This document shows positions 1 through 64,000 of a DNA stretch of 64,000 nt, one piece after another; positions within the stretch are counted from its first letter, which is position 1, and every line of letters begins with the position of its first letter. The position numbers and the translations under genes are program-made. Source of the stretch: Paenibacillus sp. FSL H8-0537. GTDB lineage: Bacteria > Bacillota > Bacilli > Paenibacillales > Paenibacillaceae. The stretch is from contig NZ_CP150290.1 of the NCBI RefSeq assembly GCF_038051995.1, forward strand, positions 4,020,001 through 4,084,000, given 5' to 3'. The notes under the pieces were generated by a model. The model saw only the letters and a list, made by a program, of their open reading frames with translations, did no database searches and was not told where the DNA came from.

Positions 1-1613
1 TCGGTATCAATGCTTGCTGTCGCTTCATCGAGAATGAGAATGCGCGGATTCGCAAGCAACGCTCTGGCAAAGGAAAGCAGCTGGCGCTGGCCCATCGACA
101 ATATGTTGCCGCGCTCCTCTACTTCCGTATCATATCCATCCGGCAAATTCATAATGAAGTCATGGGCATGCACCGCTTTAGCCGCTTCCACAATATCCGC
201 ATCCGATGCATCCAGTCTGCCGTAACGAATATTGTCGCGAATCGTGCCCGAAAATATGAACGTGTCCTGCATAACGATGCCGACCTGGGAGCGCAAGCTT
301 TCGATTGTGACATCGCGAATATCCTTCCCGTCAATCTTCACGCTGCCGCTTACAGGATCATAGAAACGGCAAAGCAGGTTGATGATTGTGCTTTTGCCGG
401 AGCCGGTATGCCCAACGAGAGCGATTGATTGGCCAGCCTTAGCCTCCAGGCTAATGCCCTTGAGTGCTTGGCGCCCTTTTTCATATTCAAAAATAATGTT
501 GTCAAACACAACGTCGCCGCGAATATTCGGCAGCGCCTTCGCTGCGTTCTTCTCGCCTACATTTGGCTCCTCATCGATAAATTCAAAAATCCGCTCGGAG
601 GATGCCATCGCAATCAGAAGCTGTGAGTACATTTGGCCGAGCCGATTAATCGGGTCCCAGAAGTTGCCGATATAGTTGGCGAAGCCGACAAGCAAGCCGA
701 TTGTAATCGCGCCTTGCTGAATCAGATGAGCACCGTACCAGAACAAAATAAATGTACCGAGCGCTGAGGTGATTTCAATGACCGGACCGAATGTTTGGTT
801 GAGCGCCGATGCCTTATTCCATGATTTCACATTTACCGTATTCATGTAGTCGAAGAAACGCATATTGTCTTTTTCCTGGACGTAAGCTTGCGTTACTTTC
901 ATCCCCTGGATGCTTTCGTTTAAGTGGGCATTAATCCGCGATTGCTTCATCCTAACATCCTGCCAAGCAAAGCGGATCCGTTTGCGCAGCGCAGTCGAAA
1001 CGATAAACATCAGCGGCACCGTCACCATGATCGCAAGCCCCAGCTTGAAATTCCAGATCAGCAAAATGACAACGATCCCGAGCAGCTGAACGCAGTCCAT
1101 CAGCAGGTTGACAACACCGTTCGTAAACAAGTCCTGAAGGGCGTTAACGTCATTCGTAACCCGTACAAGCACGGAGCCTGCCGGACGCTTGTCGAAGAAG
1201 CGGAAGCTAAGCTTCTGGATATGCTTGAATAGATCCTGCCGTAGGTCATAAATGACCTTTTGACCAATAATATTCGTATATTTGATCCGGTAGCTGTTGG
1301 CAGCCCATTGAACGACATACAACAGCAGCATAAGGCCGGCATAAAGGTAAAGCTTTGGCAAGCTTGCCTCCCCTTCAGCCGGCTGGATGGCCTCGTCAAT
1401 CGCGAGGATGACGAGTGCGGGAGTCGCGAGCCGCGTCAGTGTGCCAATAATCATCATGAAGATGGCCGGGATCAGCTGGCGCTTATAAGGCTTCATATAA
1501 ACGAACAATCTACCCACCTGCGCCCAGTTAAACGGCCTCTCGATCGCATCATCATCTTTGTAAATAAAACGTTCTTTTTTATCGTATTTATCCGTGCCGG
1601 ATGTGCTGCTCAT
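1..1613 (-). CDS. ABC exporter half, permease plus ATPase (3' part outside window)
   Basis: This is one half of a heterodimeric ABC exporter that would sit in the cytoplasmic membrane and move a drug or lipid-like substrate outward. Reading from the ATG at 1613, about 537 codons are visible: a six-helix transmembrane domain, then an ATPase domain with Walker A GHTGSGKST, Q-loop region, signature LSMGQ (usual form LSGGQ) and Walker B LILDEATASID with the catalytic glutamate. The frame is still open at base 1, so the C-terminus is missing. Its ATG overlaps the TGA of the upstream ABC gene (TGATG), so the two are translated together. The family resembles YknU/YknV, YheH/YheI and YfiB/YfiC of Bacillus; the substrate cannot be told. 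Confidence 0.93.
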   Translation of the reverse strand, partial: MSSTSGTDKYDKKERFIYKDDDAIERPFNWAQVGRLFVYMKPYKRQLIPAIFMMIIGTLTRLATPALVILAIDEAIQPAEGEASLPKLYLYAGLMLLLYVVQWAANSYRIKYTNIIGQKVIYDLRQDLFKHIQKLSFRFFDKRPAGSVLVRVTNDVNALQDLFTNGVVNLLMDCVQLLGIVVILLIWNFKLGLAIMVTVPLMFIVSTALRKRIRFAWQDVRMKQSRINAHLNESIQGMKVTQAYVQEKDNMRFFDYMNTVNVKSWNKASALNQTFGPVIEITSALGTFILFWYGAHLIQQGAITIGLLVGFANYIGNFWDPINRLGQMYSQLLIAMASSERIFEFIDEEPNVGEKNAAKALPNIRGDVVFDNIIFEYEKGRQALKGISLEAKAGQSIALVGHTGSGKSTIINLLCRFYDPVSGSVKIDGKDIRDVTIESLRSQVGIVMQDTFIFSGTIRDNIRYGRLDASDADIVEAAKAVHAHDFIMNLPDGYDTEVEERGNILSMGQRQLLSFARALLANPRILILDEATASIDT

Positions 1614-3394
1614 CAGAGCGCCCCCTCCTTCCACTGCGCGCCCGCCTGCTCGAGCTCTTCGAGCGGAAAGTCGGCGTATTGAATTTTGTAAGTATCGCGA
1701 TAAGGGCCAGGCTGCGCGAGCAATTGCTGATGCGTGCCACGCTGCACGACAACGCCTTGATCCAAAACGATAATTTCATCTGCATGGCGCAGCGAGGAAA
1801 TACGGTGGGCAATAATGAAGGTCGTGCGGCCCGCCATGAGCTCCTTGAAGCCAGCCTGAATTTCATGCTCCGTTTCCATATCTACAGCGCTCGTCGCATC
1901 ATCAAGAATGAGAATATGCGGATTTTTAATAAGAGCGCGGGCAATCGCGATCCGCTGCTTCTGTCCGCCAGACAGACCCATTCCTCTTTCACCGACAATG
2001 GTGTCATAGCCTTCCGGCATTTCCAAAATAAAATCATGGGCCTTCGCCAGCTTCGCAGCGCGTTCAATCTGCTCATCCGTTACGTCCTGCATGCCGTAAG
2101 CCAGATTCGTGCGAATGGACGCGGAGAACAGGAACGTTTCCTGAAAAACAGGAGCCATCTGTTTGCGGAGGCTGAACACGTCAATGTCCCGAATATCCAT
2201 GCCATCAAGCGTAATGCTGCCCTCTTTCACATTGTAGGCGCGCATGAGAAGCTGGATAACCGTAGATTTTCCAGAGCCTGTAGCTCCCAGAAAACCAATT
2301 ACCGAGCCTGCCGGCGCATCAATCGAGATATTCGTTAATGCCGGAGCCTTATCTGGATAATGAAAGGTTACATTGTTGAAACGGACATGCCCTTTAACCA
2401 ACTGATCGTCCAGCACAATAGCATGCTCAAGGTTTTTCACATGGACATGCTCGTTCAGCAGGTTCAGCACCCGCTCGCCGGAAGCTTTGGATTGCGTATA
2501 GTTGTTAATATGGAACCCAATGCCCCACATCGGGCCGATAATGTACCAAGTTAAGCTGAAAAAGGCAACTAGCTCGCCAAGCTTGAGCTCTCCTCTAATG
2601 ACGAGCATTCCACCTGCTAGAAGCAGAATGACTGCGCTTATGTTGGCGCATAATTCCATAATAGGGAAATAATGCGCCCAGATTTTCGCTGCACCGATCT
2701 GGTTCGTCTGATAAGCTTCGTTTTTCACTGAAAATTTGTTCACTTCATGCGGCTCGCGGGCAAAGGATTTCACCGTGCGAACACCCGTAATGTTTTCTTG
2801 AACGGCCGTCGTCAGGCTGCTGAGCGCGCGGCGCATTTCCTGAAAGGCCGGGTGGATTCTGCGCTCGAAGCGCAAAGCTGTAAACACCAGCAGCGGGATC
2901 GTAACCAACGTAATTAACGTCAGCTGCCAGTGGATGGACAGCATCATCGCTCCGCCGAACACGACCATCAGCACCACGTTCAAAATTTGGGCGAAGCCAA
3001 AGCCGATAAAGTTGCGAATCGCTTCCAAATCCGCGGTCAAGCGCGACATGAGATCGCCTGTTTTCGCTTTGTCATAATATTGAAAAGATAACGATTGCAA
3101 CTTGTCATAACAAGCATTGCGAAGCCTAAAAGCTACTCGGTTGCCGATCCTTCCCCCAAAAAAACCATGTAAAAATTGCATTAATCCCTTTAACGTCACA
3201 ACCCCCACAACGGTTAGCGCTAACGCTGGCACCTTGCCATACTGCTCTTCTTTAATGACATCGTCGATTAAGATGCGAAGCAAATTCGGATATACGAGTC
3301 CGAGCGCTGTCGCAAACATCAGGCAGACGATGGAGGTCAGAAGGAATTTTCGTTCGACCCAGTAAAATCGTTTGAGTTGCCTAAAGACGTCCAA
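1613..3394 (-). CDS. ABC exporter half, permease plus ATPase, partner of the next gene
   Basis: The product (593 aa from the chosen start) has an N-terminal six-helix exporter domain and a C-terminal ATPase with Walker A GATGSGKST, a canonical LSGGQ signature and H-loop IIAHRISS. The residue after the Walker B aspartate is D instead of E (ILILDDATSAVD), so this half would contribute a weakened ATP site; the partner encoded at 1-1613 has the E. That split is typical of heterodimeric exporters of the BmrC/BmrD kind. The start is probably the TTG at 3394, six bases after a strong AGGGAGTGGG site (complement of 3401-3410); an in-frame ATG at 3463 has no comparable site. The stop overlaps the start of the next gene by one base. 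Confidence 0.93.
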   Translation of the reverse strand: MDVFRQLKRFYWVERKFLLTSIVCLMFATALGLVYPNLLRILIDDVIKEEQYGKVPALALTVVGVVTLKGLMQFLHGFFGGRIGNRVAFRLRNACYDKLQSLSFQYYDKAKTGDLMSRLTADLEAIRNFIGFGFAQILNVVLMVVFGGAMMLSIHWQLTLITLVTIPLLVFTALRFERRIHPAFQEMRRALSSLTTAVQENITGVRTVKSFAREPHEVNKFSVKNEAYQTNQIGAAKIWAHYFPIMELCANISAVILLLAGGMLVIRGELKLGELVAFFSLTWYIIGPMWGIGFHINNYTQSKASGERVLNLLNEHVHVKNLEHAIVLDDQLVKGHVRFNNVTFHYPDKAPALTNISIDAPAGSVIGFLGATGSGKSTVIQLLMRAYNVKEGSITLDGMDIRDIDVFSLRKQMAPVFQETFLFSASIRTNLAYGMQDVTDEQIERAAKLAKAHDFILEMPEGYDTIVGERGMGLSGGQKQRIAIARALIKNPHILILDDATSAVDMETEHEIQAGFKELMAGRTTFIIAHRISSLRHADEIIVLDQGVVVQRGTHQQLLAQPGPYRDTYKIQYADFPLEELEQAGAQWKEGAL

Positions 3395-3702
3395 GTAAAT
3401 CCCACTCCCTGTTCTTTTTTGTAAGCATGAATGAATATTATCAGCAACCCATGACAGGAGCAATCTGAGTAAATTTCCGTATATTACATTGAAACAGCCG
3501 ATTATGGCAATTTGGAAACACTAACTAACCTATGCTCAAGTATCGTCTTAAATCATCCCTAAAGTGTGCGTCTTACGCCATTTTTGCACAAAAACACACA
3601 AAACAAGCCTAAACAATTTTACGTAGCTTGGCTGCATAAATAGACTTTTTATTGAAACACAGACGGTTTTCAAAACATATTCCAAATAAATGGATTATCC
3701 CA

Positions 3703-3790
3703 CAAGCGTAAACGGCTGTCGCCGTCCTCAGGCGGCAAAGCTGTCGTTTCGAGGGTGAAATATAGACCGCTTACATGTGTGAAACTTATA
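3703..3790 (+). repeat. Two-hairpin interspersed repeat, copy A (tail truncated)
   Basis: The head hairpin runs from CAAGCGTAAACGG (3703) through GCCGTCCTCAGGCGGC to GTCGTTTCGAGG. It is followed by GAAATATAG (3757) and a shortened tail ending GTGTGAAACTTATAA. The same GTGTGAAACTTATAA string is in copy F at 49807, but here the closing TATATTTC arm is lost. The inner stem pairs TGTCGCC with GGCGGCA. Confidence 0.8.
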
Positions 3791-3801
3791 ATCAGGCTGG
3801 C

Positions 3802-3848
3802 AAAATAAAAAATGCTTTCAGCAACTGTTATCAGTCGCTGAAAGCATT
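3802..3848 (-). terminator. Rho-independent terminator of the dynamin operon
   Basis: AATGCTTTCAGC (3811-3822) pairs perfectly with GCTGAAAGCATT (3837-3848) around a 14-base loop. On the minus strand the hairpin is followed by TTTTTTATTTTG, 22 bases after the stop of the dynamin gene. Confidence 0.92.
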
Positions 3849-3870
3849 CAGACTATTATTAGATGAAAGC

Positions 3871-6800
3871 TTATGCAATTGTTGCGCTATGAAGATGAAT
3901 CAATTGCTGATGCAGCTCGCGCAATTGACCCACATCGGCATTATCCGCTAGCGAGATGCGCTTGCCCTCTACATAGTTGACAACGTCCTGCTGCAGCTGC
4001 TCGCCTGACTGCTCGGCGTACTTTTTCCAAAGCGCGCTGTAGCGCTCGGTCCACTGCCTGTTCTCGGCAGCCATCCACTGCTGGAGTGATGGAATGAGCA
4101 GCGCTTCAAGCTCCTTGCGCAGCTGCCCTTTACCGTCGCCCTCGAAAAATTGCCGCGGCGATTTAAAGCGGCTCCACAGCCATTTGCCTGTAATATCCGT
4201 TGTCGTCCAATCGACGTCGATTTCCGGAGTAGGAATGGCCGCCGTCTCATAAGGGATGGATTGATAGCCCGTTAGCAGAGCGGCAAGCTCGGATGCACAG
4301 CTGTCAAATTGCTTGCGCAAAAGGCCATTCAAAATTCGCTCCAGACGCAGCGAGGTCGCTTGCAGCTCCTGAGCGAGCTCCATCTGAATTTGCCGCTGCA
4401 AATCAAGCCAAGCCGTCCAAATCATTTTCTTCAAATCGCGACCATCATCCTGCAAGACAGAAGGATTAAACGCGTAGTTGTAAAATTCACCGAATCTAAG
4501 CTGCTGGCGCTGCACGACGTAATAGAGCAGCTCGCTTAGCTCCTGTGCCTGCTGAGGCGGCGCCTCGCTGGAACGATAAGAAGCAAGCAGCAGCTGTGCC
4601 TGCTCTTGAAGCGCAGCCAGCCCTCTGAGCTCCTGCTCTCTCGTAGCCGCATCGCCTGTGGCACTGTTCAGCCAGCCATTTACGGTAGCTGCCGCCCTCA
4701 CAATTTCCTGCTCAGCTGCGTCAATCGCAAGCCGTCCTAAATCCTCGCTTACGAAATGCAGGAAGGAGCGCTCAAAAGCGTCAATGCCCGAGCGTTCCAG
4801 CAGCTCGCCATCGCCATTTTGCTTCGCGTCGAGACCGTCCAGACTTGAAACCGGATAGAGACGCGGCGAACGAATGCCATGCTGGAGCAGGTTATGCTCC
4901 ACATGCTTCAGGACGCCCGCAAGCTCCTCCTGGTCAGCTGCCAAATCGGCCGCGTTGACGAGGAAAAACATTTTATCAAGCTCGAACTGGTCCTTGACCC
5001 GTCCAAGCTGCATGAGAAACTGACGGTCTGCCTGTGAAAAAGCATGGTTGTAATAGGTGACGAACAGGACAGCGTCAGCATTTTTAATGTAATTGAACGC
5101 AACGCCCGTATGGCGGGCGTTCACGGAATCCGCTCCCGGCGTATCGACGAGAACGATGCCCTGCCGCGTCAGCTCGCAATCGTAATAAAGCTCGATTTCG
5201 CTGACGTAGCAGGAACGCGATTCCTCCGCTACGAAGCGCTCGTACTCCGCCTGTGAGACGGTGAGGCGCTGGCCAAGCAGCGCCTCATGCTCTTCCCAGC
5301 CTGCGCGTGCAGCACGCAGGAAGCTGTAGTGCGGCCGTCCGCCGGCGTGAATCGCATCTGGCGACAGGCGGTCGATCGCGCGCATGAGAGCGGCAGCGTC
5401 CGGCAGCGCAGCGTCAGAAGCGTCTTCGCCGAGCAAAGCGAGCGAATAGCGCAGGTCTTCCAGGACGGCGTCACGGGATTTCATGACGACGCCCGCCGTG
5501 CCATGCTCGCGGCCGCCCGATGGCGGCACGAGACGGTTGATCGCCGCCGTCGTCGGATTCGGCGACACCGGCAGTACCGGCTCGCCAATAAGCGCATTGG
5601 CGAGCGAGGATTTGCCCGCGCTGAACGCTCCGAACAGCGCGATTGTGAACCGGCTGCTGCGGAGCCGGTTCGCCTTGTCCTGCATCGCCTGCGCGGCCGC
5701 GGCTAGCGGCGCGTGCGGCGTCAGCAGCGCGGCTGCGCTGAGCAAGCGCGCGGCTGCGCCATGCTGCTGCGACAGCGCTTCGCCGCTGCCGAGCGCAGTT
5801 TGCGCTGGCGTCGCGGCAACGCCCGCGCCACTGGCCCTTGCGGCAGCAGCGTCGCCCGCTGCCGCCCCATCGCCGCGCTGCGCAGCTTCGCTCGCGCGGC
5901 CCAGCTCTTGCCCGGCGGCGGCATCTGCCGCGCCGCCGTCTACACCTGCGCGCGCGCGTGCATCTGCCGCTGCGCGCTTTGGCGCCGGCAGCGCCGGCCG
6001 CGCAACTGGCTGCGGCAGCGTCCCCGCAACCTGCGCCGCATGCTGCGCGGCGCGCTCCGCCAGCGCCGCAAGCAGCCCTAGCGCCCCGGCCTGCGCATCA
6101 AGCGCCGCAAGCCGTCCTCGCACATCTGCAGCGGCCGTCTCGCTCGCCGCTGCCACATGCGCCGTCAGCGCGTCAATCAGCTCATTGCCGCGCTTCCGGT
6201 AAAGCTCCTTCACCTCCGCGGCTAATTCGCGCGTATACGTCATCGTATATTCGTTGCCGAATACCGCTCCCGTATTTACGCGCTGAATGAGCCATGAAGT
6301 ATCCGGCTTCCAGCTAAACTGCTCGGCAAGCTGCTGCTCCAGCGTTTCCGCTGCGTAGCCGACTTTCTCAGCGGCGCGGCGCAGTAAATCCTTTACATGC
6401 CAATCAACTGCCGCATTCACTTGGCCAGCAAAATCATGACAGAACAGCTCCGCACGGCGTTCCTGCTCAGCCGCCGTCTTCGCTCCAGCGAACAACAGCC
6501 CCGTCTTGAAGCCCGGCTTCCTGCTTTCCAGAAACGCATGCGCTAAATCCCGCACTGGAGCTGGCGTAATGATTGCATTGTCTACCAGCGCCTGCAAATC
6601 CCGGCGCAGCTCCAGACGCAGACGTTCCGGTTCTGCTTCGAGCTGCTTCGTTTGCAGCATCAGCTCGCCCTGCTCCGTCTTCACCCGCTGCGCTTCCTCT
6701 TCTCCGCCTGCCTCGGCAAGCAGCCGTTCCTTCTCCGGTTCATCCTGCATCTCGCACCATTTCAAATGCTCCGCTGCAAGATGGCGCAGCGAAGCATCGA

Positions 6801-7605
6801 CGCTGTAAGCAGCAAGCGGCTCACGTAATTCCTTCAGCTCGTCAAGCAGCCGCGTAAGCGCCTCCCATTCCTGATGCGGATGATCCGGCTGGCGCAACGA
6901 CAAATAAACGATTCCCGCTGGCTCCAAATGCCAAGCTTGAAACGCCTCTTCTACGCTTTTGCGATACTCAGCAAACGTTAGCTCGCGTTCCCTGTGCTTA
7001 TCAATCTGATTCACAATAAAATATAACGGCTTGCCCCAATCCTTAAGCTGCTTGGCAAACGCAAAATTAATTTCCGATTGCACATGATTATAATCCATGA
7101 CATAAAACACGACATCCGCCAAATGCAGCGCTGATTCCGTTGCCATCCGGTGTGCATCATCCGTAGAGTCAATGCCCGGCGTATCCAGAAGTACCGTATG
7201 ATTGCCTAATCTTTCTGTTGGATACGTAATCGAGACCGATTGGAACTGCTCACCGTCTACGCAATAGCGATCCAGATCCTCCAAAGAAACACTGAGGCTA
7301 GACGCCTTGCCATCCTTCTCCGTGATGATGCTTGCCCGCGCCTCTGCTCCGCCTCTTATGGACACTACGTTCGCACTGGTCGGAATCGGACTCGAAGGCA
7401 GAAGCTGAGCCCCGCACAGCCGATTGATCAGCGTGGACTTGCCTGCGGAAAAATGACCGCAAAAAGCAACAGTAAGCCGACCCTCGGCCAGCTTACTGTG
7501 TACCTCCATAACTTGTTTGGCGTGCAGCGCATCACCTGCGTCCGTCATTTCGCGGGCCGCCAGGATTGTTGCTTCTTCAATGCGTTGTACCGTCATTTCA
7601 GCCAT
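3871..7605 (-). CDS. dynA: Double-headed bacterial dynamin (DynA/YpbR-like)
   Basis: A 1244-aa protein with two complete dynamin GTPase units in tandem, as in B. subtilis DynA, which tethers and fuses membranes and helps withstand membrane damage and phage. Unit 1 has P-loop GHFSAGKST near residue 53, G3 DTPGID and G4 NQID. Unit 2 has GAFSAGKSS near residue 660 and G3 DTPGAD; its G4 region reads FLVNAADL. Between them, at about residues 500-635 (DNA 5700-6100), lies a very Ala-rich, GC-rich stretch that replaces part of the first stalk. The start is three bases after the stop of the small upstream gene, which suggests coupling. A perfect terminator follows. Function is inferred from the family. 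Confidence 0.9.
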   Translation of the reverse strand: MAEMTVQRIEEATILAAREMTDAGDALHAKQVMEVHSKLAEGRLTVAFCGHFSAGKSTLINRLCGAQLLPSSPIPTSANVVSIRGGAEARASIITEKDGKASSLSVSLEDLDRYCVDGEQFQSVSITYPTERLGNHTVLLDTPGIDSTDDAHRMATESALHLADVVFYVMDYNHVQSEINFAFAKQLKDWGKPLYFIVNQIDKHRERELTFAEYRKSVEEAFQAWHLEPAGIVYLSLRQPDHPHQEWEALTRLLDELKELREPLAAYSVDASLRHLAAEHLKWCEMQDEPEKERLLAEAGGEEEAQRVKTEQGELMLQTKQLEAEPERLRLELRRDLQALVDNAIITPAPVRDLAHAFLESRKPGFKTGLLFAGAKTAAEQERRAELFCHDFAGQVNAAVDWHVKDLLRRAAEKVGYAAETLEQQLAEQFSWKPDTSWLIQRVNTGAVFGNEYTMTYTRELAAEVKELYRKRGNELIDALTAHVAAASETAAADVRGRLAALDAQAGALGLLAALAERAAQHAAQVAGTLPQPVARPALPAPKRAAADARARAGVDGGAADAAAGQELGRASEAAQRGDGAAAGDAAAARASGAGVAATPAQTALGSGEALSQQHGAAARLLSAAALLTPHAPLAAAAQAMQDKANRLRSSRFTIALFGAFSAGKSSLANALIGEPVLPVSPNPTTAAINRLVPPSGGREHGTAGVVMKSRDAVLEDLRYSLALLGEDASDAALPDAAALMRAIDRLSPDAIHAGGRPHYSFLRAARAGWEEHEALLGQRLTVSQAEYERFVAEESRSCYVSEIELYYDCELTRQGIVLVDTPGADSVNARHTGVAFNYIKNADAVLFVTYYNHAFSQADRQFLMQLGRVKDQFELDKMFFLVNAADLAADQEELAGVLKHVEHNLLQHGIRSPRLYPVSSLDGLDAKQNGDGELLERSGIDAFERSFLHFVSEDLGRLAIDAAEQEIVRAAATVNGWLNSATGDAATREQELRGLAALQEQAQLLLASYRSSEAPPQQAQELSELLYYVVQRQQLRFGEFYNYAFNPSVLQDDGRDLKKMIWTAWLDLQRQIQMELAQELQATSLRLERILNGLLRKQFDSCASELAALLTGYQSIPYETAAIPTPEIDVDWTTTDITGKWLWSRFKSPRQFFEGDGKGQLRKELEALLIPSLQQWMAAENRQWTERYSALWKKYAEQSGEQLQQDVVNYVEGKRISLADNADVGQLRELHQQLIHLHSATIA

Positions 7606-7608
7606 AAT

Positions 7609-7890
7609 CTATGCAATTTCCTCATCATCGGAAGGCATGCAAATTTCGAATACATTGCCATGCTGCAAAATCATAATGTTACGCTCTTTTTCGCGCATAA
7701 CAACGACTTCCGGTTTTTGACGCATACGCTCGATGTATTGGTCAGGCACGTCGCCGGAGCCGCTAACGGTTACGCCTTCCACTACGATATCTTCGTTTTC
7801 TTCTGGCGGGGAGCTAAGCACTTGCTCATAAATATCAGAGAAAAGCTCAAAACTATTTGTATACACGGAAATACACTTCACTGTCATCAT
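7609..7890 (-). CDS. Unknown small acidic protein (93 aa)
   Basis: I do not recognise this protein. It is acidic (several D/E clusters, C-terminus PSDDEEIA), has no signal peptide or membrane segment, and carries a central VVEGVTVSGSGDVPDQYIER region and a Lys/Arg patch before MILQHGNVFEI. It sits 34 bases after nth and three bases before the dynamin gene, so it is probably co-translated with the dynamin. GAAGGATG lies at the first ATG; the ATGATG tandem leaves a choice between 7890 and 7887. The close fit suggests a link to the dynamin, but that is a guess from position only. Confidence 0.75.
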   Translation of the reverse strand: MMTVKCISVYTNSFELFSDIYEQVLSSPPEENEDIVVEGVTVSGSGDVPDQYIERMRQKPEVVVMREKERNIMILQHGNVFEICMPSDDEEIA

Positions 7891-7924
7891 CCTTCATTTT
7901 AAAAGTATTGGTTATTAGCCAACC

Positions 7925-8605
7925 TTATTTAGCCACTCTCTTAACAGTCTTCTTGTTTAAGCCTGGCTTCATACGTTGTTTTCCTTCATTGCACATATCC
8001 AGCAGCGGACAAACCTCGCATTGCGGATTTTGCGCCTTGCAATGATAGCGGCCGAAAAAAATGAGCCGATGATGGGTAAGGGTCCATTCGTCTTTGGGAA
8101 CAAGCTTCATGAGCTTCTTCTCAACTTCCAGCACAGAATCATCAGACTTCGCTACCCTAAGGCGCTTGGATACACGTTCAACATGGGTATCGACTGCAAT
8201 AGCCGGCACATTAAACGCATTAGACATGACGACATTCGCCGTCTTGCGTCCAACACCCGGCAGCTCAACCAGCTGCTCATGCGTGGAAGGAGTTTCTCCA
8301 TCATATTTATCAATGAGAATGCGGCACAATTTTTGAATATTGGAAGCTTTGCTTCGGAATAAACCGATTCTTCGAATATCCTGCTCCAGCTCTTCCAGCG
8401 GAACCGCCACATAGTCCTCCGGCTGCTTATACTTTTGAAATAGGTTCGCGGTTACCTTATTCACCATCTCATCAGTACATTGCGCAGACATCAAGACAGC
8501 AATCGTCAGCTCAAACGGATTAGAATGGTTCAGCTCGCAATGTGCGTCCGGAAACATCTCCGCAAGAGTATCCAATATGTGTCGCATCTTCTGCTTCGCA
8601 TTCAT
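7925..8605 (-). CDS. nth: Endonuclease III (DNA glycosylase/AP lyase)
   Basis: Nth removes oxidised pyrimidines from DNA and nicks the resulting abasic site in base excision repair. The 226-aa product shows the helix-hairpin-helix LPGVGRKTANVV with the catalytic Lys, the catalytic Asp in VDTHVERVSKRL, and a C-terminal iron-sulfur cluster site with spacing C-X6-C-X2-C-X5-C (CKAQNPQC then CPLLDMC). The start is placed at MNAKQKM (8605) because GGGAGAGAGG lies just upstream; an ATG at 8629 would add eight unlikely residues. A good promoter is seen at 8640-8668. It heads an apparent operon with the 93-aa gene and the dynamin. In B. subtilis nth follows dnaD; here dnaD is 28 kb away. Confidence 0.97.
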   Translation of the reverse strand: MNAKQKMRHILDTLAEMFPDAHCELNHSNPFELTIAVLMSAQCTDEMVNKVTANLFQKYKQPEDYVAVPLEELEQDIRRIGLFRSKASNIQKLCRILIDKYDGETPSTHEQLVELPGVGRKTANVVMSNAFNVPAIAVDTHVERVSKRLRVAKSDDSVLEVEKKLMKLVPKDEWTLTHHRLIFFGRYHCKAQNPQCEVCPLLDMCNEGKQRMKPGLNKKTVKRVAK

Positions 8606-8639
8606 CGTCCTCTCTCCCATTCCAAACACTATCGTTCAA

Positions 8640-8668
8640 AGTGTAGCGAAAATCGTCTCTCCATGCAA
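8640..8668 (-). promoter_or_regulatory. SigA-type promoter of nth-dynA
   Basis: On the minus strand TTGCAT (complement of 8663-8668) and TACACT (complement of 8640-8645) are separated by 17 bases, about 35 bases before the nth start. Confidence 0.75.
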
Positions 8669-8697
8669 CTATAATCCACCATAAATATTGAAAAAAT

Positions 8698-8726
8698 CAT
8701 AAAAAAACTGCCCCGTAGGGCAGTTT
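8698..8726 (-). terminator. Rho-independent terminator of the SLH protein gene
   Basis: AAACTGCCC (8705-8713) pairs with GGGCAGTTT (8718-8726) around a four-base loop. On the minus strand a T-run follows, 20 bases after the stop of the SLH gene. Confidence 0.93.
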
Positions 8727-8745
8727 GTCACATAACCTTACCAAT

Positions 8746-11220
8746 TTACACTTTTACAATTTCCACCGCTTTATTTTTGAAAGCATAAACGATGATCTGA
8801 TCGCCGTATTTAATGTCCTGCAGCGAAATCGCCTTTCCATCTTTTAACAGCTTCGTTGCGCCTGTCACATAAAAATAATTGGCGTTGTCCGCGTCGGTCA
8901 TTTTGAGTGTCCACAGCTGTCCAGCCGTAGCGTCATACTGCCAAAACGTTCTCGTCTGGCCAACGGCTACTGTGACCTGCACCACATCATTTTCATTTTT
9001 GCTCAGTTGGACCCGATCGCCAGTTGCGAGCGTTGACGTAGTCGCAGAAGTGGATGTCCCCTTCGTAATGAAGAAAGTTTGACCAAGTGCAACCGTTATT
9101 GTCTGACCGTTCTCATTCGTCAGCGTAATGCTGTTTGTGCCTACCGATTGAACAGTTCCATAAGATACGACGATAGATTTCACGGCAATCATTTGCTTGC
9201 CAATGTAGCTGACATTAATCAAAGTGCCCGGAACAAGTGTATCGATCGCTACTTTGCTTCCAGTCTCATTCGTAATATCGATTCCCGACAGCACTAGATC
9301 TGTCTGTACATTTTGCGCATTAACGACCGTAACCTTTTTGGTGCCAGTGTTGACTGCGCGCACTTCATATTGGATTGGACGATGAACCTGAATGAGCGTT
9401 GCCCGATCCTGATTCACATTCATAACCGTTGTAATCGTATCGCCAACTTTAAGATCAGTCAGAGATGCCGCTGCAATGCCCGGAACCTCTACCGTTGGCG
9501 CCGAATAAGCAACCGTAACATCAACGCCGCCAGGCACGCTCAGCGTAACGGAATTGCTGGAGCCATTAATGGAAACGAGTTTGCCCGTATATTTGCTTGC
9601 AATCGACAAGGACACTACCTTGTCTCCACTGTAAGTAATGGTCAGCTTGCGGTTTTTTGTCAGCCATGTTCCGATGTCGTCCAGCTTGATTGCATTGCCG
9701 TTATTGTCAATTCTCGTTTTCTCAGTCAAATAAAGCGGATATGCTTTTGTTCCTGTAGAGTCAAAAACGACAAGGAATTTTTTGTCCGCATTATAGCTTT
9801 CCACCTGAGCGCCAACAAGCGTCTGAACGTTGCGGTTTATGACCTCGATTTTTGTAATCTGATCCTGGTCATTCGTTGTAATTTGCAATTGATCCACATC
9901 TTTAATCAAATCGCCAATCGTAGGCCCTACGATGCCTTCGATTATAATTTCAATCGTGCTGCTCAAAAATTTGGAGTTCAGCTTGCCTGCGCTGTCTTCA
10001 TACGTAAGGACACTTGCATCGCCAGAAATAAACGTGCCTTTCAGCACGGCAGCTCCTGTTTGCTGATCAACTGTAATTTTCAGCGCTTTAGGGGATGTAC
10101 GGAACGTATCCTGCGTCACTGTAATTGCGCTGTTCTCCTTCAAGTCGCTAATGGCAATCGTCTTGCCAGACGTTTCGGCTACGATAAGCGAGTCGTCATA
10201 ATAAACCTCTACCGGCTTATTATCGATCCATACATATAGCAGCTTCTGATCCGGCAGCACGCGGCCAACCGTACCTGTTATCGTTTTAATTTGCGGCTTG
10301 TCATCCTGAAGCTCCACGTAAGCAGCCGCACCTGATTTCGTAATAACCGTTACATTTGCATATTGTACAAGATCCTTAGCTGCAATAGGCGTTTCGGAGT
10401 CATAACGATAAATGGCCGTATTCGCGCTGAGCGTATACACAGCCGACTGCTCCTTGCTGTAAATCGTAATACCCGTGTCGCTGGCTTGCAGCAGCACACC
10501 CGTTGCTTGTCCTGCATATTCAACCGGATACAGCTTCTCAGCACGGCTGAACAGTGTTGCAAGGCTTGCACGGTTTACATTCGCTTTAGGATCGAACTTG
10601 ACTGCTGTTATCCCTTTAACCAAATCTAGTGAAACAGCAGCATTGACATAACCACGGTAGCTGCTGGCAATTTGATCCGCATCATTAAACGATGAAACGG
10701 CATTTTGCAGGCTGTCCGCTGTGCTCTTCTGATTAATAGCACGAATGAGCAGCTTCGTTACCCATTCCCGTGTAGCTGGGCGCTGTCCCCAGCCTACAGC
10801 TTGATCGCCGGAAGCGGCAAGCGCATATTCTTCAGCCTGATCCAGCAAGCCTTTATCGAAAGCGAGCTTAACTTCGCCCTTAAAGTCGCTCTTAATGACG
10901 AACGTTTCTGGGAACGCAACGGTATCATCAGCTGGAGCTTCATTAGCTGCTCCAATAAAACGCAAAGCCATAAGAACAGCTTCCTGCTGCGTAACATTGT
11001 CAGCTGGGCGGAATAGACCGTTTGAGCCATTAATGATGCCTTGAAACGAAAGCTTAGTGATATGCTTTTGCGCCCAGTGATTCGATGCTACATCGCTAAA
11101 CGGATTGGAGCTTACTGTCGCCGCATACGAAATAGGGGCGGGAACCACAAACGGTCCCGCCAAAACGGAAAATGCAATCGTGCCTGCAATAATAGATTTT
11201 GATGATCGTGACAATGCCAT
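8746..11220 (-). CDS. Secreted S-layer-homology protein with tandem beta repeats
   Basis: An 824-aa exported protein. Residues 1-33 form a Sec signal peptide ending near ISYAA. Three SLH domains follow (about 38-95, 100-165 and 170-230; for example NPFSDVASNHWAQ and FNDADQIASSYRGYVN), which would anchor it to pyruvylated wall polymer. From about residue 240 to the end there are about seven to eight diverged repeats of 60-75 aa, each like 'G.V.S...N.ITL...G....V.L...T.I' then 'L.DL..GD.I.V', resembling small beta-barrel (DUF5666-like) units. There is no visible enzyme motif. GGGGGG precedes the ATG at 11220. A repeat pair lies directly upstream and a terminator downstream, so it is probably its own transcription unit. 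Confidence 0.9.
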   Translation of the reverse strand: MALSRSSKSIIAGTIAFSVLAGPFVVPAPISYAATVSSNPFSDVASNHWAQKHITKLSFQGIINGSNGLFRPADNVTQQEAVLMALRFIGAANEAPADDTVAFPETFVIKSDFKGEVKLAFDKGLLDQAEEYALAASGDQAVGWGQRPATREWVTKLLIRAINQKSTADSLQNAVSSFNDADQIASSYRGYVNAAVSLDLVKGITAVKFDPKANVNRASLATLFSRAEKLYPVEYAGQATGVLLQASDTGITIYSKEQSAVYTLSANTAIYRYDSETPIAAKDLVQYANVTVITKSGAAAYVELQDDKPQIKTITGTVGRVLPDQKLLYVWIDNKPVEVYYDDSLIVAETSGKTIAISDLKENSAITVTQDTFRTSPKALKITVDQQTGAAVLKGTFISGDASVLTYEDSAGKLNSKFLSSTIEIIIEGIVGPTIGDLIKDVDQLQITTNDQDQITKIEVINRNVQTLVGAQVESYNADKKFLVVFDSTGTKAYPLYLTEKTRIDNNGNAIKLDDIGTWLTKNRKLTITYSGDKVVSLSIASKYTGKLVSINGSSNSVTLSVPGGVDVTVAYSAPTVEVPGIAAASLTDLKVGDTITTVMNVNQDRATLIQVHRPIQYEVRAVNTGTKKVTVVNAQNVQTDLVLSGIDITNETGSKVAIDTLVPGTLINVSYIGKQMIAVKSIVVSYGTVQSVGTNSITLTNENGQTITVALGQTFFITKGTSTSATTSTLATGDRVQLSKNENDVVQVTVAVGQTRTFWQYDATAGQLWTLKMTDADNANYFYVTGATKLLKDGKAISLQDIKYGDQIIVYAFKNKAVEIVKV

Positions 11221-11253
11221 AATTATCGTTCCCCCCGAATAGTTTCAAAACGT

Positions 11254-11352
11254 CAAGCGTAAACGGCTGTCGCCGTCCTTTGGTGGCAAAGCTGCCGTTT
11301 CGCGTAGAAATATAGAGAAGGAATCGAAAAATCATATTCTTTCCTATATTTC
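11254..11352 (+). repeat. Two-hairpin interspersed repeat, copy B (complete)
   Basis: This is the best type 1 copy. The head starts CAAGCGTAAACGGC and closes with GCCGTTTCGCG; AAACGGC pairs with GCCGTTT, and the inner arms TGTCGCC/GGTGGCA pair with G-U help. The second hairpin pairs GAAATATAGAGAAGG with the closing CTTTCCTATATTTC arm. Copy C starts at its last base, so the two form a tandem pair. Confidence 0.88.
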
Positions 11353-11392
11353 AAGCGTAAACGGCTGTCGCCGTCCTTTGGTGGCAAAGCTA
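11352..11392 (+). repeat. Two-hairpin interspersed repeat, copy C (head only)
   Basis: This repeats the first 40 bases of copy B exactly (CAAGCGTAAACGG to GGTGGCAAAGCT) and stops there. Its right edge overlaps the TAG stop codon of the minus-strand lipoprotein gene at 11390-11392, so the truncation point coincides with the end of a gene. Confidence 0.85.
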
Positions 11393-11950
11393 AGGCTTGA
11401 CTGTTGGATGCTCAAGCTCAACATGGCCCATCAGCGTATCAGCGCTGTCTCCATCTACGAGCAAATCATAGGCTTTTACAAAGTCGAACTGGAACAATGT
11501 TTTTTGGAGCGTCTCCAGCACTAATACTTCGCCAGGCGAACCAAGCCGGGATTCGTCAGACAAATGAAGATCAATCGTCACCTGTCCATCGCTTCCCAGC
11601 AGCACCGATTTAACTTCGATCAGCTTCCACAGTGATACAGCGCCTTCGCCCTCCACATGCTGCAGTGCTGTTATTGCGTTTTGAACTAATTCCAGATCTG
11701 AGCTGTATGCAACCTGAACCTGCTGCTCCACTAAACCATCCAGCTCTTCATTTCCCGCATATACCTTTATTTCTAGTGTCTGTTTTTCAGGCTCAATTGA
11801 CGGCTCAGCGGATGGCGAAGCCGATGGCTGAATAGAAGGCGACGGGCTGCTGCCTGCGCCTGATTCAGCCGGCTTGTTTACCGCGCCGCAGCCCGCAACG
11901 AGTCCAACTATACATAAAGTCAACATGAACTGGCTTATTGTTCGCAGCAT
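11390..11950 (-). CDS. Lipoprotein with a GerMN domain
   Basis: A 186-aa lipoprotein: signal sequence with lipobox LVAGC (Cys about residue 21), a Ser/Pro/Glu-rich linker (about 25-57), then a GerMN domain covering the rest, as in the germination protein GerM and LpqB-like proteins. GerM contributes to spore cortex synthesis and germination, but GerMN domains also occur in general envelope proteins, so the role is open. It lies 17 bases downstream of the amidase gene and is likely co-transcribed with it, which supports wall-related work. The last codon and stop overlap repeat copy C, so the original C-terminus may have been changed by the repeat. Confidence 0.85.
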   Translation of the reverse strand: MLRTISQFMLTLCIVGLVAGCGAVNKPAESGAGSSPSPSIQPSASPSAEPSIEPEKQTLEIKVYAGNEELDGLVEQQVQVAYSSDLELVQNAITALQHVEGEGAVSLWKLIEVKSVLLGSDGQVTIDLHLSDESRLGSPGEVLVLETLQKTLFQFDFVKAYDLLVDGDSADTLMGHVELEHPTVKP

Positions 11951-11967
11951 CTGTTATCCCCCTCTCT

Positions 11968-13413
11968 CTACGATAGCTTTAAATAGTCCTTGATTCCTGC
12001 TACAATTCCGGCAGCGATGTTGTTTTGCACGGAATCATCAAACAGCTTCTTGTAATCGTCGGCATTAGACAAAAACCCTGCTTCGAGCAAAATCGCCGGC
12101 ATCGTCGTTTCTCTCGTTACATGCAAGCTTTGCTGCTTGACCCCGCGGTCCCTAAGACCTGTTGCTTTAGCAAACTGCTTATGCACCGCATCGGCAAATG
12201 CTTTGCTGCTAGCTCTTGTGTAATAGGTTTCCGTGCCTGTTGCGGCACTGCTTGGATTGCTATTGGCATGCACAGACAGGAATAGATTGGCTTTAAGATT
12301 TTCAGCAAACTTTACCCGATCCTCCAGCTTCACATAATTGTCATCCGGACGGGATAAATAAGCTTTTATTTTCGATTCCTTATCCAGCAAAGCCTTCACC
12401 TTCAAAGAAATGCTGAGATTAAATTCTTTCTCCCATCTGCCGTTAATTCCTTTGGCACCGGGATCAGAGCCGCCATGCCCCGCGTCAATTACGATCGAAT
12501 AAACACCGTTTGCTGGCAGTGTCGGACCCGCAGTTGGCGTTGGCGTCGCAGAAGGCGTCGGCGTTGGTGTCGGTGTAGCTTCCACTGGCAGCGGATCAAT
12601 GACATTAATGCGAATTTCGCCTAGCGCACTGTTCATGACATCCACATCGGCATCTGCTTTCAGATCAAGCACAATGCGGACGGTTGCCGGGCTTGACGAG
12701 AACAAGGAATAGCGTATGCCGCTCAAATAAGGATGCTCGCCTACTTCAAGATTGATCTGTCCTGAGTTCAACTGCGCTATAAGCGTATCCGAATAAGACA
12801 CCTTTGGAATGTCCATTACGATTCGTTTTGGGCTTTCAAGCTTGAAGGGCTGATTGTAGACTGCGCTTCCCTCGTAATGAATGATAATCGCATTTTCATT
12901 GTCATACGAAATACCCGTTACAACGCCATCAGGCTGTGTGACAACCGGATCTGTTGATGGGCTTGGCGTTGGCGTTGGTTCCGGTTCTTTAAACAATTGG
13001 ACGGATTTTGTCGACTGATCCCAGTTGACCTGCATTCCGAGAGATTCCCCAACGAAACGCAGCGGAATAAGGGTTGTCCCTTTTTGCAGCAGTGCTGGCG
13101 TATCCAGCTTCACCTGCTCATTGTTAACAAAAGCGACATCCTGATTAATAGTAAGAACGATTGAATCAGAGCCATTATGTACAGTAACTGTCTGTGTAGC
13201 TGACGACCAGCCTACCTTGTAGCCGATACTCTCCGACACGAGCCGCATTGGCACAAGCGTATACTTGTTGTCTACGATTTGCGGCGCTACCTTCGAATCT
13301 AGTAAAGCCCCATTCAAATAAAGCTTTGGCACAACCTCGGCAGCATGTCCTGCACTGGAAAACAGCGTGAATAACAACGACATGAGCAACAGAATCGATA
13401 CAAATTTCTTCAT
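11968..13413 (-). CDS. N-acetylmuramoyl-L-alanine amidase with stalk and AMIN domains
   Basis: A secreted 481-aa cell wall hydrolase. Order: signal peptide (1-24), a 'copper amine oxidase N-terminal-like' stalk domain (about 30-140), a Thr/Pro linker, an AMIN domain (about 160-275) that should target it to peptidoglycan or polymer, a second Thr-Pro-rich linker, and an Amidase_3 catalytic domain (about 305-480). The zinc and catalytic residues are visible: His in DAGHGGSDPGA, Glu in WEKEFN, His in SVHANSN and Glu in LLEAGFLS. GAGGTGG precedes the ATG. It is followed by the GerMN lipoprotein gene. The stalk domain only shares a fold label with copper amine oxidase; it says nothing about copper. 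Confidence 0.95.
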   Translation of the reverse strand: MKKFVSILLLMSLLFTLFSSAGHAAEVVPKLYLNGALLDSKVAPQIVDNKYTLVPMRLVSESIGYKVGWSSATQTVTVHNGSDSIVLTINQDVAFVNNEQVKLDTPALLQKGTTLIPLRFVGESLGMQVNWDQSTKSVQLFKEPEPTPTPSPSTDPVVTQPDGVVTGISYDNENAIIIHYEGSAVYNQPFKLESPKRIVMDIPKVSYSDTLIAQLNSGQINLEVGEHPYLSGIRYSLFSSSPATVRIVLDLKADADVDVMNSALGEIRINVIDPLPVEATPTPTPTPSATPTPTAGPTLPANGVYSIVIDAGHGGSDPGAKGINGRWEKEFNLSISLKVKALLDKESKIKAYLSRPDDNYVKLEDRVKFAENLKANLFLSVHANSNPSSAATGTETYYTRASSKAFADAVHKQFAKATGLRDRGVKQQSLHVTRETTMPAILLEAGFLSNADDYKKLFDDSVQNNIAAGIVAGIKDYLKLS

Positions 13414-13519
13414 TTTCCACCTCGATGACTGAAATTGCCCTCATCGAATGGGGTGCATTCGACTTAAACAGACTAAAATATTAGACGCATAGCGTCAGAA
13501 AAAGTTGCGTATAGAGGAA

Positions 13520-13560
13520 AAAAGAGGACAAATTTTCCGACAGGAAATTGCCCTCTTTTT
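13520..13560 (-). terminator. Terminator downstream of leuCD
   Basis: A near-symmetric hairpin: AAGAGGAC.AAATTTTCC pairs with GGAAATT.GCCCTCTT around GACA, with A-run and T-run on either side. It could therefore work in both directions. On the minus strand it follows leuD by about 107 bases; repeat copy D lies between. Confidence 0.8.
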
Positions 13561-13658
13561 AAAATATAGGAAAGTATATGGTTTTTCCATCCTTCTCTAT
13601 ACGTTTCGCCAAAACGATGGCGTCTAATAGAAAGGACGGCGATAGCCGTTTCACCTTG
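13560..13658 (-). repeat. Two-hairpin interspersed repeat, copy D (head partly replaced)
   Basis: Read on the minus strand it starts CAAGGTGAAACGGCTATCGC and then GTCCTTT. The 3' half of the head is replaced by unrelated bases. After GGCGAAACG comes TATAGAGAAGGATGG and the closing CCATATACTTTCCTATATTTT arm split by a short loop. It lies between leuD and its terminator, in inverse orientation to copy E beyond leuC. Confidence 0.8.
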
Positions 13659-13666
13659 TTTACAGC

Positions 13667-14269
13667 TTATGCTTGCGCTTTTGCAGCGCGTTTTTGCTCG
13701 TAAGCTGTAATTTTATCTTCATGCATCAGCGTCAGGCCGATATCATCAAGTCCTTGCAGAAGGAACTGGCGGCGGTGCTCATCCAGCTCAAAGTTGATTT
13801 CCAGACCGTAATCATCAGTCAGACGATTATTTTCCAGATCAACATTCAGCGTGTAGCCCTCATGCTTCGCCGTACGCTGGAACAGATCTTCAACCTGCTC
13901 TTCGCTCAGCTTAAGCGGCAAAATGCCGTTTTTGAAGCAGTTGTTGTAGAAAATATCTGCATAAGACGGTGCGATAACGACTTTGTAGCCATAGTCGAGA
14001 ATCGCCCATGGCGCATGCTCACGGGAGGAGCCGCAACCGAAGTTAGCGCGTGAAATGAGCACGGAAGCGCCTTGATAACGAGGCTTATTCGGTTCAAATT
14101 CAGCGTTGACTTCACCGTTCTCATGAAAGCGCCATTCGAAAAATAGAAACTGTCCAAAGCCGCTGCGCTCAATGCGCTTCAAAAATTGTTTAGGAATAAT
14201 CGCATCCGTATCTACGTTAACGCGATCGACTGGAGCAACAATGCCCGTAAACTGTTTAAATGGTTCCAT
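13667..14269 (-). CDS. leuD: 3-isopropylmalate dehydratase small subunit
   Basis: LeuD pairs with LeuC to isomerise 2-isopropylmalate to 3-isopropylmalate in leucine synthesis. The 200-aa product has the swivel domain with the conserved DTDAIIPKQFLK and the GCGSSREHAPWA loop that reaches the active site. The start is set at MEPFKQFTG (14269), which matches the family and has AGAGGGG upstream; an ATG at 14329 would add 20 residues and run into leuC. It follows leuC by 29 bases. A repeat copy begins nine bases after the stop. Confidence 0.97.
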   Translation of the reverse strand: MEPFKQFTGIVAPVDRVNVDTDAIIPKQFLKRIERSGFGQFLFFEWRFHENGEVNAEFEPNKPRYQGASVLISRANFGCGSSREHAPWAILDYGYKVVIAPSYADIFYNNCFKNGILPLKLSEEQVEDLFQRTAKHEGYTLNVDLENNRLTDDYGLEINFELDEHRRQFLLQGLDDIGLTLMHEDKITAYEQKRAAKAQA

Positions 14270-14298
14270 ATCGGTAATACCCCTCTCGCACGTCCTGA

Positions 14299-15714
14299 TT
14301 AGTTCAATACTTCTGTTTTGACATTCCAATCACGCACATCTGTAAAGCGGCCCATAACAGCTGCAGCAACAGCCATTGCTGGAGATACAAGATGCGTACG
14401 GCCTCCGCGGCCTTGGCGGCCTTCGAAGTTGCGGTTCGATGTCGAAGCACAGCGTTGTCCTGGTTGCAGAACGTCCGGGTTCATCGCCAGACACATCGAG
14501 CAGCCTGCTTCACGCCATTCGAAACCTGCTTCGATAAATACTTTATCAAGGCCTTCTTTTTCAGCCTGAATTTTAACGCGGCCTGAGCCTGGAACAACGA
14601 TTGCTGTCACTCTATCGCTAACTTTGTAGCCGCGAGCGATTTCAGCAGCAGCACGAAGATCCTCAATACGTCCATTTGTACAAGAACCGATAAACACATA
14701 ATCGATCTCGATTTCGTTCATAGGCGTACCTGGCTTCAGATCCATATATTCCAATGCTTTCTCAGCAGCTTTACGCTCATTTTCCGTAGGTAGCTGTGCT
14801 GGGAAAGGAACCGAAGATGTAATATCTGTACCCATACCAGGGCTAGTACCCCAGGTTACTTGCGGGATCAGGGAATCAACGTCAAAATCAACGATTGTGT
14901 CATAAGTTGCGCCTTCATCAGTGGAAAGCAATTTCCACTCTTCTACAGCCGCATCATAATCTGCTGGAGCATACTCGCGTCCACGAAGATAGTTGAACGT
15001 CGTTTCGTCAGGAGCGATCAGGCCTGCGCGAGCGCCGCCTTCGATCGACATGTTGCAAACCGTCATACGCTCTTCCATCGTCAGCGAGCGAATCGATTCG
15101 CCTGTGTACTCGATAACGTAGCCAGTAGCGAAGTCCGTACCGTATTTTGCGATAACGCCCAAAATCATATCCTTTGCCGTTACGCCCGGTTTACGGTTGC
15201 CCGTGAAGCGAACTTCCATCGTTTTTGCTTTCGATTGCTGCAGGCATTGTGTTGCCATTACGTGCTCAACCTCGGAAGTACCGATACCAAATGCCAGCGC
15301 GCCGAACGCACCATGCGTGGAAGTATGGCTGTCGCCGCAAACGATCGTTTTGCCCGGATGCGTAAGGCCAATTTCAGGACCCATAACGTGTACAACGCCT
15401 TGGTCAATATTGTCAAGATCAAACAGCTTTACGCCGAAATCTTTACAGTTTTGCGTCAGTGTATCAATTTGCTGCTTGGAGATAGGATCTGTAATGTTGA
15501 AGCGGTCTTTCGTAGGAACGTTGTGATCCATCGTTGCGAATGTCAAATCTGGACGACGCACTTTACGGCCAGACATGCGAAGACCTTCGAAAGCTTGCGG
15601 CGAAGTTACTTCGTGAACCAGTTGAAGATCGATATAAATGATACTCGGCTTGCCTTCTTCTTGATTAATGACATGATTGTCCCAAATCTTCTCAAACATC
15701 GTTCTTTTAGCCAT
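14299..15714 (-). CDS. leuC: 3-isopropylmalate dehydratase large subunit
   Basis: A 471-aa aconitase-family enzyme. Iron-sulfur ligands are visible in [14 protein letters not shown] and in [11 protein letters not shown]; the substrate region [19 protein letters not shown] is intact. The start is placed at [11 protein letters not shown] (15714), after a GGGGTG site; the longer frame from 15768 is not family-like. It forms an operon with leuD. Upstream, on the way to the divergent lysR gene, there is an inverted repeat of LysR type (15799-15813) and repeat copy E. Only leuC and leuD of the leucine genes are here. Confidence 0.98.
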
Positions 15715-15798
15715 TAAATTCACCCCATTGTTCGACTTCTCTTCAAAATGATGCTCTAAGCATAACACTTGGCACTTGATTGATCCAAGATATAATAT

Positions 15799-15813
15799 CT
15801 ATAATGTCTATAG
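15799..15813. promoter_or_regulatory. Candidate LysR-type operator
   Basis: CTATAATGTCTATAG is an inverted repeat (CTATA-N5-TATAG) with the T-N11-A layout of LysR-family sites. It lies 85 bases upstream of leuC in the gap shared with lysR, so it may serve the LysR regulator encoded at 15975. Confidence 0.55.
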
Positions 15814-15851
15814 GTAACAACTATAACGGTAAATGAAGAAGCTCTTCCCAG

Positions 15852-15952
15852 CAAGGTGAAACGGCTATCGCCGTCCTTTGGCGGCGCGGCGCGTTTCAGT
15901 CCGAGAAATATAAGCGTATTTATACGAGAACACTTATAAATTCTTATATTTA
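15852..15952 (+). repeat. Two-hairpin interspersed repeat, copy E (complete, type 2)
   Basis: The head runs CAAGGTGAAACGGC to GCGCGTTTCAG with inner stem GCCG/CGGC. The tail pairs AAATATAAG with CTTATATTT around TATTTAT/ATAAAT. It ends 14 bases before the ribosome binding site of lysR, so it would lie in the lysR leader if transcription starts upstream. Confidence 0.87.
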
Positions 15953-15974
15953 AAACAAAGAAAGCAGGATGCCC

Positions 15975-16868
15975 ATGGAGCTCAGACAACTGCAGTATGT
16001 GCTGCAAATCGCAATTGAAAAAAACTTCTCCCGCGCAGCGGAAAAGCTGCATATCGCCCAGCCATCGCTCAGCCAGCAGCTGTCGAAGCTGGAGCAGGAG
16101 CTTGGCGTGCTGCTGTTTCGGCGCACGACCAACTCCGTTGAGTTGACGCAGGCCGGGCAAGTTTTTGTCGACAAATCCCAAACGATCCTTGATGCAATCG
16201 AGCAGCTCAAGCAGGAAATGGACGATATGGCGCAAATGCGGCGCGGACGCCTCGTCGTCGGAACGCTGCCGATTACGGGCTCGCATATACTGCCGCTCGT
16301 CCTGCCGGTATTCGGCGCCCAGTATCCTCAAATTGAAGTTGTGCTCGTGGAGGATACTTCAGCAAAGCTGGAGCAGCTTACAGCAAGCGGCGGCACCGAC
16401 CTCAGCTTGTTGTCTCTTCCGCTAGCCGACACCTCGCTTGCATGGGAGCCATTAATGGAAGAAGAAATTTGTTTGGCGATCCCGCCGCAGCATCCGCTTG
16501 CGGAAAGCACAGAGCCTGTACCGATTAGCGTATTGCGCAATGAACCATTTATCGGATTAAAAAAAGGCCAGGGCTTCAGGCAAATTACAGTCGAGCTGTG
16601 CCAAGCTTCTGGCTTTACGCCGCAAATCGTATTTGAAAGCAGCAATATTGAAACCGTCCAATCGCTCGTCGCGGGCGGCATGGGCATCGCTTTCGTCCCG
16701 AAAATGCTGACACGCCAAAGAGGGAGCGAATTCGCCCCCATCTATTTGCCGCTATCGCCCAAAGCATCACGGACGCTGGTCATCGCCAGCCGCAAGGGCC
16801 GTTACCTGTCTAAAGCTACGGAAGCTTTCATTAGAACGATGAACAAAACCATTGTCCACTATAAATAA
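15975..16868 (+). CDS. LysR-family transcription regulator
   Basis: A 297-aa LysR regulator: N-terminal winged helix-turn-helix (MELRQLQYVLQIA, FSRAAEKLHIAQPSLSQQLS, about 1-60), linker helix, and a periplasmic-binding-like effector domain from about residue 90. The start is taken at 15975, six bases after GCAGG; the ATG at 15969 touches that site. It is divergent from leuC with a LysR-type inverted repeat between them. Control of leuCD and of itself is therefore the simplest idea, but the effector is not known. It resembles CcpC/CynR-like members in general form. Confidence 0.92.
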   Translation: MELRQLQYVLQIAIEKNFSRAAEKLHIAQPSLSQQLSKLEQELGVLLFRRTTNSVELTQAGQVFVDKSQTILDAIEQLKQEMDDMAQMRRGRLVVGTLPITGSHILPLVLPVFGAQYPQIEVVLVEDTSAKLEQLTASGGTDLSLLSLPLADTSLAWEPLMEEEICLAIPPQHPLAESTEPVPISVLRNEPFIGLKKGQGFRQITVELCQASGFTPQIVFESSNIETVQSLVAGGMGIAFVPKMLTRQRGSEFAPIYLPLSPKASRTLVIASRKGRYLSKATEAFIRTMNKTIVHYK

Positions 16869-16882
16869 TAAGTTTGCTGGGG

Positions 16883-16924
16883 AGCATGATGAAACAGACA
16901 GCAGAACTGATTTTTCATCATGCT
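16883..16924. terminator. Hairpin between lysR and mtnU, probable shared terminator
   Basis: AGCATGATGAAA (16883-16894) pairs perfectly with TTTCATCATGCT (16913-16924). The two genes converge on it. There is no long T-run outside the stem, so its strength is uncertain. Confidence 0.55.
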
Positions 16925-16925
16925 T

Positions 16926-17723
16926 CTAATACAGTCCCGGCCTGCGGTCTTCGAAGACGGGAATTTTGCCTCGAACGGCATCAACTAGCGCCAAATCGAT
17001 TTCCGCATAAATAATCGCTTCGTCCTCCCCACCCTCGGCTATCGTTTCCCCCCACGGATCAAGCACGAGTGAATGTCCGAAAAAGCTCGTTTCGCCGCTT
17101 TGCCCAACCCGATTGCAGGCAATGACGAACATTTGATTTTCAATCGCTCTGGCGCTCAGCAGCGTTTTCCAGTGATGCAGGCGCGGATTCGGCCATTCGG
17201 CTGGAACGAATAACAGCTTGGCGCCTCCAAGCGCCAGCTTGCGAGCAAGCTCAGGGAAACGGATATCATAACAGATCATCATGCCGGCTTCCTGTCCGCC
17301 AAGCTGGAATGAGCCTAGCTTATCGCCAGCCTGCAAATATTTTTCCTCGTCCATTAACCGAAACAGATGGATTTTAGAATAATCGGCTATCGTTTCCCCT
17401 GCACGGTCGAAAGCAAAGATCGTATTGTAAACCCCATCCGCCCTGCTTTCCGCGATTGAGCCCGCAACAATATTCACTTGATGCTTGGCCGAGAAGGCTG
17501 ACAAAAACTGCTTCGTCCGCTCTCCATTCGCATCGGCCAGCGTTTCAATTTCCGTCAGCGCATAGCCCGTGTTCCACATTTCGGGAAAAACAATAACGTC
17601 CAGCTTGCGTCCACCGCTTACCGCTTTCTCCAGCATTTGCTCAAGCTTGGCAAAGTTAGCCTCTGGATTTCCAGCTTTTATATCCATTTGCAGCAGCGCA
17701 AGGTTTAATTTTTCAGTATTCAT
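16926..17723 (-). CDS. mtnU: Nitrilase-family omega-amidase of methionine salvage
   Basis: A 265-aa carbon-nitrogen hydrolase. The triad is visible: Glu in FPEMWNTGY, Lys in YSKIHLF and Cys in MICYDIRFPE. B. subtilis MtnU (YkrU) lies with the methionine salvage transaminase and is thought to hydrolyse the alpha-keto acid amide made when MtnE uses glutamine as donor; the same pairing is seen here with mtnE close by. The start is MNTEKLNLALLQ (17723) after GGAGG; the longer frame from 17795 lacks a site. A clean promoter lies at 17768-17795. Confidence 0.88.
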   Translation of the reverse strand: MNTEKLNLALLQMDIKAGNPEANFAKLEQMLEKAVSGGRKLDVIVFPEMWNTGYALTEIETLADANGERTKQFLSAFSAKHQVNIVAGSIAESRADGVYNTIFAFDRAGETIADYSKIHLFRLMDEEKYLQAGDKLGSFQLGGQEAGMMICYDIRFPELARKLALGGAKLLFVPAEWPNPRLHHWKTLLSARAIENQMFVIACNRVGQSGETSFFGHSLVLDPWGETIAEGGEDEAIIYAEIDLALVDAVRGKIPVFEDRRPGLY

Positions 17724-17767
17724 TTTCGGCGAGCCTCCTATTATGATGCAACCATTCATTTTCCCTA

Positions 17768-17795
17768 ATGATACCTTCACATGGTTCTGTGTCAA
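17768..17795 (-). promoter_or_regulatory. SigA-type promoter of mtnU
   Basis: TTGACA (complement of 17790-17795) and TATCAT (complement of 17768-17773) are separated by 16 bases, about 45 bases before the mtnU start. Confidence 0.75.
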
Positions 17796-17855
17796 GATGG
17801 GGATGATAACTCAAGTACAATTACCAAGCCATATACAGACAAGGAGCATGCCAAC

Positions 17856-18308
17856 ATGAAGCTGCAAAAATGGATAGCTGCCCTGTGCGCAGCTTGCTCA
17901 CTATTTATTTTCGCCTCCACCGGCTTTGCCCAGGAGACAGCGAAAGAGCAACCGACCGTGGGACCAGTTCAAGTTTTTGATGTAAAAGCCGGCAAGGTCG
18001 TTCTAACTGTACCGAATGACGACGACTATCAAAAGATGGCAAACAGTTGGCTGGACTCTGTAACGGGTCTTGCCCCCCAATTAACGAATGACAACACCTG
18101 TACCTATGTTTATCGCGTTCCACTTGCAAAAGCATACAACCTGAGCACGAATAATATTTCACTCCAAGTAAAAGAAGTGTTTTTATTCGTATGTGGAGGC
18201 AAAGCCCCTCAGCTGTTGGTTTTTGATGAACAGCGCAGGCCGCTGCTGCTGTTGTTTAAAGCCGACATCGCAGCTTTTATTAAAAAAGTCGGCATTCCGG
18301 CCACTTAA
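17856..18308 (+). CDS. Unknown secreted protein (150 aa)
   Basis: I do not recognise the family. The product has a Sec signal peptide (KLQKWIAALCAACSLFIF, likely cut after FA near residue 26). The mature part has about 125 aa with VGPVQVFDVKAGKVVLTVPN, two cysteines (NDNTCTYVY and FVCGGKA) that could form a disulfide, and a C-terminal hydrophobic beta-strand-like part (PLLLLFKADI). The start is at 17856, ten bases after AAGGAG. It is divergent from mtnU and lies between mtnU and mtnE on the same strand as mtnE, with a 108-base gap and a separate mtnE promoter. Whether it belongs to sulfur metabolism is unknown. Confidence 0.78.
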   Translation: MKLQKWIAALCAACSLFIFASTGFAQETAKEQPTVGPVQVFDVKAGKVVLTVPNDDDYQKMANSWLDSVTGLAPQLTNDNTCTYVYRVPLAKAYNLSTNNISLQVKEVFLFVCGGKAPQLLVFDEQRRPLLLLFKADIAAFIKKVGIPAT

Positions 18309-18330
18309 GAATCCATTCCAACTGAATCAC

Positions 18331-18360
18331 TCGACATAAATGGTTTTTGCGTGCTACAGT
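18331..18360 (+). promoter_or_regulatory. Promoter of mtnE
   Basis: TCGACA (18331-18336) and TACAGT (18355-18360) are 18 bases apart, with a TGC extended -10 element. No SAM riboswitch or T-box is visible in the 108 bases before mtnE. Confidence 0.55.
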
Positions 18361-18416
18361 AATGCTTAACGGCTTATTGTTCATGAGCAACTATTGGATG
18401 TGGAGTGTGAATAAAA

Positions 18417-19613
18417 ATGGAAACAAAGCTGGAACAGCATATCATTAAACCAGCAGATCGTATGACGGGCTTGCCCACGCAATTTTTTGCTAAATTGGTT
18501 GCTAAGGCTAATGCCCAAGTTGCCAAGGGCCGCGACGTTATTAACCTTGGACAAGGCAATCCCGATCAGCCGACTCCGCCGCACATTGTGGCAAAGCTTC
18601 AAGAAGCTGCCGCTAACCCCATGTATCACCGTTATCCGCCTTTTAGCGGCTACCCTTTTCTCAAGGAAGCCGTCGCAAAACGTTATAAGGAAGATTATAA
18701 CGTTGATATAGACCCAACCACAGAAGTCGCTATTTTGTTCGGCGGCAAAACAGGCCTGGTGGAAATTAGCCAGTGCCTGCTGAATCCCGGCGATATCTGC
18801 CTCGTGCCTGATCCGGGCTATCCCGATTATTGGTCAGGCGTGGCACTCGCTGGAGCGGATATGCACTTTATGCCGCTAACGGCGGAAAACCGCTTTTTGC
18901 CCGATTATAGGGCCATTGACGAAGCCGCGCTGGAGCGTGCCAAGCTGATGTTTATGAACTATCCGAACAATCCGACCGGAGCGGTCGCGAATCCAGAATT
19001 TTATGCCCAAACGGTTGAATTCGCCCGCCGCACAGGCGTCGTTGTCGCAAGTGATTTTGCTTATGGCGCGATTGGCTTTGATGGCGAGCGTCCAGTCAGC
19101 TTCCTCCAAACGCCGGGAGCAAAGGAAGTGGGCATCGAGTTTTATACCTTGTCCAAATCCTACAATATGGCGGGCTGGCGCGTAGGCTTTGCACTGGGCA
19201 ACTCGCAGATCATTTCTTTAATCAATCTTATGCAGGATCATTATTATTGCAGCCTGTTTGGCGGCATTCAGGAAGCGGCTGCTGAAGCGCTAACCGGTCC
19301 GCAGCAATGCGTAACGGAGCTGAACGCTACCTATGAGCGCAGACGCGAAGCTTTATTCGGCGCCCTTGACCGCATCGGCTGGAAAGCAGAGCGCCCAGGA
19401 GGCTCCTTCTTCTGCTGGCTGCCTGTTCCGGAAGGCTACACGTCTGAATCGTTCGCGGATCTCGTATTGCAGGAAGCGGATGTCGTTGTCGCGCCCGGAG
19501 TCGGCTTCGGCTCATTCGGCGAAGGGTATGTGCGGCTTGGTTTGCTTACGAGCGAAGCTCGGCTGGAGGAAGCGATTGAACGTATTGGCAAGCTTGGCAT
19601 TTTCAAAGCCTAG
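18417..19613 (+). CDS. mtnE: Methionine-salvage aminotransferase
   Basis: MtnE makes methionine from 2-keto-4-methylthiobutyrate, the last step of the salvage pathway. The 398-aa product is a class I/II PLP aminotransferase; the PLP lysine lies in LSKSYNMAGWRVG, with NYPNNPTGA, SDFAYGAIGFDG and PDPGYPDYWSG as cofactor and substrate loops. The sequence (for example VINLGQGNPDQPTP and AILFGGKTGLVE) is very close to what I recall of B. subtilis MtnE. It lies upstream of the proBAC-mtnWXB operon on the same strand, but a promoter and T-box leader separate them. Confidence 0.93.
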   Translation: METKLEQHIIKPADRMTGLPTQFFAKLVAKANAQVAKGRDVINLGQGNPDQPTPPHIVAKLQEAAANPMYHRYPPFSGYPFLKEAVAKRYKEDYNVDIDPTTEVAILFGGKTGLVEISQCLLNPGDICLVPDPGYPDYWSGVALAGADMHFMPLTAENRFLPDYRAIDEAALERAKLMFMNYPNNPTGAVANPEFYAQTVEFARRTGVVVASDFAYGAIGFDGERPVSFLQTPGAKEVGIEFYTLSKSYNMAGWRVGFALGNSQIISLINLMQDHYYCSLFGGIQEAAAEALTGPQQCVTELNATYERRREALFGALDRIGWKAERPGGSFFCWLPVPEGYTSESFADLVLQEADVVVAPGVGFGSFGEGYVRLGLLTSEARLEEAIERIGKLGIFKA

Positions 19614-19632
19614 CCGCCTGCGAATGCCTCTC

Positions 19633-19662
19633 TTTACAGCAGCCAGTCGATCATGATATGCT
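19633..19662 (+). promoter_or_regulatory. Promoter of the T-box leader of proBAC-mtnWXB
   Basis: TTTACA (19633-19638) and TATGCT (19657-19662) are 18 bases apart, with a TGA extended -10. This places the transcript start near 19669, so the leader has its own promoter after mtnE. Confidence 0.6.
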
Positions 19663-19668
19663 TACACC

Positions 19669-19925
19669 AACTGAACATGAAACGTTATGACGGGACTAGT
19701 AAGCTTGACTAGGTCGTGCCCAGAGAGTGAATTCCAGAGGCTGCAAGAATTTACCTCGACTGCTCGCTGAACCTGCCCCTGAACGGCCGATGATGAATCG
19801 GACAGCACCTCCTGTTACGAGGCCCAAGCAGGATTGTTTGCCTTAAGCGGCATACAGTCAATTAAGGTGGTACCGCGGAAGCTTATAAGACTTTCGTCCT
19901 TTACGGACGGGAGTCTTTTTTATTT
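19669..19925 (+). ncRNA. T-box leader, probably proline-specific
   Basis: The leader has the conserved AAGGTGGTACCGCGG antiterminator core (19864-19878) and a terminator that pairs AAGACT.CGTCC with GGACG.AGTCTT (19887-19917), followed by a T-run. Stem I features are visible: AGTA (about 19698), AGAGAG and GGCTGCAAGAATT. The specifier is most likely CCT at 19772-19774, after GAA in the sequence GCTGAACCTGCCCC, which reads proline and fits the genes that follow. Other CCT triplets nearby (19754, 19778) keep the exact position open. The leader should let transcription continue when tRNA-Pro is uncharged. Confidence 0.93.
19887..19925 (+). terminator. T-box intrinsic terminator
   Basis: AAGACTTTCGTCC pairs with GGACGGGAGTCTT, followed by TTTTTATTTTG. 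This is the hairpin that forms when the T-box senses charged tRNA. Confidence 0.92.
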
Positions 19926-19950
19926 TGTCAGGAAATGGGATGATGGATAA

Positions 19951-21051
19951 ATGGCGGAACGAATCATTGTAAAAATCGGCAGCAGCTCGCTAACCTCTGA
20001 GGAAGGCGGACTGAATAAGGAACGCATCGCTTATTTTGTATCTGAGCTTGCCGCGCTGCATGCAGCAGGCCGCTCGGTCATACTAGTCACCTCTGGCGCC
20101 GTAGCCGCAGGCTTTCGTCAAATAGGCTATGAGTCAAGGCCCAAAGCCGTTCACGAGAAGCAGGCGGCCGCAGCAGTTGGGCAAGCACTGCTTATGCAGG
20201 CTTATCAGGAGGCTTTTAGCCAGTTCGGCATTGGAGCGGCACAAATTTTGCTGACAAGGGCCGACTTCTCGAACCGCAAGCGAATTCAAAACGCTTTGAT
20301 GACCATTGAAGAGCTGCTCAGGCTGCGCACGATACCGATAATTAATGAGAACGATACCGTTGCAACCGATGAGCTGAAATTTGGCGATAATGACAACTTG
20401 TCGGCGCTGGTCGCAACGATGACAAAAGCCGGTCAGCTCATTATTATTACAGATATGGACGGCTTGTATACGGAAGATCCACGCAAAAATCCTTTAGCAG
20501 TCAAAATCGAGCGTGTCGACAGCATTTCCGCAGACATAATGAAGTTCGCTGGCGGTGCTGGCTCGGCAGTTGGAACGGGCGGAATGCGCTCCAAAATTGA
20601 AGCAGCCCGGATTGCCATGCGCGGCGGCGTGCCCGCTTTTATCGGGAAAGTACAGCAGCCCGGCGATCTGTCGCTTGCTACAAGCGGTTCCGGCCAAGGC
20701 ACGTATTTCGATACGGAAATGCACAGCCTGCCGATGAAGAAGCAATGGCTGGGCTTTCACTCTATGCCTCAAGGCACGATTACAGTCGATGCAGGAGCGG
20801 AGCTTGCCCTGCTTACAGGAGGCAAAAGCCTGCTCCCTGCCGGCATTATAGAAAGCAGCGGCGATTTTCATCCCGGCGATATCGTTGAAGTGCTTAGCGC
20901 GAGCGGCGATACGATAGGGCGCGGCGTCGTCAACTACGCCGCCTGGCAAACGAAAGCCGCAGCTGGACTTGGCAGCGAAGAAGTGAAGCGCAGAATTGAC
21001 GTGAACCGGATTGAAGTGATCCACCGGGATGAATGGGTTTCATTAAAATAA
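19951..21051 (+). CDS. proB: Glutamate 5-kinase
   Basis: First step of proline synthesis: phosphorylates glutamate to gamma-glutamyl phosphate. The 366-aa protein has the amino acid kinase domain (VKIGSSSLTSEEGGLN at the N-terminus, NENDTVATDELKFGDNDNLSA, TDMDGLYTEDPR) and a C-terminal PUA domain (about 280-366). It is the first gene after the proline T-box leader, 26 bases after the T-run. proA follows with a 63-base gap and proC with a further short gap. Confidence 0.97.
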   Translation: MAERIIVKIGSSSLTSEEGGLNKERIAYFVSELAALHAAGRSVILVTSGAVAAGFRQIGYESRPKAVHEKQAAAAVGQALLMQAYQEAFSQFGIGAAQILLTRADFSNRKRIQNALMTIEELLRLRTIPIINENDTVATDELKFGDNDNLSALVATMTKAGQLIIITDMDGLYTEDPRKNPLAVKIERVDSISADIMKFAGGAGSAVGTGGMRSKIEAARIAMRGGVPAFIGKVQQPGDLSLATSGSGQGTYFDTEMHSLPMKKQWLGFHSMPQGTITVDAGAELALLTGGKSLLPAGIIESSGDFHPGDIVEVLSASGDTIGRGVVNYAAWQTKAAAGLGSEEVKRRIDVNRIEVIHRDEWVSLK

Positions 21052-21114
21052 GCCTGCTATTTCATAGGTAAGGGTCCGATTGTATTTCACTATTTTATTA
21101 GGAGGAACAAATCT

Positions 21115-22365
21115 ATGACAAGCGAAGTCGTCCAAAAAGCCACATTGGCAAAACGTGCTGCAAGCATCATGAATACCGTAACGACTGATCAGAAAAATGC
21201 GGCGCTGCTAACGATCGCTGACGCTTTAATTACACATACAGCAGACATAATGGAAGCGAACAAGCTCGATTTGCAAAACGGAGAAGCAGCCGGCACTAGC
21301 CGCTCCCTCCTCGACCGTCTCGCACTTGATGAAACAAGAATTGAAGCTATTGCCCAAGCGCTCCGAGAAATCGCCCTGCTGCCTGACCCAGTCGGCGAGC
21401 TGCTGGAGCAGTTCGACCGTCCGAATGGGCTGCATATTGAAAAATCGCGTGTACCACTCGGCGTTATTGGCATCATCTATGAAGCGCGTCCGAATGTGAC
21501 GGTCGATGCGGCTGGATTGTGCCTCAAAACTAGCAACTGCGTCGTGCTCCGCGGCGGCTCGGCTGCACTTGAATCGAATCGCAAAATTATCGAGGTGCTG
21601 CGCCAGGCGCTAGAAACGACGGCTTTGCCAGCCGACGCACTCCAGCTCATTGAAGATTCGGACCGCGCATCGGTCAATGAAATGCTCAAGCTGAACGGAC
21701 TACTTGATGTCATTATTCCACGCGGCGGATCGGCGCTCATTCGCACCGTTGTTGAAAATGCCACCGTCCCAGTTATTGAAACTGGCGCAGGCATTTGCCA
21801 TACTTATATTGATGCAAGTGCAAATGCCGAAATGGCAGCAAGTATTTCCCTTAACGCAAAAGCACAGCGCCCTTCCGTGTGCAACTCCATGGAAACGCTG
21901 CTCGTTCACGAGGCTTTTGCCAGTGAATCGCTCCTCTCCCTAGCCCAGCAGTTTAAGAAGGCAAAGGTAGAGCTTCGCGGCTGCGAACGTGTGATGCCAT
22001 TCATTTCTGGCATTAAGCAAGCAACTGATGAAGATTATGCGACGGAGTATAATGATTATATTCTGAACGTGAAAATCGTTGATAGCTTGGATGAAGCTAT
22101 CGCCCACATTAGCACCTACGGGACGCAGCATTCCGAATGCATCGTGACCGAGGATGCTGGCCATGCAGCACGCTTTATGCAGGAAATTGATGCGGCCGCC
22201 GTCTATCACAATGCTTCTACCCGCTTTACGGATGGGTTTGAATTCGGCTTTGGCGCCGAAATCGGCATTAGCACGCAGAAGCTCCACGCGCGCGGGCCAA
22301 TGGGCTTGCCTGCTCTCACATCAACAAAATACCGGATTACTGGCTCAGGACAAATTCGCGGCTAA
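21115..22365 (+). CDS. proA: Glutamate-5-semialdehyde dehydrogenase
   Basis: Second step of proline synthesis: NADPH reduction of gamma-glutamyl phosphate. The 416-aa product is a complete member of the aldehyde dehydrogenase superfamily, with VIGIIYEARPNVTVDAAGLC, GGSAALESNRKI, the catalytic Cys in NAKAQRPSVCNSMET and the C-terminal HARGPMGLPALTSTKY. A good AGGAGGA site precedes it. No terminator lies between proB, proA and proC. Confidence 0.98.
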   Translation: MTSEVVQKATLAKRAASIMNTVTTDQKNAALLTIADALITHTADIMEANKLDLQNGEAAGTSRSLLDRLALDETRIEAIAQALREIALLPDPVGELLEQFDRPNGLHIEKSRVPLGVIGIIYEARPNVTVDAAGLCLKTSNCVVLRGGSAALESNRKIIEVLRQALETTALPADALQLIEDSDRASVNEMLKLNGLLDVIIPRGGSALIRTVVENATVPVIETGAGICHTYIDASANAEMAASISLNAKAQRPSVCNSMETLLVHEAFASESLLSLAQQFKKAKVELRGCERVMPFISGIKQATDEDYATEYNDYILNVKIVDSLDEAIAHISTYGTQHSECIVTEDAGHAARFMQEIDAAAVYHNASTRFTDGFEFGFGAEIGISTQKLHARGPMGLPALTSTKYRITGSGQIRG

Positions 22366-22409
22366 TTCCGCATTCCCTTTACAATTTCAAAATACTGGAG
22401 GAAACCGTT

Positions 22410-23288
22410 ATGCCAATAGATACAGACACCCAGACGAGTAATCGTATTCAGTCCCTGCAAATCGCGTTCTATGGCGCCGGCTCCATGGCTGAAGCCATCG
22501 CCCGCGGCATGATTAATCAGAAGCTAACCCAGCCGGGACGCATTGCGATGCTCAATCGGCAAAATGCCGATCGGCTCACCGAGCTCAATAGCCAGTATGG
22601 CGTTCAGACGATTTTGCAAGGCTCCTCGAACGAAGCGTTTCTGAAGGAAGCCGACATTATTTTTCTCGCGATGAAGCCTAAGGATGCGGTTGAAGCGATT
22701 GCGGGCATTAAGCCTTTTATTTCGGAGCATCAGCTTATTATTTCGGTTATTGCCGGACTATCGATTGCGTCAATTGAGCTGCTGCTTGGCCGCAAGCTGT
22801 CCATTGTCCGCACAATGCCGAACACATCCTGCACGATCGGGCTCGGCGTTACCGGCATTAGTTATTCCGCAGCGGTGACGAAGGAGCAGCAGCAGCTGGC
22901 GGAAGCTATTTTCCAATCCGTTGGCATAACCTCCGTCGTTGAGGAAAATTATCAGGACGTCATTACCGGCGTATCGGGCAGCGGCCCAGCATACGTGTAT
23001 TATTTTATGGAATCGATGATTGATGCGGCGAAGGCAATGGGCCTTAGCGAAACGGCTGCGAAGGAGCTTGTCACCCAGACGGTGCTCGGTGCTGCAGAGA
23101 TGGTACGCGCAACTGGCGAGGAGCCTGCCGAATTGAGACGCAAAGTGACATCCCCGAACGGAACGACGCAAGCAGCGCTTGAGGTGATGAGCCAGAAAGG
23201 CTTAGCCGAGACAATTGCTAGCGGCATGAAGCGTTCCGCCGAGCGCGCGGCCGAAATCGGAGCCGATATTGAGAGGAGCTTGAAATAA
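22410..23288 (+). CDS. proC: Pyrroline-5-carboxylate reductase
   Basis: Last step of proline synthesis. The 292-aa product has an N-terminal Rossmann fold (FYGAGSMAEAIARGM), RTMPNTSC and the C-terminal dimer domain with ITGVSGSGPAYVYYFMES and RRKVTSPNGTTQAALEVM. TGGAGGAAA lies before the ATG. About 15 extra residues precede the Rossmann fold. The TAA stop overlaps the ATG of mtnW by one base (TAATG), which ties proline synthesis to methionine salvage at the level of translation. Confidence 0.97.
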   Translation: MPIDTDTQTSNRIQSLQIAFYGAGSMAEAIARGMINQKLTQPGRIAMLNRQNADRLTELNSQYGVQTILQGSSNEAFLKEADIIFLAMKPKDAVEAIAGIKPFISEHQLIISVIAGLSIASIELLLGRKLSIVRTMPNTSCTIGLGVTGISYSAAVTKEQQQLAEAIFQSVGITSVVEENYQDVITGVSGSGPAYVYYFMESMIDAAKAMGLSETAAKELVTQTVLGAAEMVRATGEEPAELRRKVTSPNGTTQAALEVMSQKGLAETIASGMKRSAERAAEIGADIERSLK

Positions 23289-24508
23289 TGAGTGAATTTT
23301 GCATTGCTACCTACCGCAGCTTTGACGATAAAGCAGATTTTGATAAAAAAGCGTTATCCATCGCCGTCGGCCTGACGGTTGGAAGCTGGACCGACCTGCC
23401 GGAAGCCCGCAAATCCGAAATGGAGAAGCATCTTGGCAAAGTATTGTCCGTCGAGGTGCATGAAGGCGGAGAAGGCAATCGCTTCGCTGATATTCGCATT
23501 GCTTATCCAGATATTAATTTCAGCCGTGATATCCCTGCCCTGCTCGTTACGATTTTCGGTAAGCTGTCGATGGACGGTCGAATTAAGCTGATTGATATTG
23601 AGGTTTCACAGTCGTTCGGCTCTGCTTTCCCGGGTCCGAAGTTTGGCCTGCAGGGCGTTCGGGACCTGCTCGGCGTACAGGAGCGACCGCTGCTGATGAG
23701 CATTTTCAAATCCGTTGTCGGACATGATCTGGCCAACTTGCAGGAGCAGTTTTATAAGCAGGCGCTTGGCGGCGTGGATCTGATTAAAGATGATGAAATT
23801 TTGTTTGAAAATCCGCTGACCCCGCTGGAAAAACGCGTTGAGGCTTGTATGGAAGCTGCCGAGCGCGCCCAGCAGGAAACAGGCCAAAAGCTGCTTTATG
23901 CCGTCAATTTGACTGGTCCTACTTCGCAGCTAGCTTCTCAGGCGCGCAAAGCAATTGCCGCTGGCGCTAACGCCCTGCTCTTTAATGTGCTGGCATACGG
24001 CTACGATGTGCTGCATGAGCTTAGCAAAGACCCAACCATCAATGTCCCTATTGCTGCACATCCGGCTATGGCGGGCGCGATGTATCCTTCGCCGCACTAT
24101 GGCATTGGCGCTTCCGTGCTGCTTGGCAAGCTTATGCGCCTTGCGGGAGCTGATCTCGTGCTGTTCCCTTCTCCATACGGCTCGGTCGTCATGCCGAAGG
24201 AAGAAAATCTCGCCGTCAAGGATGCGCTCCTGGCACCATCTAGCGAACTGCTTGCCAGCTTCCCTGTTCCATCCGCAGGCATTCATCCGGGCCTTGTTCC
24301 GCTTATTTTGCGCGACTTTGGCACCGAGGTAGTCGTCAACGCGGGCGGCGGCATTCACGGCCATCCAATGGGCACTGCTGCTGGCGGACAAGCCTTCCGC
24401 CTCGCAATTGATGCGGCGATGAATGGCGTTCATCTGCGCGAAGCTGCCGCGGCTCCTGGCGGCGAAGCGCTGCAAGCTGCCATTGACGCTTGGGGGATTA
24501 AAGAATGA
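23288..24508 (+). CDS. mtnW: RuBisCO-like 2,3-diketo-5-methylthiopentyl-1-phosphate enolase
   Basis: MtnW is a RuBisCO-like protein that enolises diketo-methylthiopentyl phosphate in methionine salvage. The 406-aa product shows the RuBisCO fold with PGPKFGLQGVRDLLGV, the loop NLTGPTSQLASQARKAIAAG and the phosphate-binding NAGGGIHGHPMGTAAGGQAF; it lacks the true RuBisCO loop-6 pattern. Start overlaps the proC stop; its own stop overlaps mtnX (ATGA). mtnD, mtnA and mtnK are not in the window. Confidence 0.96.
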   Translation: MSEFCIATYRSFDDKADFDKKALSIAVGLTVGSWTDLPEARKSEMEKHLGKVLSVEVHEGGEGNRFADIRIAYPDINFSRDIPALLVTIFGKLSMDGRIKLIDIEVSQSFGSAFPGPKFGLQGVRDLLGVQERPLLMSIFKSVVGHDLANLQEQFYKQALGGVDLIKDDEILFENPLTPLEKRVEACMEAAERAQQETGQKLLYAVNLTGPTSQLASQARKAIAAGANALLFNVLAYGYDVLHELSKDPTINVPIAAHPAMAGAMYPSPHYGIGASVLLGKLMRLAGADLVLFPSPYGSVVMPKEENLAVKDALLAPSSELLASFPVPSAGIHPGLVPLILRDFGTEVVVNAGGGIHGHPMGTAAGGQAFRLAIDAAMNGVHLREAAAAPGGEALQAAIDAWGIKE

Positions 24509-25176
24509 CAGCATCAAAAAAACGCATTATTTTCTGCGATTTCGACGGAACGATTACGATAAACGATAATATTATTGCGATTATCCGCCATTTTAACCCG
24601 CCAGGCTGGGAGCCCATTGTGGAGCAGACGATTTCGCAGCAAATTTCGATCCGTGAAGGGGTGGGCCAGCTGTTCCGCCTCCTCCCTTCCTCGATAATGA
24701 GCGAGGTTGTTCATTTCGGCATTACGAATGCGCGCATTCGCGAAGGCTTTGGCGAGCTCCTCTCCTACTGCCGGAAAAATGATATTGAATTTTACGTAAC
24801 AAGCGGCGGCATTGACTTTTTCGTCTATCCGGTGCTTGAGCCCTTCGATATTCCGCAGGATCATATTTATTGCAATGGCCACGATTTTAGCGGCCCTAAT
24901 ATTGAAATTACATGGCCGCATCCTTGTGACGGACAGTGCAGCAACGCATGCGGCATGTGCAAAACGACCATTATGCGACGTTTCCCCGCTGAGCAATATG
25001 AACGTATTGTCATTGGCGACAGCGTGACGGACTTTGAAGGCGCAAAGCTGGCGGATACGGTATTTTCCCGCTCGCACCTGACGACGAGATGCCAAGAGCT
25101 TGGCCTGCCTCATTCCGAATATGAGACGTTCCATGATATTATTCGCGTGCTTGACAAGGGAAAGGATGAATCGTAA
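24505..25176 (+). CDS. mtnX: 2-hydroxy-3-keto-5-methylthiopentenyl-1-phosphate phosphatase
   Basis: A 223-aa HAD phosphatase acting after MtnW in methionine salvage. HAD motif I is FCDFDGTITIND at the N-terminus, motif II VTSGG and motif III/IV VIGDSVTDFEGAKLAD. A Cys-rich insert (CDGQCSNACGMCK) sits in the cap region. It overlaps mtnW by four bases and mtnB by one base. Confidence 0.95.
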   Translation: MTASKKRIIFCDFDGTITINDNIIAIIRHFNPPGWEPIVEQTISQQISIREGVGQLFRLLPSSIMSEVVHFGITNARIREGFGELLSYCRKNDIEFYVTSGGIDFFVYPVLEPFDIPQDHIYCNGHDFSGPNIEITWPHPCDGQCSNACGMCKTTIMRRFPAEQYERIVIGDSVTDFEGAKLADTVFSRSHLTTRCQELGLPHSEYETFHDIIRVLDKGKDES

Positions 25177-25826
25177 TGACATTTGAGCAAATTACAACGG
25201 AGCAGAAGCAGAAAGCGCTGGCTGATCTGCGTGAAGTGAAGGAACTGTTCGCCTCGCGCGGCTGGTTCCCTGGCACGAGCGGCAATCTGTCGGTACGCGT
25301 CGGCGATTTCGACCCCGAGCAGTTCCATTTTGCCATTACGGCAAGCGGCAAGGATAAAACGGTTCATACACCGGAAGACTACTTATTCGTCGATAAAGAA
25401 GGCAAAGCTGTCGAAGCGACGAAGCTGAAGCCTTCAGCGGAAACGCTGATCCACTGCGAAATTTATCGCCAGACGGGCGCAGGCGCTATTTTTCATGTGC
25501 ATACCGTCTTTAACAGCGTCATATCGGAATGGTTCTGGGATCGCAAATCCGTGCCAGTCGATGGTGTCGAGCTGATTAAGGCGTTCAATATTTGGGACGA
25601 GGAAGCACATATCGACATTCCGATCGTGTCCAACTTCGCCAACATACCGCAAATCGTTCCCGAGGTGACTCAGCGCCTGCAGCCGGAAATTCCCGGCATT
25701 TTGCTGCGCAAGCATGGCATTTACGCCTGGGGAGCAAATCCGTTTGAAGCGAAGCGCCATTTGGAGGCGTTTGAGTTCATATTTGAATATGTATATCGCT
25801 GGGAGCTGTTGAACGGCCGCAAATAA
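25176..25826 (+). CDS. mtnB: Methylthioribulose-1-phosphate dehydratase
   Basis: A 216-aa class II aldolase-family zinc enzyme that dehydrates methylthioribulose-1-phosphate. Zinc ligands are visible as HVHTVFN and a later His in EAKRHLEAFEF; the substrate loop is GNLSVRVGD. It ends the coupled mtnWXB set and is followed by a strong terminator at 25869. In the pathway MtnB acts before MtnW. Confidence 0.95.
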   Translation: MTFEQITTEQKQKALADLREVKELFASRGWFPGTSGNLSVRVGDFDPEQFHFAITASGKDKTVHTPEDYLFVDKEGKAVEATKLKPSAETLIHCEIYRQTGAGAIFHVHTVFNSVISEWFWDRKSVPVDGVELIKAFNIWDEEAHIDIPIVSNFANIPQIVPEVTQRLQPEIPGILLRKHGIYAWGANPFEAKRHLEAFEFIFEYVYRWELLNGRK

Positions 25827-25868
25827 TGTGCCGCTTCAATCGCAAACTATATAAAGATTAAGACGAAT

Positions 25869-25912
25869 AAGAGCTGTCTCGATGCACAACGGTGCGGAGG
25901 CGGCTCTTTTTT
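25869..25912 (+). terminator. Rho-independent terminator of the proBAC-mtnWXB operon
   Basis: AAGAGC.G.CTC pairs with GAG.C.GCTCTT around a loop holding a second small stem (GCAC/GTGC), followed by TTTTTT. Confidence 0.85.
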
Positions 25913-25917
25913 CAAGG

Positions 25918-25941
25918 AATTATACTTCCTATATTTTAAAA
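25918..25941 (+). repeat. Possible tail remnant of the two-hairpin repeat
   Basis: TATACTTCCTATATTTTAAA matches the tail end of copy D (minus strand) apart from one missing base. No head is present. It is short enough that chance cannot be excluded. Confidence 0.35.
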
Positions 25942-25946
25942 AATGC

Positions 25947-25977
25947 TTGACCTTTACGTTAGGGAAAGGTTCATGCT
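25947..25977 (+). promoter_or_regulatory. MerR-type promoter with operator dyad
   Basis: The -35 TTGACC (25947-25952) and a weak -10 CATGCT (25972-25977) are 19 bases apart, the overlong spacing that MerR regulators correct. An inverted repeat ACCTTT-N9-AAAGGT (25950-25970) fills the spacer. This points to autoregulation by the gene that follows. Confidence 0.75.
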
Positions 25978-25997
25978 TTAGTAAAGGAGGAATCGTT

Positions 25998-27041
25998 GTG
26001 AAGGTATTTGAAGCCGCACGATTGCTTGGCACAACTCCGCGTACGCTGCGGTTTTACGAGGAAAAAGGGCTCGTTGCGCCAACGAAAGCGCGAGAAAACG
26101 GCTATCGCCTGTATAGCGAGGCAGATATGGAGCGTCTGCGGTGGATTATTGCGCTGCGTGAGCTGGGTTTGCCGCTGGCTGTCATCGGCGAGGTGCTGCA
26201 AACGGTACAACAGCATGATGATTTTCTGCGATTAGCCGATCGTGCGCGGGCTCTACTGTATGAGGAATGGGTCACCGCGGGTCAAAAGCTGCAGGCGCTT
26301 GATGATACGATTGCCATATGGCAGCGTCAAGCTCAGCCTGAGCTTAGCACAGCTGAGGACGCGGCGGATATGATGAAGCACTTCCGCTCCGAGCGAAGCA
26401 GCTGGAATGACCGCTGGGATTATGATCGTCTGGCGCTGGAGCATGGCAAGGCGGCCCCAATGGCCGCATTAGCAAAGGTACTGACCCCTTCTGGCTATGA
26501 ACAAGCGCTTATGAAAACGCTGGAATGGATTGACCCGATTGCGGGCGAGTGCGGCGCCGAGCTTGGAGCCGGAACCGGCAATCTGTCAGTCAAGCTCGCC
26601 GAGGCGGGCGTACACTTAACAGCTATTGAGCAATCAGCACAAATGCTCAGCATTTTGCGCGGGCGTCTGCCGCATGTGGAAGCAAAGCTCGGCAACCTGC
26701 TCACCCTGCCGCTACCGGATCGCGTATGCTCCTTCATCGCTTGCAGCTTTGCGATGCATCATTTGAATGGCTCCCAGCAGCTGCTGGCTCTGGCTGAGAT
26801 GGACCGTATTTTGCTGCCGGGAGGACGACTGGCTATTACCGATATAAGCCTCGATAACGAAGAGGAAGCAGGCTTATCTAATTCTGCTCCTGCTGCTGCT
26901 GTTAGGAAGCCACTTGCTGTCCCTATCGAGCCGTTACACTTGCATGAGCTTCAAGAATGGCTCAAGTCGCACCGCTACTCCATCGTCGTGGAGCAGTTAG
27001 ATACCGCCGCTGTTATGCTTTTTGCGGTAAAACCGGAGTAG
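25998..27041 (+). CDS. MerR regulator fused to a SAM-dependent methyltransferase
   Basis: A 347-aa fusion. Residues 1-70 are a MerR winged helix (VFEAARLLGTTPRTLRFYEEKGL, NGYRLYSEADMERL); about 75-120 form the dimer coiled coil. From about residue 175 a class I methyltransferase domain follows, with motif I GAELGAGTGNLSVKLAEAG, post-I TAIEQS and AMHHL. The start is the GTG at 25998, seven bases after AAGGAGG; a TTG at 25947 lies in the promoter and is not the start. In place of a small ligand-binding domain there is an enzyme-like domain, so the ligand may be SAM or a methyltransferase substrate. Whether it methylates anything is unknown. Confidence 0.9.
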   Translation: MKVFEAARLLGTTPRTLRFYEEKGLVAPTKARENGYRLYSEADMERLRWIIALRELGLPLAVIGEVLQTVQQHDDFLRLADRARALLYEEWVTAGQKLQALDDTIAIWQRQAQPELSTAEDAADMMKHFRSERSSWNDRWDYDRLALEHGKAAPMAALAKVLTPSGYEQALMKTLEWIDPIAGECGAELGAGTGNLSVKLAEAGVHLTAIEQSAQMLSILRGRLPHVEAKLGNLLTLPLPDRVCSFIACSFAMHHLNGSQQLLALAEMDRILLPGGRLAITDISLDNEEEAGLSNSAPAAAVRKPLAVPIEPLHLHELQEWLKSHRYSIVVEQLDTAAVMLFAVKPE

Positions 27042-27068
27042 TCATCATACACCTGCTTAAACCTATGA

Positions 27069-27602
27069 TTAAATCCATTCCCTATGCTGCAGCAATCGCT
27101 GCGTCTCCTTCCACAGTTTAGACTGCATTGCCTTATCGCCGCCAGGATGCACAGGAAGAATGGATTTGCCTGTCCCAACGTTATAATACCCGCCAGTGAC
27201 TCCTCCATACTGCGGGTCAATCGCTAAACGGGTAATAATCTCGGCACCTTTGCGCGGATCTCCAATTCGCAGCCCTTTTAATATTCGTTCAAGCATCGGG
27301 GCAAATCAAAGCTCGCGTCCAAGCCCTGTTACATTAAATCCGGGATTGAGCGCATGAACAGCTACGCAGGTGCCAGATAATTGACGGGAAAGCTCCCCGG
27401 TAAACATAATATTCAACAGCTTTGTTTTTCCATAGATGGCTGACGAGCCCCTTGCTGTAAAATCAGCTGTATCCGTTAAATCTTCTGGCAGCGCCAGCCC
27501 CCCATGATTGCGGGATGCCTCTGATGCCACATTGACAACTCTCGCTTTGCTAGAAGCCTTGAGCGACGGCAGCAAATTCAACGTCAATAGCCATGGCGCC
27601 AC
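27069..27602 (-). pseudogene. Broken short-chain dehydrogenase (retinol dehydrogenase-like)
   Basis: Only the C-terminal two thirds of an SDR remain. The visible part starts at APWLLTLNLLPSL and keeps RVVNVAS, the catalytic YGKTK and NPGFNVTGL. The N-terminal NAD-binding Rossmann part is gone, since a TAG stands just upstream at 27603-27605. An in-frame TGA at 27306-27308 splits the rest, and the same frame goes on with FAPMLERILKGL to a stop at 27069. Truncation plus nonsense codon make it a pseudogene. It lies between the MerR fusion and argC. Confidence 0.88.
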
Positions 27603-27667
27603 CTAGTCTGCCGTTTTTTATAAAACTAGCGTTATCTGCAAGCGGATAACGCTGTGCATAAACTGAT

Positions 27668-28621
27668 TTAGTTCACCAGGCTATTACCTTCATCCAATCC
27701 AAGCATGATATTCATGTTTTGTACGGCAGCACCTGATGCACCCTTGCCTAAATTATCGTATCTGGAAATAATATTTATTTTGCCCTCTTGTCCAAAAACA
27801 AAAATTTCCAGTCGATTCGTATGATTACACTCAGAAATCATGAAGCAGCCTTCATCAAGATATGCTGCTGAATCGTATGGCATCACATGAACAAAACGCT
27901 CCGATTCAAAATACGCTGATAATACTTCATGTACATCTTTTGCAGAAGCATTTTTGGACAAAATCCTGCTCATTAAGGGGACTGACATGGCTATTCCTTG
28001 TGCATAATTAGCTTTTATGGGCGTAAATAATGGCTCATATGAAAGTCCTGAATACATCAGCATCTCAGGTATGTGCTTATGATTGTGGTGAAGCGCATAA
28101 TGTCTTGGAACATGAAGTTTTCTTTCAGCAATTAATGCTGAATTTTCATATTCCTCTATCCCGCTTTTGCCAGCTCCAGAGTAGCCTGTCACAGAATAAC
28201 ACGTAACAGGATAATCTTTTGGGAGAATGCCTGCTTCAATTAGCGGTTTAATCGTCAGAATAAAGCCAGTTGCATGACAGCCAGGAACGGAGACTCTCGA
28301 TGCGGACTGTATGAATTCTCTCTGATTTTTCAACTCAGGCAGTCCATAGACCCAGTTTTTATCCGTTCTAAAGGCAGTGCTGGTATTTATGATTCTTGTT
28401 TTTTCATTTTTCACTAGCGCAATGGATTCTTTTGCAGCTGAATCGGGCAGACAAAGAAAAACGATATCTGCATCATTAAGAAATTTACTTCGTTCTTCAG
28501 GATCTTTTCTTTTGTCGGAATCAATCCTGAGAAATTCAATGTCCGATCGTTTTGACAGATACTCAAAGATCTTCAAGCCTGTCGAGCCTTCTTGGCCATC
28601 AACAAATACTTTATATTGCAT
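27668..28621 (-). CDS. argC: N-acetyl-gamma-glutamyl-phosphate reductase, short type
   Basis: Third step of arginine synthesis, NADPH-dependent. The 317-aa product is of the shorter ArgC type: Rossmann start VDGQEGSTGLKIFEYLS, catalytic Cys in VPGCHATGF, YSVTGYSGAGKSGIEEYE and the His-rich HYALHHNHKHIPEM. The start is MQYKVFVDG (28621) after AAGGGGGAG. It stands alone, away from other arg genes, and looks more AT-rich than its neighbours, which suggests transfer. Its promoter overlaps two ARG boxes, so arginine repression by ArgR/AhrC is likely. Confidence 0.93.
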   Translation of the reverse strand: MQYKVFVDGQEGSTGLKIFEYLSKRSDIEFLRIDSDKRKDPEERSKFLNDADIVFLCLPDSAAKESIALVKNEKTRIINTSTAFRTDKNWVYGLPELKNQREFIQSASRVSVPGCHATGFILTIKPLIEAGILPKDYPVTCYSVTGYSGAGKSGIEEYENSALIAERKLHVPRHYALHHNHKHIPEMLMYSGLSYEPLFTPIKANYAQGIAMSVPLMSRILSKNASAKDVHEVLSAYFESERFVHVMPYDSAAYLDEGCFMISECNHTNRLEIFVFGQEGKINIISRYDNLGKGASGAAVQNMNIMLGLDEGNSLVN

Positions 28622-28636
28622 AAAACTCCCCCTTGA

Positions 28637-28654
28637 AATGAATATTAATTCTTC
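28637..28654 (-). promoter_or_regulatory. ARG box 2 (proximal) of argC
   Basis: AATGAATATTAATTCTTC fits the ArgR/AhrC pattern TGAAT-WWWW-ATTC. It starts 20 bases from box 1, leaving a two-base gap, close to the usual tandem ARG-box layout. Confidence 0.7.
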
Positions 28655-28656
28655 AC

Positions 28657-28674
28657 AATGAATAATTATACATA
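28657..28674 (-). promoter_or_regulatory. ARG box 1 of argC, covering the -10 element
   Basis: AATGAATAATTATACATA is close to the ARG-box consensus (TGAATAATTATNCA). The -10 TATAAT of argC lies inside it, so bound ArgR/AhrC would block RNA polymerase. Confidence 0.8.
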
Positions 28675-28693
28675 TCTCCATCACTTTAATCAA
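28665..28693 (-). promoter_or_regulatory. SigA promoter of argC
   Basis: TTGATT (complement of 28688-28693) and a perfect TATAAT (complement of 28665-28670) are 17 bases apart. Confidence 0.85.
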
Positions 28694-28763
28694 ATTCCAT
28701 TTACAGATTCAAGGCAAGGGAAACGGTCCACTATTAGTCCATTGAATAGCAAACAGCCCAAAC

Positions 28764-28791
28764 AACCTCTCCATGACCTAATGGAGAGGTT
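28764..28791 (-). terminator. Hairpin after the isomerase gene, possible terminator
   Basis: AACCTCTCCAT pairs perfectly with ATGGAGAGGTT around six bases. On the minus strand TTGTTTG follows, a weak T-run. It lies 64 bases after the stop of the isomerase gene at 28855. Confidence 0.55.
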
Positions 28792-28854
28792 GGCTGATGA
28801 AGAGATGATGGGAGGCTTGGCGGCCTGTGTGCAATCAGGCTAATATTCAGCTCG

Positions 28855-29730
28855 TTAGCGGTATCGTTTAATAAACTCGACAGCTTTGCGAATATCCGCC
28901 TCTGGCTGCGAGCCGACCTCTCGTTCAATCGTCAAATAGCCCTTATACCCAATCGTTTGAATCATGTTAAAATAAGCAGTGAAATTTACGCTGCCCTCGC
29001 CAAGCGGCAGCTCTGAAAAATCCGGGCCTTCGGACGCCATTTGCGCGATTTGCCCATGATCCATTTTTTCATAGCCTAGCGCTCCATATACTTGCCGGGG
29101 GTCCACAACACGGTGGCGGACGCCATCCTTCACATGCGTATGTACAACATAATCCCTCAGTATATGCAGCCCATTCACAGGATCATCCCCCGTGACCATG
29201 ACCATATTCGCCGGGTCAAAATTAACCGCAACGCCGCGAGAGCCTAAAGTATCGAGAAATGCTTTCAAATGCGCTGCTGTTTCTGGGCCCGTCTCAATCG
29301 CAAAATACGCCTGCTGACGAGTTGCATAATTCGCCAGCTCCTCACACGCCTGCTGCATGGAGGCGTAAACTTCGCTGTTCGGATCGTCCGGTACAATGCC
29401 AATATGGGTCGTGACAATGTTTGTTCCTAGCTCGACCGCCAAATCCAGAATGCGCTTGGATTTTTCGATTTTCAACGGATTGGCCCATTTGTCTTGAAAT
29501 CCATGCCCACCTAAGTCGCCGCATAACGCCGATATTTCAAGACCAAGCTGAGCAACTTCCTCCTTGAGCTGCTTGCGCTTGGCTCCTGTCAGTACTGCTG
29601 GGTCCATTTCCCCATCTACTGCATATATTTGCACACCCTCCGCTCCAACATCCTTCGCCAAACGCAGGCCTTCGCTTACGCCGACGCCAAAGCTATCGAC
29701 AATTACGCCAATTTTGTTTGCAAGCTGCAT
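28855..29730 (-). CDS. Sugar phosphate isomerase/epimerase (xylose isomerase-like TIM barrel)
   Basis: A 291-aa cytoplasmic AP-endonuclease-2-type TIM barrel, the family that includes IolE, hydroxypyruvate isomerase and tagatose epimerase. Metal-binding residues are visible: Glu in AIETGPET, Asp in VNFDPANMVM, His in HTHVKDG and the late Glu in TIEREVG. AAAGGAGATG lies before the ATG. No sugar transport or dehydrogenase genes are next to it, so the substrate cannot be guessed. A weak hairpin terminator follows at 28764. Confidence 0.88.
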   Translation of the reverse strand: MQLANKIGVIVDSFGVGVSEGLRLAKDVGAEGVQIYAVDGEMDPAVLTGAKRKQLKEEVAQLGLEISALCGDLGGHGFQDKWANPLKIEKSKRILDLAVELGTNIVTTHIGIVPDDPNSEVYASMQQACEELANYATRQQAYFAIETGPETAAHLKAFLDTLGSRGVAVNFDPANMVMVTGDDPVNGLHILRDYVVHTHVKDGVRHRVVDPRQVYGALGYEKMDHGQIAQMASEGPDFSELPLGEGSVNFTAYFNMIQTIGYKGYLTIEREVGSQPEADIRKAVEFIKRYR

Positions 29731-29848
29731 GCTTTACTCATCTCCTTTAATCATGCTCTCCCTTACATTCGCTTTCTACTATTGTTGTTCCTACCGTTTT
29801 ATAAAAAATAGGGAGCCATATCATTCGAACTAAAATATCCCTATCAGC

Positions 29849-29883
29849 AAAAAAAGTGGAGCCCTTATTCATAAGGCTCCACT
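29849..29883 (-). terminator. Rho-independent terminator of the amine oxidase operon
   Basis: AGTGGAGCC.TTAT pairs with ATAAGGCTCCACT with one bulged base. On the minus strand TTTTTTT follows, 18 bases after the stop at 29901. Confidence 0.9.
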
Positions 29884-29900
29884 ACTACTGTTGCTGCTGC

Positions 29901-30848
29901 TTAGGGTACCTCGAGGACGAACGGCACAATGAAGGGCTTGCCACCCCGCTGAAACTGCCCCCATATTTTGTATAAGCCGCTCTTGGGGAACATAACACCG
30001 AATACCGCTATTGGCCCAGTTGCGGCCCAATTTACAGGATGAACATGAAGATATTGCTCCAGCTTCTCATCAATTGCAACAACATGGCCGATCGAACCCA
30101 GATACGGCTCCATATCGTAGACTGGCTTGCCCGTCCGTGCATCTCGAAAGCTGAAGGTCAGCTCAGACTGCATGCCTGCCATTAGAGCTCCGCTGTGCAG
30201 CGTTACCATAAGCCCTTCTGCATGCTGGGTCATTGAGGCGCTTGATACCAGCTCAGCTGGCGTTGCGAATGCCCCCTCTACCTTGACGCTGCCAGTGCGA
30301 GTCAGCTCTGCCATGCCTTCCGGCATAAAATCGGCATACAGCTTATAGCTTCCACCCTGCTCGAATGTAATCGGAAGCTCAAAAATCCCCTCACCTTTAT
30401 AAACAGGATGAACATGCTGAAAAAAACGCAAGTCGCTGCTGACAGCGATGAGATGAAGCAGCTTCTCATTGGTAACCATGAAGGCCGGAATCATCTGACC
30501 GTTACCATCAGCAATCGACAGCCGCAGCTTCTTCAGCTCCCCTGCTGCCGGCACACCCTCTGGCCAACTCCACTGCACTCGGACCGCTTTCTCTCCTTCC
30601 GTCTGTTCGGATTCGGAGGCATGCATATGGCTCATCTGGAGCGATACCGGATCGAGATAAGGGTCCGTCATATCGGCAGGCAGCGATGCTGACATAGCAG
30701 CCATTTTATGCTGGGTATGCGGATTGAATTCGGCGGGCTTGGAAGGCGCTGCCCCCTTCACACCTGGTAATCCATAAACAGCGACAACCGCCAGCAAGGC
30801 GATTGCCGAGCCTCCAGCGAACAGCAGCCATTTCCAATGCGTATTCAT
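29901..30848 (-). CDS. Membrane-anchored Met/His-rich protein of the amine oxidase operon
   Basis: A 315-aa protein with one N-terminal membrane helix (about 7-27) and the rest outside. A Met/His-rich stretch follows the helix (HTQHKMAAMSASLPADM and SLQMSHMHA), the kind of sequence that binds copper. Then come two beta-sandwich-like modules, each with an HVHPV motif (FFQHVHPVYKG and YLHVHPVNWA). The start is MNTHWKW (30848) after GGAGG. It begins 25 bases after the copper amine oxidase stop and shares its terminator, so a job in copper delivery to that enzyme is reasonable but unproven. I know no named family with certainty; it recalls FixH/YtkA-like extracytoplasmic domains. Confidence 0.8.
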   Translation of the reverse strand: MNTHWKWLLFAGGSAIALLAVVAVYGLPGVKGAAPSKPAEFNPHTQHKMAAMSASLPADMTDPYLDPVSLQMSHMHASESEQTEGEKAVRVQWSWPEGVPAAGELKKLRLSIADGNGQMIPAFMVTNEKLLHLIAVSSDLRFFQHVHPVYKGEGIFELPITFEQGGSYKLYADFMPEGMAELTRTGSVKVEGAFATPAELVSSASMTQHAEGLMVTLHSGALMAGMQSELTFSFRDARTGKPVYDMEPYLGSIGHVVAIDEKLEQYLHVHPVNWAATGPIAVFGVMFPKSGLYKIWGQFQRGGKPFIVPFVLEVP

Positions 30849-30873
30849 GTGCCGCCTCCTTTTTCTCAGCCTG

Positions 30874-32928
30874 TTATTCCATAATCGTTTTTGGCAAATC
30901 AAGCGTCGGCGTGCGATCCAAGAAATTAAACGGTTTGAGCATCGTAGACGCCCATTCCGTCGACATCATCGGAAATTCCTCAGCACGCGGAATATGGGTC
31001 GTTCCTGTCGTAATCCAGACAACATCATCCGTTTGGTAGATGCTGCGGTTTTGTTTAACCCAGGAGCCTAAGCCCGTATCACTTGGGTTTTGGTTTATAT
31101 ATTTACCCTCTGGATACTGCTCGTCTGGTGCAAATGGCGTAACCCAAATATGATTTTTCAAGTAGCCTGCGCGCTTCATCAGCCAGTCGTCATCCGAGAA
31201 TAATGCTTCTTGTGCAAACGGATGCGTGCCGCCTGCATTGGCGATAATTTGATAGCCGGTCAAGTAGCCCTGCTTGTTTTTATGATCTGGATTCGTGACA
31301 AGCACGACTTTTTCCGGATTAAACTTTTGAATCGCATCCTGCTCTTTAAAATAGGTTTTCTGCTTGAGCACCATGGCGGTTGCTTTTACCGGATTTCCGC
31401 TAATTTTCTCGGCATGCGGGTCCAGCTCCAGCACGGTATTTTTCTCGCCATCCACATCCATATCGAGGCGGAAGTTGTAAATATGCTGATGATAGACGGC
31501 TAGCGCATTGTCCTCAACGAGTATCCCGCTGTTCAAATCCTTATTGCTTGTATCGACATAAGCTTTGTCCGTGCTGTAAACGGTTTTGGTTTTTACCCCT
31601 TTAATTGCAGCAACGCCGGAGGCGCCAGCATTAATTTTAATATTGCCGTTCTGCTGGAACACATAATCAAAAATGTAATCATAATTGCCTACCGTCGCTA
31701 CGAAACGGACGACCAGTTCCAGACGGGGACGCGCTTCGGTAATATCGCCTTCCTTATGCGTCCAGTCAGCATCCGCATAACGCTCGAAAACGCCGATAAC
31801 GCTAGGCGAGGTATATGGCTTGCCCTCGTCATCATTCAAGGTTGCATCGATCAAGCTGGCGTTGTTTGGCACATCAGAACCAAGCAGCAAAGGACGCCCG
31901 CTTTTGCCCACACCATATTCGCCCGCATCCATATACGTTTTCCAATACCAGTTCATTGAAGGATCACCGTAAGGAACCGTCATACCGCCCAAATTGCCCT
32001 GATACATAATTTTGCGTTCTTTGCCATTATCGTTGAAGGTAGCGGCATTGACGATCGTACCGACACGGGGATCAAGACGGACATGGAATTTCCAACCCTG
32101 CCAGCTGATCTGCTGCCCGGTAATTTGGTAGTTGACCCCCTTCGGCTGCATAATGAGGATCGGTTTCGGCGCCTCCCTCGTTCCCGAGCTATCATTTCCG
32201 GTAAAGCCGTGATCGTTCATGGGAATAGGCACAACTTCGCCTTCCTCAATTTTAACAACCTCATTCGTATCAATATCGATGGTAGCGACCAAATTTTCGA
32301 TCGGATGTGTAAAATAATTGCCATCCCCTGTGTTGTAGTAGGCGCTATATTTCACGAGCCTCCGGTTGGGATCAGCATCGGTCGGACCGTAATAGCCAAG
32401 CGACAGTCCGAAAGCGATGACCTTGGAAATGTCGTCGACACCGCGTTTTTTCAAGGAAGCTAACCATACTTTATTTTTACTCAGCACCTCGGTTGCTACA
32501 GAAGAAGAACCTACGTAGGAATAACCGCCCGTTTCATTTTTATTCCAGGAGACGAGTGTGCCTTTATCCAAATCAATAACACCTTCATAAACGCCCCGCT
32601 GCTCAGAAATAACAAACTTCGCTTCACGCTTAAGCTTTGTCTGCGCTTTATAAGAAGCCGATTCAAGGACCCACTTCCATACCTCCTGCTTATTCGGCTC
32701 CTGCAGTGTAATCTCGTTAAACACCATCCCCTTCTTATAATGCGGGCTTGCGGCAATGATTTTCCGGGCCTGGTTGATCTCCTGTGCGGTCAGCGGATTA
32801 AGCGGGTCATTCTCAGACTTAGGCGCCACAATCGCTGCAGACGTAGGTACTTGCACTCCCGGCAGTACGCTGGTCAACAGGATGCCTGACATAGCCAGTG
32901 CAGCAATCGTCCATCTCTTTTTTCTCAT
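30874..32928 (-). CDS. Secreted copper-containing primary amine oxidase
   Basis: A 684-aa exported enzyme that oxidises primary amines to aldehydes with release of ammonia and peroxide. The TPQ cofactor tyrosine is in the motif VGNYDYIF (N-Y-D). Copper ligands are the HQH pair in AVYHQHIYNF and the late His in TTTHIPRAEEFPMMSTEW; the catalytic base Asp probably lies in WYWKTYMDAGEYG. A Sec signal peptide covers the first 35 residues. The start is MRKKRW (32928), six bases after GGAGGAG; the ATG at 32943 is part of that site. The next gene is a Met/His-rich anchored protein. A two-component system is divergent, with matching palindromes in the shared gap. Confidence 0.96.
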   Translation of the reverse strand: MRKKRWTIAALAMSGILLTSVLPGVQVPTSAAIVAPKSENDPLNPLTAQEINQARKIIAASPHYKKGMVFNEITLQEPNKQEVWKWVLESASYKAQTKLKREAKFVISEQRGVYEGVIDLDKGTLVSWNKNETGGYSYVGSSSVATEVLSKNKVWLASLKKRGVDDISKVIAFGLSLGYYGPTDADPNRRLVKYSAYYNTGDGNYFTHPIENLVATIDIDTNEVVKIEEGEVVPIPMNDHGFTGNDSSGTREAPKPILIMQPKGVNYQITGQQISWQGWKFHVRLDPRVGTIVNAATFNDNGKERKIMYQGNLGGMTVPYGDPSMNWYWKTYMDAGEYGVGKSGRPLLLGSDVPNNASLIDATLNDDEGKPYTSPSVIGVFERYADADWTHKEGDITEARPRLELVVRFVATVGNYDYIFDYVFQQNGNIKINAGASGVAAIKGVKTKTVYSTDKAYVDTSNKDLNSGILVEDNALAVYHQHIYNFRLDMDVDGEKNTVLELDPHAEKISGNPVKATAMVLKQKTYFKEQDAIQKFNPEKVVLVTNPDHKNKQGYLTGYQIIANAGGTHPFAQEALFSDDDWLMKRAGYLKNHIWVTPFAPDEQYPEGKYINQNPSDTGLGSWVKQNRSIYQTDDVVWITTGTTHIPRAEEFPMMSTEWASTMLKPFNFLDRTPTLDLPKTIME

Positions 32929-32984
32929 TAACTTCTCCTCCATTATGCTGTACTGAAAGATTGGCGGTCCTGCATCATTCTTTT

Positions 32985-33005
32985 TATGTCACATTTAATG
33001 ACATA
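32985..33005. promoter_or_regulatory. Palindromic operator candidate 1 (amine oxidase side)
   Basis: TATGTCA-N7-TGACATA, a perfect inverted repeat with seven-base arms, 57 bases before the amine oxidase start. Confidence 0.7.
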
Positions 33006-33120
33006 TCAGCTGTGCCAACCTTCGATAACGTAATATTAGAGTACGAGAGTAAATTAATAACCACGCTATATTAAAGAAACGCCAAATAAAAAGTAAAGAA
33101 AAAGTAAAACCCATTATTTA

Positions 33121-33141
33121 TATGTTATGATACCTAACATA
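33121..33141. promoter_or_regulatory. Palindromic operator candidate 2 (two-component side)
   Basis: TATGTTA-N7-TAACATA, a perfect inverted repeat with seven-base arms. It covers the likely extended -10 of the response regulator gene, 84 bases before its start. Confidence 0.7.
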
Positions 33142-33224
33142 AATATTGCGTAATTCGCAGCAGGTCACTATATTAGGAGTAAGATTTGCGATTCATAGCT
33201 ATCAAGAGAAGGGGGAGAAACGTG

Positions 33225-33935
33225 ATGTCAGGAGAGCTTATCCTTATCGTTGACGACGAGCCTGATATATCGGAGTTGATTGGCATGTATTTGGACAAGG
33301 AAGGGTATCCGTTTCGTACGGCTTCTTCTGGAGCAGAGGCGCTGCGCCTCGTGGCCGCATTTACGCCGCAGCTCATTATTTTAGATGTGCAGCTTCCTGA
33401 TATAGAAGGCTATGAGCTGTGCTCACAGCTTCGCAAAACGACAACGGTTCCTATTCTTTTTCTCACCTGCAAGGACACCGAGATGGATATGGTCATTGGG
33501 CTGAGCGTCGGTGGTGACGATTTTGTCAGCAAGCCCTTCAGTCCGCTCACCCTGCTGGCGCGAATCAAGGCGCATTTGCGGCGCAGCAAATTGGTCGTTG
33601 CTTCTGCCGAAGGAGGCAGCGTAAAGGATGCTTGGACAGGAGTAGGCTCGCTGCAAATCAACAGGCTGTCTCATGAGGTAATGCTGGACGGGAGACCGAT
33701 TGAATTGTCCACCAAAGAATTTCAGCTGCTTGCGATGCTGATGAGCCATCCCCGTCAGGTACTGTCCTTTGAGCAAATTTTGCAGCGGATATGGGGCTAT
33801 CACTCGGATACCGATACCAAAACGCTTCAGGTGCATATCGGAACGCTACGCAAAAAGGTGGAGCGCGATCCAGCAAAGCCCACTGCCATCATTAATGTGA
33901 GAGGGATCGGTTACAAATACAATGAGCAGGCCTAA
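33225..33935 (+). CDS. OmpR-family response regulator
   Basis: A 236-aa response regulator: receiver domain (about 5-120) with acidic pair D10/D11, phospho-acceptor D54 in LIILDVQLPD, and Lys in SKPFSPLTLL; then a winged-helix DNA-binding domain (about 140-235, IELSTKEFQLLAMLM, RVRG-type ending NVRGIGYKYN). The start is ATG 33225 after GGGGGAG; an upstream frame from 33186 has no site. It overlaps the histidine kinase gene by 14 bases. The shared gap with the amine oxidase makes that enzyme a candidate target. Confidence 0.95.
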   Translation: MSGELILIVDDEPDISELIGMYLDKEGYPFRTASSGAEALRLVAAFTPQLIILDVQLPDIEGYELCSQLRKTTTVPILFLTCKDTEMDMVIGLSVGGDDFVSKPFSPLTLLARIKAHLRRSKLVVASAEGGSVKDAWTGVGSLQINRLSHEVMLDGRPIELSTKEFQLLAMLMSHPRQVLSFEQILQRIWGYHSDTDTKTLQVHIGTLRKKVERDPAKPTAIINVRGIGYKYNEQA

Positions 33936-36114
33936 GCGCAAAGGCTTTTGGTGGCCCTCCTCGCTTGCCGCACAAATTTTGCTCGTTATATTGCTTTGCT
34001 CCGTGCTGCCTTTATCGGTTTCAGGCCTGCTCACCTTGCGGACAACCAGTGAAAACCTCGACAGCTACTCTGCACGTGAAAAGCAGCTAACCGAGCAAAG
34101 CTACATTCAGACTTATCAGACCTATATGAACGCCCATATTTATGCCATAGAGGGGGAGCTGCAACAGGTTGAGCAATCCGTCAAGCTGGCGCGGGCTATT
34201 GCGGAGCAACTATTCGCCCTTCCCGACCAGTATCCAGCTGCTGCTTCAGAGCTGCGCTATGACAGCAAGTATGAGCGCTTCTCTTCGGTAGACGAGCCTG
34301 ACCGCGACCGAGGCACAATCAGCTTCTCCGGCATGTCGCCTAACCCTACACAGCCTATGCTTGAGGAATTGACAAAAAGCCGCTATTTAGAGCCTCAATT
34401 CAAGGAAGAAATTCGCCAAAACCCTAATATAGTGGCGATGTATTACATTCATCCCGATTCGGGCAGCTTTCTGTATCCCTCCTTCTATCAGGATCGACCG
34501 CTCGCGCAGCCGCTAACCTCCTATAGTTTTTACCTGGATGCCCTTGCCGTTGGTCCTGAGGAAAACCGCGTCATTTGGACCAAGCCCTATAATGACATTA
34601 CGCCAAATGGCTGGATGTTCACGGCTACTGCTCCGGTATATGGGCCAAATGGCAAGTTGAAAGGCGTTGTAGCCGCTGATGTAACAACTCGAAATTTTGT
34701 ACGAAATGTGCTGGATGTCCATTTTACCGAGCACAATGCATATGCTTTTCTACTCGAAGGTGATGGCAAGCTCATTGCTGTTCAAAGTCAGGGGCAGGAG
34801 GAAATTCACGAGCTGCCGGGAAGTGCGCTGAGCAACATCGAACGGCAATTGGGCAGCCGCGAAATAACGATTAACGGCAGCTCCAAGCTGCTGTTTGCGA
34901 AAACCGTCCCTTCTTCTGGCTGGATTCTCGGTTATGTCGTTCCGAGGGATGAGCTCTTGCTGCCCACCACACAGGCTTCCGCCGCCTTGGTCAAGGAAAC
35001 CCGCGCGCTTTTGCTGCAGCAGCTGATAACGATTTTATGCGCCGCCCTTTTGCTGTGCTTGTCCCTGACTTTGATGCTTTGGTCGCGCATATCCAAGCCG
35101 CTCATCACGCTGATGAAGGCATTTAGCAAAATCAGCCATGCCGATTTTTCCATTCGGCTGGAGGATGGCAATATCCGTGAATTTAATAAGCTGCAGCAAA
35201 TGTTCAATCGCATGACCGCTACCATTGAGGAATTGCTGCTTCGCCAGCATCAGCAAAATGAGGAACTGGAGCATAAGGTAGCAGAAAGAACAGATGCGCT
35301 GCGCCAGGCTCATGGCCAGCTGCAGCTCCGATTTGATGAGCTGGCTAGAATGGAGAGCTGGCGCAAACGGTGGCTCTCCAATATTTCACATGATTTAAAA
35401 ACGCCGATCACGCTTGTAAAAGGCTATTTAGAAGCTTTATTTGACGGGACCATCAAGCCGGAGCAAAGCGGGCGCTATATGCGTAAAGCAAATGACAGGC
35501 TGGACTCCGTTAATCGGCTAGTTAAAGATTTGAATGATTTGAGTTTGTTGGAAATGAAGCAGATCAAGCCTAGGCTTGAATACTGGGAGGCAGCTGCTCT
35601 GCTGGAGGAGCTGATTCAAGACTGGGAGGAAGAAATTCGCGCAGCCGGCCGTGAGCTCCGCCTCGTAAACATGCAGCAGCCTTATGTTGGCATTATACGG
35701 GCAGACAAGCAATTGCTGAGCCGCGTCATCGACAATTTAATCAGCAATGCCATCAAATATTCTCCCGAACACTCCGTTATAACCGTTTCCATGAAAAAAG
35801 AAGAGCACGATTTTGCACTGGAAATCGTTAATGAGGGCAGCGGCATTCCAGATGAGGCGAAACCTTATTTATTTGATTCATTTTTCCGAGTCGATGCTTC
35901 TCGCAACAGCAGCATTCCCGGCAGCGGGCTGGGCCTCGCTATTGCCAAGGAGATCATGCATATGCATGCGGGCAGCATCTCTATTGCACGCAGCCAGCAA
36001 GCTGGTGCTGCTTTTATAATCCGAATCCCACTAGAACGTATAGCAGAAGAAAGCCTGCTCGAACGCATTTACCCAGCAACCAAAAAGTCAATAAAACGGC
36101 CGCCACCCTATTAA
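33922..36114 (+). CDS. Membrane sensor histidine kinase with extracellular Cache-like domain
   Basis: A 730-aa kinase partner of the preceding regulator. First membrane helix about 17-38, a large outer sensor domain about 40-350 (dCache-like; MYYIHPDSGSFLYPSFYQD and WTKPYNDITPNGWMFTATAP are typical of these), second helix about 360-383, HAMP (about 384-436), coiled coil, HisKA with H490 in NISHDLKTPI, and a HATPase domain with NLISNAIKYS and GSGLGLAIAKE. dCache domains often bind amino acids or amines, which would fit the neighbouring amine oxidase, but the ligand is a guess. Its last codons overlap the terminator of dnaD. Confidence 0.93.
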   Translation: MSRPKRKGFWWPSSLAAQILLVILLCSVLPLSVSGLLTLRTTSENLDSYSAREKQLTEQSYIQTYQTYMNAHIYAIEGELQQVEQSVKLARAIAEQLFALPDQYPAAASELRYDSKYERFSSVDEPDRDRGTISFSGMSPNPTQPMLEELTKSRYLEPQFKEEIRQNPNIVAMYYIHPDSGSFLYPSFYQDRPLAQPLTSYSFYLDALAVGPEENRVIWTKPYNDITPNGWMFTATAPVYGPNGKLKGVVAADVTTRNFVRNVLDVHFTEHNAYAFLLEGDGKLIAVQSQGQEEIHELPGSALSNIERQLGSREITINGSSKLLFAKTVPSSGWILGYVVPRDELLLPTTQASAALVKETRALLLQQLITILCAALLLCLSLTLMLWSRISKPLITLMKAFSKISHADFSIRLEDGNIREFNKLQQMFNRMTATIEELLLRQHQQNEELEHKVAERTDALRQAHGQLQLRFDELARMESWRKRWLSNISHDLKTPITLVKGYLEALFDGTIKPEQSGRYMRKANDRLDSVNRLVKDLNDLSLLEMKQIKPRLEYWEAAALLEELIQDWEEEIRAAGRELRLVNMQQPYVGIIRADKQLLSRVIDNLISNAIKYSPEHSVITVSMKKEEHDFALEIVNEGSGIPDEAKPYLFDSFFRVDASRNSSIPGSGLGLAIAKEIMHMHAGSISIARSQQAGAAFIIRIPLERIAEESLLERIYPATKKSIKRPPPY

Positions 36115-36126
36115 GGATGACGGCCG
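36090..36126 (-). terminator. Terminator of dnaD, overlapping the kinase gene end
   Basis: CGGCCG..ATCC pairs with GGGT..CGGCCG (36097-36126) and on the minus strand is followed by TTTTATT. It lies 64 bases after the dnaD stop and could also act on the converging kinase transcript. Confidence 0.75.
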
Positions 36127-36190
36127 CTGCTATAATTAGCCCATAATACTCATTGGCTCACTGACAAAAATAACAAGGCGCGCCGTGCCC

Positions 36191-36880
36191 CTATCCCCTG
36201 CCGCCGCGAAAACGCTGCGCATGGGCGCGGGCTTCATCCTCGTTCGTCACACGATTGCGGCTCCACTCGATTAAGATGCGGTCAATGTAGCGGAAGCTCA
36301 GCTTCCCAGCAAATACCGCTTCCTTAAGCGCAAAGCGAATAAGCTCTTCCGCATATTTATCCTCATCCATCCATCCGCTGATGGTTTCGCATTCGATTGG
36401 CGACAGCAGCCGGCCAAACTCCTGCTCGAAAATATTAAACAGATTAACCGGATTTGCTACCCGCTGCACCGGCTGGCGCTGCGCTTTATCCGCTTTTTTC
36501 GACTCGCGTTTTTCCAGAGCCGCCCATTCGGCTGCCTTAAGCAGCCAGCCGCTCCAGTTATACTGCTCGGATTGGATGCCTGTTTGGGAGTCCAGGTGCT
36601 CATCAATCGCTAGAAAGCCTTCTTTCATCAGCTTTCCAAGCTGCTCGACGATACTGCGCTCGCTTGCGTCCATACGCTCCGCCAGCTCGTCTGGCGTCGG
36701 GAAGCCATTTCCCTCCACATCCCGAAATGCCTTAAGCTGCAGCAGCAGCAGCAGCTCGCTATCCGTCAGCCCAAGCTGCCGATAAGAACGCAGCAGCACG
36801 GCGTAAATGTGCACACCGCCCTCCTCCATTACAGCCCCCATACCGCGCGAATAAGCTTTCCAGATGTCATCATTGCTCAC
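36191..36880 (-). CDS. dnaD: DNA replication initiation protein DnaD
   Basis: DnaD helps load the replicative helicase at oriC and at restart sites with DnaB and DnaI. The 229-aa protein has the N-terminal winged-helix DDBH1 domain (about 20-95, TDSELLLLLQLKAF, PTPDELAERM), a basic linker (EKRESKKADKAQRQ) and the C-terminal DDBH2 domain with the YxxxIxxxW motif (FRYIDRILIEW). In B. subtilis nth follows directly; here the gene is followed by a converging kinase gene and nth is 28 kb further on. Confidence 0.94.
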   Translation of the reverse strand: MSNDDIWKAYSRGMGAVMEEGGVHIYAVLLRSYRQLGLTDSELLLLLQLKAFRDVEGNGFPTPDELAERMDASERSIVEQLGKLMKEGFLAIDEHLDSQTGIQSEQYNWSGWLLKAAEWAALEKRESKKADKAQRQPVQRVANPVNLFNIFEQEFGRLLSPIECETISGWMDEDKYAEELIRFALKEAVFAGKLSFRYIDRILIEWSRNRVTNEDEARAHAQRFRGGRG

Positions 36881-36909
36881 TGCTTGCCCGCCTTTCCATT
36901 AAAACCTGC

Positions 36910-38133
36910 TTAAACGTTTGCTGCACCCGCTGCCTGAGCCTGTACCAGTGTGTACGTATCGCGAGCTATCAACAGCTCTTCATTCGTAGGAACTACCAAT
37001 ACCTTCACGCGCGAAGCGTCTGTCGAAATAACCCGCGCATCCTTACTGCGCTTTGCATTTTTCTCTTCATCCAGTTCAATGCCAAGGAAGGTAATGCCAT
37101 CGCATACCGCTTTGCGCAATGCCGAGGAGTTTTCGCCAACGCCGGCCGTAAACAACAGAACGTCAATGCCGTTCATCGCAGCCGCATAAGCGCCAATATA
37201 TTTACGAACGCGATACGTATACATATCAAAAGCAAGCTTCGCATTGCGATCGCCTTCCTCCATCGCTTCCGTTACTTCGCGCATATCGCTGCTGATGCCA
37301 GAAATCGCCAGCATGCCGCTATGCTTATTCAGCATGGAATTCACTTCGCTAAGTGTCAGCTCTTCTTTATTCATGACAAAAGGAACGATCGCCGGATCAA
37401 GGTCACCACTGCGTGTACCCATCATCAAACCTTCAAGCGGGGTCATGCCCATGCTTGTATCGAATGATTTGCCATCCAAAATCGCCGTACAGCTTGCGCC
37501 GTTGCCAATATGAGCCGTAACCATTTTAAGTGACTCCAGCGGCTTTCCAAGCAGCTCTGCGCCTTGCTGGCTCACATATTGGTGAGATGTGCCGTGGAAG
37601 CCGTAACGGCGTACCTTGTGGCGACGGTACAGCACCTGAGGTATCGGATACAGATAAGAAGTGTTCGGCATCGACTGGTGGAACGCTGTATCGAATACTA
37701 CAGCCTGTGGAACACCCGGCATATTTGCTTCAACCGCAGTAATCCCCATCATATGGGCCGGATTATGCAGCGGCGCCAAATCAAACAAGCGGCGAATTTC
37801 AAGCTTGACTTCAGTTGTAACAAGCGTCGAGCTGTTAAATACTTCCCCGCCGTGCACAACGCGGTGGCCGACCGCCTCTATTTCATCCATTGTCGCGACT
37901 GCACCATGTTCTGGATGAGTCAGCATGTCAATAACCTTTTTAACTGCGGTCACATGGTCTAAAATTTCGCTCACATCGCGCACTTCCGGCTTGTCTGCTG
38001 GTTCATGCGTCACGATGGAGGAGTCCATCCCGATTCGTTCAACCCGCCCGCTAGCCAGCACCGATTCATCGCGCATGTCGTAAAGCTGATATTTCAGAGA
38101 AGAGCTTCCTGCATTAATAACGAGTACTTTCAT
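36910..38133 (-). CDS. ackA: Acetate kinase
   Basis: Converts acetyl phosphate and ADP to acetate and ATP. The 407-aa product is complete: VLVINAGSSSLKYQ at the N-terminus, HRVVHGGE, VFDTAFHQSMP, HIGNGASCTAI, GTRSGDLDP and FTAGVGENS. Its ATG overlaps the TAA of the upstream hydroxybutyryl-CoA dehydrogenase gene (TAATG), so the two are coupled. No pta is present in the window. Confidence 0.97.
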   Translation of the reverse strand: MKVLVINAGSSSLKYQLYDMRDESVLASGRVERIGMDSSIVTHEPADKPEVRDVSEILDHVTAVKKVIDMLTHPEHGAVATMDEIEAVGHRVVHGGEVFNSSTLVTTEVKLEIRRLFDLAPLHNPAHMMGITAVEANMPGVPQAVVFDTAFHQSMPNTSYLYPIPQVLYRRHKVRRYGFHGTSHQYVSQQGAELLGKPLESLKMVTAHIGNGASCTAILDGKSFDTSMGMTPLEGLMMGTRSGDLDPAIVPFVMNKEELTLSEVNSMLNKHSGMLAISGISSDMREVTEAMEEGDRNAKLAFDMYTYRVRKYIGAYAAAMNGIDVLLFTAGVGENSSALRKAVCDGITFLGIELDEEKNAKRSKDARVISTDASRVKVLVVPTNEELLIARDTYTLVQAQAAGAANV

Positions 38134-39005
38134 TAGATCCGATCCCCATCCTTATCATATTTGAAAAAGCCAACGCCAGTTTTTGCACCCAGTTGACCAG
38201 CACGCACCATTTTTTTCAATACGATGGAAGGGCGGTATTTGAGCTCGCCATATTCACGAAACATCCGGTCCAGTGCCGCAAGCACGGAATCGAGGCCAAA
38301 GCGATCCGCCATCTCGAAAGGACCATGCTGGAAGGAATAGCCGACACGCATCGCGCTGTCGATGTCTTCCGCAGAAGCGACGCCTTCCTCCAATACGTGC
38401 AGAGCTTCGTTTATGAACAAGCAAATAAGGCGGGATGTTACGAATCCAGGGGATTCAAATACCATGACACCTTTTTTATTAATAACTTCTTCAACGAAAT
38501 GTTTGGTGCTTGTGAAGGTATCTTCGCTCGTTTTAAGACCACGCACAATTTCCACCAAATCGATTTTGAGTACCGGATAGATGAAATGAAGCCCGATAAC
38601 CCGCTCCGGATGTGCAGAGGCGCTAGCCAGCTCCGTCAAGCTGAGTGTGGACGTATTGCTCGCCAAAATCACTTCAGCGCCGCAAATGTCATCGATTTGG
38701 CTAATGACCGCCTTCTTGCTTTCCAGATCCTCCGTAATCGTCTCAATGACCAGCTCACATTCGGCCAGTGCATCATAGGACAGGGTCATATGAATACGAT
38801 TCATAATCAATTTCTTCTCGGCCTGCGTCAAAGCCCATTTCTCAATCTGCTTGTCCAAGCTAAGCTCAATCATTTGCCTGCCATATGTCAATCTTTCTTC
38901 CGAAATCTCGATTAAATGAACGTCCAGCCCTTTCGAGGCCAACATTTCGGCAATGCCCTGGCCCATTGTACCAGCGCCAACGACGCCAACTTTTTTAATA
39001 GACAT
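38133..39005 (-). CDS. 3-hydroxybutyryl-CoA dehydrogenase
   Basis: A 290-aa NAD(P)-dependent 3-hydroxyacyl-CoA dehydrogenase (Hbd/MmgB/PaaH type) that interconverts acetoacetyl-CoA and 3-hydroxybutyryl-CoA. Visible are the dinucleotide fold VGVVGAGTMGQGIAEMLAS, catalytic His in VIGLHFIYPV and Glu/Asn region, SPGFVTSRLICLFINEA and GYSFQHGPFEMADRFG. AAGGAGAG lies before the ATG. It is translated together with ackA, which suggests acyl-CoA fermentation or storage-polymer breakdown; no other butyrate pathway gene is near. Confidence 0.93.
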   Translation of the reverse strand: MSIKKVGVVGAGTMGQGIAEMLASKGLDVHLIEISEERLTYGRQMIELSLDKQIEKWALTQAEKKLIMNRIHMTLSYDALAECELVIETITEDLESKKAVISQIDDICGAEVILASNTSTLSLTELASASAHPERVIGLHFIYPVLKIDLVEIVRGLKTSEDTFTSTKHFVEEVINKKGVMVFESPGFVTSRLICLFINEALHVLEEGVASAEDIDSAMRVGYSFQHGPFEMADRFGLDSVLAALDRMFREYGELKYRPSIVLKKMVRAGQLGAKTGVGFFKYDKDGDRI

Positions 39006-39094
39006 GATTCTCTCCTTGTCGTTTCCCTACACCATGTAAATGAGAAACATTCTCTTTATAGTTATGTTCAATGTTAATTATAACGGTTTTCTGA

Positions 39095-39126
39095 GAAAAA
39101 AGAAGACAGACATGTCGTCTGCCTTC
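39095..39126 (-). terminator. Terminator of the FtsH-like gene
   Basis: GAAGACAGAC (39102-39111) pairs with GTCTGCCTTC (39117-39126) with one mismatch; TTTTTT follows on the minus strand. It lies 35 bases after the FtsH-like stop and separates it from hbd-ackA. Confidence 0.85.
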
Positions 39127-39160
39127 AAATTGTAATAAATTGAGGATTTTTCATGCTGTA

Positions 39161-40660
39161 TTATGATGCGCTATGTGACAACTTCTTAAGCAATTCACGA
39201 AACTCAGCGCCGCTGAGCGTTTCTTCACGGATCAGGACATCTAGCGCGTCTAGAAAAACCTGACGCTTCGGTGCCAGCATTGCAATCGTCTTGCCCATTA
39301 ATTCGTCAAGGATGGAGCGATTGATTTTCGCCCATGCATCAGGCGTCATCATTTCGGGATGAATAATGCCTAGCTCCGTTAAGCCCGACTCGACAAGTGT
39401 GCGGACAATGTTCATCGCCTGGTCAAAGTCGCCACGCGACCCTGTGCTGCGATTGCCGTAGAAGATTTCCTCGGCCGCCGCCCCGCCAAGCGCAATCATA
39501 ATTTGCCCATTTAGAAAATCCCGTGTGTATAAATAACGGTCCTGCTCTGGATTATGACGAACATAGCCTAGCGCCTGACCACGTGGAGACAAGGCAACCT
39601 GAGATACGCTGCCCGGGCGGAGCAGCTCAGCTGAAATCGCATGGCCGAGCTCATGCAGCGCCACACGCTCGCGCTCCTCCTTCGTCGCCTCGCGGTCCGT
39701 CTTCTCGCCCATCATGACCTTGTCTATCGCCATAGCCAGATGCTGCTCTTCAATAACCTCGCTTTGCTCCCGCATCGCATAAATCGCACCTTCGTTCATG
39801 ACGCTCTCCAGCTGGGCACCGGAAAAGCCAAACGACTCGGCCGCTACCTTCTCCAGCTCCACCGTATCGGCAAGCGGCTTGTTGGCCGCATGAATATTCA
39901 ATATTTGATGGCGCGCTTTTTTGTCCGGCAGCTCTACCCCAATATGGCGATCGAACCGTCCGGGCCTAAGCAGGGCGCTGTCGAGCATTTCTTTACGGTT
40001 CGTTGCTGCAATAATGAGCAGCCGCGGCGCTGTATCGGCATGAATACCGTCCATTTCCGTGAGCAGTTGATTGAGCGTTTGATCATATTCCCGATGCTGC
40101 CCGCCATCGCGCTTGCCCCCGATAACCTCGATCTCATCGATAAAAATAACGGCGCTTTCCTTGCCCGCTTTCTTCGCCTTCGTCCGGGCTTCTTTGAATA
40201 AATCGCGTATCCGGCCTGCGCCGACGCCGACGTACATCTCCACAAATTCACTGCCGGAGGCAGCCAGATAAATCGAGTCGGTATACTGTGCTGCGGCTTT
40301 CGCCATTAGCGTCTTCCCGGTTCCCGGAGGTCCCGTCAGCAAAATCCCCTTCAAGGGCCGAATGCCCAGCTTGCTCAGTTCCTCATGTCGGACGAGAAAA
40401 TCAAGCGCCTCGATCAACTCCTGCTTGGCACGCTCCTGTCCGCCGATTTGCTCAAAGGAAAAGGGCACGCTGCTTGACACCTTTCGCCGCTTCGTTCCGG
40501 AAGCATGTGCGAATTTGCCTCTGCCAGTCGCTAAATACACGACAGCAGCTGCGATAATGACAAGCAGTACGAAAGGCATTAAATCCACATTTACAAATAA
40601 AAGAAAGGCAATTAATACCGGAACAAAGCCAATCGCCATTTCGATGCCGTATTTACGCAT
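39161..40660 (-). CDS. Short FtsH-like membrane AAA protease
   Basis: A 499-aa AAA-plus zinc protease related to FtsH but shorter. Two N-terminal membrane helices (about 6-45) are separated by only a few residues, so the usual outer domain is missing. The AAA part has Walker A GPPGTGKT, pore loop EMYVGVGAG, Walker B FIDEIEVIGG and arginine finger RPGRFDRHIG. The zinc site is HELGH (usual HEAGH) with the third ligand in SRGDFDQAMNI. The start is MRKYGIEM (40660), after GGAGGTG. It overlaps the preceding small membrane protein gene by eight bases. Likely role: breakdown of selected membrane or spore-related proteins; it is probably a second FtsH-type enzyme, not the housekeeping one. Confidence 0.9.
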   Translation of the reverse strand: MRKYGIEMAIGFVPVLIAFLLFVNVDLMPFVLLVIIAAAVVYLATGRGKFAHASGTKRRKVSSSVPFSFEQIGGQERAKQELIEALDFLVRHEELSKLGIRPLKGILLTGPPGTGKTLMAKAAAQYTDSIYLAASGSEFVEMYVGVGAGRIRDLFKEARTKAKKAGKESAVIFIDEIEVIGGKRDGGQHREYDQTLNQLLTEMDGIHADTAPRLLIIAATNRKEMLDSALLRPGRFDRHIGVELPDKKARHQILNIHAANKPLADTVELEKVAAESFGFSGAQLESVMNEGAIYAMREQSEVIEEQHLAMAIDKVMMGEKTDREATKEERERVALHELGHAISAELLRPGSVSQVALSPRGQALGYVRHNPEQDRYLYTRDFLNGQIMIALGGAAAEEIFYGNRSTGSRGDFDQAMNIVRTLVESGLTELGIIHPEMMTPDAWAKINRSILDELMGKTIAMLAPKRQVFLDALDVLIREETLSGAEFRELLKKLSHSAS

Positions 40661-41195
40661 AGCTGGACACCTCCAGCTGCGGGGCAACGCGCGGAAGGAT
40701 GATATACTTCGTAGCCTTGCCATCTTTCAGCGTAATATAGACATTGCTGTCATCGATATCGGTAATGGCCTCCACACCCGAATGTTCATCTGCCAAAGCT
40801 TTAAGTGCCTCCGGAATAGCAGAATAGTTTTTGTGCTCCATCGCTTCGGCCACTTTGAATAAAGACGATGACCACAGCTGATCCAGCTTCGCATTCGAGC
40901 CGGTATTCGCAATATCGAGCTGAATGTCGCGACTCTTGGCGACTGATTTGCTTTGCTCGACTATCGTTTCATATACATGCTTTAAATCCGCTCCGGCTGT
41001 AAGCGTCAGCGGGAAAGTAATACGGTCCGTATCCATAATAGGTGTGTCGGATGAAGCAATGCCTTCTATTTGATCAACCGCCTTGGCAAGCGGAGCTGCG
41101 AATGCAACCTGATGATAAATAAGCCAGCCTCCAAACAAAACGAGGGCGGACGCAGCAGCTGTTAGCAAAATCGGCATGATCCTGAGTTTGAACAT
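40653..41195 (-). CDS. Unknown single-helix membrane protein, partner of the FtsH-like protease
   Basis: I do not recognise this family. The 180-aa product has one N-terminal membrane helix (about 6-28) and an outer part of about 150 aa without cysteine; it contains KHVYETIVEQSKSVAKSRD and a C-terminal beta-like stretch DSNVYITLKDGKATKYI. The start is MFKLRIM (41195), nine bases after AGAGGGGGA. Its stop lies eight bases inside the FtsH-like gene, so the two proteins are made together. A regulator, adaptor or missing outer domain of the protease would fit. Palindromic repeats lie upstream at 41223-41269. Confidence 0.78.
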   Translation of the reverse strand: MFKLRIMPILLTAAASALVLFGGWLIYHQVAFAAPLAKAVDQIEGIASSDTPIMDTDRITFPLTLTAGADLKHVYETIVEQSKSVAKSRDIQLDIANTGSNAKLDQLWSSSLFKVAEAMEHKNYSAIPEALKALADEHSGVEAITDIDDSNVYITLKDGKATKYIILPRVAPQLEVSSYA

Positions 41196-41222
41196 CGTAA
41201 AAATCCCCCTCTCAAAATGACG

Positions 41223-41269
41223 GTGATATATCACTCGTATATCAACTCCGATACACGAAAGTATATCAC
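41223..41269. promoter_or_regulatory. Cluster of TATATCA repeats before the FtsH-like module
   Basis: The perfect palindrome GTGATATATCAC (41223-41234) is followed by GTATATC-N6-GATACAC (41237-41256) and by GTATATCAC (41261-41269). They lie 28-74 bases upstream of the small membrane protein gene and look like multiple sites for one repressor or activator. Confidence 0.6.
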
Positions 41270-41341
41270 ATCGCCCTTTGAATAAGGGGGTGTAATAATA
41301 GCCAGCAATTCCAGCTGTTACAGCTTAAGCATTCCATACAG

Positions 41342-41869
41342 CTAGGACGCCTTGTCACCTACTAAACTATATTGCTTCACAAATGCGCCATCGCGGAACG
41401 AATAATAGGCATAATAATATTTCGTTATCGCTTCATCACGGCTGTAAAAAATTTCCCATACCGGCTCGCCGTTCAGCAATCCCGGCTGTGTCCTTTTAAC
41501 ATCCGCATCCGGCTTACTGCTCAGTAACGCAGATTCCGCCTGTTCTGCTGTAATATGCTCCGTTGCTTTCAGTGTAAGCACAGGACTTTCGACTGTTGTC
41601 AGAAATACGTAAACTTCTTGTTCATCCGCGGTCTTCCCTTTTACTACCCAGGAAATGCCATCCCACACCTGCTTTGTCATGCCCGTAACTTCCGTCAACT
41701 GTGCGGCTTCTACAGCATACGCCTTAATTGGAGCTTCCTCTGCCCATAATTCCTTATGCACAGCACGGTAATAAACAATCGTAACGGTCAACAAGGCGAT
41801 AACAAAAACAATTGAAATAAAGACAGCCCGTTTTACCGTCCAAAACGGCTTTCTCGTTCTCGCCCGCAT
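41342..41869 (-). CDS. YpmB-like membrane protein (DUF5590)
   Basis: A 175-aa protein with one N-terminal membrane helix (about 14-35) and an outer PepSY/cystatin-like domain (QVWDGISWVVKGKTADEQEV, EPVWEIFYSRDE). It matches B. subtilis YpmB in size and place: YpmB follows dinG-ypmA there. Function unknown. Its ATG overlaps the stop of mtaD by one base, so it belongs to the dinG-rex-mtaD set. Confidence 0.85.
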   Translation of the reverse strand: MRARTRKPFWTVKRAVFISIVFVIALLTVTIVYYRAVHKELWAEEAPIKAYAVEAAQLTEVTGMTKQVWDGISWVVKGKTADEQEVYVFLTTVESPVLTLKATEHITAEQAESALLSSKPDADVKRTQPGLLNGEPVWEIFYSRDEAITKYYYAYYSFRDGAFVKQYSLVGDKAS

Positions 41870-43170
41870 TATGCCTTCAACAACCTCTCGAAGCTCGCCT
41901 GAGCATCGTGACGAATTTTCTCCTCATCAAGCAATGTGCATTCGCCATCCCGTACAACCTGACGGCCGTCTACCCATACATGCTTGACGTCGCGGCCCGA
42001 GCCCGCGTACACCAGATGGGACACAATATCCGTCTGTGGGTAAAAATGCGGCTGTTCAATATCGATGGCGATGAAATCCGCCTTCATGCCTTCGCGTAGG
42101 CGGCCAATTGAATCTTCCTGCCAAATGGAGCGAGCGCCGTATACCGTTCCCATACGCAAAGCTTCAATGGCAGGAACAACCGTAGGATCGCCAGAAACAC
42201 CCTTATGCAGCAGAGCCGCAAGGTTGATCTCCTTGAACAGGTCAAGATTGTTGTTGCTCGCCGCGCTATCCGTGCCTAAGGATACCGTTACACCAGCGCG
42301 AAGCAAATCAGGAACACGGGCAATGCCGCTTGCCAGCTTGAGGTTGCTGACCGGGTTATGCGATACAGCTACTTTGCGCTGCGCAAGCAGCGCAATTTCC
42401 TCGTCATTCAAATGCACCGCATGAGCGACAAGTGCCGGACGCGAGAAGAAGCCTAAATTGTCGAGATGCTGAACGGGACGAACGCCATAATCGCGAACGT
42501 TCTGCTCTACTTCGGCAATCGATTCAGACATATGCGTGTGCAGCGGCAAATCATAATCATGAGCAGCCTGCACGAATTTCTCAATATAATCGGGTGGGCA
42601 TGTATAAGGCGCATGCGGCGAAATCATCGTCGTAATACGGCCATTTGCCTTGCCGTTCCAATCGCGTGCGAAAGCGATCGCTTCCGCCAGCTTCGCTTGC
42701 TGCACATCCTCTGGGCAGAGGCCAATGACACCGCGCGTCAGACAGCCGCGAATGCCGGACTGTTCCACGACTTCGGCCAGCTGATCCATGCGGTCATACA
42801 TATCCACGAAAGCCGTTGTACCGGATTTCAGCATTTCTACCACGGCAAGCGCGCTGCCCGCACGTGTATCAAGGTCGATGTATTTGCCCTCCATCGGCCA
42901 CATTTTTTGCTCCAGCCAGACTTGCAGGTTTTGATCATCGGAATAGCCGCGCAGCAAGGTCATAGCCGCATGCCCATGTGTGTTTACTAGGCCTGGCATA
43001 AAAGCAAGCTTGCTGCCGTCCAGCTTCTGCACATCGGCTTGCAGCCCGGTTGGAGCTTCTGCTCCGATATATGTAATGCGATCATCGGTCACAACCATAT
43101 GCCCTTGAAGCACATGCTCGCCGTCCTCCATCGTTACAAAACGTCCATTTTCAATCCAAATTTGGCTCAT
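41869..43170 (-). CDS. mtaD: Methylthioadenosine/S-adenosylhomocysteine deaminase
   Basis: A 433-aa amidohydrolase that deaminates MTA and SAH (possibly other adenosines). Metal site: HGH in VNTHGHAAMTLLRG, His in PLHTHMSES, His in HAVHLND and Asp in LGTDSAASNNNLD. The start is taken at MSQIWIENG (43170), which overlaps the end of rex by 20 bases; an ATG nine bases earlier is possible. It adds a methylthioadenosine step distant from the mtn genes of this window, though it is not part of the classic MtnN/MtnK route. Confidence 0.9.
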   Translation of the reverse strand: MSQIWIENGRFVTMEDGEHVLQGHMVVTDDRITYIGAEAPTGLQADVQKLDGSKLAFMPGLVNTHGHAAMTLLRGYSDDQNLQVWLEQKMWPMEGKYIDLDTRAGSALAVVEMLKSGTTAFVDMYDRMDQLAEVVEQSGIRGCLTRGVIGLCPEDVQQAKLAEAIAFARDWNGKANGRITTMISPHAPYTCPPDYIEKFVQAAHDYDLPLHTHMSESIAEVEQNVRDYGVRPVQHLDNLGFFSRPALVAHAVHLNDEEIALLAQRKVAVSHNPVSNLKLASGIARVPDLLRAGVTVSLGTDSAASNNNLDLFKEINLAALLHKGVSGDPTVVPAIEALRMGTVYGARSIWQEDSIGRLREGMKADFIAIDIEQPHFYPQTDIVSHLVYAGSGRDVKHVWVDGRQVVRDGECTLLDEEKIRHDAQASFERLLKA

Positions 43171-43807
43171 TTTCGTCATTCCTTTCCCTCTCCAAGTAAT
43201 ACGCCAGACTTAGCAGCTCTTTCGTAAAGTCAGCATGATGAATGCGAATTTCTTCTGGTACCTTCAATATCGCTGGCGCAAAATTGAGCAAGCCTTCAAT
43301 GCCCGCATCTATAAATTGATTAGCAACGTTTTGCGCTTCAAATCCGGGAACGGTAATAATCCCAATTCGAATATTATTCTCCTCAACCGTATGTTTCAGC
43401 ATATCCATCGGCATTACGGTCAAATTATTAATTTGCGAGCCGATTTTAGATGGATGCACATCAAACACCGCAATAATTTTCATATTGTCTTTAGAATATT
43501 TATTATAATTGCATAGAGCATGACCCAAATTACCCGCACCGACAAGCGCCACATTAATCGTCTGATCAAGCTTGAGTATTTGGCGAATTTTTTCAATTAA
43601 ATATGTCACATCATAGCCGATGCCCTTGCGGCCAAAATCGCCGAAATACGCCAAGTCCTTGCGGATTTGCGCCGGATTTAAATCCAGCTTGACGCCAAGC
43701 TCCTGGGACGAAACGGTCTGCACCTCCCGGTTGTTCAGCTCGTTCAGCACTTGCAGGTAAATGGGGAGGCGTCTTACGACGGCCTCCGATATTTTCGTCT
43801 GCTTCAC
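43151..43807 (-). CDS. rex: Redox-sensing repressor Rex
   Basis: Rex senses the NADH/NAD ratio and represses fermentation and respiration genes. The 218-aa protein has the N-terminal winged helix (ISEAVVRRLPIYLQVL, QELGVKLDLNPAQIRKDLAYFGDFG) and a Rossmann domain (VALVGAGNLGHAL) with the C-terminal domain-swap helix. The start is GTG 43807 after AGGAGGAG; GTGA overlaps the dinG stop by four bases. Its operon place between dinG and mtaD differs from B. subtilis. Genes it may control in this window (ackA, hbd, qcr) have no Rex box that I could see. Confidence 0.95.
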   Translation of the reverse strand: MKQTKISEAVVRRLPIYLQVLNELNNREVQTVSSQELGVKLDLNPAQIRKDLAYFGDFGRKGIGYDVTYLIEKIRQILKLDQTINVALVGAGNLGHALCNYNKYSKDNMKIIAVFDVHPSKIGSQINNLTVMPMDMLKHTVEENNIRIGIITVPGFEAQNVANQFIDAGIEGLLNFAPAILKVPEEIRIHHADFTKELLSLAYYLERERNDENEPNLD

Positions 43808-46668
43808 CCGTTCTCCTCCTCCTTCTCGGCACCAAGCCATTCTCTCATTCTCGGTACAATTTGTTCGATATGCATATGCTCAATTTTCGGTCCAGGCAAA
43901 GAATAGAGAAAATGCTTGCCATAATACGTTTCAATAACCCGCGTATCATAAATAATGACTATCCCTTTATCCTTCGCCGTTCGCACGAGCCTGCCAAATC
44001 CTTGCTTGAAGCGAATAACCGCTTGCGGAATCGACAGCTTCATAAATGGATTTTGCTTTTGGCGCTGCAGCAATTCCGACTTCGCCTCCAGCAGCGGATG
44101 ATTCGGTGGTTGGAATGGCAGTCTGACGATGGCAAGGCAAGTTAAGGCTTCGCCAGGAATGTCAACGCCCTCCCAAAAGCTGCTTGTGCCAAGCAGCACA
44201 GACTCCGGCTGCTGTAAAAACCGCCGCGTCAGCTTCGTACGGTTGCCGCTGTCGATGCCTTGGCCTAGCACTTGAATGCTGGTGGCCGCAAGCGCCGCCT
44301 TAAGCGGATCGTATACCTGCTTTAGCATGCGGTAAGAGGTAAACAGCACTAGCATTCTGCCATTAGTCTGCTGCACCGCATCTGCTAAGGAAGAGACGAG
44401 CATTGAAATAAATGCGGGCTCTCCCGCTGAGCCTTTAAGAACAGGGAAATTGCGCGGAATAATAACGAGCGCTTGTTCACGGTAATTAAATGGCGATGCC
44501 AGCTGCACGGTACGCAGCCTTCCCGCTTCTTCAAAGCCGCCAAGACCAAGCTGCTCTTCAGCGAACTGGAATGATTTTTGTACCGATAGAGTGGCGGACG
44601 TTAAAATAATGCTGTCCTTCACATCGAATAAATACTGCTGAAGCTGGCTGCTCACATCAATCGGCACCGCATAAAGATGCAGCGATCGATGCTTGTAAGT
44701 CATATTGGCTTCCAGCCAGAACACGTCCGTCGTCTGATCGACCTTCATAAAGCTGCGCAGATCATCCTTGACTCTCGTCAAATCGCGTAAAGCGCCATTC
44801 AAGTCCGTTACAAGCGCCTGTACCGCCAGCTCATCGATGCGATCTTTAATCTCCTCGGACATTTTCTCAGCCGTCTTCAGCACCCGAATGAGCTCCGTAT
44901 GAATATTGGTCTCTTCGGCGAGCACTTCGGACCAGCCTTCCGGGAGGCTATCGCCTCGCAAACGGTACACAGATTGATTGTTTTCACCCGTCGCATCAGG
45001 AGAAGCTTGAACAAAGCTGTACAGCATCTCAAACAGCCTTTCCCAATGCTCCCTCACTTCCGTAAAGGCGGGAATAATGGTATCAATCGTTTCCAGCCAG
45101 CCTTGCACCCGCTCATCGCTTTCCTGCTGGAGATGAATGCGCAGAGATGGCAGCAGCCCGGAACGAGCGTCCTTAAACATACGCGTAAACGCATTGGTTA
45201 TCGTATAGTAGCCGAGCTGCATGCCCAGATGCTTGCTTGCTACTTCCTCCACATGATGCGCCTCATCGACAATCAAATGGCTGTAGGTCGGCAGCAGCCG
45301 ATGATCGGCCTGAATGTCTGTGAACAGCATGGAGTGATTCGTAATGCACACATCAGCTATATTGGCTTCATGCTTCGCACGATGATAATAACAGCGTTTA
45401 AACCAAGGACACGCCCGGTTCAGACAGGAATCTGCATCGCTGGCAACGGTAGACCAGAAGTCGGTCCCCTTATTGCTGAAATTCAGCTCCTCTTGATCTC
45501 CCGTTTCCGTCTCGCCCAGCCACACGACCATTTGCGAGGCTGTAATCGCATCGTCAACGGGGGACATCATATCCCTTGTATTTATTTTACTTTCAAACTT
45601 GCGCAGGCACAAATAATTCCCTCTGCCCTTGAAGATTGAAGCCCGAAACTCTATCGGCAAAATCTGCTTAAGCAGCGGTACATCGCGATGCCTCAGCTGC
45701 TCTTGCAAATTAATGGTATGCGTGCTGACGACTATCTTCTCATCCTGGCGGATACCATAATAGAGCGCGGGAATTAAATAGCCGAGAGACTTTCCTGTAC
45801 CCGTTCCTGCTTCAATAAGCAAATGGCGTTTGCTGTCGAGCGAGTCAAACACTTCACGGAACATCGTCGTCTGCGCTTCGCGTTCTTCATAATTAGGAAA
45901 TTGCTCAATAAAGCGCTGCTTGATTTCATCCAAATATTGCTCGAATGACATCTCCTGCAAAGGCGAGGCTCCCTCTTCGCTGCGCGCGGGCTTTTCCTCT
46001 GTCCATTCTCTAGCTTTCAGTGCAAACTGGTTGAAAAAATCATAATCGGGGACGCCCATTACGATGTTTTGTTCTACCTGTTTTAGCGTAACCGTAATAA
46101 ACCAGCTCAAATCGCTGCCATTGTCTACAAGCGAAGATAACCGCTGCAAAGTCAGCAGCGGCAGGCTCCGAAGCTTTTGTACCGATTTGGCAAATATAAC
46201 GGCGGTCGCCATCGCATCGCTATCAGCGCGATGATGATGCTCATGCGTAATGCCGAACTGCTCAGAAACAGCACCAAGCTGATAAGAAGTTATCGATGGA
46301 AAAAGAATGCGCAGCAGCTCAATTGTATCGAGCCTGCGCCCTGCAAACGTATGGTACCCGCTGCGATCGAGCGCTTGGTTTAGAAAACCAGCGTCAAAAT
46401 TGACATTATGCGCCACGAGCACCGCATCATCAAGCAGCGGAATCATGTCCATCAGCACATCAGACAGCTCCGGCGCATCCGCCACCATCGCCTCGTCAAT
46501 GCCGGTAAGCTGCGTAATAAACGGCGGTATGGCAATCGTTGGCTTTACAAACGAATTATACGTATGAATAACTTCAAGATCATCATCTAGGAGGACCAGC
46601 CCCACCTGTAAAATATCATCGGAGGCGCTGTGTCCGGTCGTTTCCAAATCAAGCACTGCATATTTCAT
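43804..46668 (-). CDS. dinG: DinG-family helicase/exonuclease
   Basis: A 954-aa fusion: N-terminal DnaQ-type 3'-5' exonuclease (1-170, VLDLETTGHS, HNVNFDAGFL, HHRADSDA) and a superfamily 2 helicase (about 250-940) with Walker A IEAGTGTGKSLGYL, DEAH box VDEAHHVEE and a late GTSSFWEGVDIPG. Four cysteines between motifs Ia and II (LCLRKF, then SCLNRACPWFKRC) have the layout of the XPD/DinG iron-sulfur cluster. Gram-positive DinG often keeps the nuclease; some lack the cluster, so the cysteines are worth noting. It ends inside the start of rex. Confidence 0.93.
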   Translation of the reverse strand: MKYAVLDLETTGHSASDDILQVGLVLLDDDLEVIHTYNSFVKPTIAIPPFITQLTGIDEAMVADAPELSDVLMDMIPLLDDAVLVAHNVNFDAGFLNQALDRSGYHTFAGRRLDTIELLRILFPSITSYQLGAVSEQFGITHEHHHRADSDAMATAVIFAKSVQKLRSLPLLTLQRLSSLVDNGSDLSWFITVTLKQVEQNIVMGVPDYDFFNQFALKAREWTEEKPARSEEGASPLQEMSFEQYLDEIKQRFIEQFPNYEEREAQTTMFREVFDSLDSKRHLLIEAGTGTGKSLGYLIPALYYGIRQDEKIVVSTHTINLQEQLRHRDVPLLKQILPIEFRASIFKGRGNYLCLRKFESKINTRDMMSPVDDAITASQMVVWLGETETGDQEELNFSNKGTDFWSTVASDADSCLNRACPWFKRCYYHRAKHEANIADVCITNHSMLFTDIQADHRLLPTYSHLIVDEAHHVEEVASKHLGMQLGYYTITNAFTRMFKDARSGLLPSLRIHLQQESDERVQGWLETIDTIIPAFTEVREHWERLFEMLYSFVQASPDATGENNQSVYRLRGDSLPEGWSEVLAEETNIHTELIRVLKTAEKMSEEIKDRIDELAVQALVTDLNGALRDLTRVKDDLRSFMKVDQTTDVFWLEANMTYKHRSLHLYAVPIDVSSQLQQYLFDVKDSIILTSATLSVQKSFQFAEEQLGLGGFEEAGRLRTVQLASPFNYREQALVIIPRNFPVLKGSAGEPAFISMLVSSLADAVQQTNGRMLVLFTSYRMLKQVYDPLKAALAATSIQVLGQGIDSGNRTKLTRRFLQQPESVLLGTSSFWEGVDIPGEALTCLAIVRLPFQPPNHPLLEAKSELLQRQKQNPFMKLSIPQAVIRFKQGFGRLVRTAKDKGIVIIYDTRVIETYYGKHFLYSLPGPKIEHMHIEQIVPRMREWLGAEKEEENG

Positions 46669-46686
46669 AAAATAAATCCGATCCTC

Positions 46687-47427
46687 TCACAAGCAGCATA
46701 GCTCCGTGCTGCCGAACAATAATGACAACTGCTGTGGACGTTCCCGGCAGCTCTGCAAATTATTCAGCGGATCCTTAAAGCTTGGGTCCAGCTCATAGGC
46801 TTTAAGGAAAAATTGCTCTGCCTGCTCCAAGTTTAAATGAACCGCTTGAATGCACCCAAGGGCATTATAGCTTAAAGCGAGCCATTTCGGATAGTCCGTA
46901 AGTCCAATTAGCAGTTGAAAATGACGCTGCGCCTCACTCCAATTTTGCAGGTGCATATTCGTCATAGCCAAAAACAGCCTTGCCAAATTGCATTCCGGCA
47001 GGTGGTTTACAGCAAGCTGGAACTGCTTTGCAGCATGGGAAAACATAAATAATTGATAATAGCCCTGTCCTTTGGATATGAGCTCCGCTTGTTCCACAGT
47101 CATGCCAGAAATAGGCTGCTGCGAAACGTTTGGTTTGTCCGCTTGCAGTGGTGACGACACTTGCTGCACAGCCGCTAATGCTTGACCTTCATACTCCGCT
47201 GCCGCTGTAAGCAGTGAAGCATTGGATTGCTCAGCTTCATCCTCTGTAAAACCGGCAAATTTTTCTTCAAAATCAATCCATTGCTCAATTAAAGAATCGC
47301 TGATCTGCTTTAAAGCGTAAAGCTGCTCATCATAATATTGCTTCTGTTCCTCCGCCGCCAGAGGGTAGGAATCAATAATGTTGTCGAGCATTTCGTTCAT
47401 CGTCGCAAACATATGCTGGAACATCAT
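46687..47427 (-). CDS. Tetratricopeptide-repeat protein
   Basis: A 246-aa soluble protein. The first half is helical and acidic (EEKFAGFTEDEAEQS), the second half (about 130-235) contains three TPR-like helix pairs, for example LARLFLAMTNMHLQNWSEAQ and ALGCIQAVHLNLEQAEQFFL. The start is MMFQHMF (47427). It lies 18 bases before dinG, in the slot between panD and dinG that is empty in B. subtilis. The partner is unknown. Confidence 0.82.
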   Translation of the reverse strand: MMFQHMFATMNEMLDNIIDSYPLAAEEQKQYYDEQLYALKQISDSLIEQWIDFEEKFAGFTEDEAEQSNASLLTAAAEYEGQALAAVQQVSSPLQADKPNVSQQPISGMTVEQAELISKGQGYYQLFMFSHAAKQFQLAVNHLPECNLARLFLAMTNMHLQNWSEAQRHFQLLIGLTDYPKWLALSYNALGCIQAVHLNLEQAEQFFLKAYELDPSFKDPLNNLQSCRERPQQLSLLFGSTELCCL

Positions 47428-47540
47428 GCATCCCGCCTTCACCAAAGAATTGAGGAGTGATAACCTCATTCTTTGTTAAGCGGGTGCTTTTCATACTTGG
47501 AACCAGCCTTTACATAACGGAGGAACTGACAACAGCCTGC

Positions 47541-47924
47541 TTACAAAATCGTCGCATGTATTTCTTCTGTCAATTGCGAAACCGGACGGTTCGCCTCATC
47601 CAAAATAACGACTCGCGGCTTGTAATTTCTAGCCTCTTCCTCCGTCATCGATGCATAAGAAATGATAATGACCGTATCTCCTGGCTGCACGAGGCGGGCG
47701 GCTGCGCCATTCAGGCAAATAACGCCAGAGCCTCGTTCCCCCTTTATAACGTACGTTTCAAGGCGTGCACCATTATTATTGTTGACGATCTGCACTTTTT
47801 CATTGGCCCAAAGATCCGCCGCATCCATTAAATCCTCATCAATGGTAATGCTGCCGACGTAATTGAGGTTGGCCTCCGTTACCGTCGCGCGGTGCAGCTT
47901 TGATTTCATCATCGTTCTAAACAT
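47541..47924 (-). CDS. panD: Aspartate 1-decarboxylase
   Basis: Makes beta-alanine for pantothenate. The 127-aa proenzyme has the self-cleavage site YVGSITIDE (between G and S, giving the pyruvoyl group) and [17 protein letters not shown]. The start at MFRTMMKSK (47924) gives the usual length and a seven-base gap from GGGAGGTG; it overlaps panC by eight bases. Confidence 0.97.
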
Positions 47925-48807
47925 TGCCATTCACCTCCCAAGGTTCAAACAACTCATTATCAATTAAGCGGGTTGACCCAAATTTTACGGCTAAAGCCAA
48001 AATATAACTCTGCTGGCCCCGGTGAAACGGTACCTCCGCAACAGGAGTAGCAAGCGCTGGATATTCCAGCACTTCGACATAATCGATATTTGCAAGCGGT
48101 GCTTCACTGATCGCAGCACGCACTTTGTTCTCGAGCGCTGCTGGCGTTAGCGAAGCCTCCTTCATCCATTCCCGCGCCTTTGCAAGCGACGAAGAAAGGA
48201 CGACAGCCTGCGCCCGCTGCTCCGCATTCAAATACACATTGCGCGAGCTGAGCGCCAGACCATCCGGCTCCCTTACAATCGGGCAGGGCACGATCGTTAC
48301 CGGAAAATTCAAGTCATCGGTCATTTGCGCAATGACCGCAACCTGCTGAGCATCCTTCATGCCAAAGTATGCCCGGTGTGGCTGCACCAGATGAAACAGC
48401 TTGCTGACGACCGTCCCAACGCCGTCAAAATGGCCTGGGCGCGATGCACCGCATAAGCGGTCTGTCACATCGCTGACAAGCACCTTCGTCAGCACCTTGC
48501 GCGGGTACATTTCGCTGACGGATGGCATAAACACTAGATCAACGCCATTTTCAGCAGCAATGGATAGATCGCGCTGCTCATTGCGCGGATACGTTTCAAA
48601 ATCCTCGCTTGGCCCAAATTGCAGCGGATTGACGAAAATCGAAAGTACGGTGATATCATTTTCCGCTGCTGCCTGCCGCATTAAACTGGCATGTCCTTCA
48701 TGCAAATACCCCATCGTTGGCACAAAACCGATACTTGGCTTACTGCCGCCGCTCCACATCTTCTTTTGCTGCGCTTTTAGCTCATCTATGGTTCGGCACA
48801 AAATCAC
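47917..48807 (-). CDS. panC: Pantothenate synthetase
   Basis: Joins pantoate and beta-alanine with ATP. The 296-aa product has [40 protein letters not shown] and ALSSRNVYL. The start is most likely GTG at 48807 ([10 protein letters not shown]), about ten bases after GAGAGGGGG; the longer frame lies inside panB. It overlaps panB by 26 bases and panD by eight. Confidence 0.96.
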
Positions 48808-49726
48808 GCTGCTCAGCCCCCTCTCCAGCCTGCTCGCTATCACCCGCACCTTTGACACCATTCACATGCTCGCGGGTCGCTGAACCGCCATAGAGGCTGT
48901 CTACAGCGTCCTCAGACCTTTTACCGAACACATGCTCCTCCGCTGGAAACTCACCGGATTTGACTTCACTTACGAAAGCTCCGATGGCATCGCGAATCGT
49001 TGAACCGATGTCTGCGTACACTTTCACCATTTTTTTCTTAATAACGGGTGATGAATATTGCAAAATATCATGATACACAAGCACCTGTCCATCACATCCG
49101 CGGCCTGCTCCAATGCCAATCGTTGGAATCGACAGCTCGCGGCTGATACGGTCCGCAATTGTCTCCGTTACAAGCTCCAGTACGATGGCGTAAGCGCCAG
49201 CCTGTTCAAGCGCCTTGGCATCTCGAAGTATTTGCTCAGCTTCCGCCTCCTGCTTTCCTTGTACCTTGAAGCCGCCATGCGTATGAATCGATTGCGGTTT
49301 AAGCCCGATATGGCCCATCACCGGAATGCCCGCTTTAACCAGCGCTGCCACTTCGCTCGCAATTTCTTCCCCGCCTTCAAGCTTAAGCGACTGGCCGCCG
49401 CCCTCCTGCATCATTCTGGCTGCATTGCGCAGCGTAGCTTCACGCCCGATGCCGTACGTCATAAAGGGCATATCCGTCACAATGAACGTATGGCGAGCCC
49501 CGCGTGCTACCGCTTTCGTATGATAAATCATATCGTCTAAAGTGACCGGAAGCGTCGTATCGTAACCGAGCACCACATTGCCAAGCGAATCCCCTACAAG
49601 AATAATATCGACGCCTGCCTCCTCCGAAAGCATAGCCGACGGATAATCGTAAGCGGTCATGACGGTGAGCTTGTTGTTTTCCTCTTTCATTTGCTGCAAG
49701 TTCGTTATCGTTAAACGTTTCCTCAT
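48782..49726 (-). CDS. panB: 3-methyl-2-oxobutanoate hydroxymethyltransferase
   Basis: First step of pantoate synthesis. The 314-aa product has the PEP-mutase-type TIM barrel with LTVMTAYDYPSAML, ILVGDSLGNVVLGYD, MGHIGLKPQS and PTIGIGAG. About 40 residues after EEHVFGK are a polar, family-unlike tail; the end of this tail is encoded in the overlap with panC, so it may reflect a lost stop codon. The operon panB-panC-panD is complete. Confidence 0.96.
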   Translation of the reverse strand: MRKRLTITNLQQMKEENNKLTVMTAYDYPSAMLSEEAGVDIILVGDSLGNVVLGYDTTLPVTLDDMIYHTKAVARGARHTFIVTDMPFMTYGIGREATLRNAARMMQEGGGQSLKLEGGEEIASEVAALVKAGIPVMGHIGLKPQSIHTHGGFKVQGKQEAEAEQILRDAKALEQAGAYAIVLELVTETIADRISRELSIPTIGIGAGRGCDGQVLVYHDILQYSSPVIKKKMVKVYADIGSTIRDAIGAFVSEVKSGEFPAEEHVFGKRSEDAVDSLYGGSATREHVNGVKGAGDSEQAGEGAEQRDFVPNHR

Positions 49727-49767
49727 CTTGGCCTCATCCCTTCTTCAATTCTGTTTTAGGATAAACA

Positions 49768-49799
49768 CAAAAAAACCTTTTAGCCGTCGCTAAAAAGGT
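49768..49799 (-). terminator. Rho-independent terminator of the mazG-like to birA operon
   Basis: ACCTTTTAGC pairs with GCTAAAAAGGT around four bases; TTTTTTT follows on the minus strand. It separates the operon ending in birA from panBCD. Confidence 0.9.
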
Positions 49800-49806
49800 C
49801 CCAAAA

Positions 49807-49909
49807 CATGGTGAAACGGCTGCCCTCCGTCCTTTGGCGGCACGGCGCGTTTCAGCCCGAGAAATATAAGCCTATTTATAGGTGTGAAACTTATAAATGC
49901 TTATATTTC
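49807..49909 (+). repeat. Two-hairpin interspersed repeat, copy F (complete, type 2)
   Basis: The head runs GGTGAAACGGC to GCGCGTTTCAG with CCGTCCTTTGGCGG inside. The tail is the best second hairpin of the family: GAAATATAAGC and the closing GCTTATATTTC pair perfectly, and ATTTATA/TATAAAT extend the stem with a two-base bulge. Confidence 0.88.
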
Positions 49910-50103
49910 GAAAAAGGAAACGTATATCACTTTACTGCTTCCTTCTGTCTCGGTCCTTTCGGCTCAGAGCAGACTACCTTTACTGCAATCAAATCCTTCT
50001 TGCAAATCCATACCAATGCTGGCATGAGGTTTAGCACAGTGCAGCTCTTTTCAGATACCGCCTGTTAACCCCATACTAGCAAAAATATGTCGATTCGTAA
50101 ATA

Positions 50104-51084
50104 TTACTTGCCCCGAGGCTCGCCCATTTCTGCCGAAAAAATAAGCGCCTGGCTGCCATCCAGCTTTTCTACGATAAGCGCTCCGCTAGCATCAAGCCCC
50201 CTCGGCGTGCCTTCAACGACGCCTTGTGGGGTTATGAGTGTTGCTGGCTTATGAAGCGATATCGATAGCGACTCCCATAAGGTCACAATCGGGGCAAAGC
50301 CCTCGCTTTGATACAGCTCATAAAGCTGCTCCCACTCCAGCAAAAAATCGGCGATTATCGCTTCTCGCACCTGCTTCTCGCCGCTTGCCAAACGCAGGGA
50401 GGTCGCTTTCTCCAAAAGCTCCTCGGGATAATCGGCCTGCTGCAAATTAACGCTGATGCCGATACCAGCGATGACATAGCGCAGCCGTTCATCCTCTGCG
50501 GCGGATTCCAGTAAAATGCCGCTAATTTTTTTGCCATTGATGAGCAGATCGTTTGGCCATTTAATGCCAATGTCGAGCTTCGTCAGCCGCTTAAGGCTGC
50601 GGCAAAGCGCTACTGCCGTAAGCAGCGTCAGCTGCGGGGCAAAATAAATCGGCACCGTCGGGCGCATGACCATGCTCATCCATATGCCTTTACCGAGAGG
50701 AGATATCCAGCCCCGGCCCATGCGGCCCCGCCCGCTCAGCTGCTGCTCAGCAACAACGAGCGTACCTTCCTCCGCACCGCCTTCTGCTAGCACTTGCGCA
50801 ATATTTTGCGTCGATTCAACCGATTCCAGCACCTGCAGCTTTTGGCCAAATCTTTTGGTATTAAGGCTGGTTAGCAAGGCTGCCATATTGAGCTTGTCCG
50901 GCATGGAAAGCAGACGATAACCGAGTCTGCGTGAAGCTTCAAATTCATATCCTTGGGACTCCAGCTTGCGTATTTGCTTCCACACTGCCGTGCGGCTTAC
51001 TTTCAGCTCGCGACTAATATGCTCGCCTGATACATATTCGCCTTCACGATCCGCAAACAATCGCAGCAAGTTTTCATGGCTCAT
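50104..51084 (-). CDS. birA: Biotin ligase and biotin repressor
   Basis: A 326-aa bifunctional BirA: N-terminal winged helix (about 1-65, SGEHISRELKVSRTAVWKQI) and a ligase domain with GRGRMGRGWISPLGKGIWMS, KWPNDLLINGKKISGIL and a C-terminal SH3-like domain. It biotinylates acetyl-CoA carboxylase and can repress biotin genes. The start is MSHENLLRLF (51084) after GGAAGGAAG; it overlaps cca by 11 bases. Confidence 0.96.
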   Translation of the reverse strand: MSHENLLRLFADREGEYVSGEHISRELKVSRTAVWKQIRKLESQGYEFEASRRLGYRLLSMPDKLNMAALLTSLNTKRFGQKLQVLESVESTQNIAQVLAEGGAEEGTLVVAEQQLSGRGRMGRGWISPLGKGIWMSMVMRPTVPIYFAPQLTLLTAVALCRSLKRLTKLDIGIKWPNDLLINGKKISGILLESAAEDERLRYVIAGIGISVNLQQADYPEELLEKATSLRLASGEKQVREAIIADFLLEWEQLYELYQSEGFAPIVTLWESLSISLHKPATLITPQGVVEGTPRGLDASGALIVEKLDGSQALIFSAEMGEPRGK

Positions 51085-52357
51085 CCGTTTCTTCCTTCCA
51101 TCTGTCAACTTGATTCTGCAGCTGTTCCTGCGAATTAGAGAGCTCGCCAAGCGCAACTAAGAGCAGCAGCCGTTTCAGCGTCTCACCCATCCAGACGCCC
51201 GGTTTGCGATCACAGTAGGCTGCAAGCTGATTACCGTTTATCGCCAGCTCCTTCAGCGAGGAAATTTCCATATGCGACAGCCAGTGCTTCATACGCGGTA
51301 CATCAGCTGAAAAAGGGTGCTCTTGCCCATTGGCTTCCGCAATATGCAGCCAGCTTGCGGCTGCCTCTCGCCCATAGCGCAGCACCGCTTCGATCCAGCT
51401 TGTACGAAGCTTCTCTTCGGTCAGGCTTCGGTTTACGAGCAGCTCATGATGAAGCGATACAATCGCCATAATGACGCTGCTGCGGCTTCCTGAGATGCGC
51501 AGTGCCTGCAGCGTCGCCTTGGCCTCCGCTTGTGTTACGCCTGGGCGCGTCATCAATGCGGCATAACGAATGTCCGTGCCTCTGAGCGTGGTCAAATAAT
51601 CGAGCTGAACACGCTCCATCCTCGCAGCTTCAGCTAGCAAGGCGCGAGCTGCCGGCAAAGGCTCAAGCGTGTAAGCAAGCAGCCCGCTGCCTGCGAGCAG
51701 CGCTGCTGCATAATGAGGAGCGGGGCCGCCAATCATTTTATCGAGTTCGGCCTGCACACGCTCCATCGCTACGTAGCGCAGCAGCTCGCGCTGCTTAAGC
51801 AGCGCCCGCCAAGTGCGATACACGATCCGAAAGCGAAGCTGTGAAGCGAAGCGGAGAGCGCGCACCATGCGAAGAGCATCCTCCTGAAACCTTGCCTCCG
51901 CATCGCCTACACAGCGCACCTGCTTGAGCTCAATGTCGCCCATGCCGCCATACGGATCGAAATAATCGCCGTTTACGCGCATCGCCATCGCATTAATCGT
52001 TAAATCCCGCCGAAGCAAATCTTCCTTCAGCTCCGAAATAAAAGCCACGCTCTCCGGCCTGCGATGCTTCTCATATACCGATTCCTTGCGATACGTCGTC
52101 ACCTCATAACCGGTGCCATCCTGCATCACCGTCACCGTCCCATGCTGCAGGCCGGTTGGAATACAATACGCAAATAAGGCAACTACCTGCTCCGGTGTCG
52201 CCGACGTCGCAATATCTACATCTTTAAGCGCGAGGCCCATAACGGTATCTCTCACGCAGCCTCCAACGAACACGGCTTCATAGCCGTGCTCGTTCAAGGT
52301 TGCGAGAATGGGCAGCGCCTTTCGCATCGCTATCGGAATCGAGGTGCAGCGCTCCAT
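51074..52357 (-). CDS. cca: tRNA CCA-adding enzyme
   Basis: Adds or repairs the 3' CCA of tRNA. The 427-aa product has the class II nucleotidyltransferase head VFVGGCVRDTVMG with DVDIATSATPEQV, RRDLTINAMAM, and RFQEDALRMVRALRFASQL; an HD domain is not evident. The start is MERCTSIPIAM (52357) after GAGGGTGAG; the longer frame from 52531 would lie inside bshA. Confidence 0.95.
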   Translation of the reverse strand: MERCTSIPIAMRKALPILATLNEHGYEAVFVGGCVRDTVMGLALKDVDIATSATPEQVVALFAYCIPTGLQHGTVTVMQDGTGYEVTTYRKESVYEKHRRPESVAFISELKEDLLRRDLTINAMAMRVNGDYFDPYGGMGDIELKQVRCVGDAEARFQEDALRMVRALRFASQLRFRIVYRTWRALLKQRELLRYVAMERVQAELDKMIGGPAPHYAAALLAGSGLLAYTLEPLPAARALLAEAARMERVQLDYLTTLRGTDIRYAALMTRPGVTQAEAKATLQALRISGSRSSVIMAIVSLHHELLVNRSLTEEKLRTSWIEAVLRYGREAAASWLHIAEANGQEHPFSADVPRMKHWLSHMEISSLKELAINGNQLAAYCDRKPGVWMGETLKRLLLLVALGELSNSQEQLQNQVDRWKEETDEP

Positions 52358-52376
52358 TTTCTCACCCTCTGTCCTC

Positions 52377-53543
52377 TTATTCGCAAACGACCGCAGACGC
52401 AGGAAGCTCAGCTTCCATGCCAAGCACGCGATAATAAATTTCTTCATATTCAGCCGTAATGCGATCATTACAGAAATTATGGCAGGCACGGTAAATACAA
52501 GCTTCTTTAAATTTCGCATGCAGCTCTTCATCTGTCAGTAAACGAATGGCATTGGCTGCCATGCTGTCCACATCGCCGATCGGGCTAAGGAAGCCCGTTT
52601 CGCCATGCGTCACAAGCTCAGGGATACCACCTGCTGTGGAGCCAATGGTCGGTACGCCGCAAGCCATGGCCTCCAGCGCTACTAGACCGAAGCTCTCTTT
52701 CTCCGAAGGGAGCAGCAGCACATCGGCAAGCGATATCACTTGCGCCACATCCTCCTGCTTACCCAGAAACACGACGCGATCCTCCAGTCCCATTTCACGG
52801 ATTTTGCACTGGATTTTCGATAGCTCCGGTCCTTCTCCGACTAGCAGCAGCTTCGAAGGTACCGTTTTAGCAACCTGCTGGAAAATTTCAATGACGTCTG
52901 ATACCCGCTTAACCGGGCGGAAATTGGAAATATGCATTAATATTTTTTCATTCGGGCTGGCATAATCCAGTCGCAGCGAGGCGACATCCCGCGGATAATA
53001 AATGCGCTTGTCAACAAAATTATAGGTGAGATCAATCGGCTTCGTAATATCAAGCAGCTTTCTCGTCTCCTGAATCAAATCCTGGGAAACCGCCGTTACG
53101 GCATCGCTTTTATTAATGGCAAGCCTAATCAAGTCCTTAAGCGACTCATCCTGCGCGAGCACCGTAATATCCGTTCCATGCAGCGTTGTAACCGTCTTGA
53201 GCTCCTCGCCTATCATCTGCTTGGCGAGATGGGCACAGACGGCGTGAGGAACCGCATAATGCACATGAAGCAAATCCAGCTTCTCCATCTTGGCAACCTG
53301 TGCCATCTTGCTTGCCAGTGATAAGTCATAGGGCGGAAAACGAAACACATAATAATCATTGACTTCAACTTCATGGAAAAAAATATTTTTATTAAAATGG
53401 CCTAGCCGGAACGGAATGCTGTGCGTTATAAAATGAATTTCATGTCCTCGCTCTGCAAGCAGCTTGCCGAGCTCAGTCGCAACGACACCAGAGCCGCCAA
53501 GCGTAGGATAACAGGTTATCCCAATTTTCAACTTACGTGCCAT
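52377..53543 (-). CDS. bshA: N-acetyl-alpha-D-glucosaminyl L-malate synthase (bacillithiol)
   Basis: First step of bacillithiol synthesis: joins UDP-GlcNAc and L-malate. The 388-aa GT4 glycosyltransferase shows ITCYPTLGGSGVVATELG, HVHYAVPHA, HISNFRPVKR and the EX7E nucleotide-sugar region EKESFGLVALEAMACGVPT. The start is MARKLKIGI (53543). bshB1 lies upstream with an 88-base gap. Confidence 0.97.
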   Translation of the reverse strand: MARKLKIGITCYPTLGGSGVVATELGKLLAERGHEIHFITHSIPFRLGHFNKNIFFHEVEVNDYYVFRFPPYDLSLASKMAQVAKMEKLDLLHVHYAVPHAVCAHLAKQMIGEELKTVTTLHGTDITVLAQDESLKDLIRLAINKSDAVTAVSQDLIQETRKLLDITKPIDLTYNFVDKRIYYPRDVASLRLDYASPNEKILMHISNFRPVKRVSDVIEIFQQVAKTVPSKLLLVGEGPELSKIQCKIREMGLEDRVVFLGKQEDVAQVISLADVLLLPSEKESFGLVALEAMACGVPTIGSTAGGIPELVTHGETGFLSPIGDVDSMAANAIRLLTDEELHAKFKEACIYRACHNFCNDRITAEYEEIYYRVLGMEAELPASAVVCE

Positions 53544-53631
53544 GTCCTGCTCACTCCTGCCGTCTCTAGCTTTTATAATGAATTCTATTCCCAATGGTTT
53601 GTATATCTTGCCGAATCTGTTGCCTGGCCTT

Positions 53632-54330
53632 CTAAAATAATTTCACCTCATGCGGCCGTTTCAAAGCAAAGCCTTCCGCATATTCCCAGGAGCGCGCTTG
53701 ACCGAGCAGCATATCTCTCGCTTCCACCCGTTCCACATAACGGTCGGTGAGCGGCGTCGAAACGCGGTCTTCCGCCCCAGAAACCGCTTGAAACTGCGAG
53801 CGATAAGCAAGCAGCGATTGGCGCTTCGTTTCGTATTGCTCACTGACATCTACAACAAGCGAAACCTGCTCCATGTCATTTATGTAATAATAAATCAGCT
53901 GCTGCACCTGGACAGGGGGAAGCTCCGGCATATATTTTCGCAGCTTGGCATTAAATACAGCTTCCTCGACCAGCTTGCTGCATGCAATATGATCGGGATG
54001 CCGATCAACCCAATACGGCGCAAACACGATGCGCGGACGGCTGCGGCGAATTTCCGCCACAATGCTGTCGATGTTGCTGCGGGTAAGCTCAAGTCCGCGA
54101 TCCGGCAGCTGCAAATTGGTCCGTGAATAAAGACCAAGCACCGCAGCAGCGTCATCGGCTTCTCGCCTTCGCTGCTCTACGGTGCCATTCGAAGACATTT
54201 CTGCTTCGGTTAAATCACAAATACCAACCAGCATGCCTGCCATTGTATGTTTGGCAATGGTGCCGCCCATTCCAATTTCAGCATCATCTGCATGAGCGCC
54301 AAATACGAGAATATCTAACGGCTCACTCAT
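53632..54330 (-). CDS. bshB1: Bacillithiol synthesis deacetylase BshB1
   Basis: A 232-aa zinc LmbE-type deacetylase that removes the acetyl group from GlcNAc-malate. Zinc and catalytic residues are in [13 protein letters not shown] and [11 protein letters not shown]. It overlaps mgsA by four bases (ATGA). Together with bshA it supplies most of the low-molecular-weight thiol pathway; bshC is not here. Confidence 0.97.
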
Positions 54331-54746
54331 AGCGGCAATTCAGGCTTGTACTTATGAACAAGCTCTCTCCAAGCAAAATCCCCGCGTTCCAGCGCCTTGA
54401 CTAGCAATTCGGCTGTCGCTACGTTTGTCGCAACCGGAATACCCTGCACATCGCAAAGGCGAAGCAGCGCAATAATATCTGGCTCATGCGGCTGCGCCAT
54501 AAGCGGGTCACGCAGGAAGATAATCAGATCCATTTCATTTTGGGCAACAAGGGCCCCGATTTGCTGGTCGCCGCCAAGCGGTCCCGACATGAAGCGGTGG
54601 ATGCTCAAATCCGTCTGCTCCATAATTCTCGTACCGGTCGTACCTGTTGAATAGAGCTCATGGCCTACAAAAACCCTTTCGTAGGCAATAACAAAGTTGA
54701 CGATCTCTTCTTTCTTTCGGTCATGCGCGATGAATGCTATTTTCAT
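54327..54746 (-). CDS. mgsA: Methylglyoxal synthase
   Basis: Converts dihydroxyacetone phosphate to methylglyoxal, a bypass of lower glycolysis. The 139-aa product has [15 protein letters not shown], the phosphate loop [19 protein letters not shown] with the catalytic Asp region, and [16 protein letters not shown]. Its next gene, bshB1, fits because bacillithiol helps detoxify methylglyoxal. Confidence 0.97.
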
Positions 54747-54786
54747 AGGTGAGGCCCCTCTTCCGCTGTCTAGTTCAATCCTTCTA

Positions 54787-55587
54787 CTAATCCATCAAAT
54801 GCTCGAACCCGTATACTAATCCGCTGTAACCCATCACTTTCTTGATTGCTACATTAACGCCTGGCATATAGCCCGCACGGTCATAGGAGTCATGGCGAAT
54901 TTTGAGCGATTGGCCATAACCGCCAAATACAACTTCCTGCTGCGCAAATACGCCCGGAAGTCTCACACTATGTATACGGAAGCCATTGTAGTAACCGCCT
55001 CTTGCTCCTTCGATCGTTTCCTTCTCATTAGGATTGCCTTGGCGCAGCTCTTGGCGAGCCTCAGCAATGAGCTCTGCCGTCTTGATCGATGTGCCCGAAG
55101 GAGCATCGAGCTTGTGGTCGCCATGATATTCGATAATTTCAACATGCGGCAAATATTTTGAGGCCTGTGCAGCAAATTTCATCATCAGAATAGCGCCAAT
55201 CGAAAAGTTAGGCGCGATGAGCCCGCCAAGCTGCTTCTCGATACAACGCTGGTTAAGCTCTTCAATTTGCTCAGGTGTAAAACCCGTCGTTCCCATTATA
55301 GGACGAACGCCAAATTCAATGGCTGTTTTTGTATGTTCATAGGCAGCATGCGGAGCCGTAAAATCTACCATAACATCGGCCTTTGCGCTGCTAAGCGCCT
55401 CTTCAATCGTTTTGCAAGCGATGATGCCTGTATTGGGCTTATTCGCAAAGCTTCCTGCATCTACAGCGCCTGCTGAAGGCGCGACGGCGGATACGAGCTC
55501 CAGCGCCTCATCCTCCAGCACCATTTTTACCACTTCACGGCCCATAAGACCGCCTGCTCCGATAACTGCTACTTTAATTGTATCCAC
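54787..55587 (-). CDS. dapB: 4-hydroxy-tetrahydrodipicolinate reductase
   Basis: Lysine and diaminopimelate synthesis. The 266-aa protein has the Rossmann start [35 protein letters not shown], the catalytic [17 protein letters not shown] and the C-terminal [15 protein letters not shown]. It is followed by mgsA after 40 bases and preceded by a TPR gene after seven. Confidence 0.97.
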
Positions 55588-55594
55588 TTATCCA

Positions 55595-56140
55595 TCACCT
55601 GTTCCTTCGTCTATGTTGTCCGTTAATCCGGTAGCGCATCAAGCGCCGCCGGCGGCTCACATCAGCAAATAGCCTTCTGGCGGCTGAATGCCCCGGGTCA
55701 AGCCGAATCGCTTCGCGCGCATGCTCAGCAGCTTCATCCAGCTGCCCAAGTTCAGCATACGTCATTGCGATCCAATAAAAAGCGTCAAAGCACAGCGGAT
55801 CAAGCTCTACTGCCTGCTTTAGCAGCAGCAGCGCCTCTTCCAATGCCGGCGGTTCTTGTGTCAACAGTTGCTGCGCATTCGAAAGCTGCAGCCTTGCTTC
55901 TATCGTCTGAAAATGATAAATATATTCCGGTTCATCCTCCGCCAGCTCAAGCGCCCTGCGGGCATGTTCATAAGCTTTCGACCATTTCCCGCTGCGCGCG
56001 CATGAAATAGCGCATTTATGATAATAACTGGCATTGTCAGGCTCTGCGGCAATCGCTTGCTCAAACCAGATAATAGCCTGTTCAAAATCGCTGGTCAAAA
56101 TGAAAGCATACGCCTTTTTGATACAAGCTTCCCCGTTCAT
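55595..56140 (-). CDS. Tetratricopeptide-repeat protein
   Basis: A 181-aa soluble protein made of about four TPR units (for example KAYAFILTSDFEQAIIWFEQ, YHKCAISCARSGKWSKAYEH, FDAFYWIAMTYAELGQLDEA) and a basic Arg-rich tail (RRLMRYRINGQHRRRN). The start is MNGEACIKKA (56140), nine bases after AAGGAGG. It lies between the mazG-like gene and dapB, where B. subtilis has none. Partner unknown. Confidence 0.85.
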   Translation of the reverse strand: MNGEACIKKAYAFILTSDFEQAIIWFEQAIAAEPDNASYYHKCAISCARSGKWSKAYEHARRALELAEDEPEYIYHFQTIEARLQLSNAQQLLTQEPPALEEALLLLKQAVELDPLCFDAFYWIAMTYAELGQLDEAAEHAREAIRLDPGHSAARRLFADVSRRRRLMRYRINGQHRRRNR

Positions 56141-56196
56141 TACCGCCCATCCTCCTTGTACACAGGTTGATGGTACAGCATATGTGAGAGGCGGCA

Positions 56197-56532
56197 TTAC
56201 TGTTCAGCGTTTTTTAAAGTCCAGCGGTTTTTATCCCGTGTATTAAATTTGTCCATGACTTTGTTGTGTGCTTCCGTTAAATCAATATCGAGCGAATTGG
56301 CAAAACAGGATAAAAGAAATAAAATATCGCCAAGCTCCATTTCAATGGAGTTGTCGGCTTCATCCGCCTTTTTGCGTTTCTCGCCGTAGGAATGGTTCAC
56401 TTCACGCGCAAGCTCGCCGACTTCCTCGCTCATTCTTGCCATCAGTGCCAGTGGACTGAAATAGCCTTCTTTAAATTGAGAAATATAATCATCCACTTCT
56501 TGCTGGATATCTGCCAACGATTTTTGAGCCAT
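56197..56532 (-). CDS. MazG-like nucleotide pyrophosphohydrolase (YpjD-like)
   Basis: A 111-aa all-helical house-cleaning NTP pyrophosphatase. The metal-binding pattern is SEEVGELAREV and ELGDILFLLSCFANSLDID. It equals B. subtilis YpjD in length and place. It starts an operon running to birA. A TTGACA lies upstream (minus strand near 56605) but without a good -10. Confidence 0.9.
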   Translation of the reverse strand: MAQKSLADIQQEVDDYISQFKEGYFSPLALMARMSEEVGELAREVNHSYGEKRKKADEADNSIEMELGDILFLLSCFANSLDIDLTEAHNKVMDKFNTRDKNRWTLKNAEQ

Positions 56533-56832
56533 AGGTGAAATTCCCTTCTTTCAAGACTACCGTTTCCCACATCTATTGCAGTTGGAAAACAAGCCTAAAA
56601 CTAATTGTTGTCAATAATTCATATGTTAACGCAAAGAGACGATGAAAACAATGTTTTTGAACGATGAAAATTGCGCTATACTACAGAATGGAAACCGCCA
56701 TCTGATCATCATCGGCGTTTTTCGGCTGTCGCCTCTAGAAGATTTATCGCAAGCAGTGGACAGGGAAGCGAATAAGTGAAATAATGGATTTTTTATACTT
56801 ATATGCTTATATTTTAAAAAAGGAGAATTCTA
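56533..56832. other. 300-base divergent gap with a degraded repeat
   Basis: No gene. TATACT preceded by TGCGC (about 56681) may serve the yitT-family gene. A degraded copy of the two-hairpin repeat may lie at about 56717-56817: it keeps CGGCTGTCGCC and the tail TATGCTTATATTTTAAAA, but the middle is unlike the others. Confidence 0.45.
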
Positions 56833-57702
56833 ATGATGTTTCGTAAAGTAACCAAGCAATTACAAATTATTCTGCCTATTCTGCTAGGCACAGCCATATA
56901 TGCTTTTGGGCTGCACTATTTTCTTATACCGAATATGCTTATGGAGGGCGGTGTAACCGGTATAGCGGTTCTGCTAAATTATGCAGCCGGATGGCCGCTG
57001 TCCATTACGACGCTTGTCCTCAACATTCCGTTGTTTCTGCTTGGCTGGAGGACGCTTGGCCGTACCGAAATGCTTTATACGCTCGCTGGCATCGTTTCGC
57101 TTTCCTTCTTCCTAGCCGTAATGGAGCAGCTTATTGCCAAAGGCTGGGTCGTAACGTTCCACACTTCAACCGATTACATACTTGCTGCTTTGTATGCGGG
57201 AGTTACGCTCGGCGCAGGGCTTGGCATCGTCTTTCGTTTTGGCGGAACGACTGGAGGCGTGGATATTATAGCCCGAATCGTATCACGTCGCAAAACGCTG
57301 AGCATGGGGCAGATTATTCTCATTCTCGATATTGTCATTATCGGGGGCTCGCTCTTTTTTATTCCTATCGAAAAAGTGCTGTATACGCTCGTAACGGTAT
57401 TTGTTGCCGCCAAGCTCATTGATTTCATTCAGGATGGCGCTTATGCCGCCAAATCCTTCTCGATTATTACAGACAAAGGGACTCCGATGGCGCAGCGCAT
57501 TACGATTGAAATGGAACGCGGTGTGACGCTGATGCCGGCAAAAGGCGCCTTTTCCGGTCAGCAAAAGGAAATCGTATATTGCGTCGTTCAGCGGCAGGAG
57601 CTGCGCCGCCTCAAAGCAATCGTTCGCAGCGTTGATCCTCGTGCATTCGTCATCATTAATGATGTCCACGATGTGCTGGGCGAAGGATTCAACGAGGAAT
57701 AA
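56833..57702 (+). CDS. YitT-family membrane protein (YpjC-like)
   Basis: A 289-aa membrane protein: five to six helices in the first 200 residues (IILPILLGTAIYAFGLHYF and following), then a cytoplasmic DUF2179 domain (FSIITDKGTPMAQRIT, SGQQKEIVYCVVQRQE). Related to the YitT/YpjC set of B. subtilis; function unknown, possibly transport. AAAAGGAG lies before the ATG. In B. subtilis ypjC lies in the same cluster; here it faces the other way from its neighbours. Confidence 0.9.
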   Translation: MMFRKVTKQLQIILPILLGTAIYAFGLHYFLIPNMLMEGGVTGIAVLLNYAAGWPLSITTLVLNIPLFLLGWRTLGRTEMLYTLAGIVSLSFFLAVMEQLIAKGWVVTFHTSTDYILAALYAGVTLGAGLGIVFRFGGTTGGVDIIARIVSRRKTLSMGQIILILDIVIIGGSLFFIPIEKVLYTLVTVFVAAKLIDFIQDGAYAAKSFSIITDKGTPMAQRITIEMERGVTLMPAKGAFSGQQKEIVYCVVQRQELRRLKAIVRSVDPRAFVIINDVHDVLGEGFNEE

Positions 57703-57704
57703 AA

Positions 57705-57741
57705 GCATAAAGCCGCTCCCATCAAGGGAGCGGCTTTATGC
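57705..57741. terminator. Bidirectional terminator between yitT-family gene and ypjB
   Basis: GCATAAAGCCGCTCCC pairs perfectly over 16 bases with GGGAGCGGCTTTATGC around five bases. It begins just after the yitT stop and includes the last six codons of ypjB on the other strand, so it serves both converging genes. T-runs are short. Confidence 0.8.
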
Positions 57742-58603
57742 CGTAAGGCTGCTGCTTGTATTTACGCCAGCTTTTATAGGCAAGCACAGCCATAATAATA
57801 GCACCGAGCAGCAGCGTCCAGCTTACCGGATTAGCCGATGCAGGTGGCGCAAGCGCAGGCTCTTCAACAACAGATTGCGGCTTGTCCGTAAACAATCTGC
57901 TTACGGCTGCTCCAAGCTGCGTCAGCGCCTCGTCGACTCGACTCGCTTGCGCTTGGTCTTGAGGTCCAGCGGATAACAGCACATTCGTATAGCGTATCCG
58001 CTCATGCAGCTCTGCTGTCCGTCCTTCCGGACGCAGCATAAAGGCAGGACCTTCAACAAGCGCCAAATGCGCGCTTAAGTTGTCTATCGCCGCCCTCGCA
58101 GCAGCAGCCCGCTCTTCATATGGGCGCTTCCATGCTTTTCTCACACGGCTTACATCCTCGAGCATAACCCGCTCATATTGCATCCATAACCCACTGGCTG
58201 GCCTAAGCATCGCATCCGCAGTTAGATGAATGCGGGCAGAGGTAGCCAGCCACCCGGCGGGCTGCCTTTTGCTCAGAAGCTCCTCCGAGACAGCCTGTAT
58301 GCTTTGCTGCAGCATAATCCACCCAGCTGGGCGGCCTTCAATGCCAGTCTCCAGCTGCGGCAGCAGTCGCTCCAACTGCTGGACATATTTATAACCAGCT
58401 TGGCGGTTGTCTGCGTAAGAAGCCTTATATAATGAATTAGCCGCTTCCTCGAAACGACGCATGAGCACTTCAGCATCGACAGCCTCCGCTTGCCTTGCGC
58501 CAAGCGGTTGTTCGCCTGCATAAGCCCAAGTCGCAGAAACAGAGCCAAGCAGCATTGCGATACTTAATAGAATGGGCATTGCAATACGCGTTCTCATGGA
58601 CAT
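57722..58603 (-). CDS. ypjB: Sporulation protein YpjB-like
   Basis: A 293-aa membrane protein with a signal peptide (about 1-29), a long helical outer domain and one C-terminal membrane helix (WTLLLGAIIMAVLAYKSW, about 264-281). It matches the YpjB family of spore-formers in order, size and layout; in B. subtilis ypjB is linked to sporulation. GGGGGG precedes the ATG. That site and the start codons lie inside a perfect hairpin (58596-58637), suggesting control of translation. Confidence 0.85.
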   Translation of the reverse strand: MSMRTRIAMPILLSIAMLLGSVSATWAYAGEQPLGARQAEAVDAEVLMRRFEEAANSLYKASYADNRQAGYKYVQQLERLLPQLETGIEGRPAGWIMLQQSIQAVSEELLSKRQPAGWLATSARIHLTADAMLRPASGLWMQYERVMLEDVSRVRKAWKRPYEERAAAARAAIDNLSAHLALVEGPAFMLRPEGRTAELHERIRYTNVLLSAGPQDQAQASRVDEALTQLGAAVSRLFTDKPQSVVEEPALAPPASANPVSWTLLLGAIIMAVLAYKSWRKYKQQPYGIKPLP

Positions 58604-58637
58604 CCCCCCATAATTAAGCTTATGAGGGGATGTCCAT
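58596..58637 (-). promoter_or_regulatory. Hairpin burying the ypjB ribosome binding site and start
   Basis: In the minus-strand RNA, ATGGACATCCCC pairs perfectly with GGGGATGTCCAT. The 3' arm holds the G-run ribosome site and both possible ypjB start codons. An inner CATAA/TTATG stem extends it. The 5' arm also spells a tiny frame M-D-I-P-S-stop without a ribosome site. Confidence 0.75.
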
Positions 58638-58649
58638 CGTTATGCTTTT

Positions 58650-59285
58650 TTATGCTTGTTTTCTCGCTCGGAGCGCCAGCCAGCCCACGACAAAGCTAAA
58701 GATGGATAAGCCATATGTATACAGGCGAACTTGCGGCAAATCGTCCATCAGCTCATCAGCCAGCCACGGGAATACGCCGAACGAATAATCAATGGTGTCA
58801 TTAAGCAGCAGCCAAGCTGTGGCAACAACGACAGCCTTGAATCCCGCTTTCATAAAACGAGCATACAGAAGCACCTCTACAGCCATGCCAAGATGAGAAA
58901 AAACGAGCATGCCGTGCTGCCAATTCAGTTCCCCGCCCTGCGCTCCCGTCGCCACGATCATGGACACCGCCCACAAGCCATATTTCACCGACGTGACAAC
59001 TGCAAGTCCTTCGATAATCATTCTAGTCACCTGAACGAATCTAGATGCCGATTCTGGCGGCGGGAACAGCAAGTAAAGCAGCGTAAGGGTAAAAAACAAA
59101 CTAGCTGTCGGACTGTCCGGCACAAATACAAGCAGCCAAGACGGAAAACGTTCATAAGTATAAACCAATTGATTCCAGTACCATATGTAACCGTAAACGG
59201 TCCCTAAAAAATTAACGATAAACAGCAGCCACAAGATCGTACGATTCATCCACAGCATGCGGCTCCATAACCATGACAATCCCAT
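58650..59285 (-). CDS. ypjA: DUF1405 membrane protein (YpjA-like)
   Basis: A 211-aa protein with about six membrane helices (TILWLLFIVNFLGTVYGYIW, LFFTLTLLYLLF, AVVVATAWLLLND). It fits the DUF1405/YpjA family in length and place, between qcrC and ypjB. Function unknown. Confidence 0.87.
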   Translation of the reverse strand: MGLSWLWSRMLWMNRTILWLLFIVNFLGTVYGYIWYWNQLVYTYERFPSWLLVFVPDSPTASLFFTLTLLYLLFPPPESASRFVQVTRMIIEGLAVVTSVKYGLWAVSMIVATGAQGGELNWQHGMLVFSHLGMAVEVLLYARFMKAGFKAVVVATAWLLLNDTIDYSFGVFPWLADELMDDLPQVRLYTYGLSIFSFVVGWLALRARKQA

Positions 59286-59353
59286 TGTTTTCAGCCCCTA
59301 TATTCCCAGCCTTGTTGTACCAAGCGAGCATTGCCTTGCCTAATAAGTTTGAA

Positions 59354-59387
59354 AAGAACCTGATTGCAATGAAGCAATCAGGTTCTT
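59354..59387 (-). terminator. Rho-independent terminator of qcrABC
   Basis: AAGAACCTGATTGC pairs perfectly with GCAATCAGGTTCTT around six bases; TTTTC follows on the minus strand. It lies 12 bases after the qcrC stop. Confidence 0.9.
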
Positions 59388-59399
59388 GCTGTTACTTAT

Positions 59400-60281
59400 T
59401 TATTCAGTTGCAGCTTTCTGCTTGGAAAGCCACGTTGCAATTTGATCAATCTGCTCAGCGCTCAGGCTGTCTTTGAAGGCAGGCATATTGCCATTACCGT
59501 TCGTGACGGTAGCAACAATTTCTTCCTTGGACAAGACATCTCCAATACCACGAAGTGCAGGAATTTGCGGTGGGTTACCCTTCATGTCTGCTGCATGACA
59601 GGTCAGACATTTGGATTGCTCCATCAGCTTATGAGCTGGATCATCCGCTTCTACAATTGCAACAGCCGCGGTTTCAGGCTTCTTCGTCGTGCTAGGAGCC
59701 TCTTCACCTTTAGCCGCCGCTTCTCTGGCTTTCTCTTCACGAACGTGATGCTCAGGAATTGTATTGGTAATTTCCAGCTGGTGCTGGTAGTGATCCCAAG
59801 ATACAACCGTCAAATACACTGTCGCGATCAATGATAAAATCATGAGCGAGGAAGCAATTGGACGACGATAAAATCTGCGCTCTTTGCCTGTATCCAGGAA
59901 AGGAGCAAGCAGCAAGCCGCCGAACATAACGCCAGGTATGCCCATCGTACCGAGCACGATATAATCCTGTGAAACATATGGATATTTCAAAAATTGATAC
60001 AAAAACAAGAAATACCAGTCCGGCATCGGAATAAACGCTGCGTTTGTCGGATCTGCCGGATAGCCAAGCGGAGCTGGCTCTGCAATCGTCCATACGAGAA
60101 AACCGACGAGTACGACGCAGCCAACCATCCACTCTTTCAGCAGGAAGTTAGGAATAAACGCCTCTGACTTCCCTGGAAAAGACGTATAGTCGGGCGGAAT
60201 ATTCGGATGATTGTTTTTCTTCACCCGTGAATCTCCGACGAATACAACCTTTTCGTCTGATTTGTGACCATGTGCCATCAT
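59400..60281 (-). CDS. qcrC: Menaquinol:cytochrome c oxidoreductase cytochrome b/c subunit
   Basis: A 293-aa fusion of a subunit-IV-like membrane part (three helices, with WYFLFLYQFLKYP) and a C-terminal outer cytochrome c domain. Haem c binds at CLTCH (about residue 222) with a likely Met in GNMPAFKDSLS. Third subunit of the Gram-positive bc complex, feeding cytochrome c oxidase. The linker (about 195-215, EEKAREAAAKGEEAPSTT) is flexible. Confidence 0.96.
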   Translation of the reverse strand: MMAHGHKSDEKVVFVGDSRVKKNNHPNIPPDYTSFPGKSEAFIPNFLLKEWMVGCVVLVGFLVWTIAEPAPLGYPADPTNAAFIPMPDWYFLFLYQFLKYPYVSQDYIVLGTMGIPGVMFGGLLLAPFLDTGKERRFYRRPIASSLMILSLIATVYLTVVSWDHYQHQLEITNTIPEHHVREEKAREAAAKGEEAPSTTKKPETAAVAIVEADDPAHKLMEQSKCLTCHAADMKGNPPQIPALRGIGDVLSKEEIVATVTNGNGNMPAFKDSLSAEQIDQIATWLSKQKAATE

Positions 60282-60297
60282 AAAGTCCTCCCTTCGC

Positions 60298-60969
60298 TTA
60301 AAGTGGTCCCGAAATACCTTGTTTCCGAATCATCAGGAAGTGAGCCGCTAGCATAGCAAGCAATGCGCCAGGCAGGAAGAATACGTGAATCGCGAAGAAG
60401 CGAGTCAGCGTTTGCGCACCTACGATGTCGCCGCCATACAGGAACTTCCCGATGTAAGGTCCGATGTACGGAACGGATTCCGCGATTTGAACGCCGACCT
60501 TAGTTGCGAAGTAAGCTTTGTTATCCCATGGAAGAAGGTAGCCCGTGAAACCAAGGCCCAACATAATGAAGAAAATAAGCATACCTACTACCCAGTTCAT
60601 TTCGCGCGGCGCTTTATAAGAGCCGGTGAAGAATACGCGCAGCGTATGTAAAAACATCATAACAATAACAAGACTCGCACCAAAGTGATGCATACCGCGA
60701 ACGATGCCGCCGAATGCGACCTTATGGTTCAAATAGTCAACGCTTGCATAAGCATTCAGAATATCCGGAACATAATACATCGTCAGGAACATGCCGGACA
60801 AAATTTGAATGACGGTAATAAAAAACGTCAAGCCGCCAAAGCAATAGACGAACGCCGAGAAGTGATGCGCAGGGTTAACGTGCTCAGGAACCTCATGGTC
60901 CGCAACGTCCCTCCACAACGGCGTAATGTCAAGACGTTCATCGATCCAATTGTATACACTTTTAAACAT
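60298..60969 (-). CDS. qcrB: Menaquinol:cytochrome c oxidoreductase cytochrome b subunit
   Basis: A 223-aa cytochrome b6-type protein with four membrane helices. Haem ligands are His pairs in MHHFGASLVIVMMFLHTLRV and in RFFAIHVFFLPGALLAMLAAHF; the quinol-site PW/GYLLPWDNKA loop is visible. It lies 16 bases after qcrA. Confidence 0.97.
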   Translation of the reverse strand: MFKSVYNWIDERLDITPLWRDVADHEVPEHVNPAHHFSAFVYCFGGLTFFITVIQILSGMFLTMYYVPDILNAYASVDYLNHKVAFGGIVRGMHHFGASLVIVMMFLHTLRVFFTGSYKAPREMNWVVGMLIFFIMLGLGFTGYLLPWDNKAYFATKVGVQIAESVPYIGPYIGKFLYGGDIVGAQTLTRFFAIHVFFLPGALLAMLAAHFLMIRKQGISGPL

Positions 60970-60985
60970 CTGATCATTCGCCTCC

Positions 60986-61519
60986 TTAGCCTACCCGTGA
61001 ATTTGGCTTAACTGGACCCAAGTAAACAAATCCATTCTCAATCTTCACTTCGTATTCATCCAATGGATTTGGTGCTACGGTAATGTTCTTGCCGTCTTTC
61101 GTATAACGCGCGTCGTGACACGGGCAGTCATACTCATCTTTACCCTTCGCATTCCAGGCAATCGTGCAACCCAGATGTTTGCAGATTGGTGAAAGCGCAA
61201 ATACTTTGTTATTTGCGTCTTTGGACACCCAAGCAGACAGCTCAGGATCGCTGACGTACCATCCATCAACTTGGTGAATTTGGAACTTAAACTCTTGCGG
61301 ATCTGTTGTAATTTTGCTCTCTTCTACTACTTTAACAAAGGTGCCTTCGGTTTTTTTCTCTAATAATGGGTCTACCGCAAAACGCACCATTGGAAGCACG
61401 GCTCCGCCCATCATAAAAGCGGTTGTTCCACCGAGCGTATACGACAAAAACTGCCGTCTTGACATCTCTTTGCGTTGAAGCGGCTTGTGTGCCGATTCTT
61501 GATGTTCGTGGTTACTCAT
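60986..61519 (-). CDS. qcrA: Menaquinol:cytochrome c oxidoreductase Rieske iron-sulfur subunit
   Basis: A 177-aa Rieske protein. RRQFLSYTLGG with twin arginines followed by one membrane helix suggests Tat insertion. The 2Fe-2S ligands are in CKHLGCTIAW and CPCHDARY. The start is MSNHEHQESA (61519) after AGGGGGT; the frame from 61576 is longer but lacks support. A textbook promoter lies at 61598-61626. Confidence 0.97.
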   Translation of the reverse strand: MSNHEHQESAHKPLQRKEMSRRQFLSYTLGGTTAFMMGGAVLPMVRFAVDPLLEKKTEGTFVKVVEESKITTDPQEFKFQIHQVDGWYVSDPELSAWVSKDANNKVFALSPICKHLGCTIAWNAKGKDEYDCPCHDARYTKDGKNITVAPNPLDEYEVKIENGFVYLGPVKPNSRVG

Positions 61520-61597
61520 CTTCTGTTCTACCCCCTTTGCCAACCATTTCTTGTGTTTTAGCGCATAGCAAAACACATGACGAACTAGGACATACTT

Positions 61598-61626
61598 ATA
61601 ATAGCCTAGGTGCTTAGGAGCGTCAA
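61598..61626 (-). promoter_or_regulatory. SigA promoter of qcrABC
   Basis: TTGACG (complement of 61621-61626) and TATTAT (complement of 61598-61603) are 17 bases apart. Confidence 0.85.
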
Positions 61627-61744
61627 GAATATGGCTGATGATTGACTGCCTAATAAAATGTTGATTTTTAATTTGTAATTAATTTGTCACATTTAACCTT
61701 GCATGGCATTTGTTTTCCCCATAAAATCGTTTAATTATGCAAAT

Positions 61745-61842
61745 CAAGCGTAAACGACTTTTCCGTCCTCTAGCAGCAAAGCTTTCGTTTCGAGGGTGGA
61801 ATGTAGAGAATGGATAACGAAATCATATCCCTTCCTATATTT
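61745..61842 (+). repeat. Two-hairpin interspersed repeat, copy G (type 1, diverged)
   Basis: The head runs CAAGCGTAAACGACTT to TTTCGTTTCGAGG with several changes against copy B. The tail begins GGAATGTAGAGAATGG and closes CCCTTCCTATATTTC. Copy H follows at once. Confidence 0.82.
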
Positions 61843-61885
61843 CAAGGTGAAACGGCCGAAAGCCGTCCTTGGCGGCGCAGGGTGT
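61843..61885 (+). repeat. Two-hairpin interspersed repeat, copy H (head only, type 2)
   Basis: CAAGGTGAAACGGCC to GGCGGCGCAGGG, then it breaks off. Its right edge is next to the TGA of the DUF2487 gene (61887-61889), the same arrangement as copy C at the lipoprotein gene. Confidence 0.82.
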
Positions 61886-61886
61886 A

Positions 61887-62318
61887 TCATTCCGTCGACT
61901 GCTTTGGATTCCACATGAGCGAAACGCGCTCCTTCACGTCCGCAGCATGAGGCAGTTCACCCGCTTGATCTGGCCCCAGCAGCAAATCGGCTTGAACGCC
62001 TGCCAAATCCAGCTTGCCGGATGCTGTCGCTACAATTATATATCGGAAGCCTGCGCCTCTAAGTGAAGCGCATACATCATTAATCATATCAACAGCCGCG
62101 CGGGCACCTACATAATGAAGCGCTGGATAAGTGACGACTCGCCCTTTAAAAGGAATTTCAATCAGATCCATAACATCACGCAGACGCTCCAGAGCAGCAG
62201 TCGCCTCATAAGGCTGCTCTTCGCCGCTCATGCCTGTGACAGGCAGCATACAAGTATCCAAATAAGGACGCAGCTCTTCCCACTGTTCTTCTTGCACATC
62301 GCTAAATTTCATTGCCAA
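61887..62318 (-). CDS. DUF2487 protein (YpiF-like)
   Basis: A 143-aa soluble protein with a Rossmann-like pattern (VVTYPALHYVG, FRYIIVATASGKLDLAGV) and the N-terminal MKFSDVQEEQWEELRPYLDTC. It fits YpiF of B. subtilis, which sits directly before qcrA, in length and place. Function unknown. The C-terminus ends against repeat copy H. Confidence 0.85.
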   Translation of the reverse strand: MAMKFSDVQEEQWEELRPYLDTCMLPVTGMSGEEQPYEATAALERLRDVMDLIEIPFKGRVVTYPALHYVGARAAVDMINDVCASLRGAGFRYIIVATASGKLDLAGVQADLLLGPDQAGELPHAADVKERVSLMWNPKQSTE

Positions 62319-62476
62319 GATCTCCTTCCGCTTGCAGCTACAGCTGGCTTATCGCAGCTTGCGAAAGCCTACGAGCCTCCATTTTATATACCAAGCCTTT
62401 GTCTATGTTAACGTTTTATTCCCCATTTGCCAATGGGTTTTCCCCTTCTGCCTGCCGATTCTTTGTGATGCACAGC

Positions 62477-62543
62477 AAAATAAGCTTCTACCTCAGCCCG
62501 CGAGCTTTCTCGCCGGAGCCTCTGATGGAAGCTTATTTTGCCC
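62477..62543. other. Long perfect-arm hairpin between IDEAL and DUF2487 genes
   Basis: GCAAAATAAGCTTC (62477-62490) pairs perfectly with GAAGCTTATTTTGC (62530-62543). The 39-base centre folds further through GCGAG/CTCGC and CTCAG/CTGAG-like parts. No T-run follows on either strand, so it is not a clear terminator. It is unlike the two-hairpin repeats. Confidence 0.7.
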
Positions 62544-62569
62544 TTCATTCTTGCATCCACGTTATGCCT

Positions 62570-62749
62570 TCACTTCATTTCGTTCAATTCTTTAGCTAAG
62601 CGATAAAACATATCCTCATCGCCAGCCGCAAGCGACTGGTCAATTTCGCGGTATATACGCTCCGCACGGAATTTTCGCACCGCTTCATCCAGCGCCATTT
62701 CTGCTGCAAGCGACAGCATCGCTTCATACGTTACCTTCATTTTATCCAT
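62570..62749 (-). CDS. Small IDEAL-domain protein
   Basis: A 59-aa helical protein with an IDEAL-type domain, here AAEMALDEAVRKFRAERI followed by EIDQSLAAGDEDMFYRLAKE. IDEAL domains occur at the end of B. subtilis YpiB, the neighbour of YpiF, so this may be a shortened YpiB reduced to its tail. The start is MDKMKVTYEAM (62749) after GGAGGTG. Confidence 0.82.
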   Translation of the reverse strand: MDKMKVTYEAMLSLAAEMALDEAVRKFRAERIYREIDQSLAAGDEDMFYRLAKELNEMK

Positions 62750-62771
62750 AGGATACACCTCCACACCGGCG

Positions 62772-63278
62772 TTAAGAGATCCTATATTCTTCGCCTTTCT
62801 TCACGTAGCTTTCCATCGTTCGTTTCATTCGCAGCAAATCGTCCTCCGTAAGCTCTCTAACGACTTTAGCAGGTGAACCAAGAGAAAGCGTATAGGGTGG
62901 TATCTTCTTATTCTCCGTAACAATCGAACCGGCTCCTACTAAAGCATATTCACCAAGCTGCGCGCCGTTAAGTACGATTGCCCCCATTCCAATTAATGTG
63001 CCTTTGCCTATCGTACAGCCATGGATAATCGCCGCGTGCCCGATGGAAACCTCATCTTCCAAAATGAGCGGTTGGTTCGTATTCACATGCCCGACAACTC
63101 CATCCTGTATATTGCAGCTATGTCCAATATGTATTGGCGCCAAATCTCCGCGAAGCACAGCGTTAAACCATACGGTGCTGTACTGGCCAATTGTCACATC
63201 TCCAATCAGCTTCGCTCCTTCTCCGATATAAACACTGGAATGAATCGTTGGTCTTACTCCCAAATAAGGCAGCAGCAT
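62772..63278 (-). CDS. Gamma carbonic anhydrase family protein (YtoA-like)
   Basis: A 168-aa left-handed beta-helix protein built of hexapeptide repeats (YIGEGAKLIGDVTIGQYST, VLRGDLAPIHIGHSCNIQDG). The metal-binding histidines are in VVGHVN and IGHAAIIHGC; QDG and RGD motifs are intact. It may act as a carbonic anhydrase or as a related acyl or metal-binding protein; activity in this subfamily is often unproven. AGAGGGG lies before the ATG. Confidence 0.9.
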   Translation of the reverse strand: MLLPYLGVRPTIHSSVYIGEGAKLIGDVTIGQYSTVWFNAVLRGDLAPIHIGHSCNIQDGVVGHVNTNQPLILEDEVSIGHAAIIHGCTIGKGTLIGMGAIVLNGAQLGEYALVGAGSIVTENKKIPPYTLSLGSPAKVVRELTEDDLLRMKRTMESYVKKGEEYRIS

Positions 63279-63384
63279 CTCGTAAATTCCCCTCTCATTT
63301 GCAATGGAAGTTCAGCATCATACTGCTATGCATCCATTCCTTTACATTAGCGTGGGGTGATTCTATCAACTGCCGCAGCCATTG

Positions 63385-64000
63385 TCAATACATGAACAAT
63401 CGGTTCTGCTCTTCCAGGCTAATGCCCAACATTACCGCTTTGCCCGCCTTCGTCGTTTTGATGACCATGCCGTGCAGCTCATGCTCTCCTAGCCGTATTA
63501 GACCAAGATGGACGAGCATACCAAGCAATCTGTGCTGAAAAATCCGCTCCGCATCATCATAATAAAATGGTTTAATGAGCGGAACCAGTACCTGGCTGAG
63601 CGATTGCGCCGTTACCCACTGATCCGATAGTCCGCCAATCCATTGGACGAGCGCTAAAATGTTCGGAATCGGCCCTTTATACTGCTTAAGCCAGCATTTG
63701 TACAACTGCTGCAATTCATTTGCCGGAGCTGTAAGAAGCCTTTCCTGCCCACCTGGCGTAAGCTTTAAGCCAAGAGGCTCCTCTACAAAATAGTTCATTT
63801 GCACGCAATAATCATAAAGCAGCGACATTCGATTCGGATAATGGTGAAAATATTTGCCGTAGCCGAATCGCCACTCTCCCTTGCCCGGCAGCTCCTCCTT
63901 GATCGAAAACAAATCAAGCAGCTGCAAGCTAAAGCGCTTGTATAGGGAACCGTCAGCCGCCATCGTCACCTCGTTGTGATGGATGTAGTGCAGCAGCCCG
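63385..64000 (-). CDS. Unknown protein, N-terminal part outside window
   Basis: The frame is open to base 64000, so the start lies outside; about 204 codons are visible. The visible part begins GLLHYIHHNEVTMAADGSLY and looks helical with winged-helix-like segments (SLLYDYCVQMNYFVEEPLGL, HRLLGMLVHLGLIRLGE). I suspect a helicase-associated or wHTH protein, but I see no enzyme motif. An internal GTG at 63969 is not the natural start. Confidence 0.75.
   Translation of the reverse strand, partial: GLLHYIHHNEVTMAADGSLYKRFSLQLLDLFSIKEELPGKGEWRFGYGKYFHHYPNRMSLLYDYCVQMNYFVEEPLGLKLTPGGQERLLTAPANELQQLYKCWLKQYKGPIPNILALVQWIGGLSDQWVTAQSLSQVLVPLIKPFYYDDAERIFQHRLLGMLVHLGLIRLGEHELHGMVIKTTKAGKAVMLGISLEEQNRLFMY

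What the first reader, a model, noticed from the sequence alone, without database searches (positions are those of the whole stretch)
3703..61885. A family of two-hairpin interspersed repeats with eight clear copies
Seen: eight copies (3703, 11254, 11352, 13560 minus, 15852, 49807, 61745, 61843) plus two possible remnants (25918, about 56717). Each full copy is about 100 bases. A GC-rich head starts CAAGCGTAAACGGC or CAAGGTGAAACGGC, has GCCGTCCTTTGG in the loop and a closing GTTTC. An AT-rich second hairpin follows, with arms GAAATATA...TATATTTC. There are two subtypes: one with TATAGAGAAGG in the tail and one with TATAAGC. All clear copies lie between genes. Arms differ between copies but still pair (for example GCTTATATTTC in F and the changed arm in B), which suggests that the structure is kept. 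No transposase is nearby. Inference: a REP- or MITE-like non-autonomous element, or a structured RNA element, possibly undescribed.
Basis: seen in the sequence. Interest (0 to 1): 0.75.

Follow-up and report, generated by a model that had tools for sequence, protein, structure and literature searches.

The report
Terminator-seeking two-hairpin mobile DNA repeat
A 98-base, two-hairpin DNA repeat without genes of its own has spread to well over a hundred places in this bacterium's chromosome, landing next to T-runs at gene ends and mostly facing one way relative to DNA copying, although the three kinds of moving enzyme searched for are missing from several repeat-rich relatives.

Summary
The repeats are real, at the stated coordinates, and part of a large mobile family. 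The unit is 98-99 nt: an AT-rich hairpin, then a GC-rich hairpin, ending CTTG when read on what is usually the lagging-strand template. In the 1.9 Mb of this genome that I read there are 188 full units at 175 loci. Units also occur in 53 of 98 relatives but, across the phylum sample, in only 3 of 397 other genomes, all in the same family. G013, a close relative, lacks the unit at 8 of 22 comparable loci, 6 of them clean pre-insertion sites, including D (15852) and E (49807) of the window. T-runs are already present there, and no consistent target duplication is seen. 98 of 146 flanks end in a T-run, often a terminator. 134 of 175 loci oppose the fork; G010 repeats this (115 of 135). Part of the bias follows terminators; part persists where they cannot explain it. 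Arrays grow head-to-tail. It works like an IS200/IS605-type or REP single-strand element, or like group IIC intron targeting, but membership fails: Y1, Y2 and reverse-transcriptase genes are absent from G013 and other copy-rich genomes. The mobiliser is unknown.

The parts
3703..3794 (+). Copy A: unit with complete head, tail cut short (model 1-85); also present in G013
   Evidence: profile hit E 7e-15; G013 alignment
11254..11352 (+). Copy B1: full unit, head type 1, tail type 1
   Evidence: profile hit E 9e-30; fold z -7; in G013 this unit's place holds other sequence (by eye)
11352..11393 (+). Copy B2: head-only second unit of a dimer, joined at TATATTTC|AAG; reaches the stop codon of the GerMN-domain ORF (11390-11950, minus)
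   Evidence: profile hit E 1e-10; 98-nt spacing; head kept in G013
13561..13658 (-). Copy C: full-length but decayed unit, the only window copy oriented with the fork; present in G013
   Evidence: profile hit E 2e-19; G013 alignment
15852..15952 (+). Copy D: full unit, head type 2, tail type 2, between a leuC-like aconitase-family gene (minus) and a LysR-type gene (plus)
   Evidence: profile hit E 6e-20; neighbours; empty in G013; no profile hit in 80 other LeuC loci, many from distant taxa
49807..49909 (+). Copy E: full unit in the leader of panB, between the pan motif and a terminator-like hairpin
   Evidence: profile hit E 1e-16; clean empty site in G013
49776..49797 (-). terminator-like hairpin and T-tail between copy E and panB
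   Evidence: pattern scan, 1 found, 0.4 expected from shuffles
49941..50064 (-). pan motif RNA (RF01749), upstream part of the leader that copy E interrupts
   Evidence: 37.4 bits against gathering 36.2
61745..61843 (+). Copy F1: full unit, head type 1
   Evidence: profile hit E 3e-19; G013 lacks the dimer but its flanking sequence is altered
61843..61893 (+). Copy F2: head-only second unit of the dimer
   Evidence: profile hit E 3e-5

Best explanation
A family of 98-99-nt non-autonomous mobile elements that move through, or insert into, single-stranded DNA at the replication fork. On the strand that is usually the lagging-strand template, the unit reads 5'-[N]AAATATAGG..CTATATTTC (AT hairpin) - GC-rich hairpin with conserved AGGACGGCGACAGCCGTTT - NNNCTTG-3'. 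Shown: unit, hairpins, insertion next to pre-existing T-runs (often terminators) without consistent target duplication, orientation biased against the fork, sites that differ from a close relative, and head-to-tail arrays joined at CTT(G)|AAATATA. Inferred: a trans-acting enzyme recognises the folded ends (the sequence-conserved GC hairpin and CTTG end, the pairing-conserved AT hairpin), cuts next to TT, and joins the unit as a single strand, so that a resident CTTG end also serves as a target. The enzyme is not identified. Function for the host: probably none (selfish); insertion beside terminators keeps the cost low.
For: Copy number: 217 non-overlapping hits, 188 full, 175 loci in 1.90 Mb read around the 150 best hits. 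Target: 98 of 146 full loci have at least 6 T in the last 8 bases before the unit, against 2.3% of random intergenic positions; 57% of those 98 have a hairpin of -10 kcal/mol or better just upstream, against 24% of 600 control T-runs and 7% of 400 random sites. T-runs are present in G013 at all six clean sites that lack the unit. Orientation: 134 of 175 against the fork; 9 of 11 between co-directional lagging-strand genes, 24 of 31 convergent, 23 of 35 divergent, together 56 of 77 (p 8e-5); second genome G010, 115 of 135 loci of a capped list. Junction specificity: four of four full family-B units found by seed begin directly after the CACCTTG end of a family-A unit. Arrays: 42 same-strand, 0 opposite-strand neighbours within 150 nt. 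Copy number differs at the same locus in G013. Pairing kept by double changes across species. The lagging-template mechanism of IS608/ISDra2 is described in PMC6006769 (passages read, including part of the abstract).
Against: No mobilising enzyme found: Y1_Tnp in 16 of 98 relatives and not tracking copy number; this genome's own IS605-like element has different ends, by eye; G013 has none. Y2_Tnp in 3 and RVT_1 in 12 of 22 chosen genomes (own included); both absent from G013, G022, G026 and G047. Part of the orientation bias comes from terminators: control terminator-like T-runs already lie 102 of 142 on the lagging template, against 47 of 56 for elements (p 0.10). The lagging-gene and divergent classes are not significant alone against 1:1 (p 0.07 and 0.09). 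Family B shows no clear fork bias: 9 of 17 near-full hits by my reading (7 of 10 in the stretches read). The right-end base is G in 86% of loci, while two sites suggest that base can come from the target, so the exact cut is unresolved by 1 nt. Except at D, loss in G013 is not excluded.
Confidence: 0.6

Rival explanations
1. RNA-templated spread: a unit RNA is copied by a group IIC-type intron reverse transcriptase at terminator T-runs, as a SINE uses a LINE.
For: Bacterial-C group II introns insert immediately after intrinsic terminators and lie strongly on the lagging strand (PMC8919778, passages read), the same two signatures as here. In head-to-tail reading the unit is often followed by an A-run, as expected for T-run priming.
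Against: RVT_1 is absent from G013, G021, G022, G026 and G047, which have 25 or more matches each; own genome has one weak match. 208 of 239 raw hits reach from the first to the last fifth of the profile, with 11 cut on the head side and 20 on the tail side, so no excess of the truncation expected of such copying.
Confidence: 0.12
2. Remnants of an IS200/IS605-type or REP system (HUH Y1 transposase) whose enzyme has been lost; copies are now dying or moved by rare IS605 transposases in trans.
For: Two hairpins, no consistent target duplication and lagging-template orientation fit the family described in PMC6006769 (passages). CGTC-type REPs are likewise reported to lack a dedicated transposase (PMC3733652, passages).
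Against: Differences from G013 (8 of 22 loci without the unit, several array lengths changed) speak for fairly recent activity, yet G013 has no Y1_Tnp match. In the 31 Y1 loci that were cut out, no unit sits at the ends of a Y1 gene; the only units are in the overlapping loci L032 and L033, about 0.5 kb beyond the element end.
Confidence: 0.2
3. Structured RNA or 3'-UTR element selected for a role in termination or mRNA stability, spread by recombination rather than transposition.
For: Located after terminators; AT hairpin conserved by compensatory changes.
Against: Also found between divergent genes (35 of 172); no Rfam match over the unit at the curated score; orientation against the fork also between lagging-strand genes (9 of 11); clean sites without the unit in a close relative, with no similarity between the two flanks beyond about 3 nt.
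Confidence: 0.06
4. DDE-type MITE.
For: Short, multicopy, non-coding.
Against: Ends CAAG.. and ..TATATTTC are not terminal inverted repeats; no consistent target duplication.
Confidence: 0.02

Closest known systems
IS200/IS605-derived non-autonomous elements (PATE-like; that name is recalled)
   Same: Two hairpins, no consistent target duplication, short target on the 5' side, lagging-template orientation
   Different: No Y1 transposase with matching ends found; target is a T-run or terminator and not a fixed tetranucleotide; 98-nt head-to-tail arrays
REP/REPIN/BIME with RAYT (TnpA-REP)
   Same: Intergenic, high copy, palindromic repeats
   Different: Unit 98 nt with two unlike hairpins, neighbours in direct orientation only; no RAYT-type gene in copy-rich genomes tested
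CGTC-tagged REPs (PMC3733652, passages read)
   Same: High copy, reported to lack a dedicated transposase; a CGTC motif occurs here too
   Different: CGTC is in the hairpin loop here, not at one end; dimers there are mostly head-to-head; the phyla listed for CGTC repeats do not include Bacillota
Bacterial-C (IIC) group II introns
   Same: Insert right after intrinsic terminators and on the lagging strand (PMC8919778, passages read)
   Different: 98 nt and no reverse transcriptase; several copy-rich genomes without RVT_1
52-nt tandem repeats of Bacillus (PMC8161180; abstract, one section, passages and tables read)
   Same: Constant unit length with variable sequence, tandem, strain-variable; said to be abundant in Paenibacillus
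   Different: 52 nt against 98-99 nt; the Table 1 repeats do not resemble these by eye

Membership tests
IS200/IS605-derived element | Y1 (HUH) transposase in genomes where it moves | tested here: not met
   PF01797 in 16 of 98 relatives; none in G010, G013, G016, G022, G026
IS200/IS605-derived element | Autonomous copy with the same ends | tested here: inconclusive
   own IS605-like ends differ by eye; no unit at the ends of Y1 genes in 31 loci cut out; no isolated tail near an isolated head except copy C in the 1.9 Mb read; the rest of the genome was not read for split ends
IS200/IS605-derived element | No target duplication, insertion beside a short target | tested here: met
   sites D, E, 2820271, 500012; a 3-nt TTC on both sides at 500012 can be read either way
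IS200/IS605-derived element | Lagging-template orientation | tested here: met
   134 of 175 and 115 of 135, partly owed to terminators
REP/REPIN | GTAG-type guide at the hairpin foot | tested here: not met
   type 1 heads carry GTAG next to the AT hairpin in sense reading, type 2 heads do not
REP/REPIN | RAYT gene flanked by the repeats | tested here: not met
CGTC REP | unpaired CGTC at one end | tested here: not met
   CGTC lies in the loop of the head in the consensus
DDE MITE | terminal inverted repeats and target duplication | tested here: not met
IS91/Helitron (Y2) | Y2 transposase | tested here: not met
   PF04986 in 3 of 22, none in own or G013
Group IIC intron passenger | reverse transcriptase in copy-rich genomes | tested here: not met
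   RVT_1 in 12 of 22; none in G013, G021, G022, G026, G047
Known Rfam structured RNA | covariance-model match over the unit at the curated score | tested here: not met
   window; five loci at E up to 5 gave over units only a miRNA model at 29 of 86 bits
Single-strand circular intermediate | excised ssDNA circle | not testable with these tools
   needs a bench assay

The most novel reading that the evidence does not exclude
A replication-coupled single-strand DNA mobile system of Paenibacillus and its relatives whose mobilising enzyme belongs to none of the known kinds tested (Y1 HUH, Y2 HUH, reverse transcriptase), with intrinsic terminators and other T-runs on the lagging-strand template as landing sites and resident units as secondary targets.
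Probability: 0.35. Interest if true: 0.85.

Novelty: new variant of a known kind. Interest (0 to 1): 0.62.

Why it matters
It is an abundant mobile repeat, differing between close relatives, with a clear target and strand signature but no visible enzyme. That makes the open question of how REP-like repeats spread without a dedicated transposase directly testable in a cultivable genus. It also yields sites with and without the unit for comparison, and a natural insertion inside a riboswitch-type leader (panB).

Tried and rejected
Rejected: DDE MITE (no inverted ends, no consistent duplication); REP/RAYT and IS200/IS605 membership; Y2 and reverse-transcriptase drivers; phage carriage (no match); plasmid carriage (two large Paenibacillus cellulosilyticus records only). 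Autonomous split copies: in the 1.9 Mb read, 32 isolated heads and 3 isolated tails were listed, and no isolated tail lies near an isolated head except copy C's own (by inspection; ORFs between ends were not tested). An RNAalifold consensus over mixed head types did not show the head stem; a scripted version stopped on it; named structures were counted instead. The first gene calls by longest ORF were replaced by hexamer-scored calls. Head covariation across species (A3) was aligned but not counted.

Counts left out or dropped: in the G013 block comparison 2 of 13 loci lacked one or both flanks and were not assessed; 4 of the 13 filled loci (2818504, 2940213, 3165838, 2137812) are judged by gap length only; 576133 is ambiguous; 506189 and F have altered flanks. 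Three loci at stretch edges were dropped, where four loci overlapping a called gene by more than 50 nt were kept in the context counts; 1 of 147 loci was dropped. The 1.9 Mb was chosen around the 150 best hits, so it is not a random sample, and the control T-runs come from the same stretches. Of the 80 LeuC loci roughly half are from other groups. For A2 and A3 I gave 37 of the 48 fetched relative loci plus four window copies (A2 after removing identical tails, A3 without L081). Most family-B hits lie outside the stretches that I read.
Full report
OBSERVATION. The window is G000:C1:4020001-4084000 of a single-contig genome of 7,005,912 bases. The genus is inferred: the nearest named LeuC loci are Paenibacillus.

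UNIT. I read 94 stretches around the best hits, 1,895,190 bases with the window after merging. A profile at E below 1e-3 gave 217 non-overlapping hits, 188 full-length, at 175 loci: 144 single, 23 double, 5 triple and 3 quadruple. Units in arrays start about 98 nt apart. Neighbouring units within 150 nt are in the same orientation in 42 of 42 cases. Two head types (CAAGCGTAAACGG.. and CAAGGTGAAACGG..) and two tail types occur in all four combinations (105, 53, 8 and 2 of 168 by the rule; a rougher rule gave 116, 42, 8 and 18 of 184). A second family, B, has the same length and layout with other sequence (AATTCTAAG..CTTAGAATTC, ending GTCGTTTTTGCTTG); all four full B units found by seed start directly after the CACCTTG end of an A unit. 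The genome holds 17 near-full B hits (my count of rows covering 90 or more bases, 40 of 97 candidates scored); some are A tails with B heads.

STRUCTURE. Across species the AT hairpin keeps pairing by change on both sides in 8 of 17 pairs (27 cells, 0 of 500 shuffles; all slid versions lower); that alignment holds 39 distinct tails. Tails fold better than shuffles in 37 of 39 and heads in 34 of 40 (z below -2). Within this genome type 2 heads show no covariation beyond shuffles, type 1 heads only reach the shuffle maximum, and type 1 tails show a modest excess. The GC-rich hairpin is conserved in sequence across species, above all CCAAAGGACGGCGACAGCCGTTT..CTTG, as expected if one protein reads it; that last step is inference.

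TARGET. Read on the reverse strand, the unit is preceded by a T-run and followed by unconserved sequence. At least 6 T in the last 8 bases: 98 of 146, against 2.3% of random intergenic positions; upstream hairpin of -10 kcal/mol or better: 57% of those 98, against 24% of control T-runs and 7% of random sites. So terminators are favoured, but plain T-runs also serve.

SITES WITHOUT THE UNIT. G013 is a close relative (mostly 89-97% identical in matched pieces). Of 22 loci with both flanks matched, 8 carry no unit in G013 (D, E and F of the window; 2820271, 500012, 477936, 590754 and 506189; F and 506189 with altered flanks), 13 carry one or a remnant (four judged by gap length only; at B only the second, head-only unit is kept), and 1 is ambiguous. 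At the six clean sites the T-run is there without the unit. At 477936 and 590754 an A+B pair is missing together. Array lengths differ: 3 here against about 1 or a remnant there, and 1 here against 2, about 3 and 4 there. No consistent duplication is seen: E goes TTTTTC^G, 2820271 goes inside TTTTA, 500012 shows a 3-nt TTC on both sides. D is also without a unit in 80 other LeuC loci, including the nearest by LeuC identity (P. gorillae, P. sp. SY21-1, P. castaneae), so D is most simply a gain in this lineage. For the other sites loss in G013 is not excluded.

ORIENTATION. GC skew, printed for every fourth stretch, is positive to about 3.27 Mb and negative from 3.75 Mb on; I put the switch at 3.45 Mb. 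134 of 175 loci oppose the fork. With hexamer-scored genes: leading pairs 75 of 95, lagging pairs 9 of 11, convergent 24 of 31, divergent 23 of 35; the last three together 56 of 77, p 8e-5; lagging and divergent alone are not significant against 1:1 (p 0.07, 0.09). If orientation followed gene direction as it does in leading pairs, 9 of 11 the other way in lagging pairs would be very unlikely (p 3e-5). Against this, terminator-like control T-runs are themselves 102 of 142 on the lagging template, and elements after terminator-like sites (47 of 56) do not differ significantly from them (p 0.10); elements elsewhere do differ from control T-runs (60 of 90 against 304 of 600; p 0.005). Family B gives no clear bias (9 of 17; 7 of 10). 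I conclude that terminators explain part of the bias and replication most probably the rest.

MOBILISER. Y1_Tnp: one intact and one broken IS605-like copy here, 16 of 98 relatives, none in G013; no unit at the ends of Y1 genes in the 31 loci cut out. RVT_1: 12 of 22 chosen genomes; Y2_Tnp: 3 of 22; neither in G013, G022, G026 or G047. No phage match, two large Paenibacillus replicons among plasmids. The enzyme is therefore unknown; loss, action in trans from an unrelated gene, or a host function all remain open.

RANGE. 53 of 98 relatives, in 7 of 32 genera (own genus counted), including a few in other families of the order; across the phylum sample 3 of 397 other genomes, all in the same family. 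Both searches used strict filters.

PRIOR WORK. Ten searches (of these 73, 79 and 90 were for comparators) showed no description of this repeat in the listings. The library holds only open-licence papers, so this is weak evidence of absence. Read in passages: PMC3733652, PMC6006769, PMC8919778, PMC6749651 and PMC8625621; PMC8161180 in abstract, one section, passages and tables.

Noticed in passing
49776-50064 (minus-strand leader of panB, 48782-49726): A pan motif RNA lies upstream of panB and a terminator-like hairpin follows; copy E sits between the two, and G013 lacks the insertion, so a natural element insertion splits a possible riboswitch leader.
   Followed up: partly
G000:C1 e.g. 2028649-2028747, 2640243-2640341, 2753181-2753279: Family B: a second 99-nt two-hairpin unit with unrelated AT arms that sits directly behind family A units; its near-full copies show no clear fork bias.
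   Followed up: partly
11352-11393: The truncated head of copy B2 reaches into the stop codon of the GerMN-domain ORF (11390-11950, minus), so element sequence forms that gene's end.
   Followed up: no
L032 (G000:C1 near 6070391): IS605-like element with a tnpA match interrupted by stops, about 0.5 kb from a decayed A/B-like unit whose AT hairpin carries other arms.
   Followed up: no
G010: Seven equal-scoring Y2_Tnp matches and ten RVT_1 matches in one genome, unlike most of the element-rich relatives tested.
   Followed up: no
L030:1382-1494 minus: epsC RNA (RF01735, 96.6 bits) directly beside a four-unit array.
   Followed up: no
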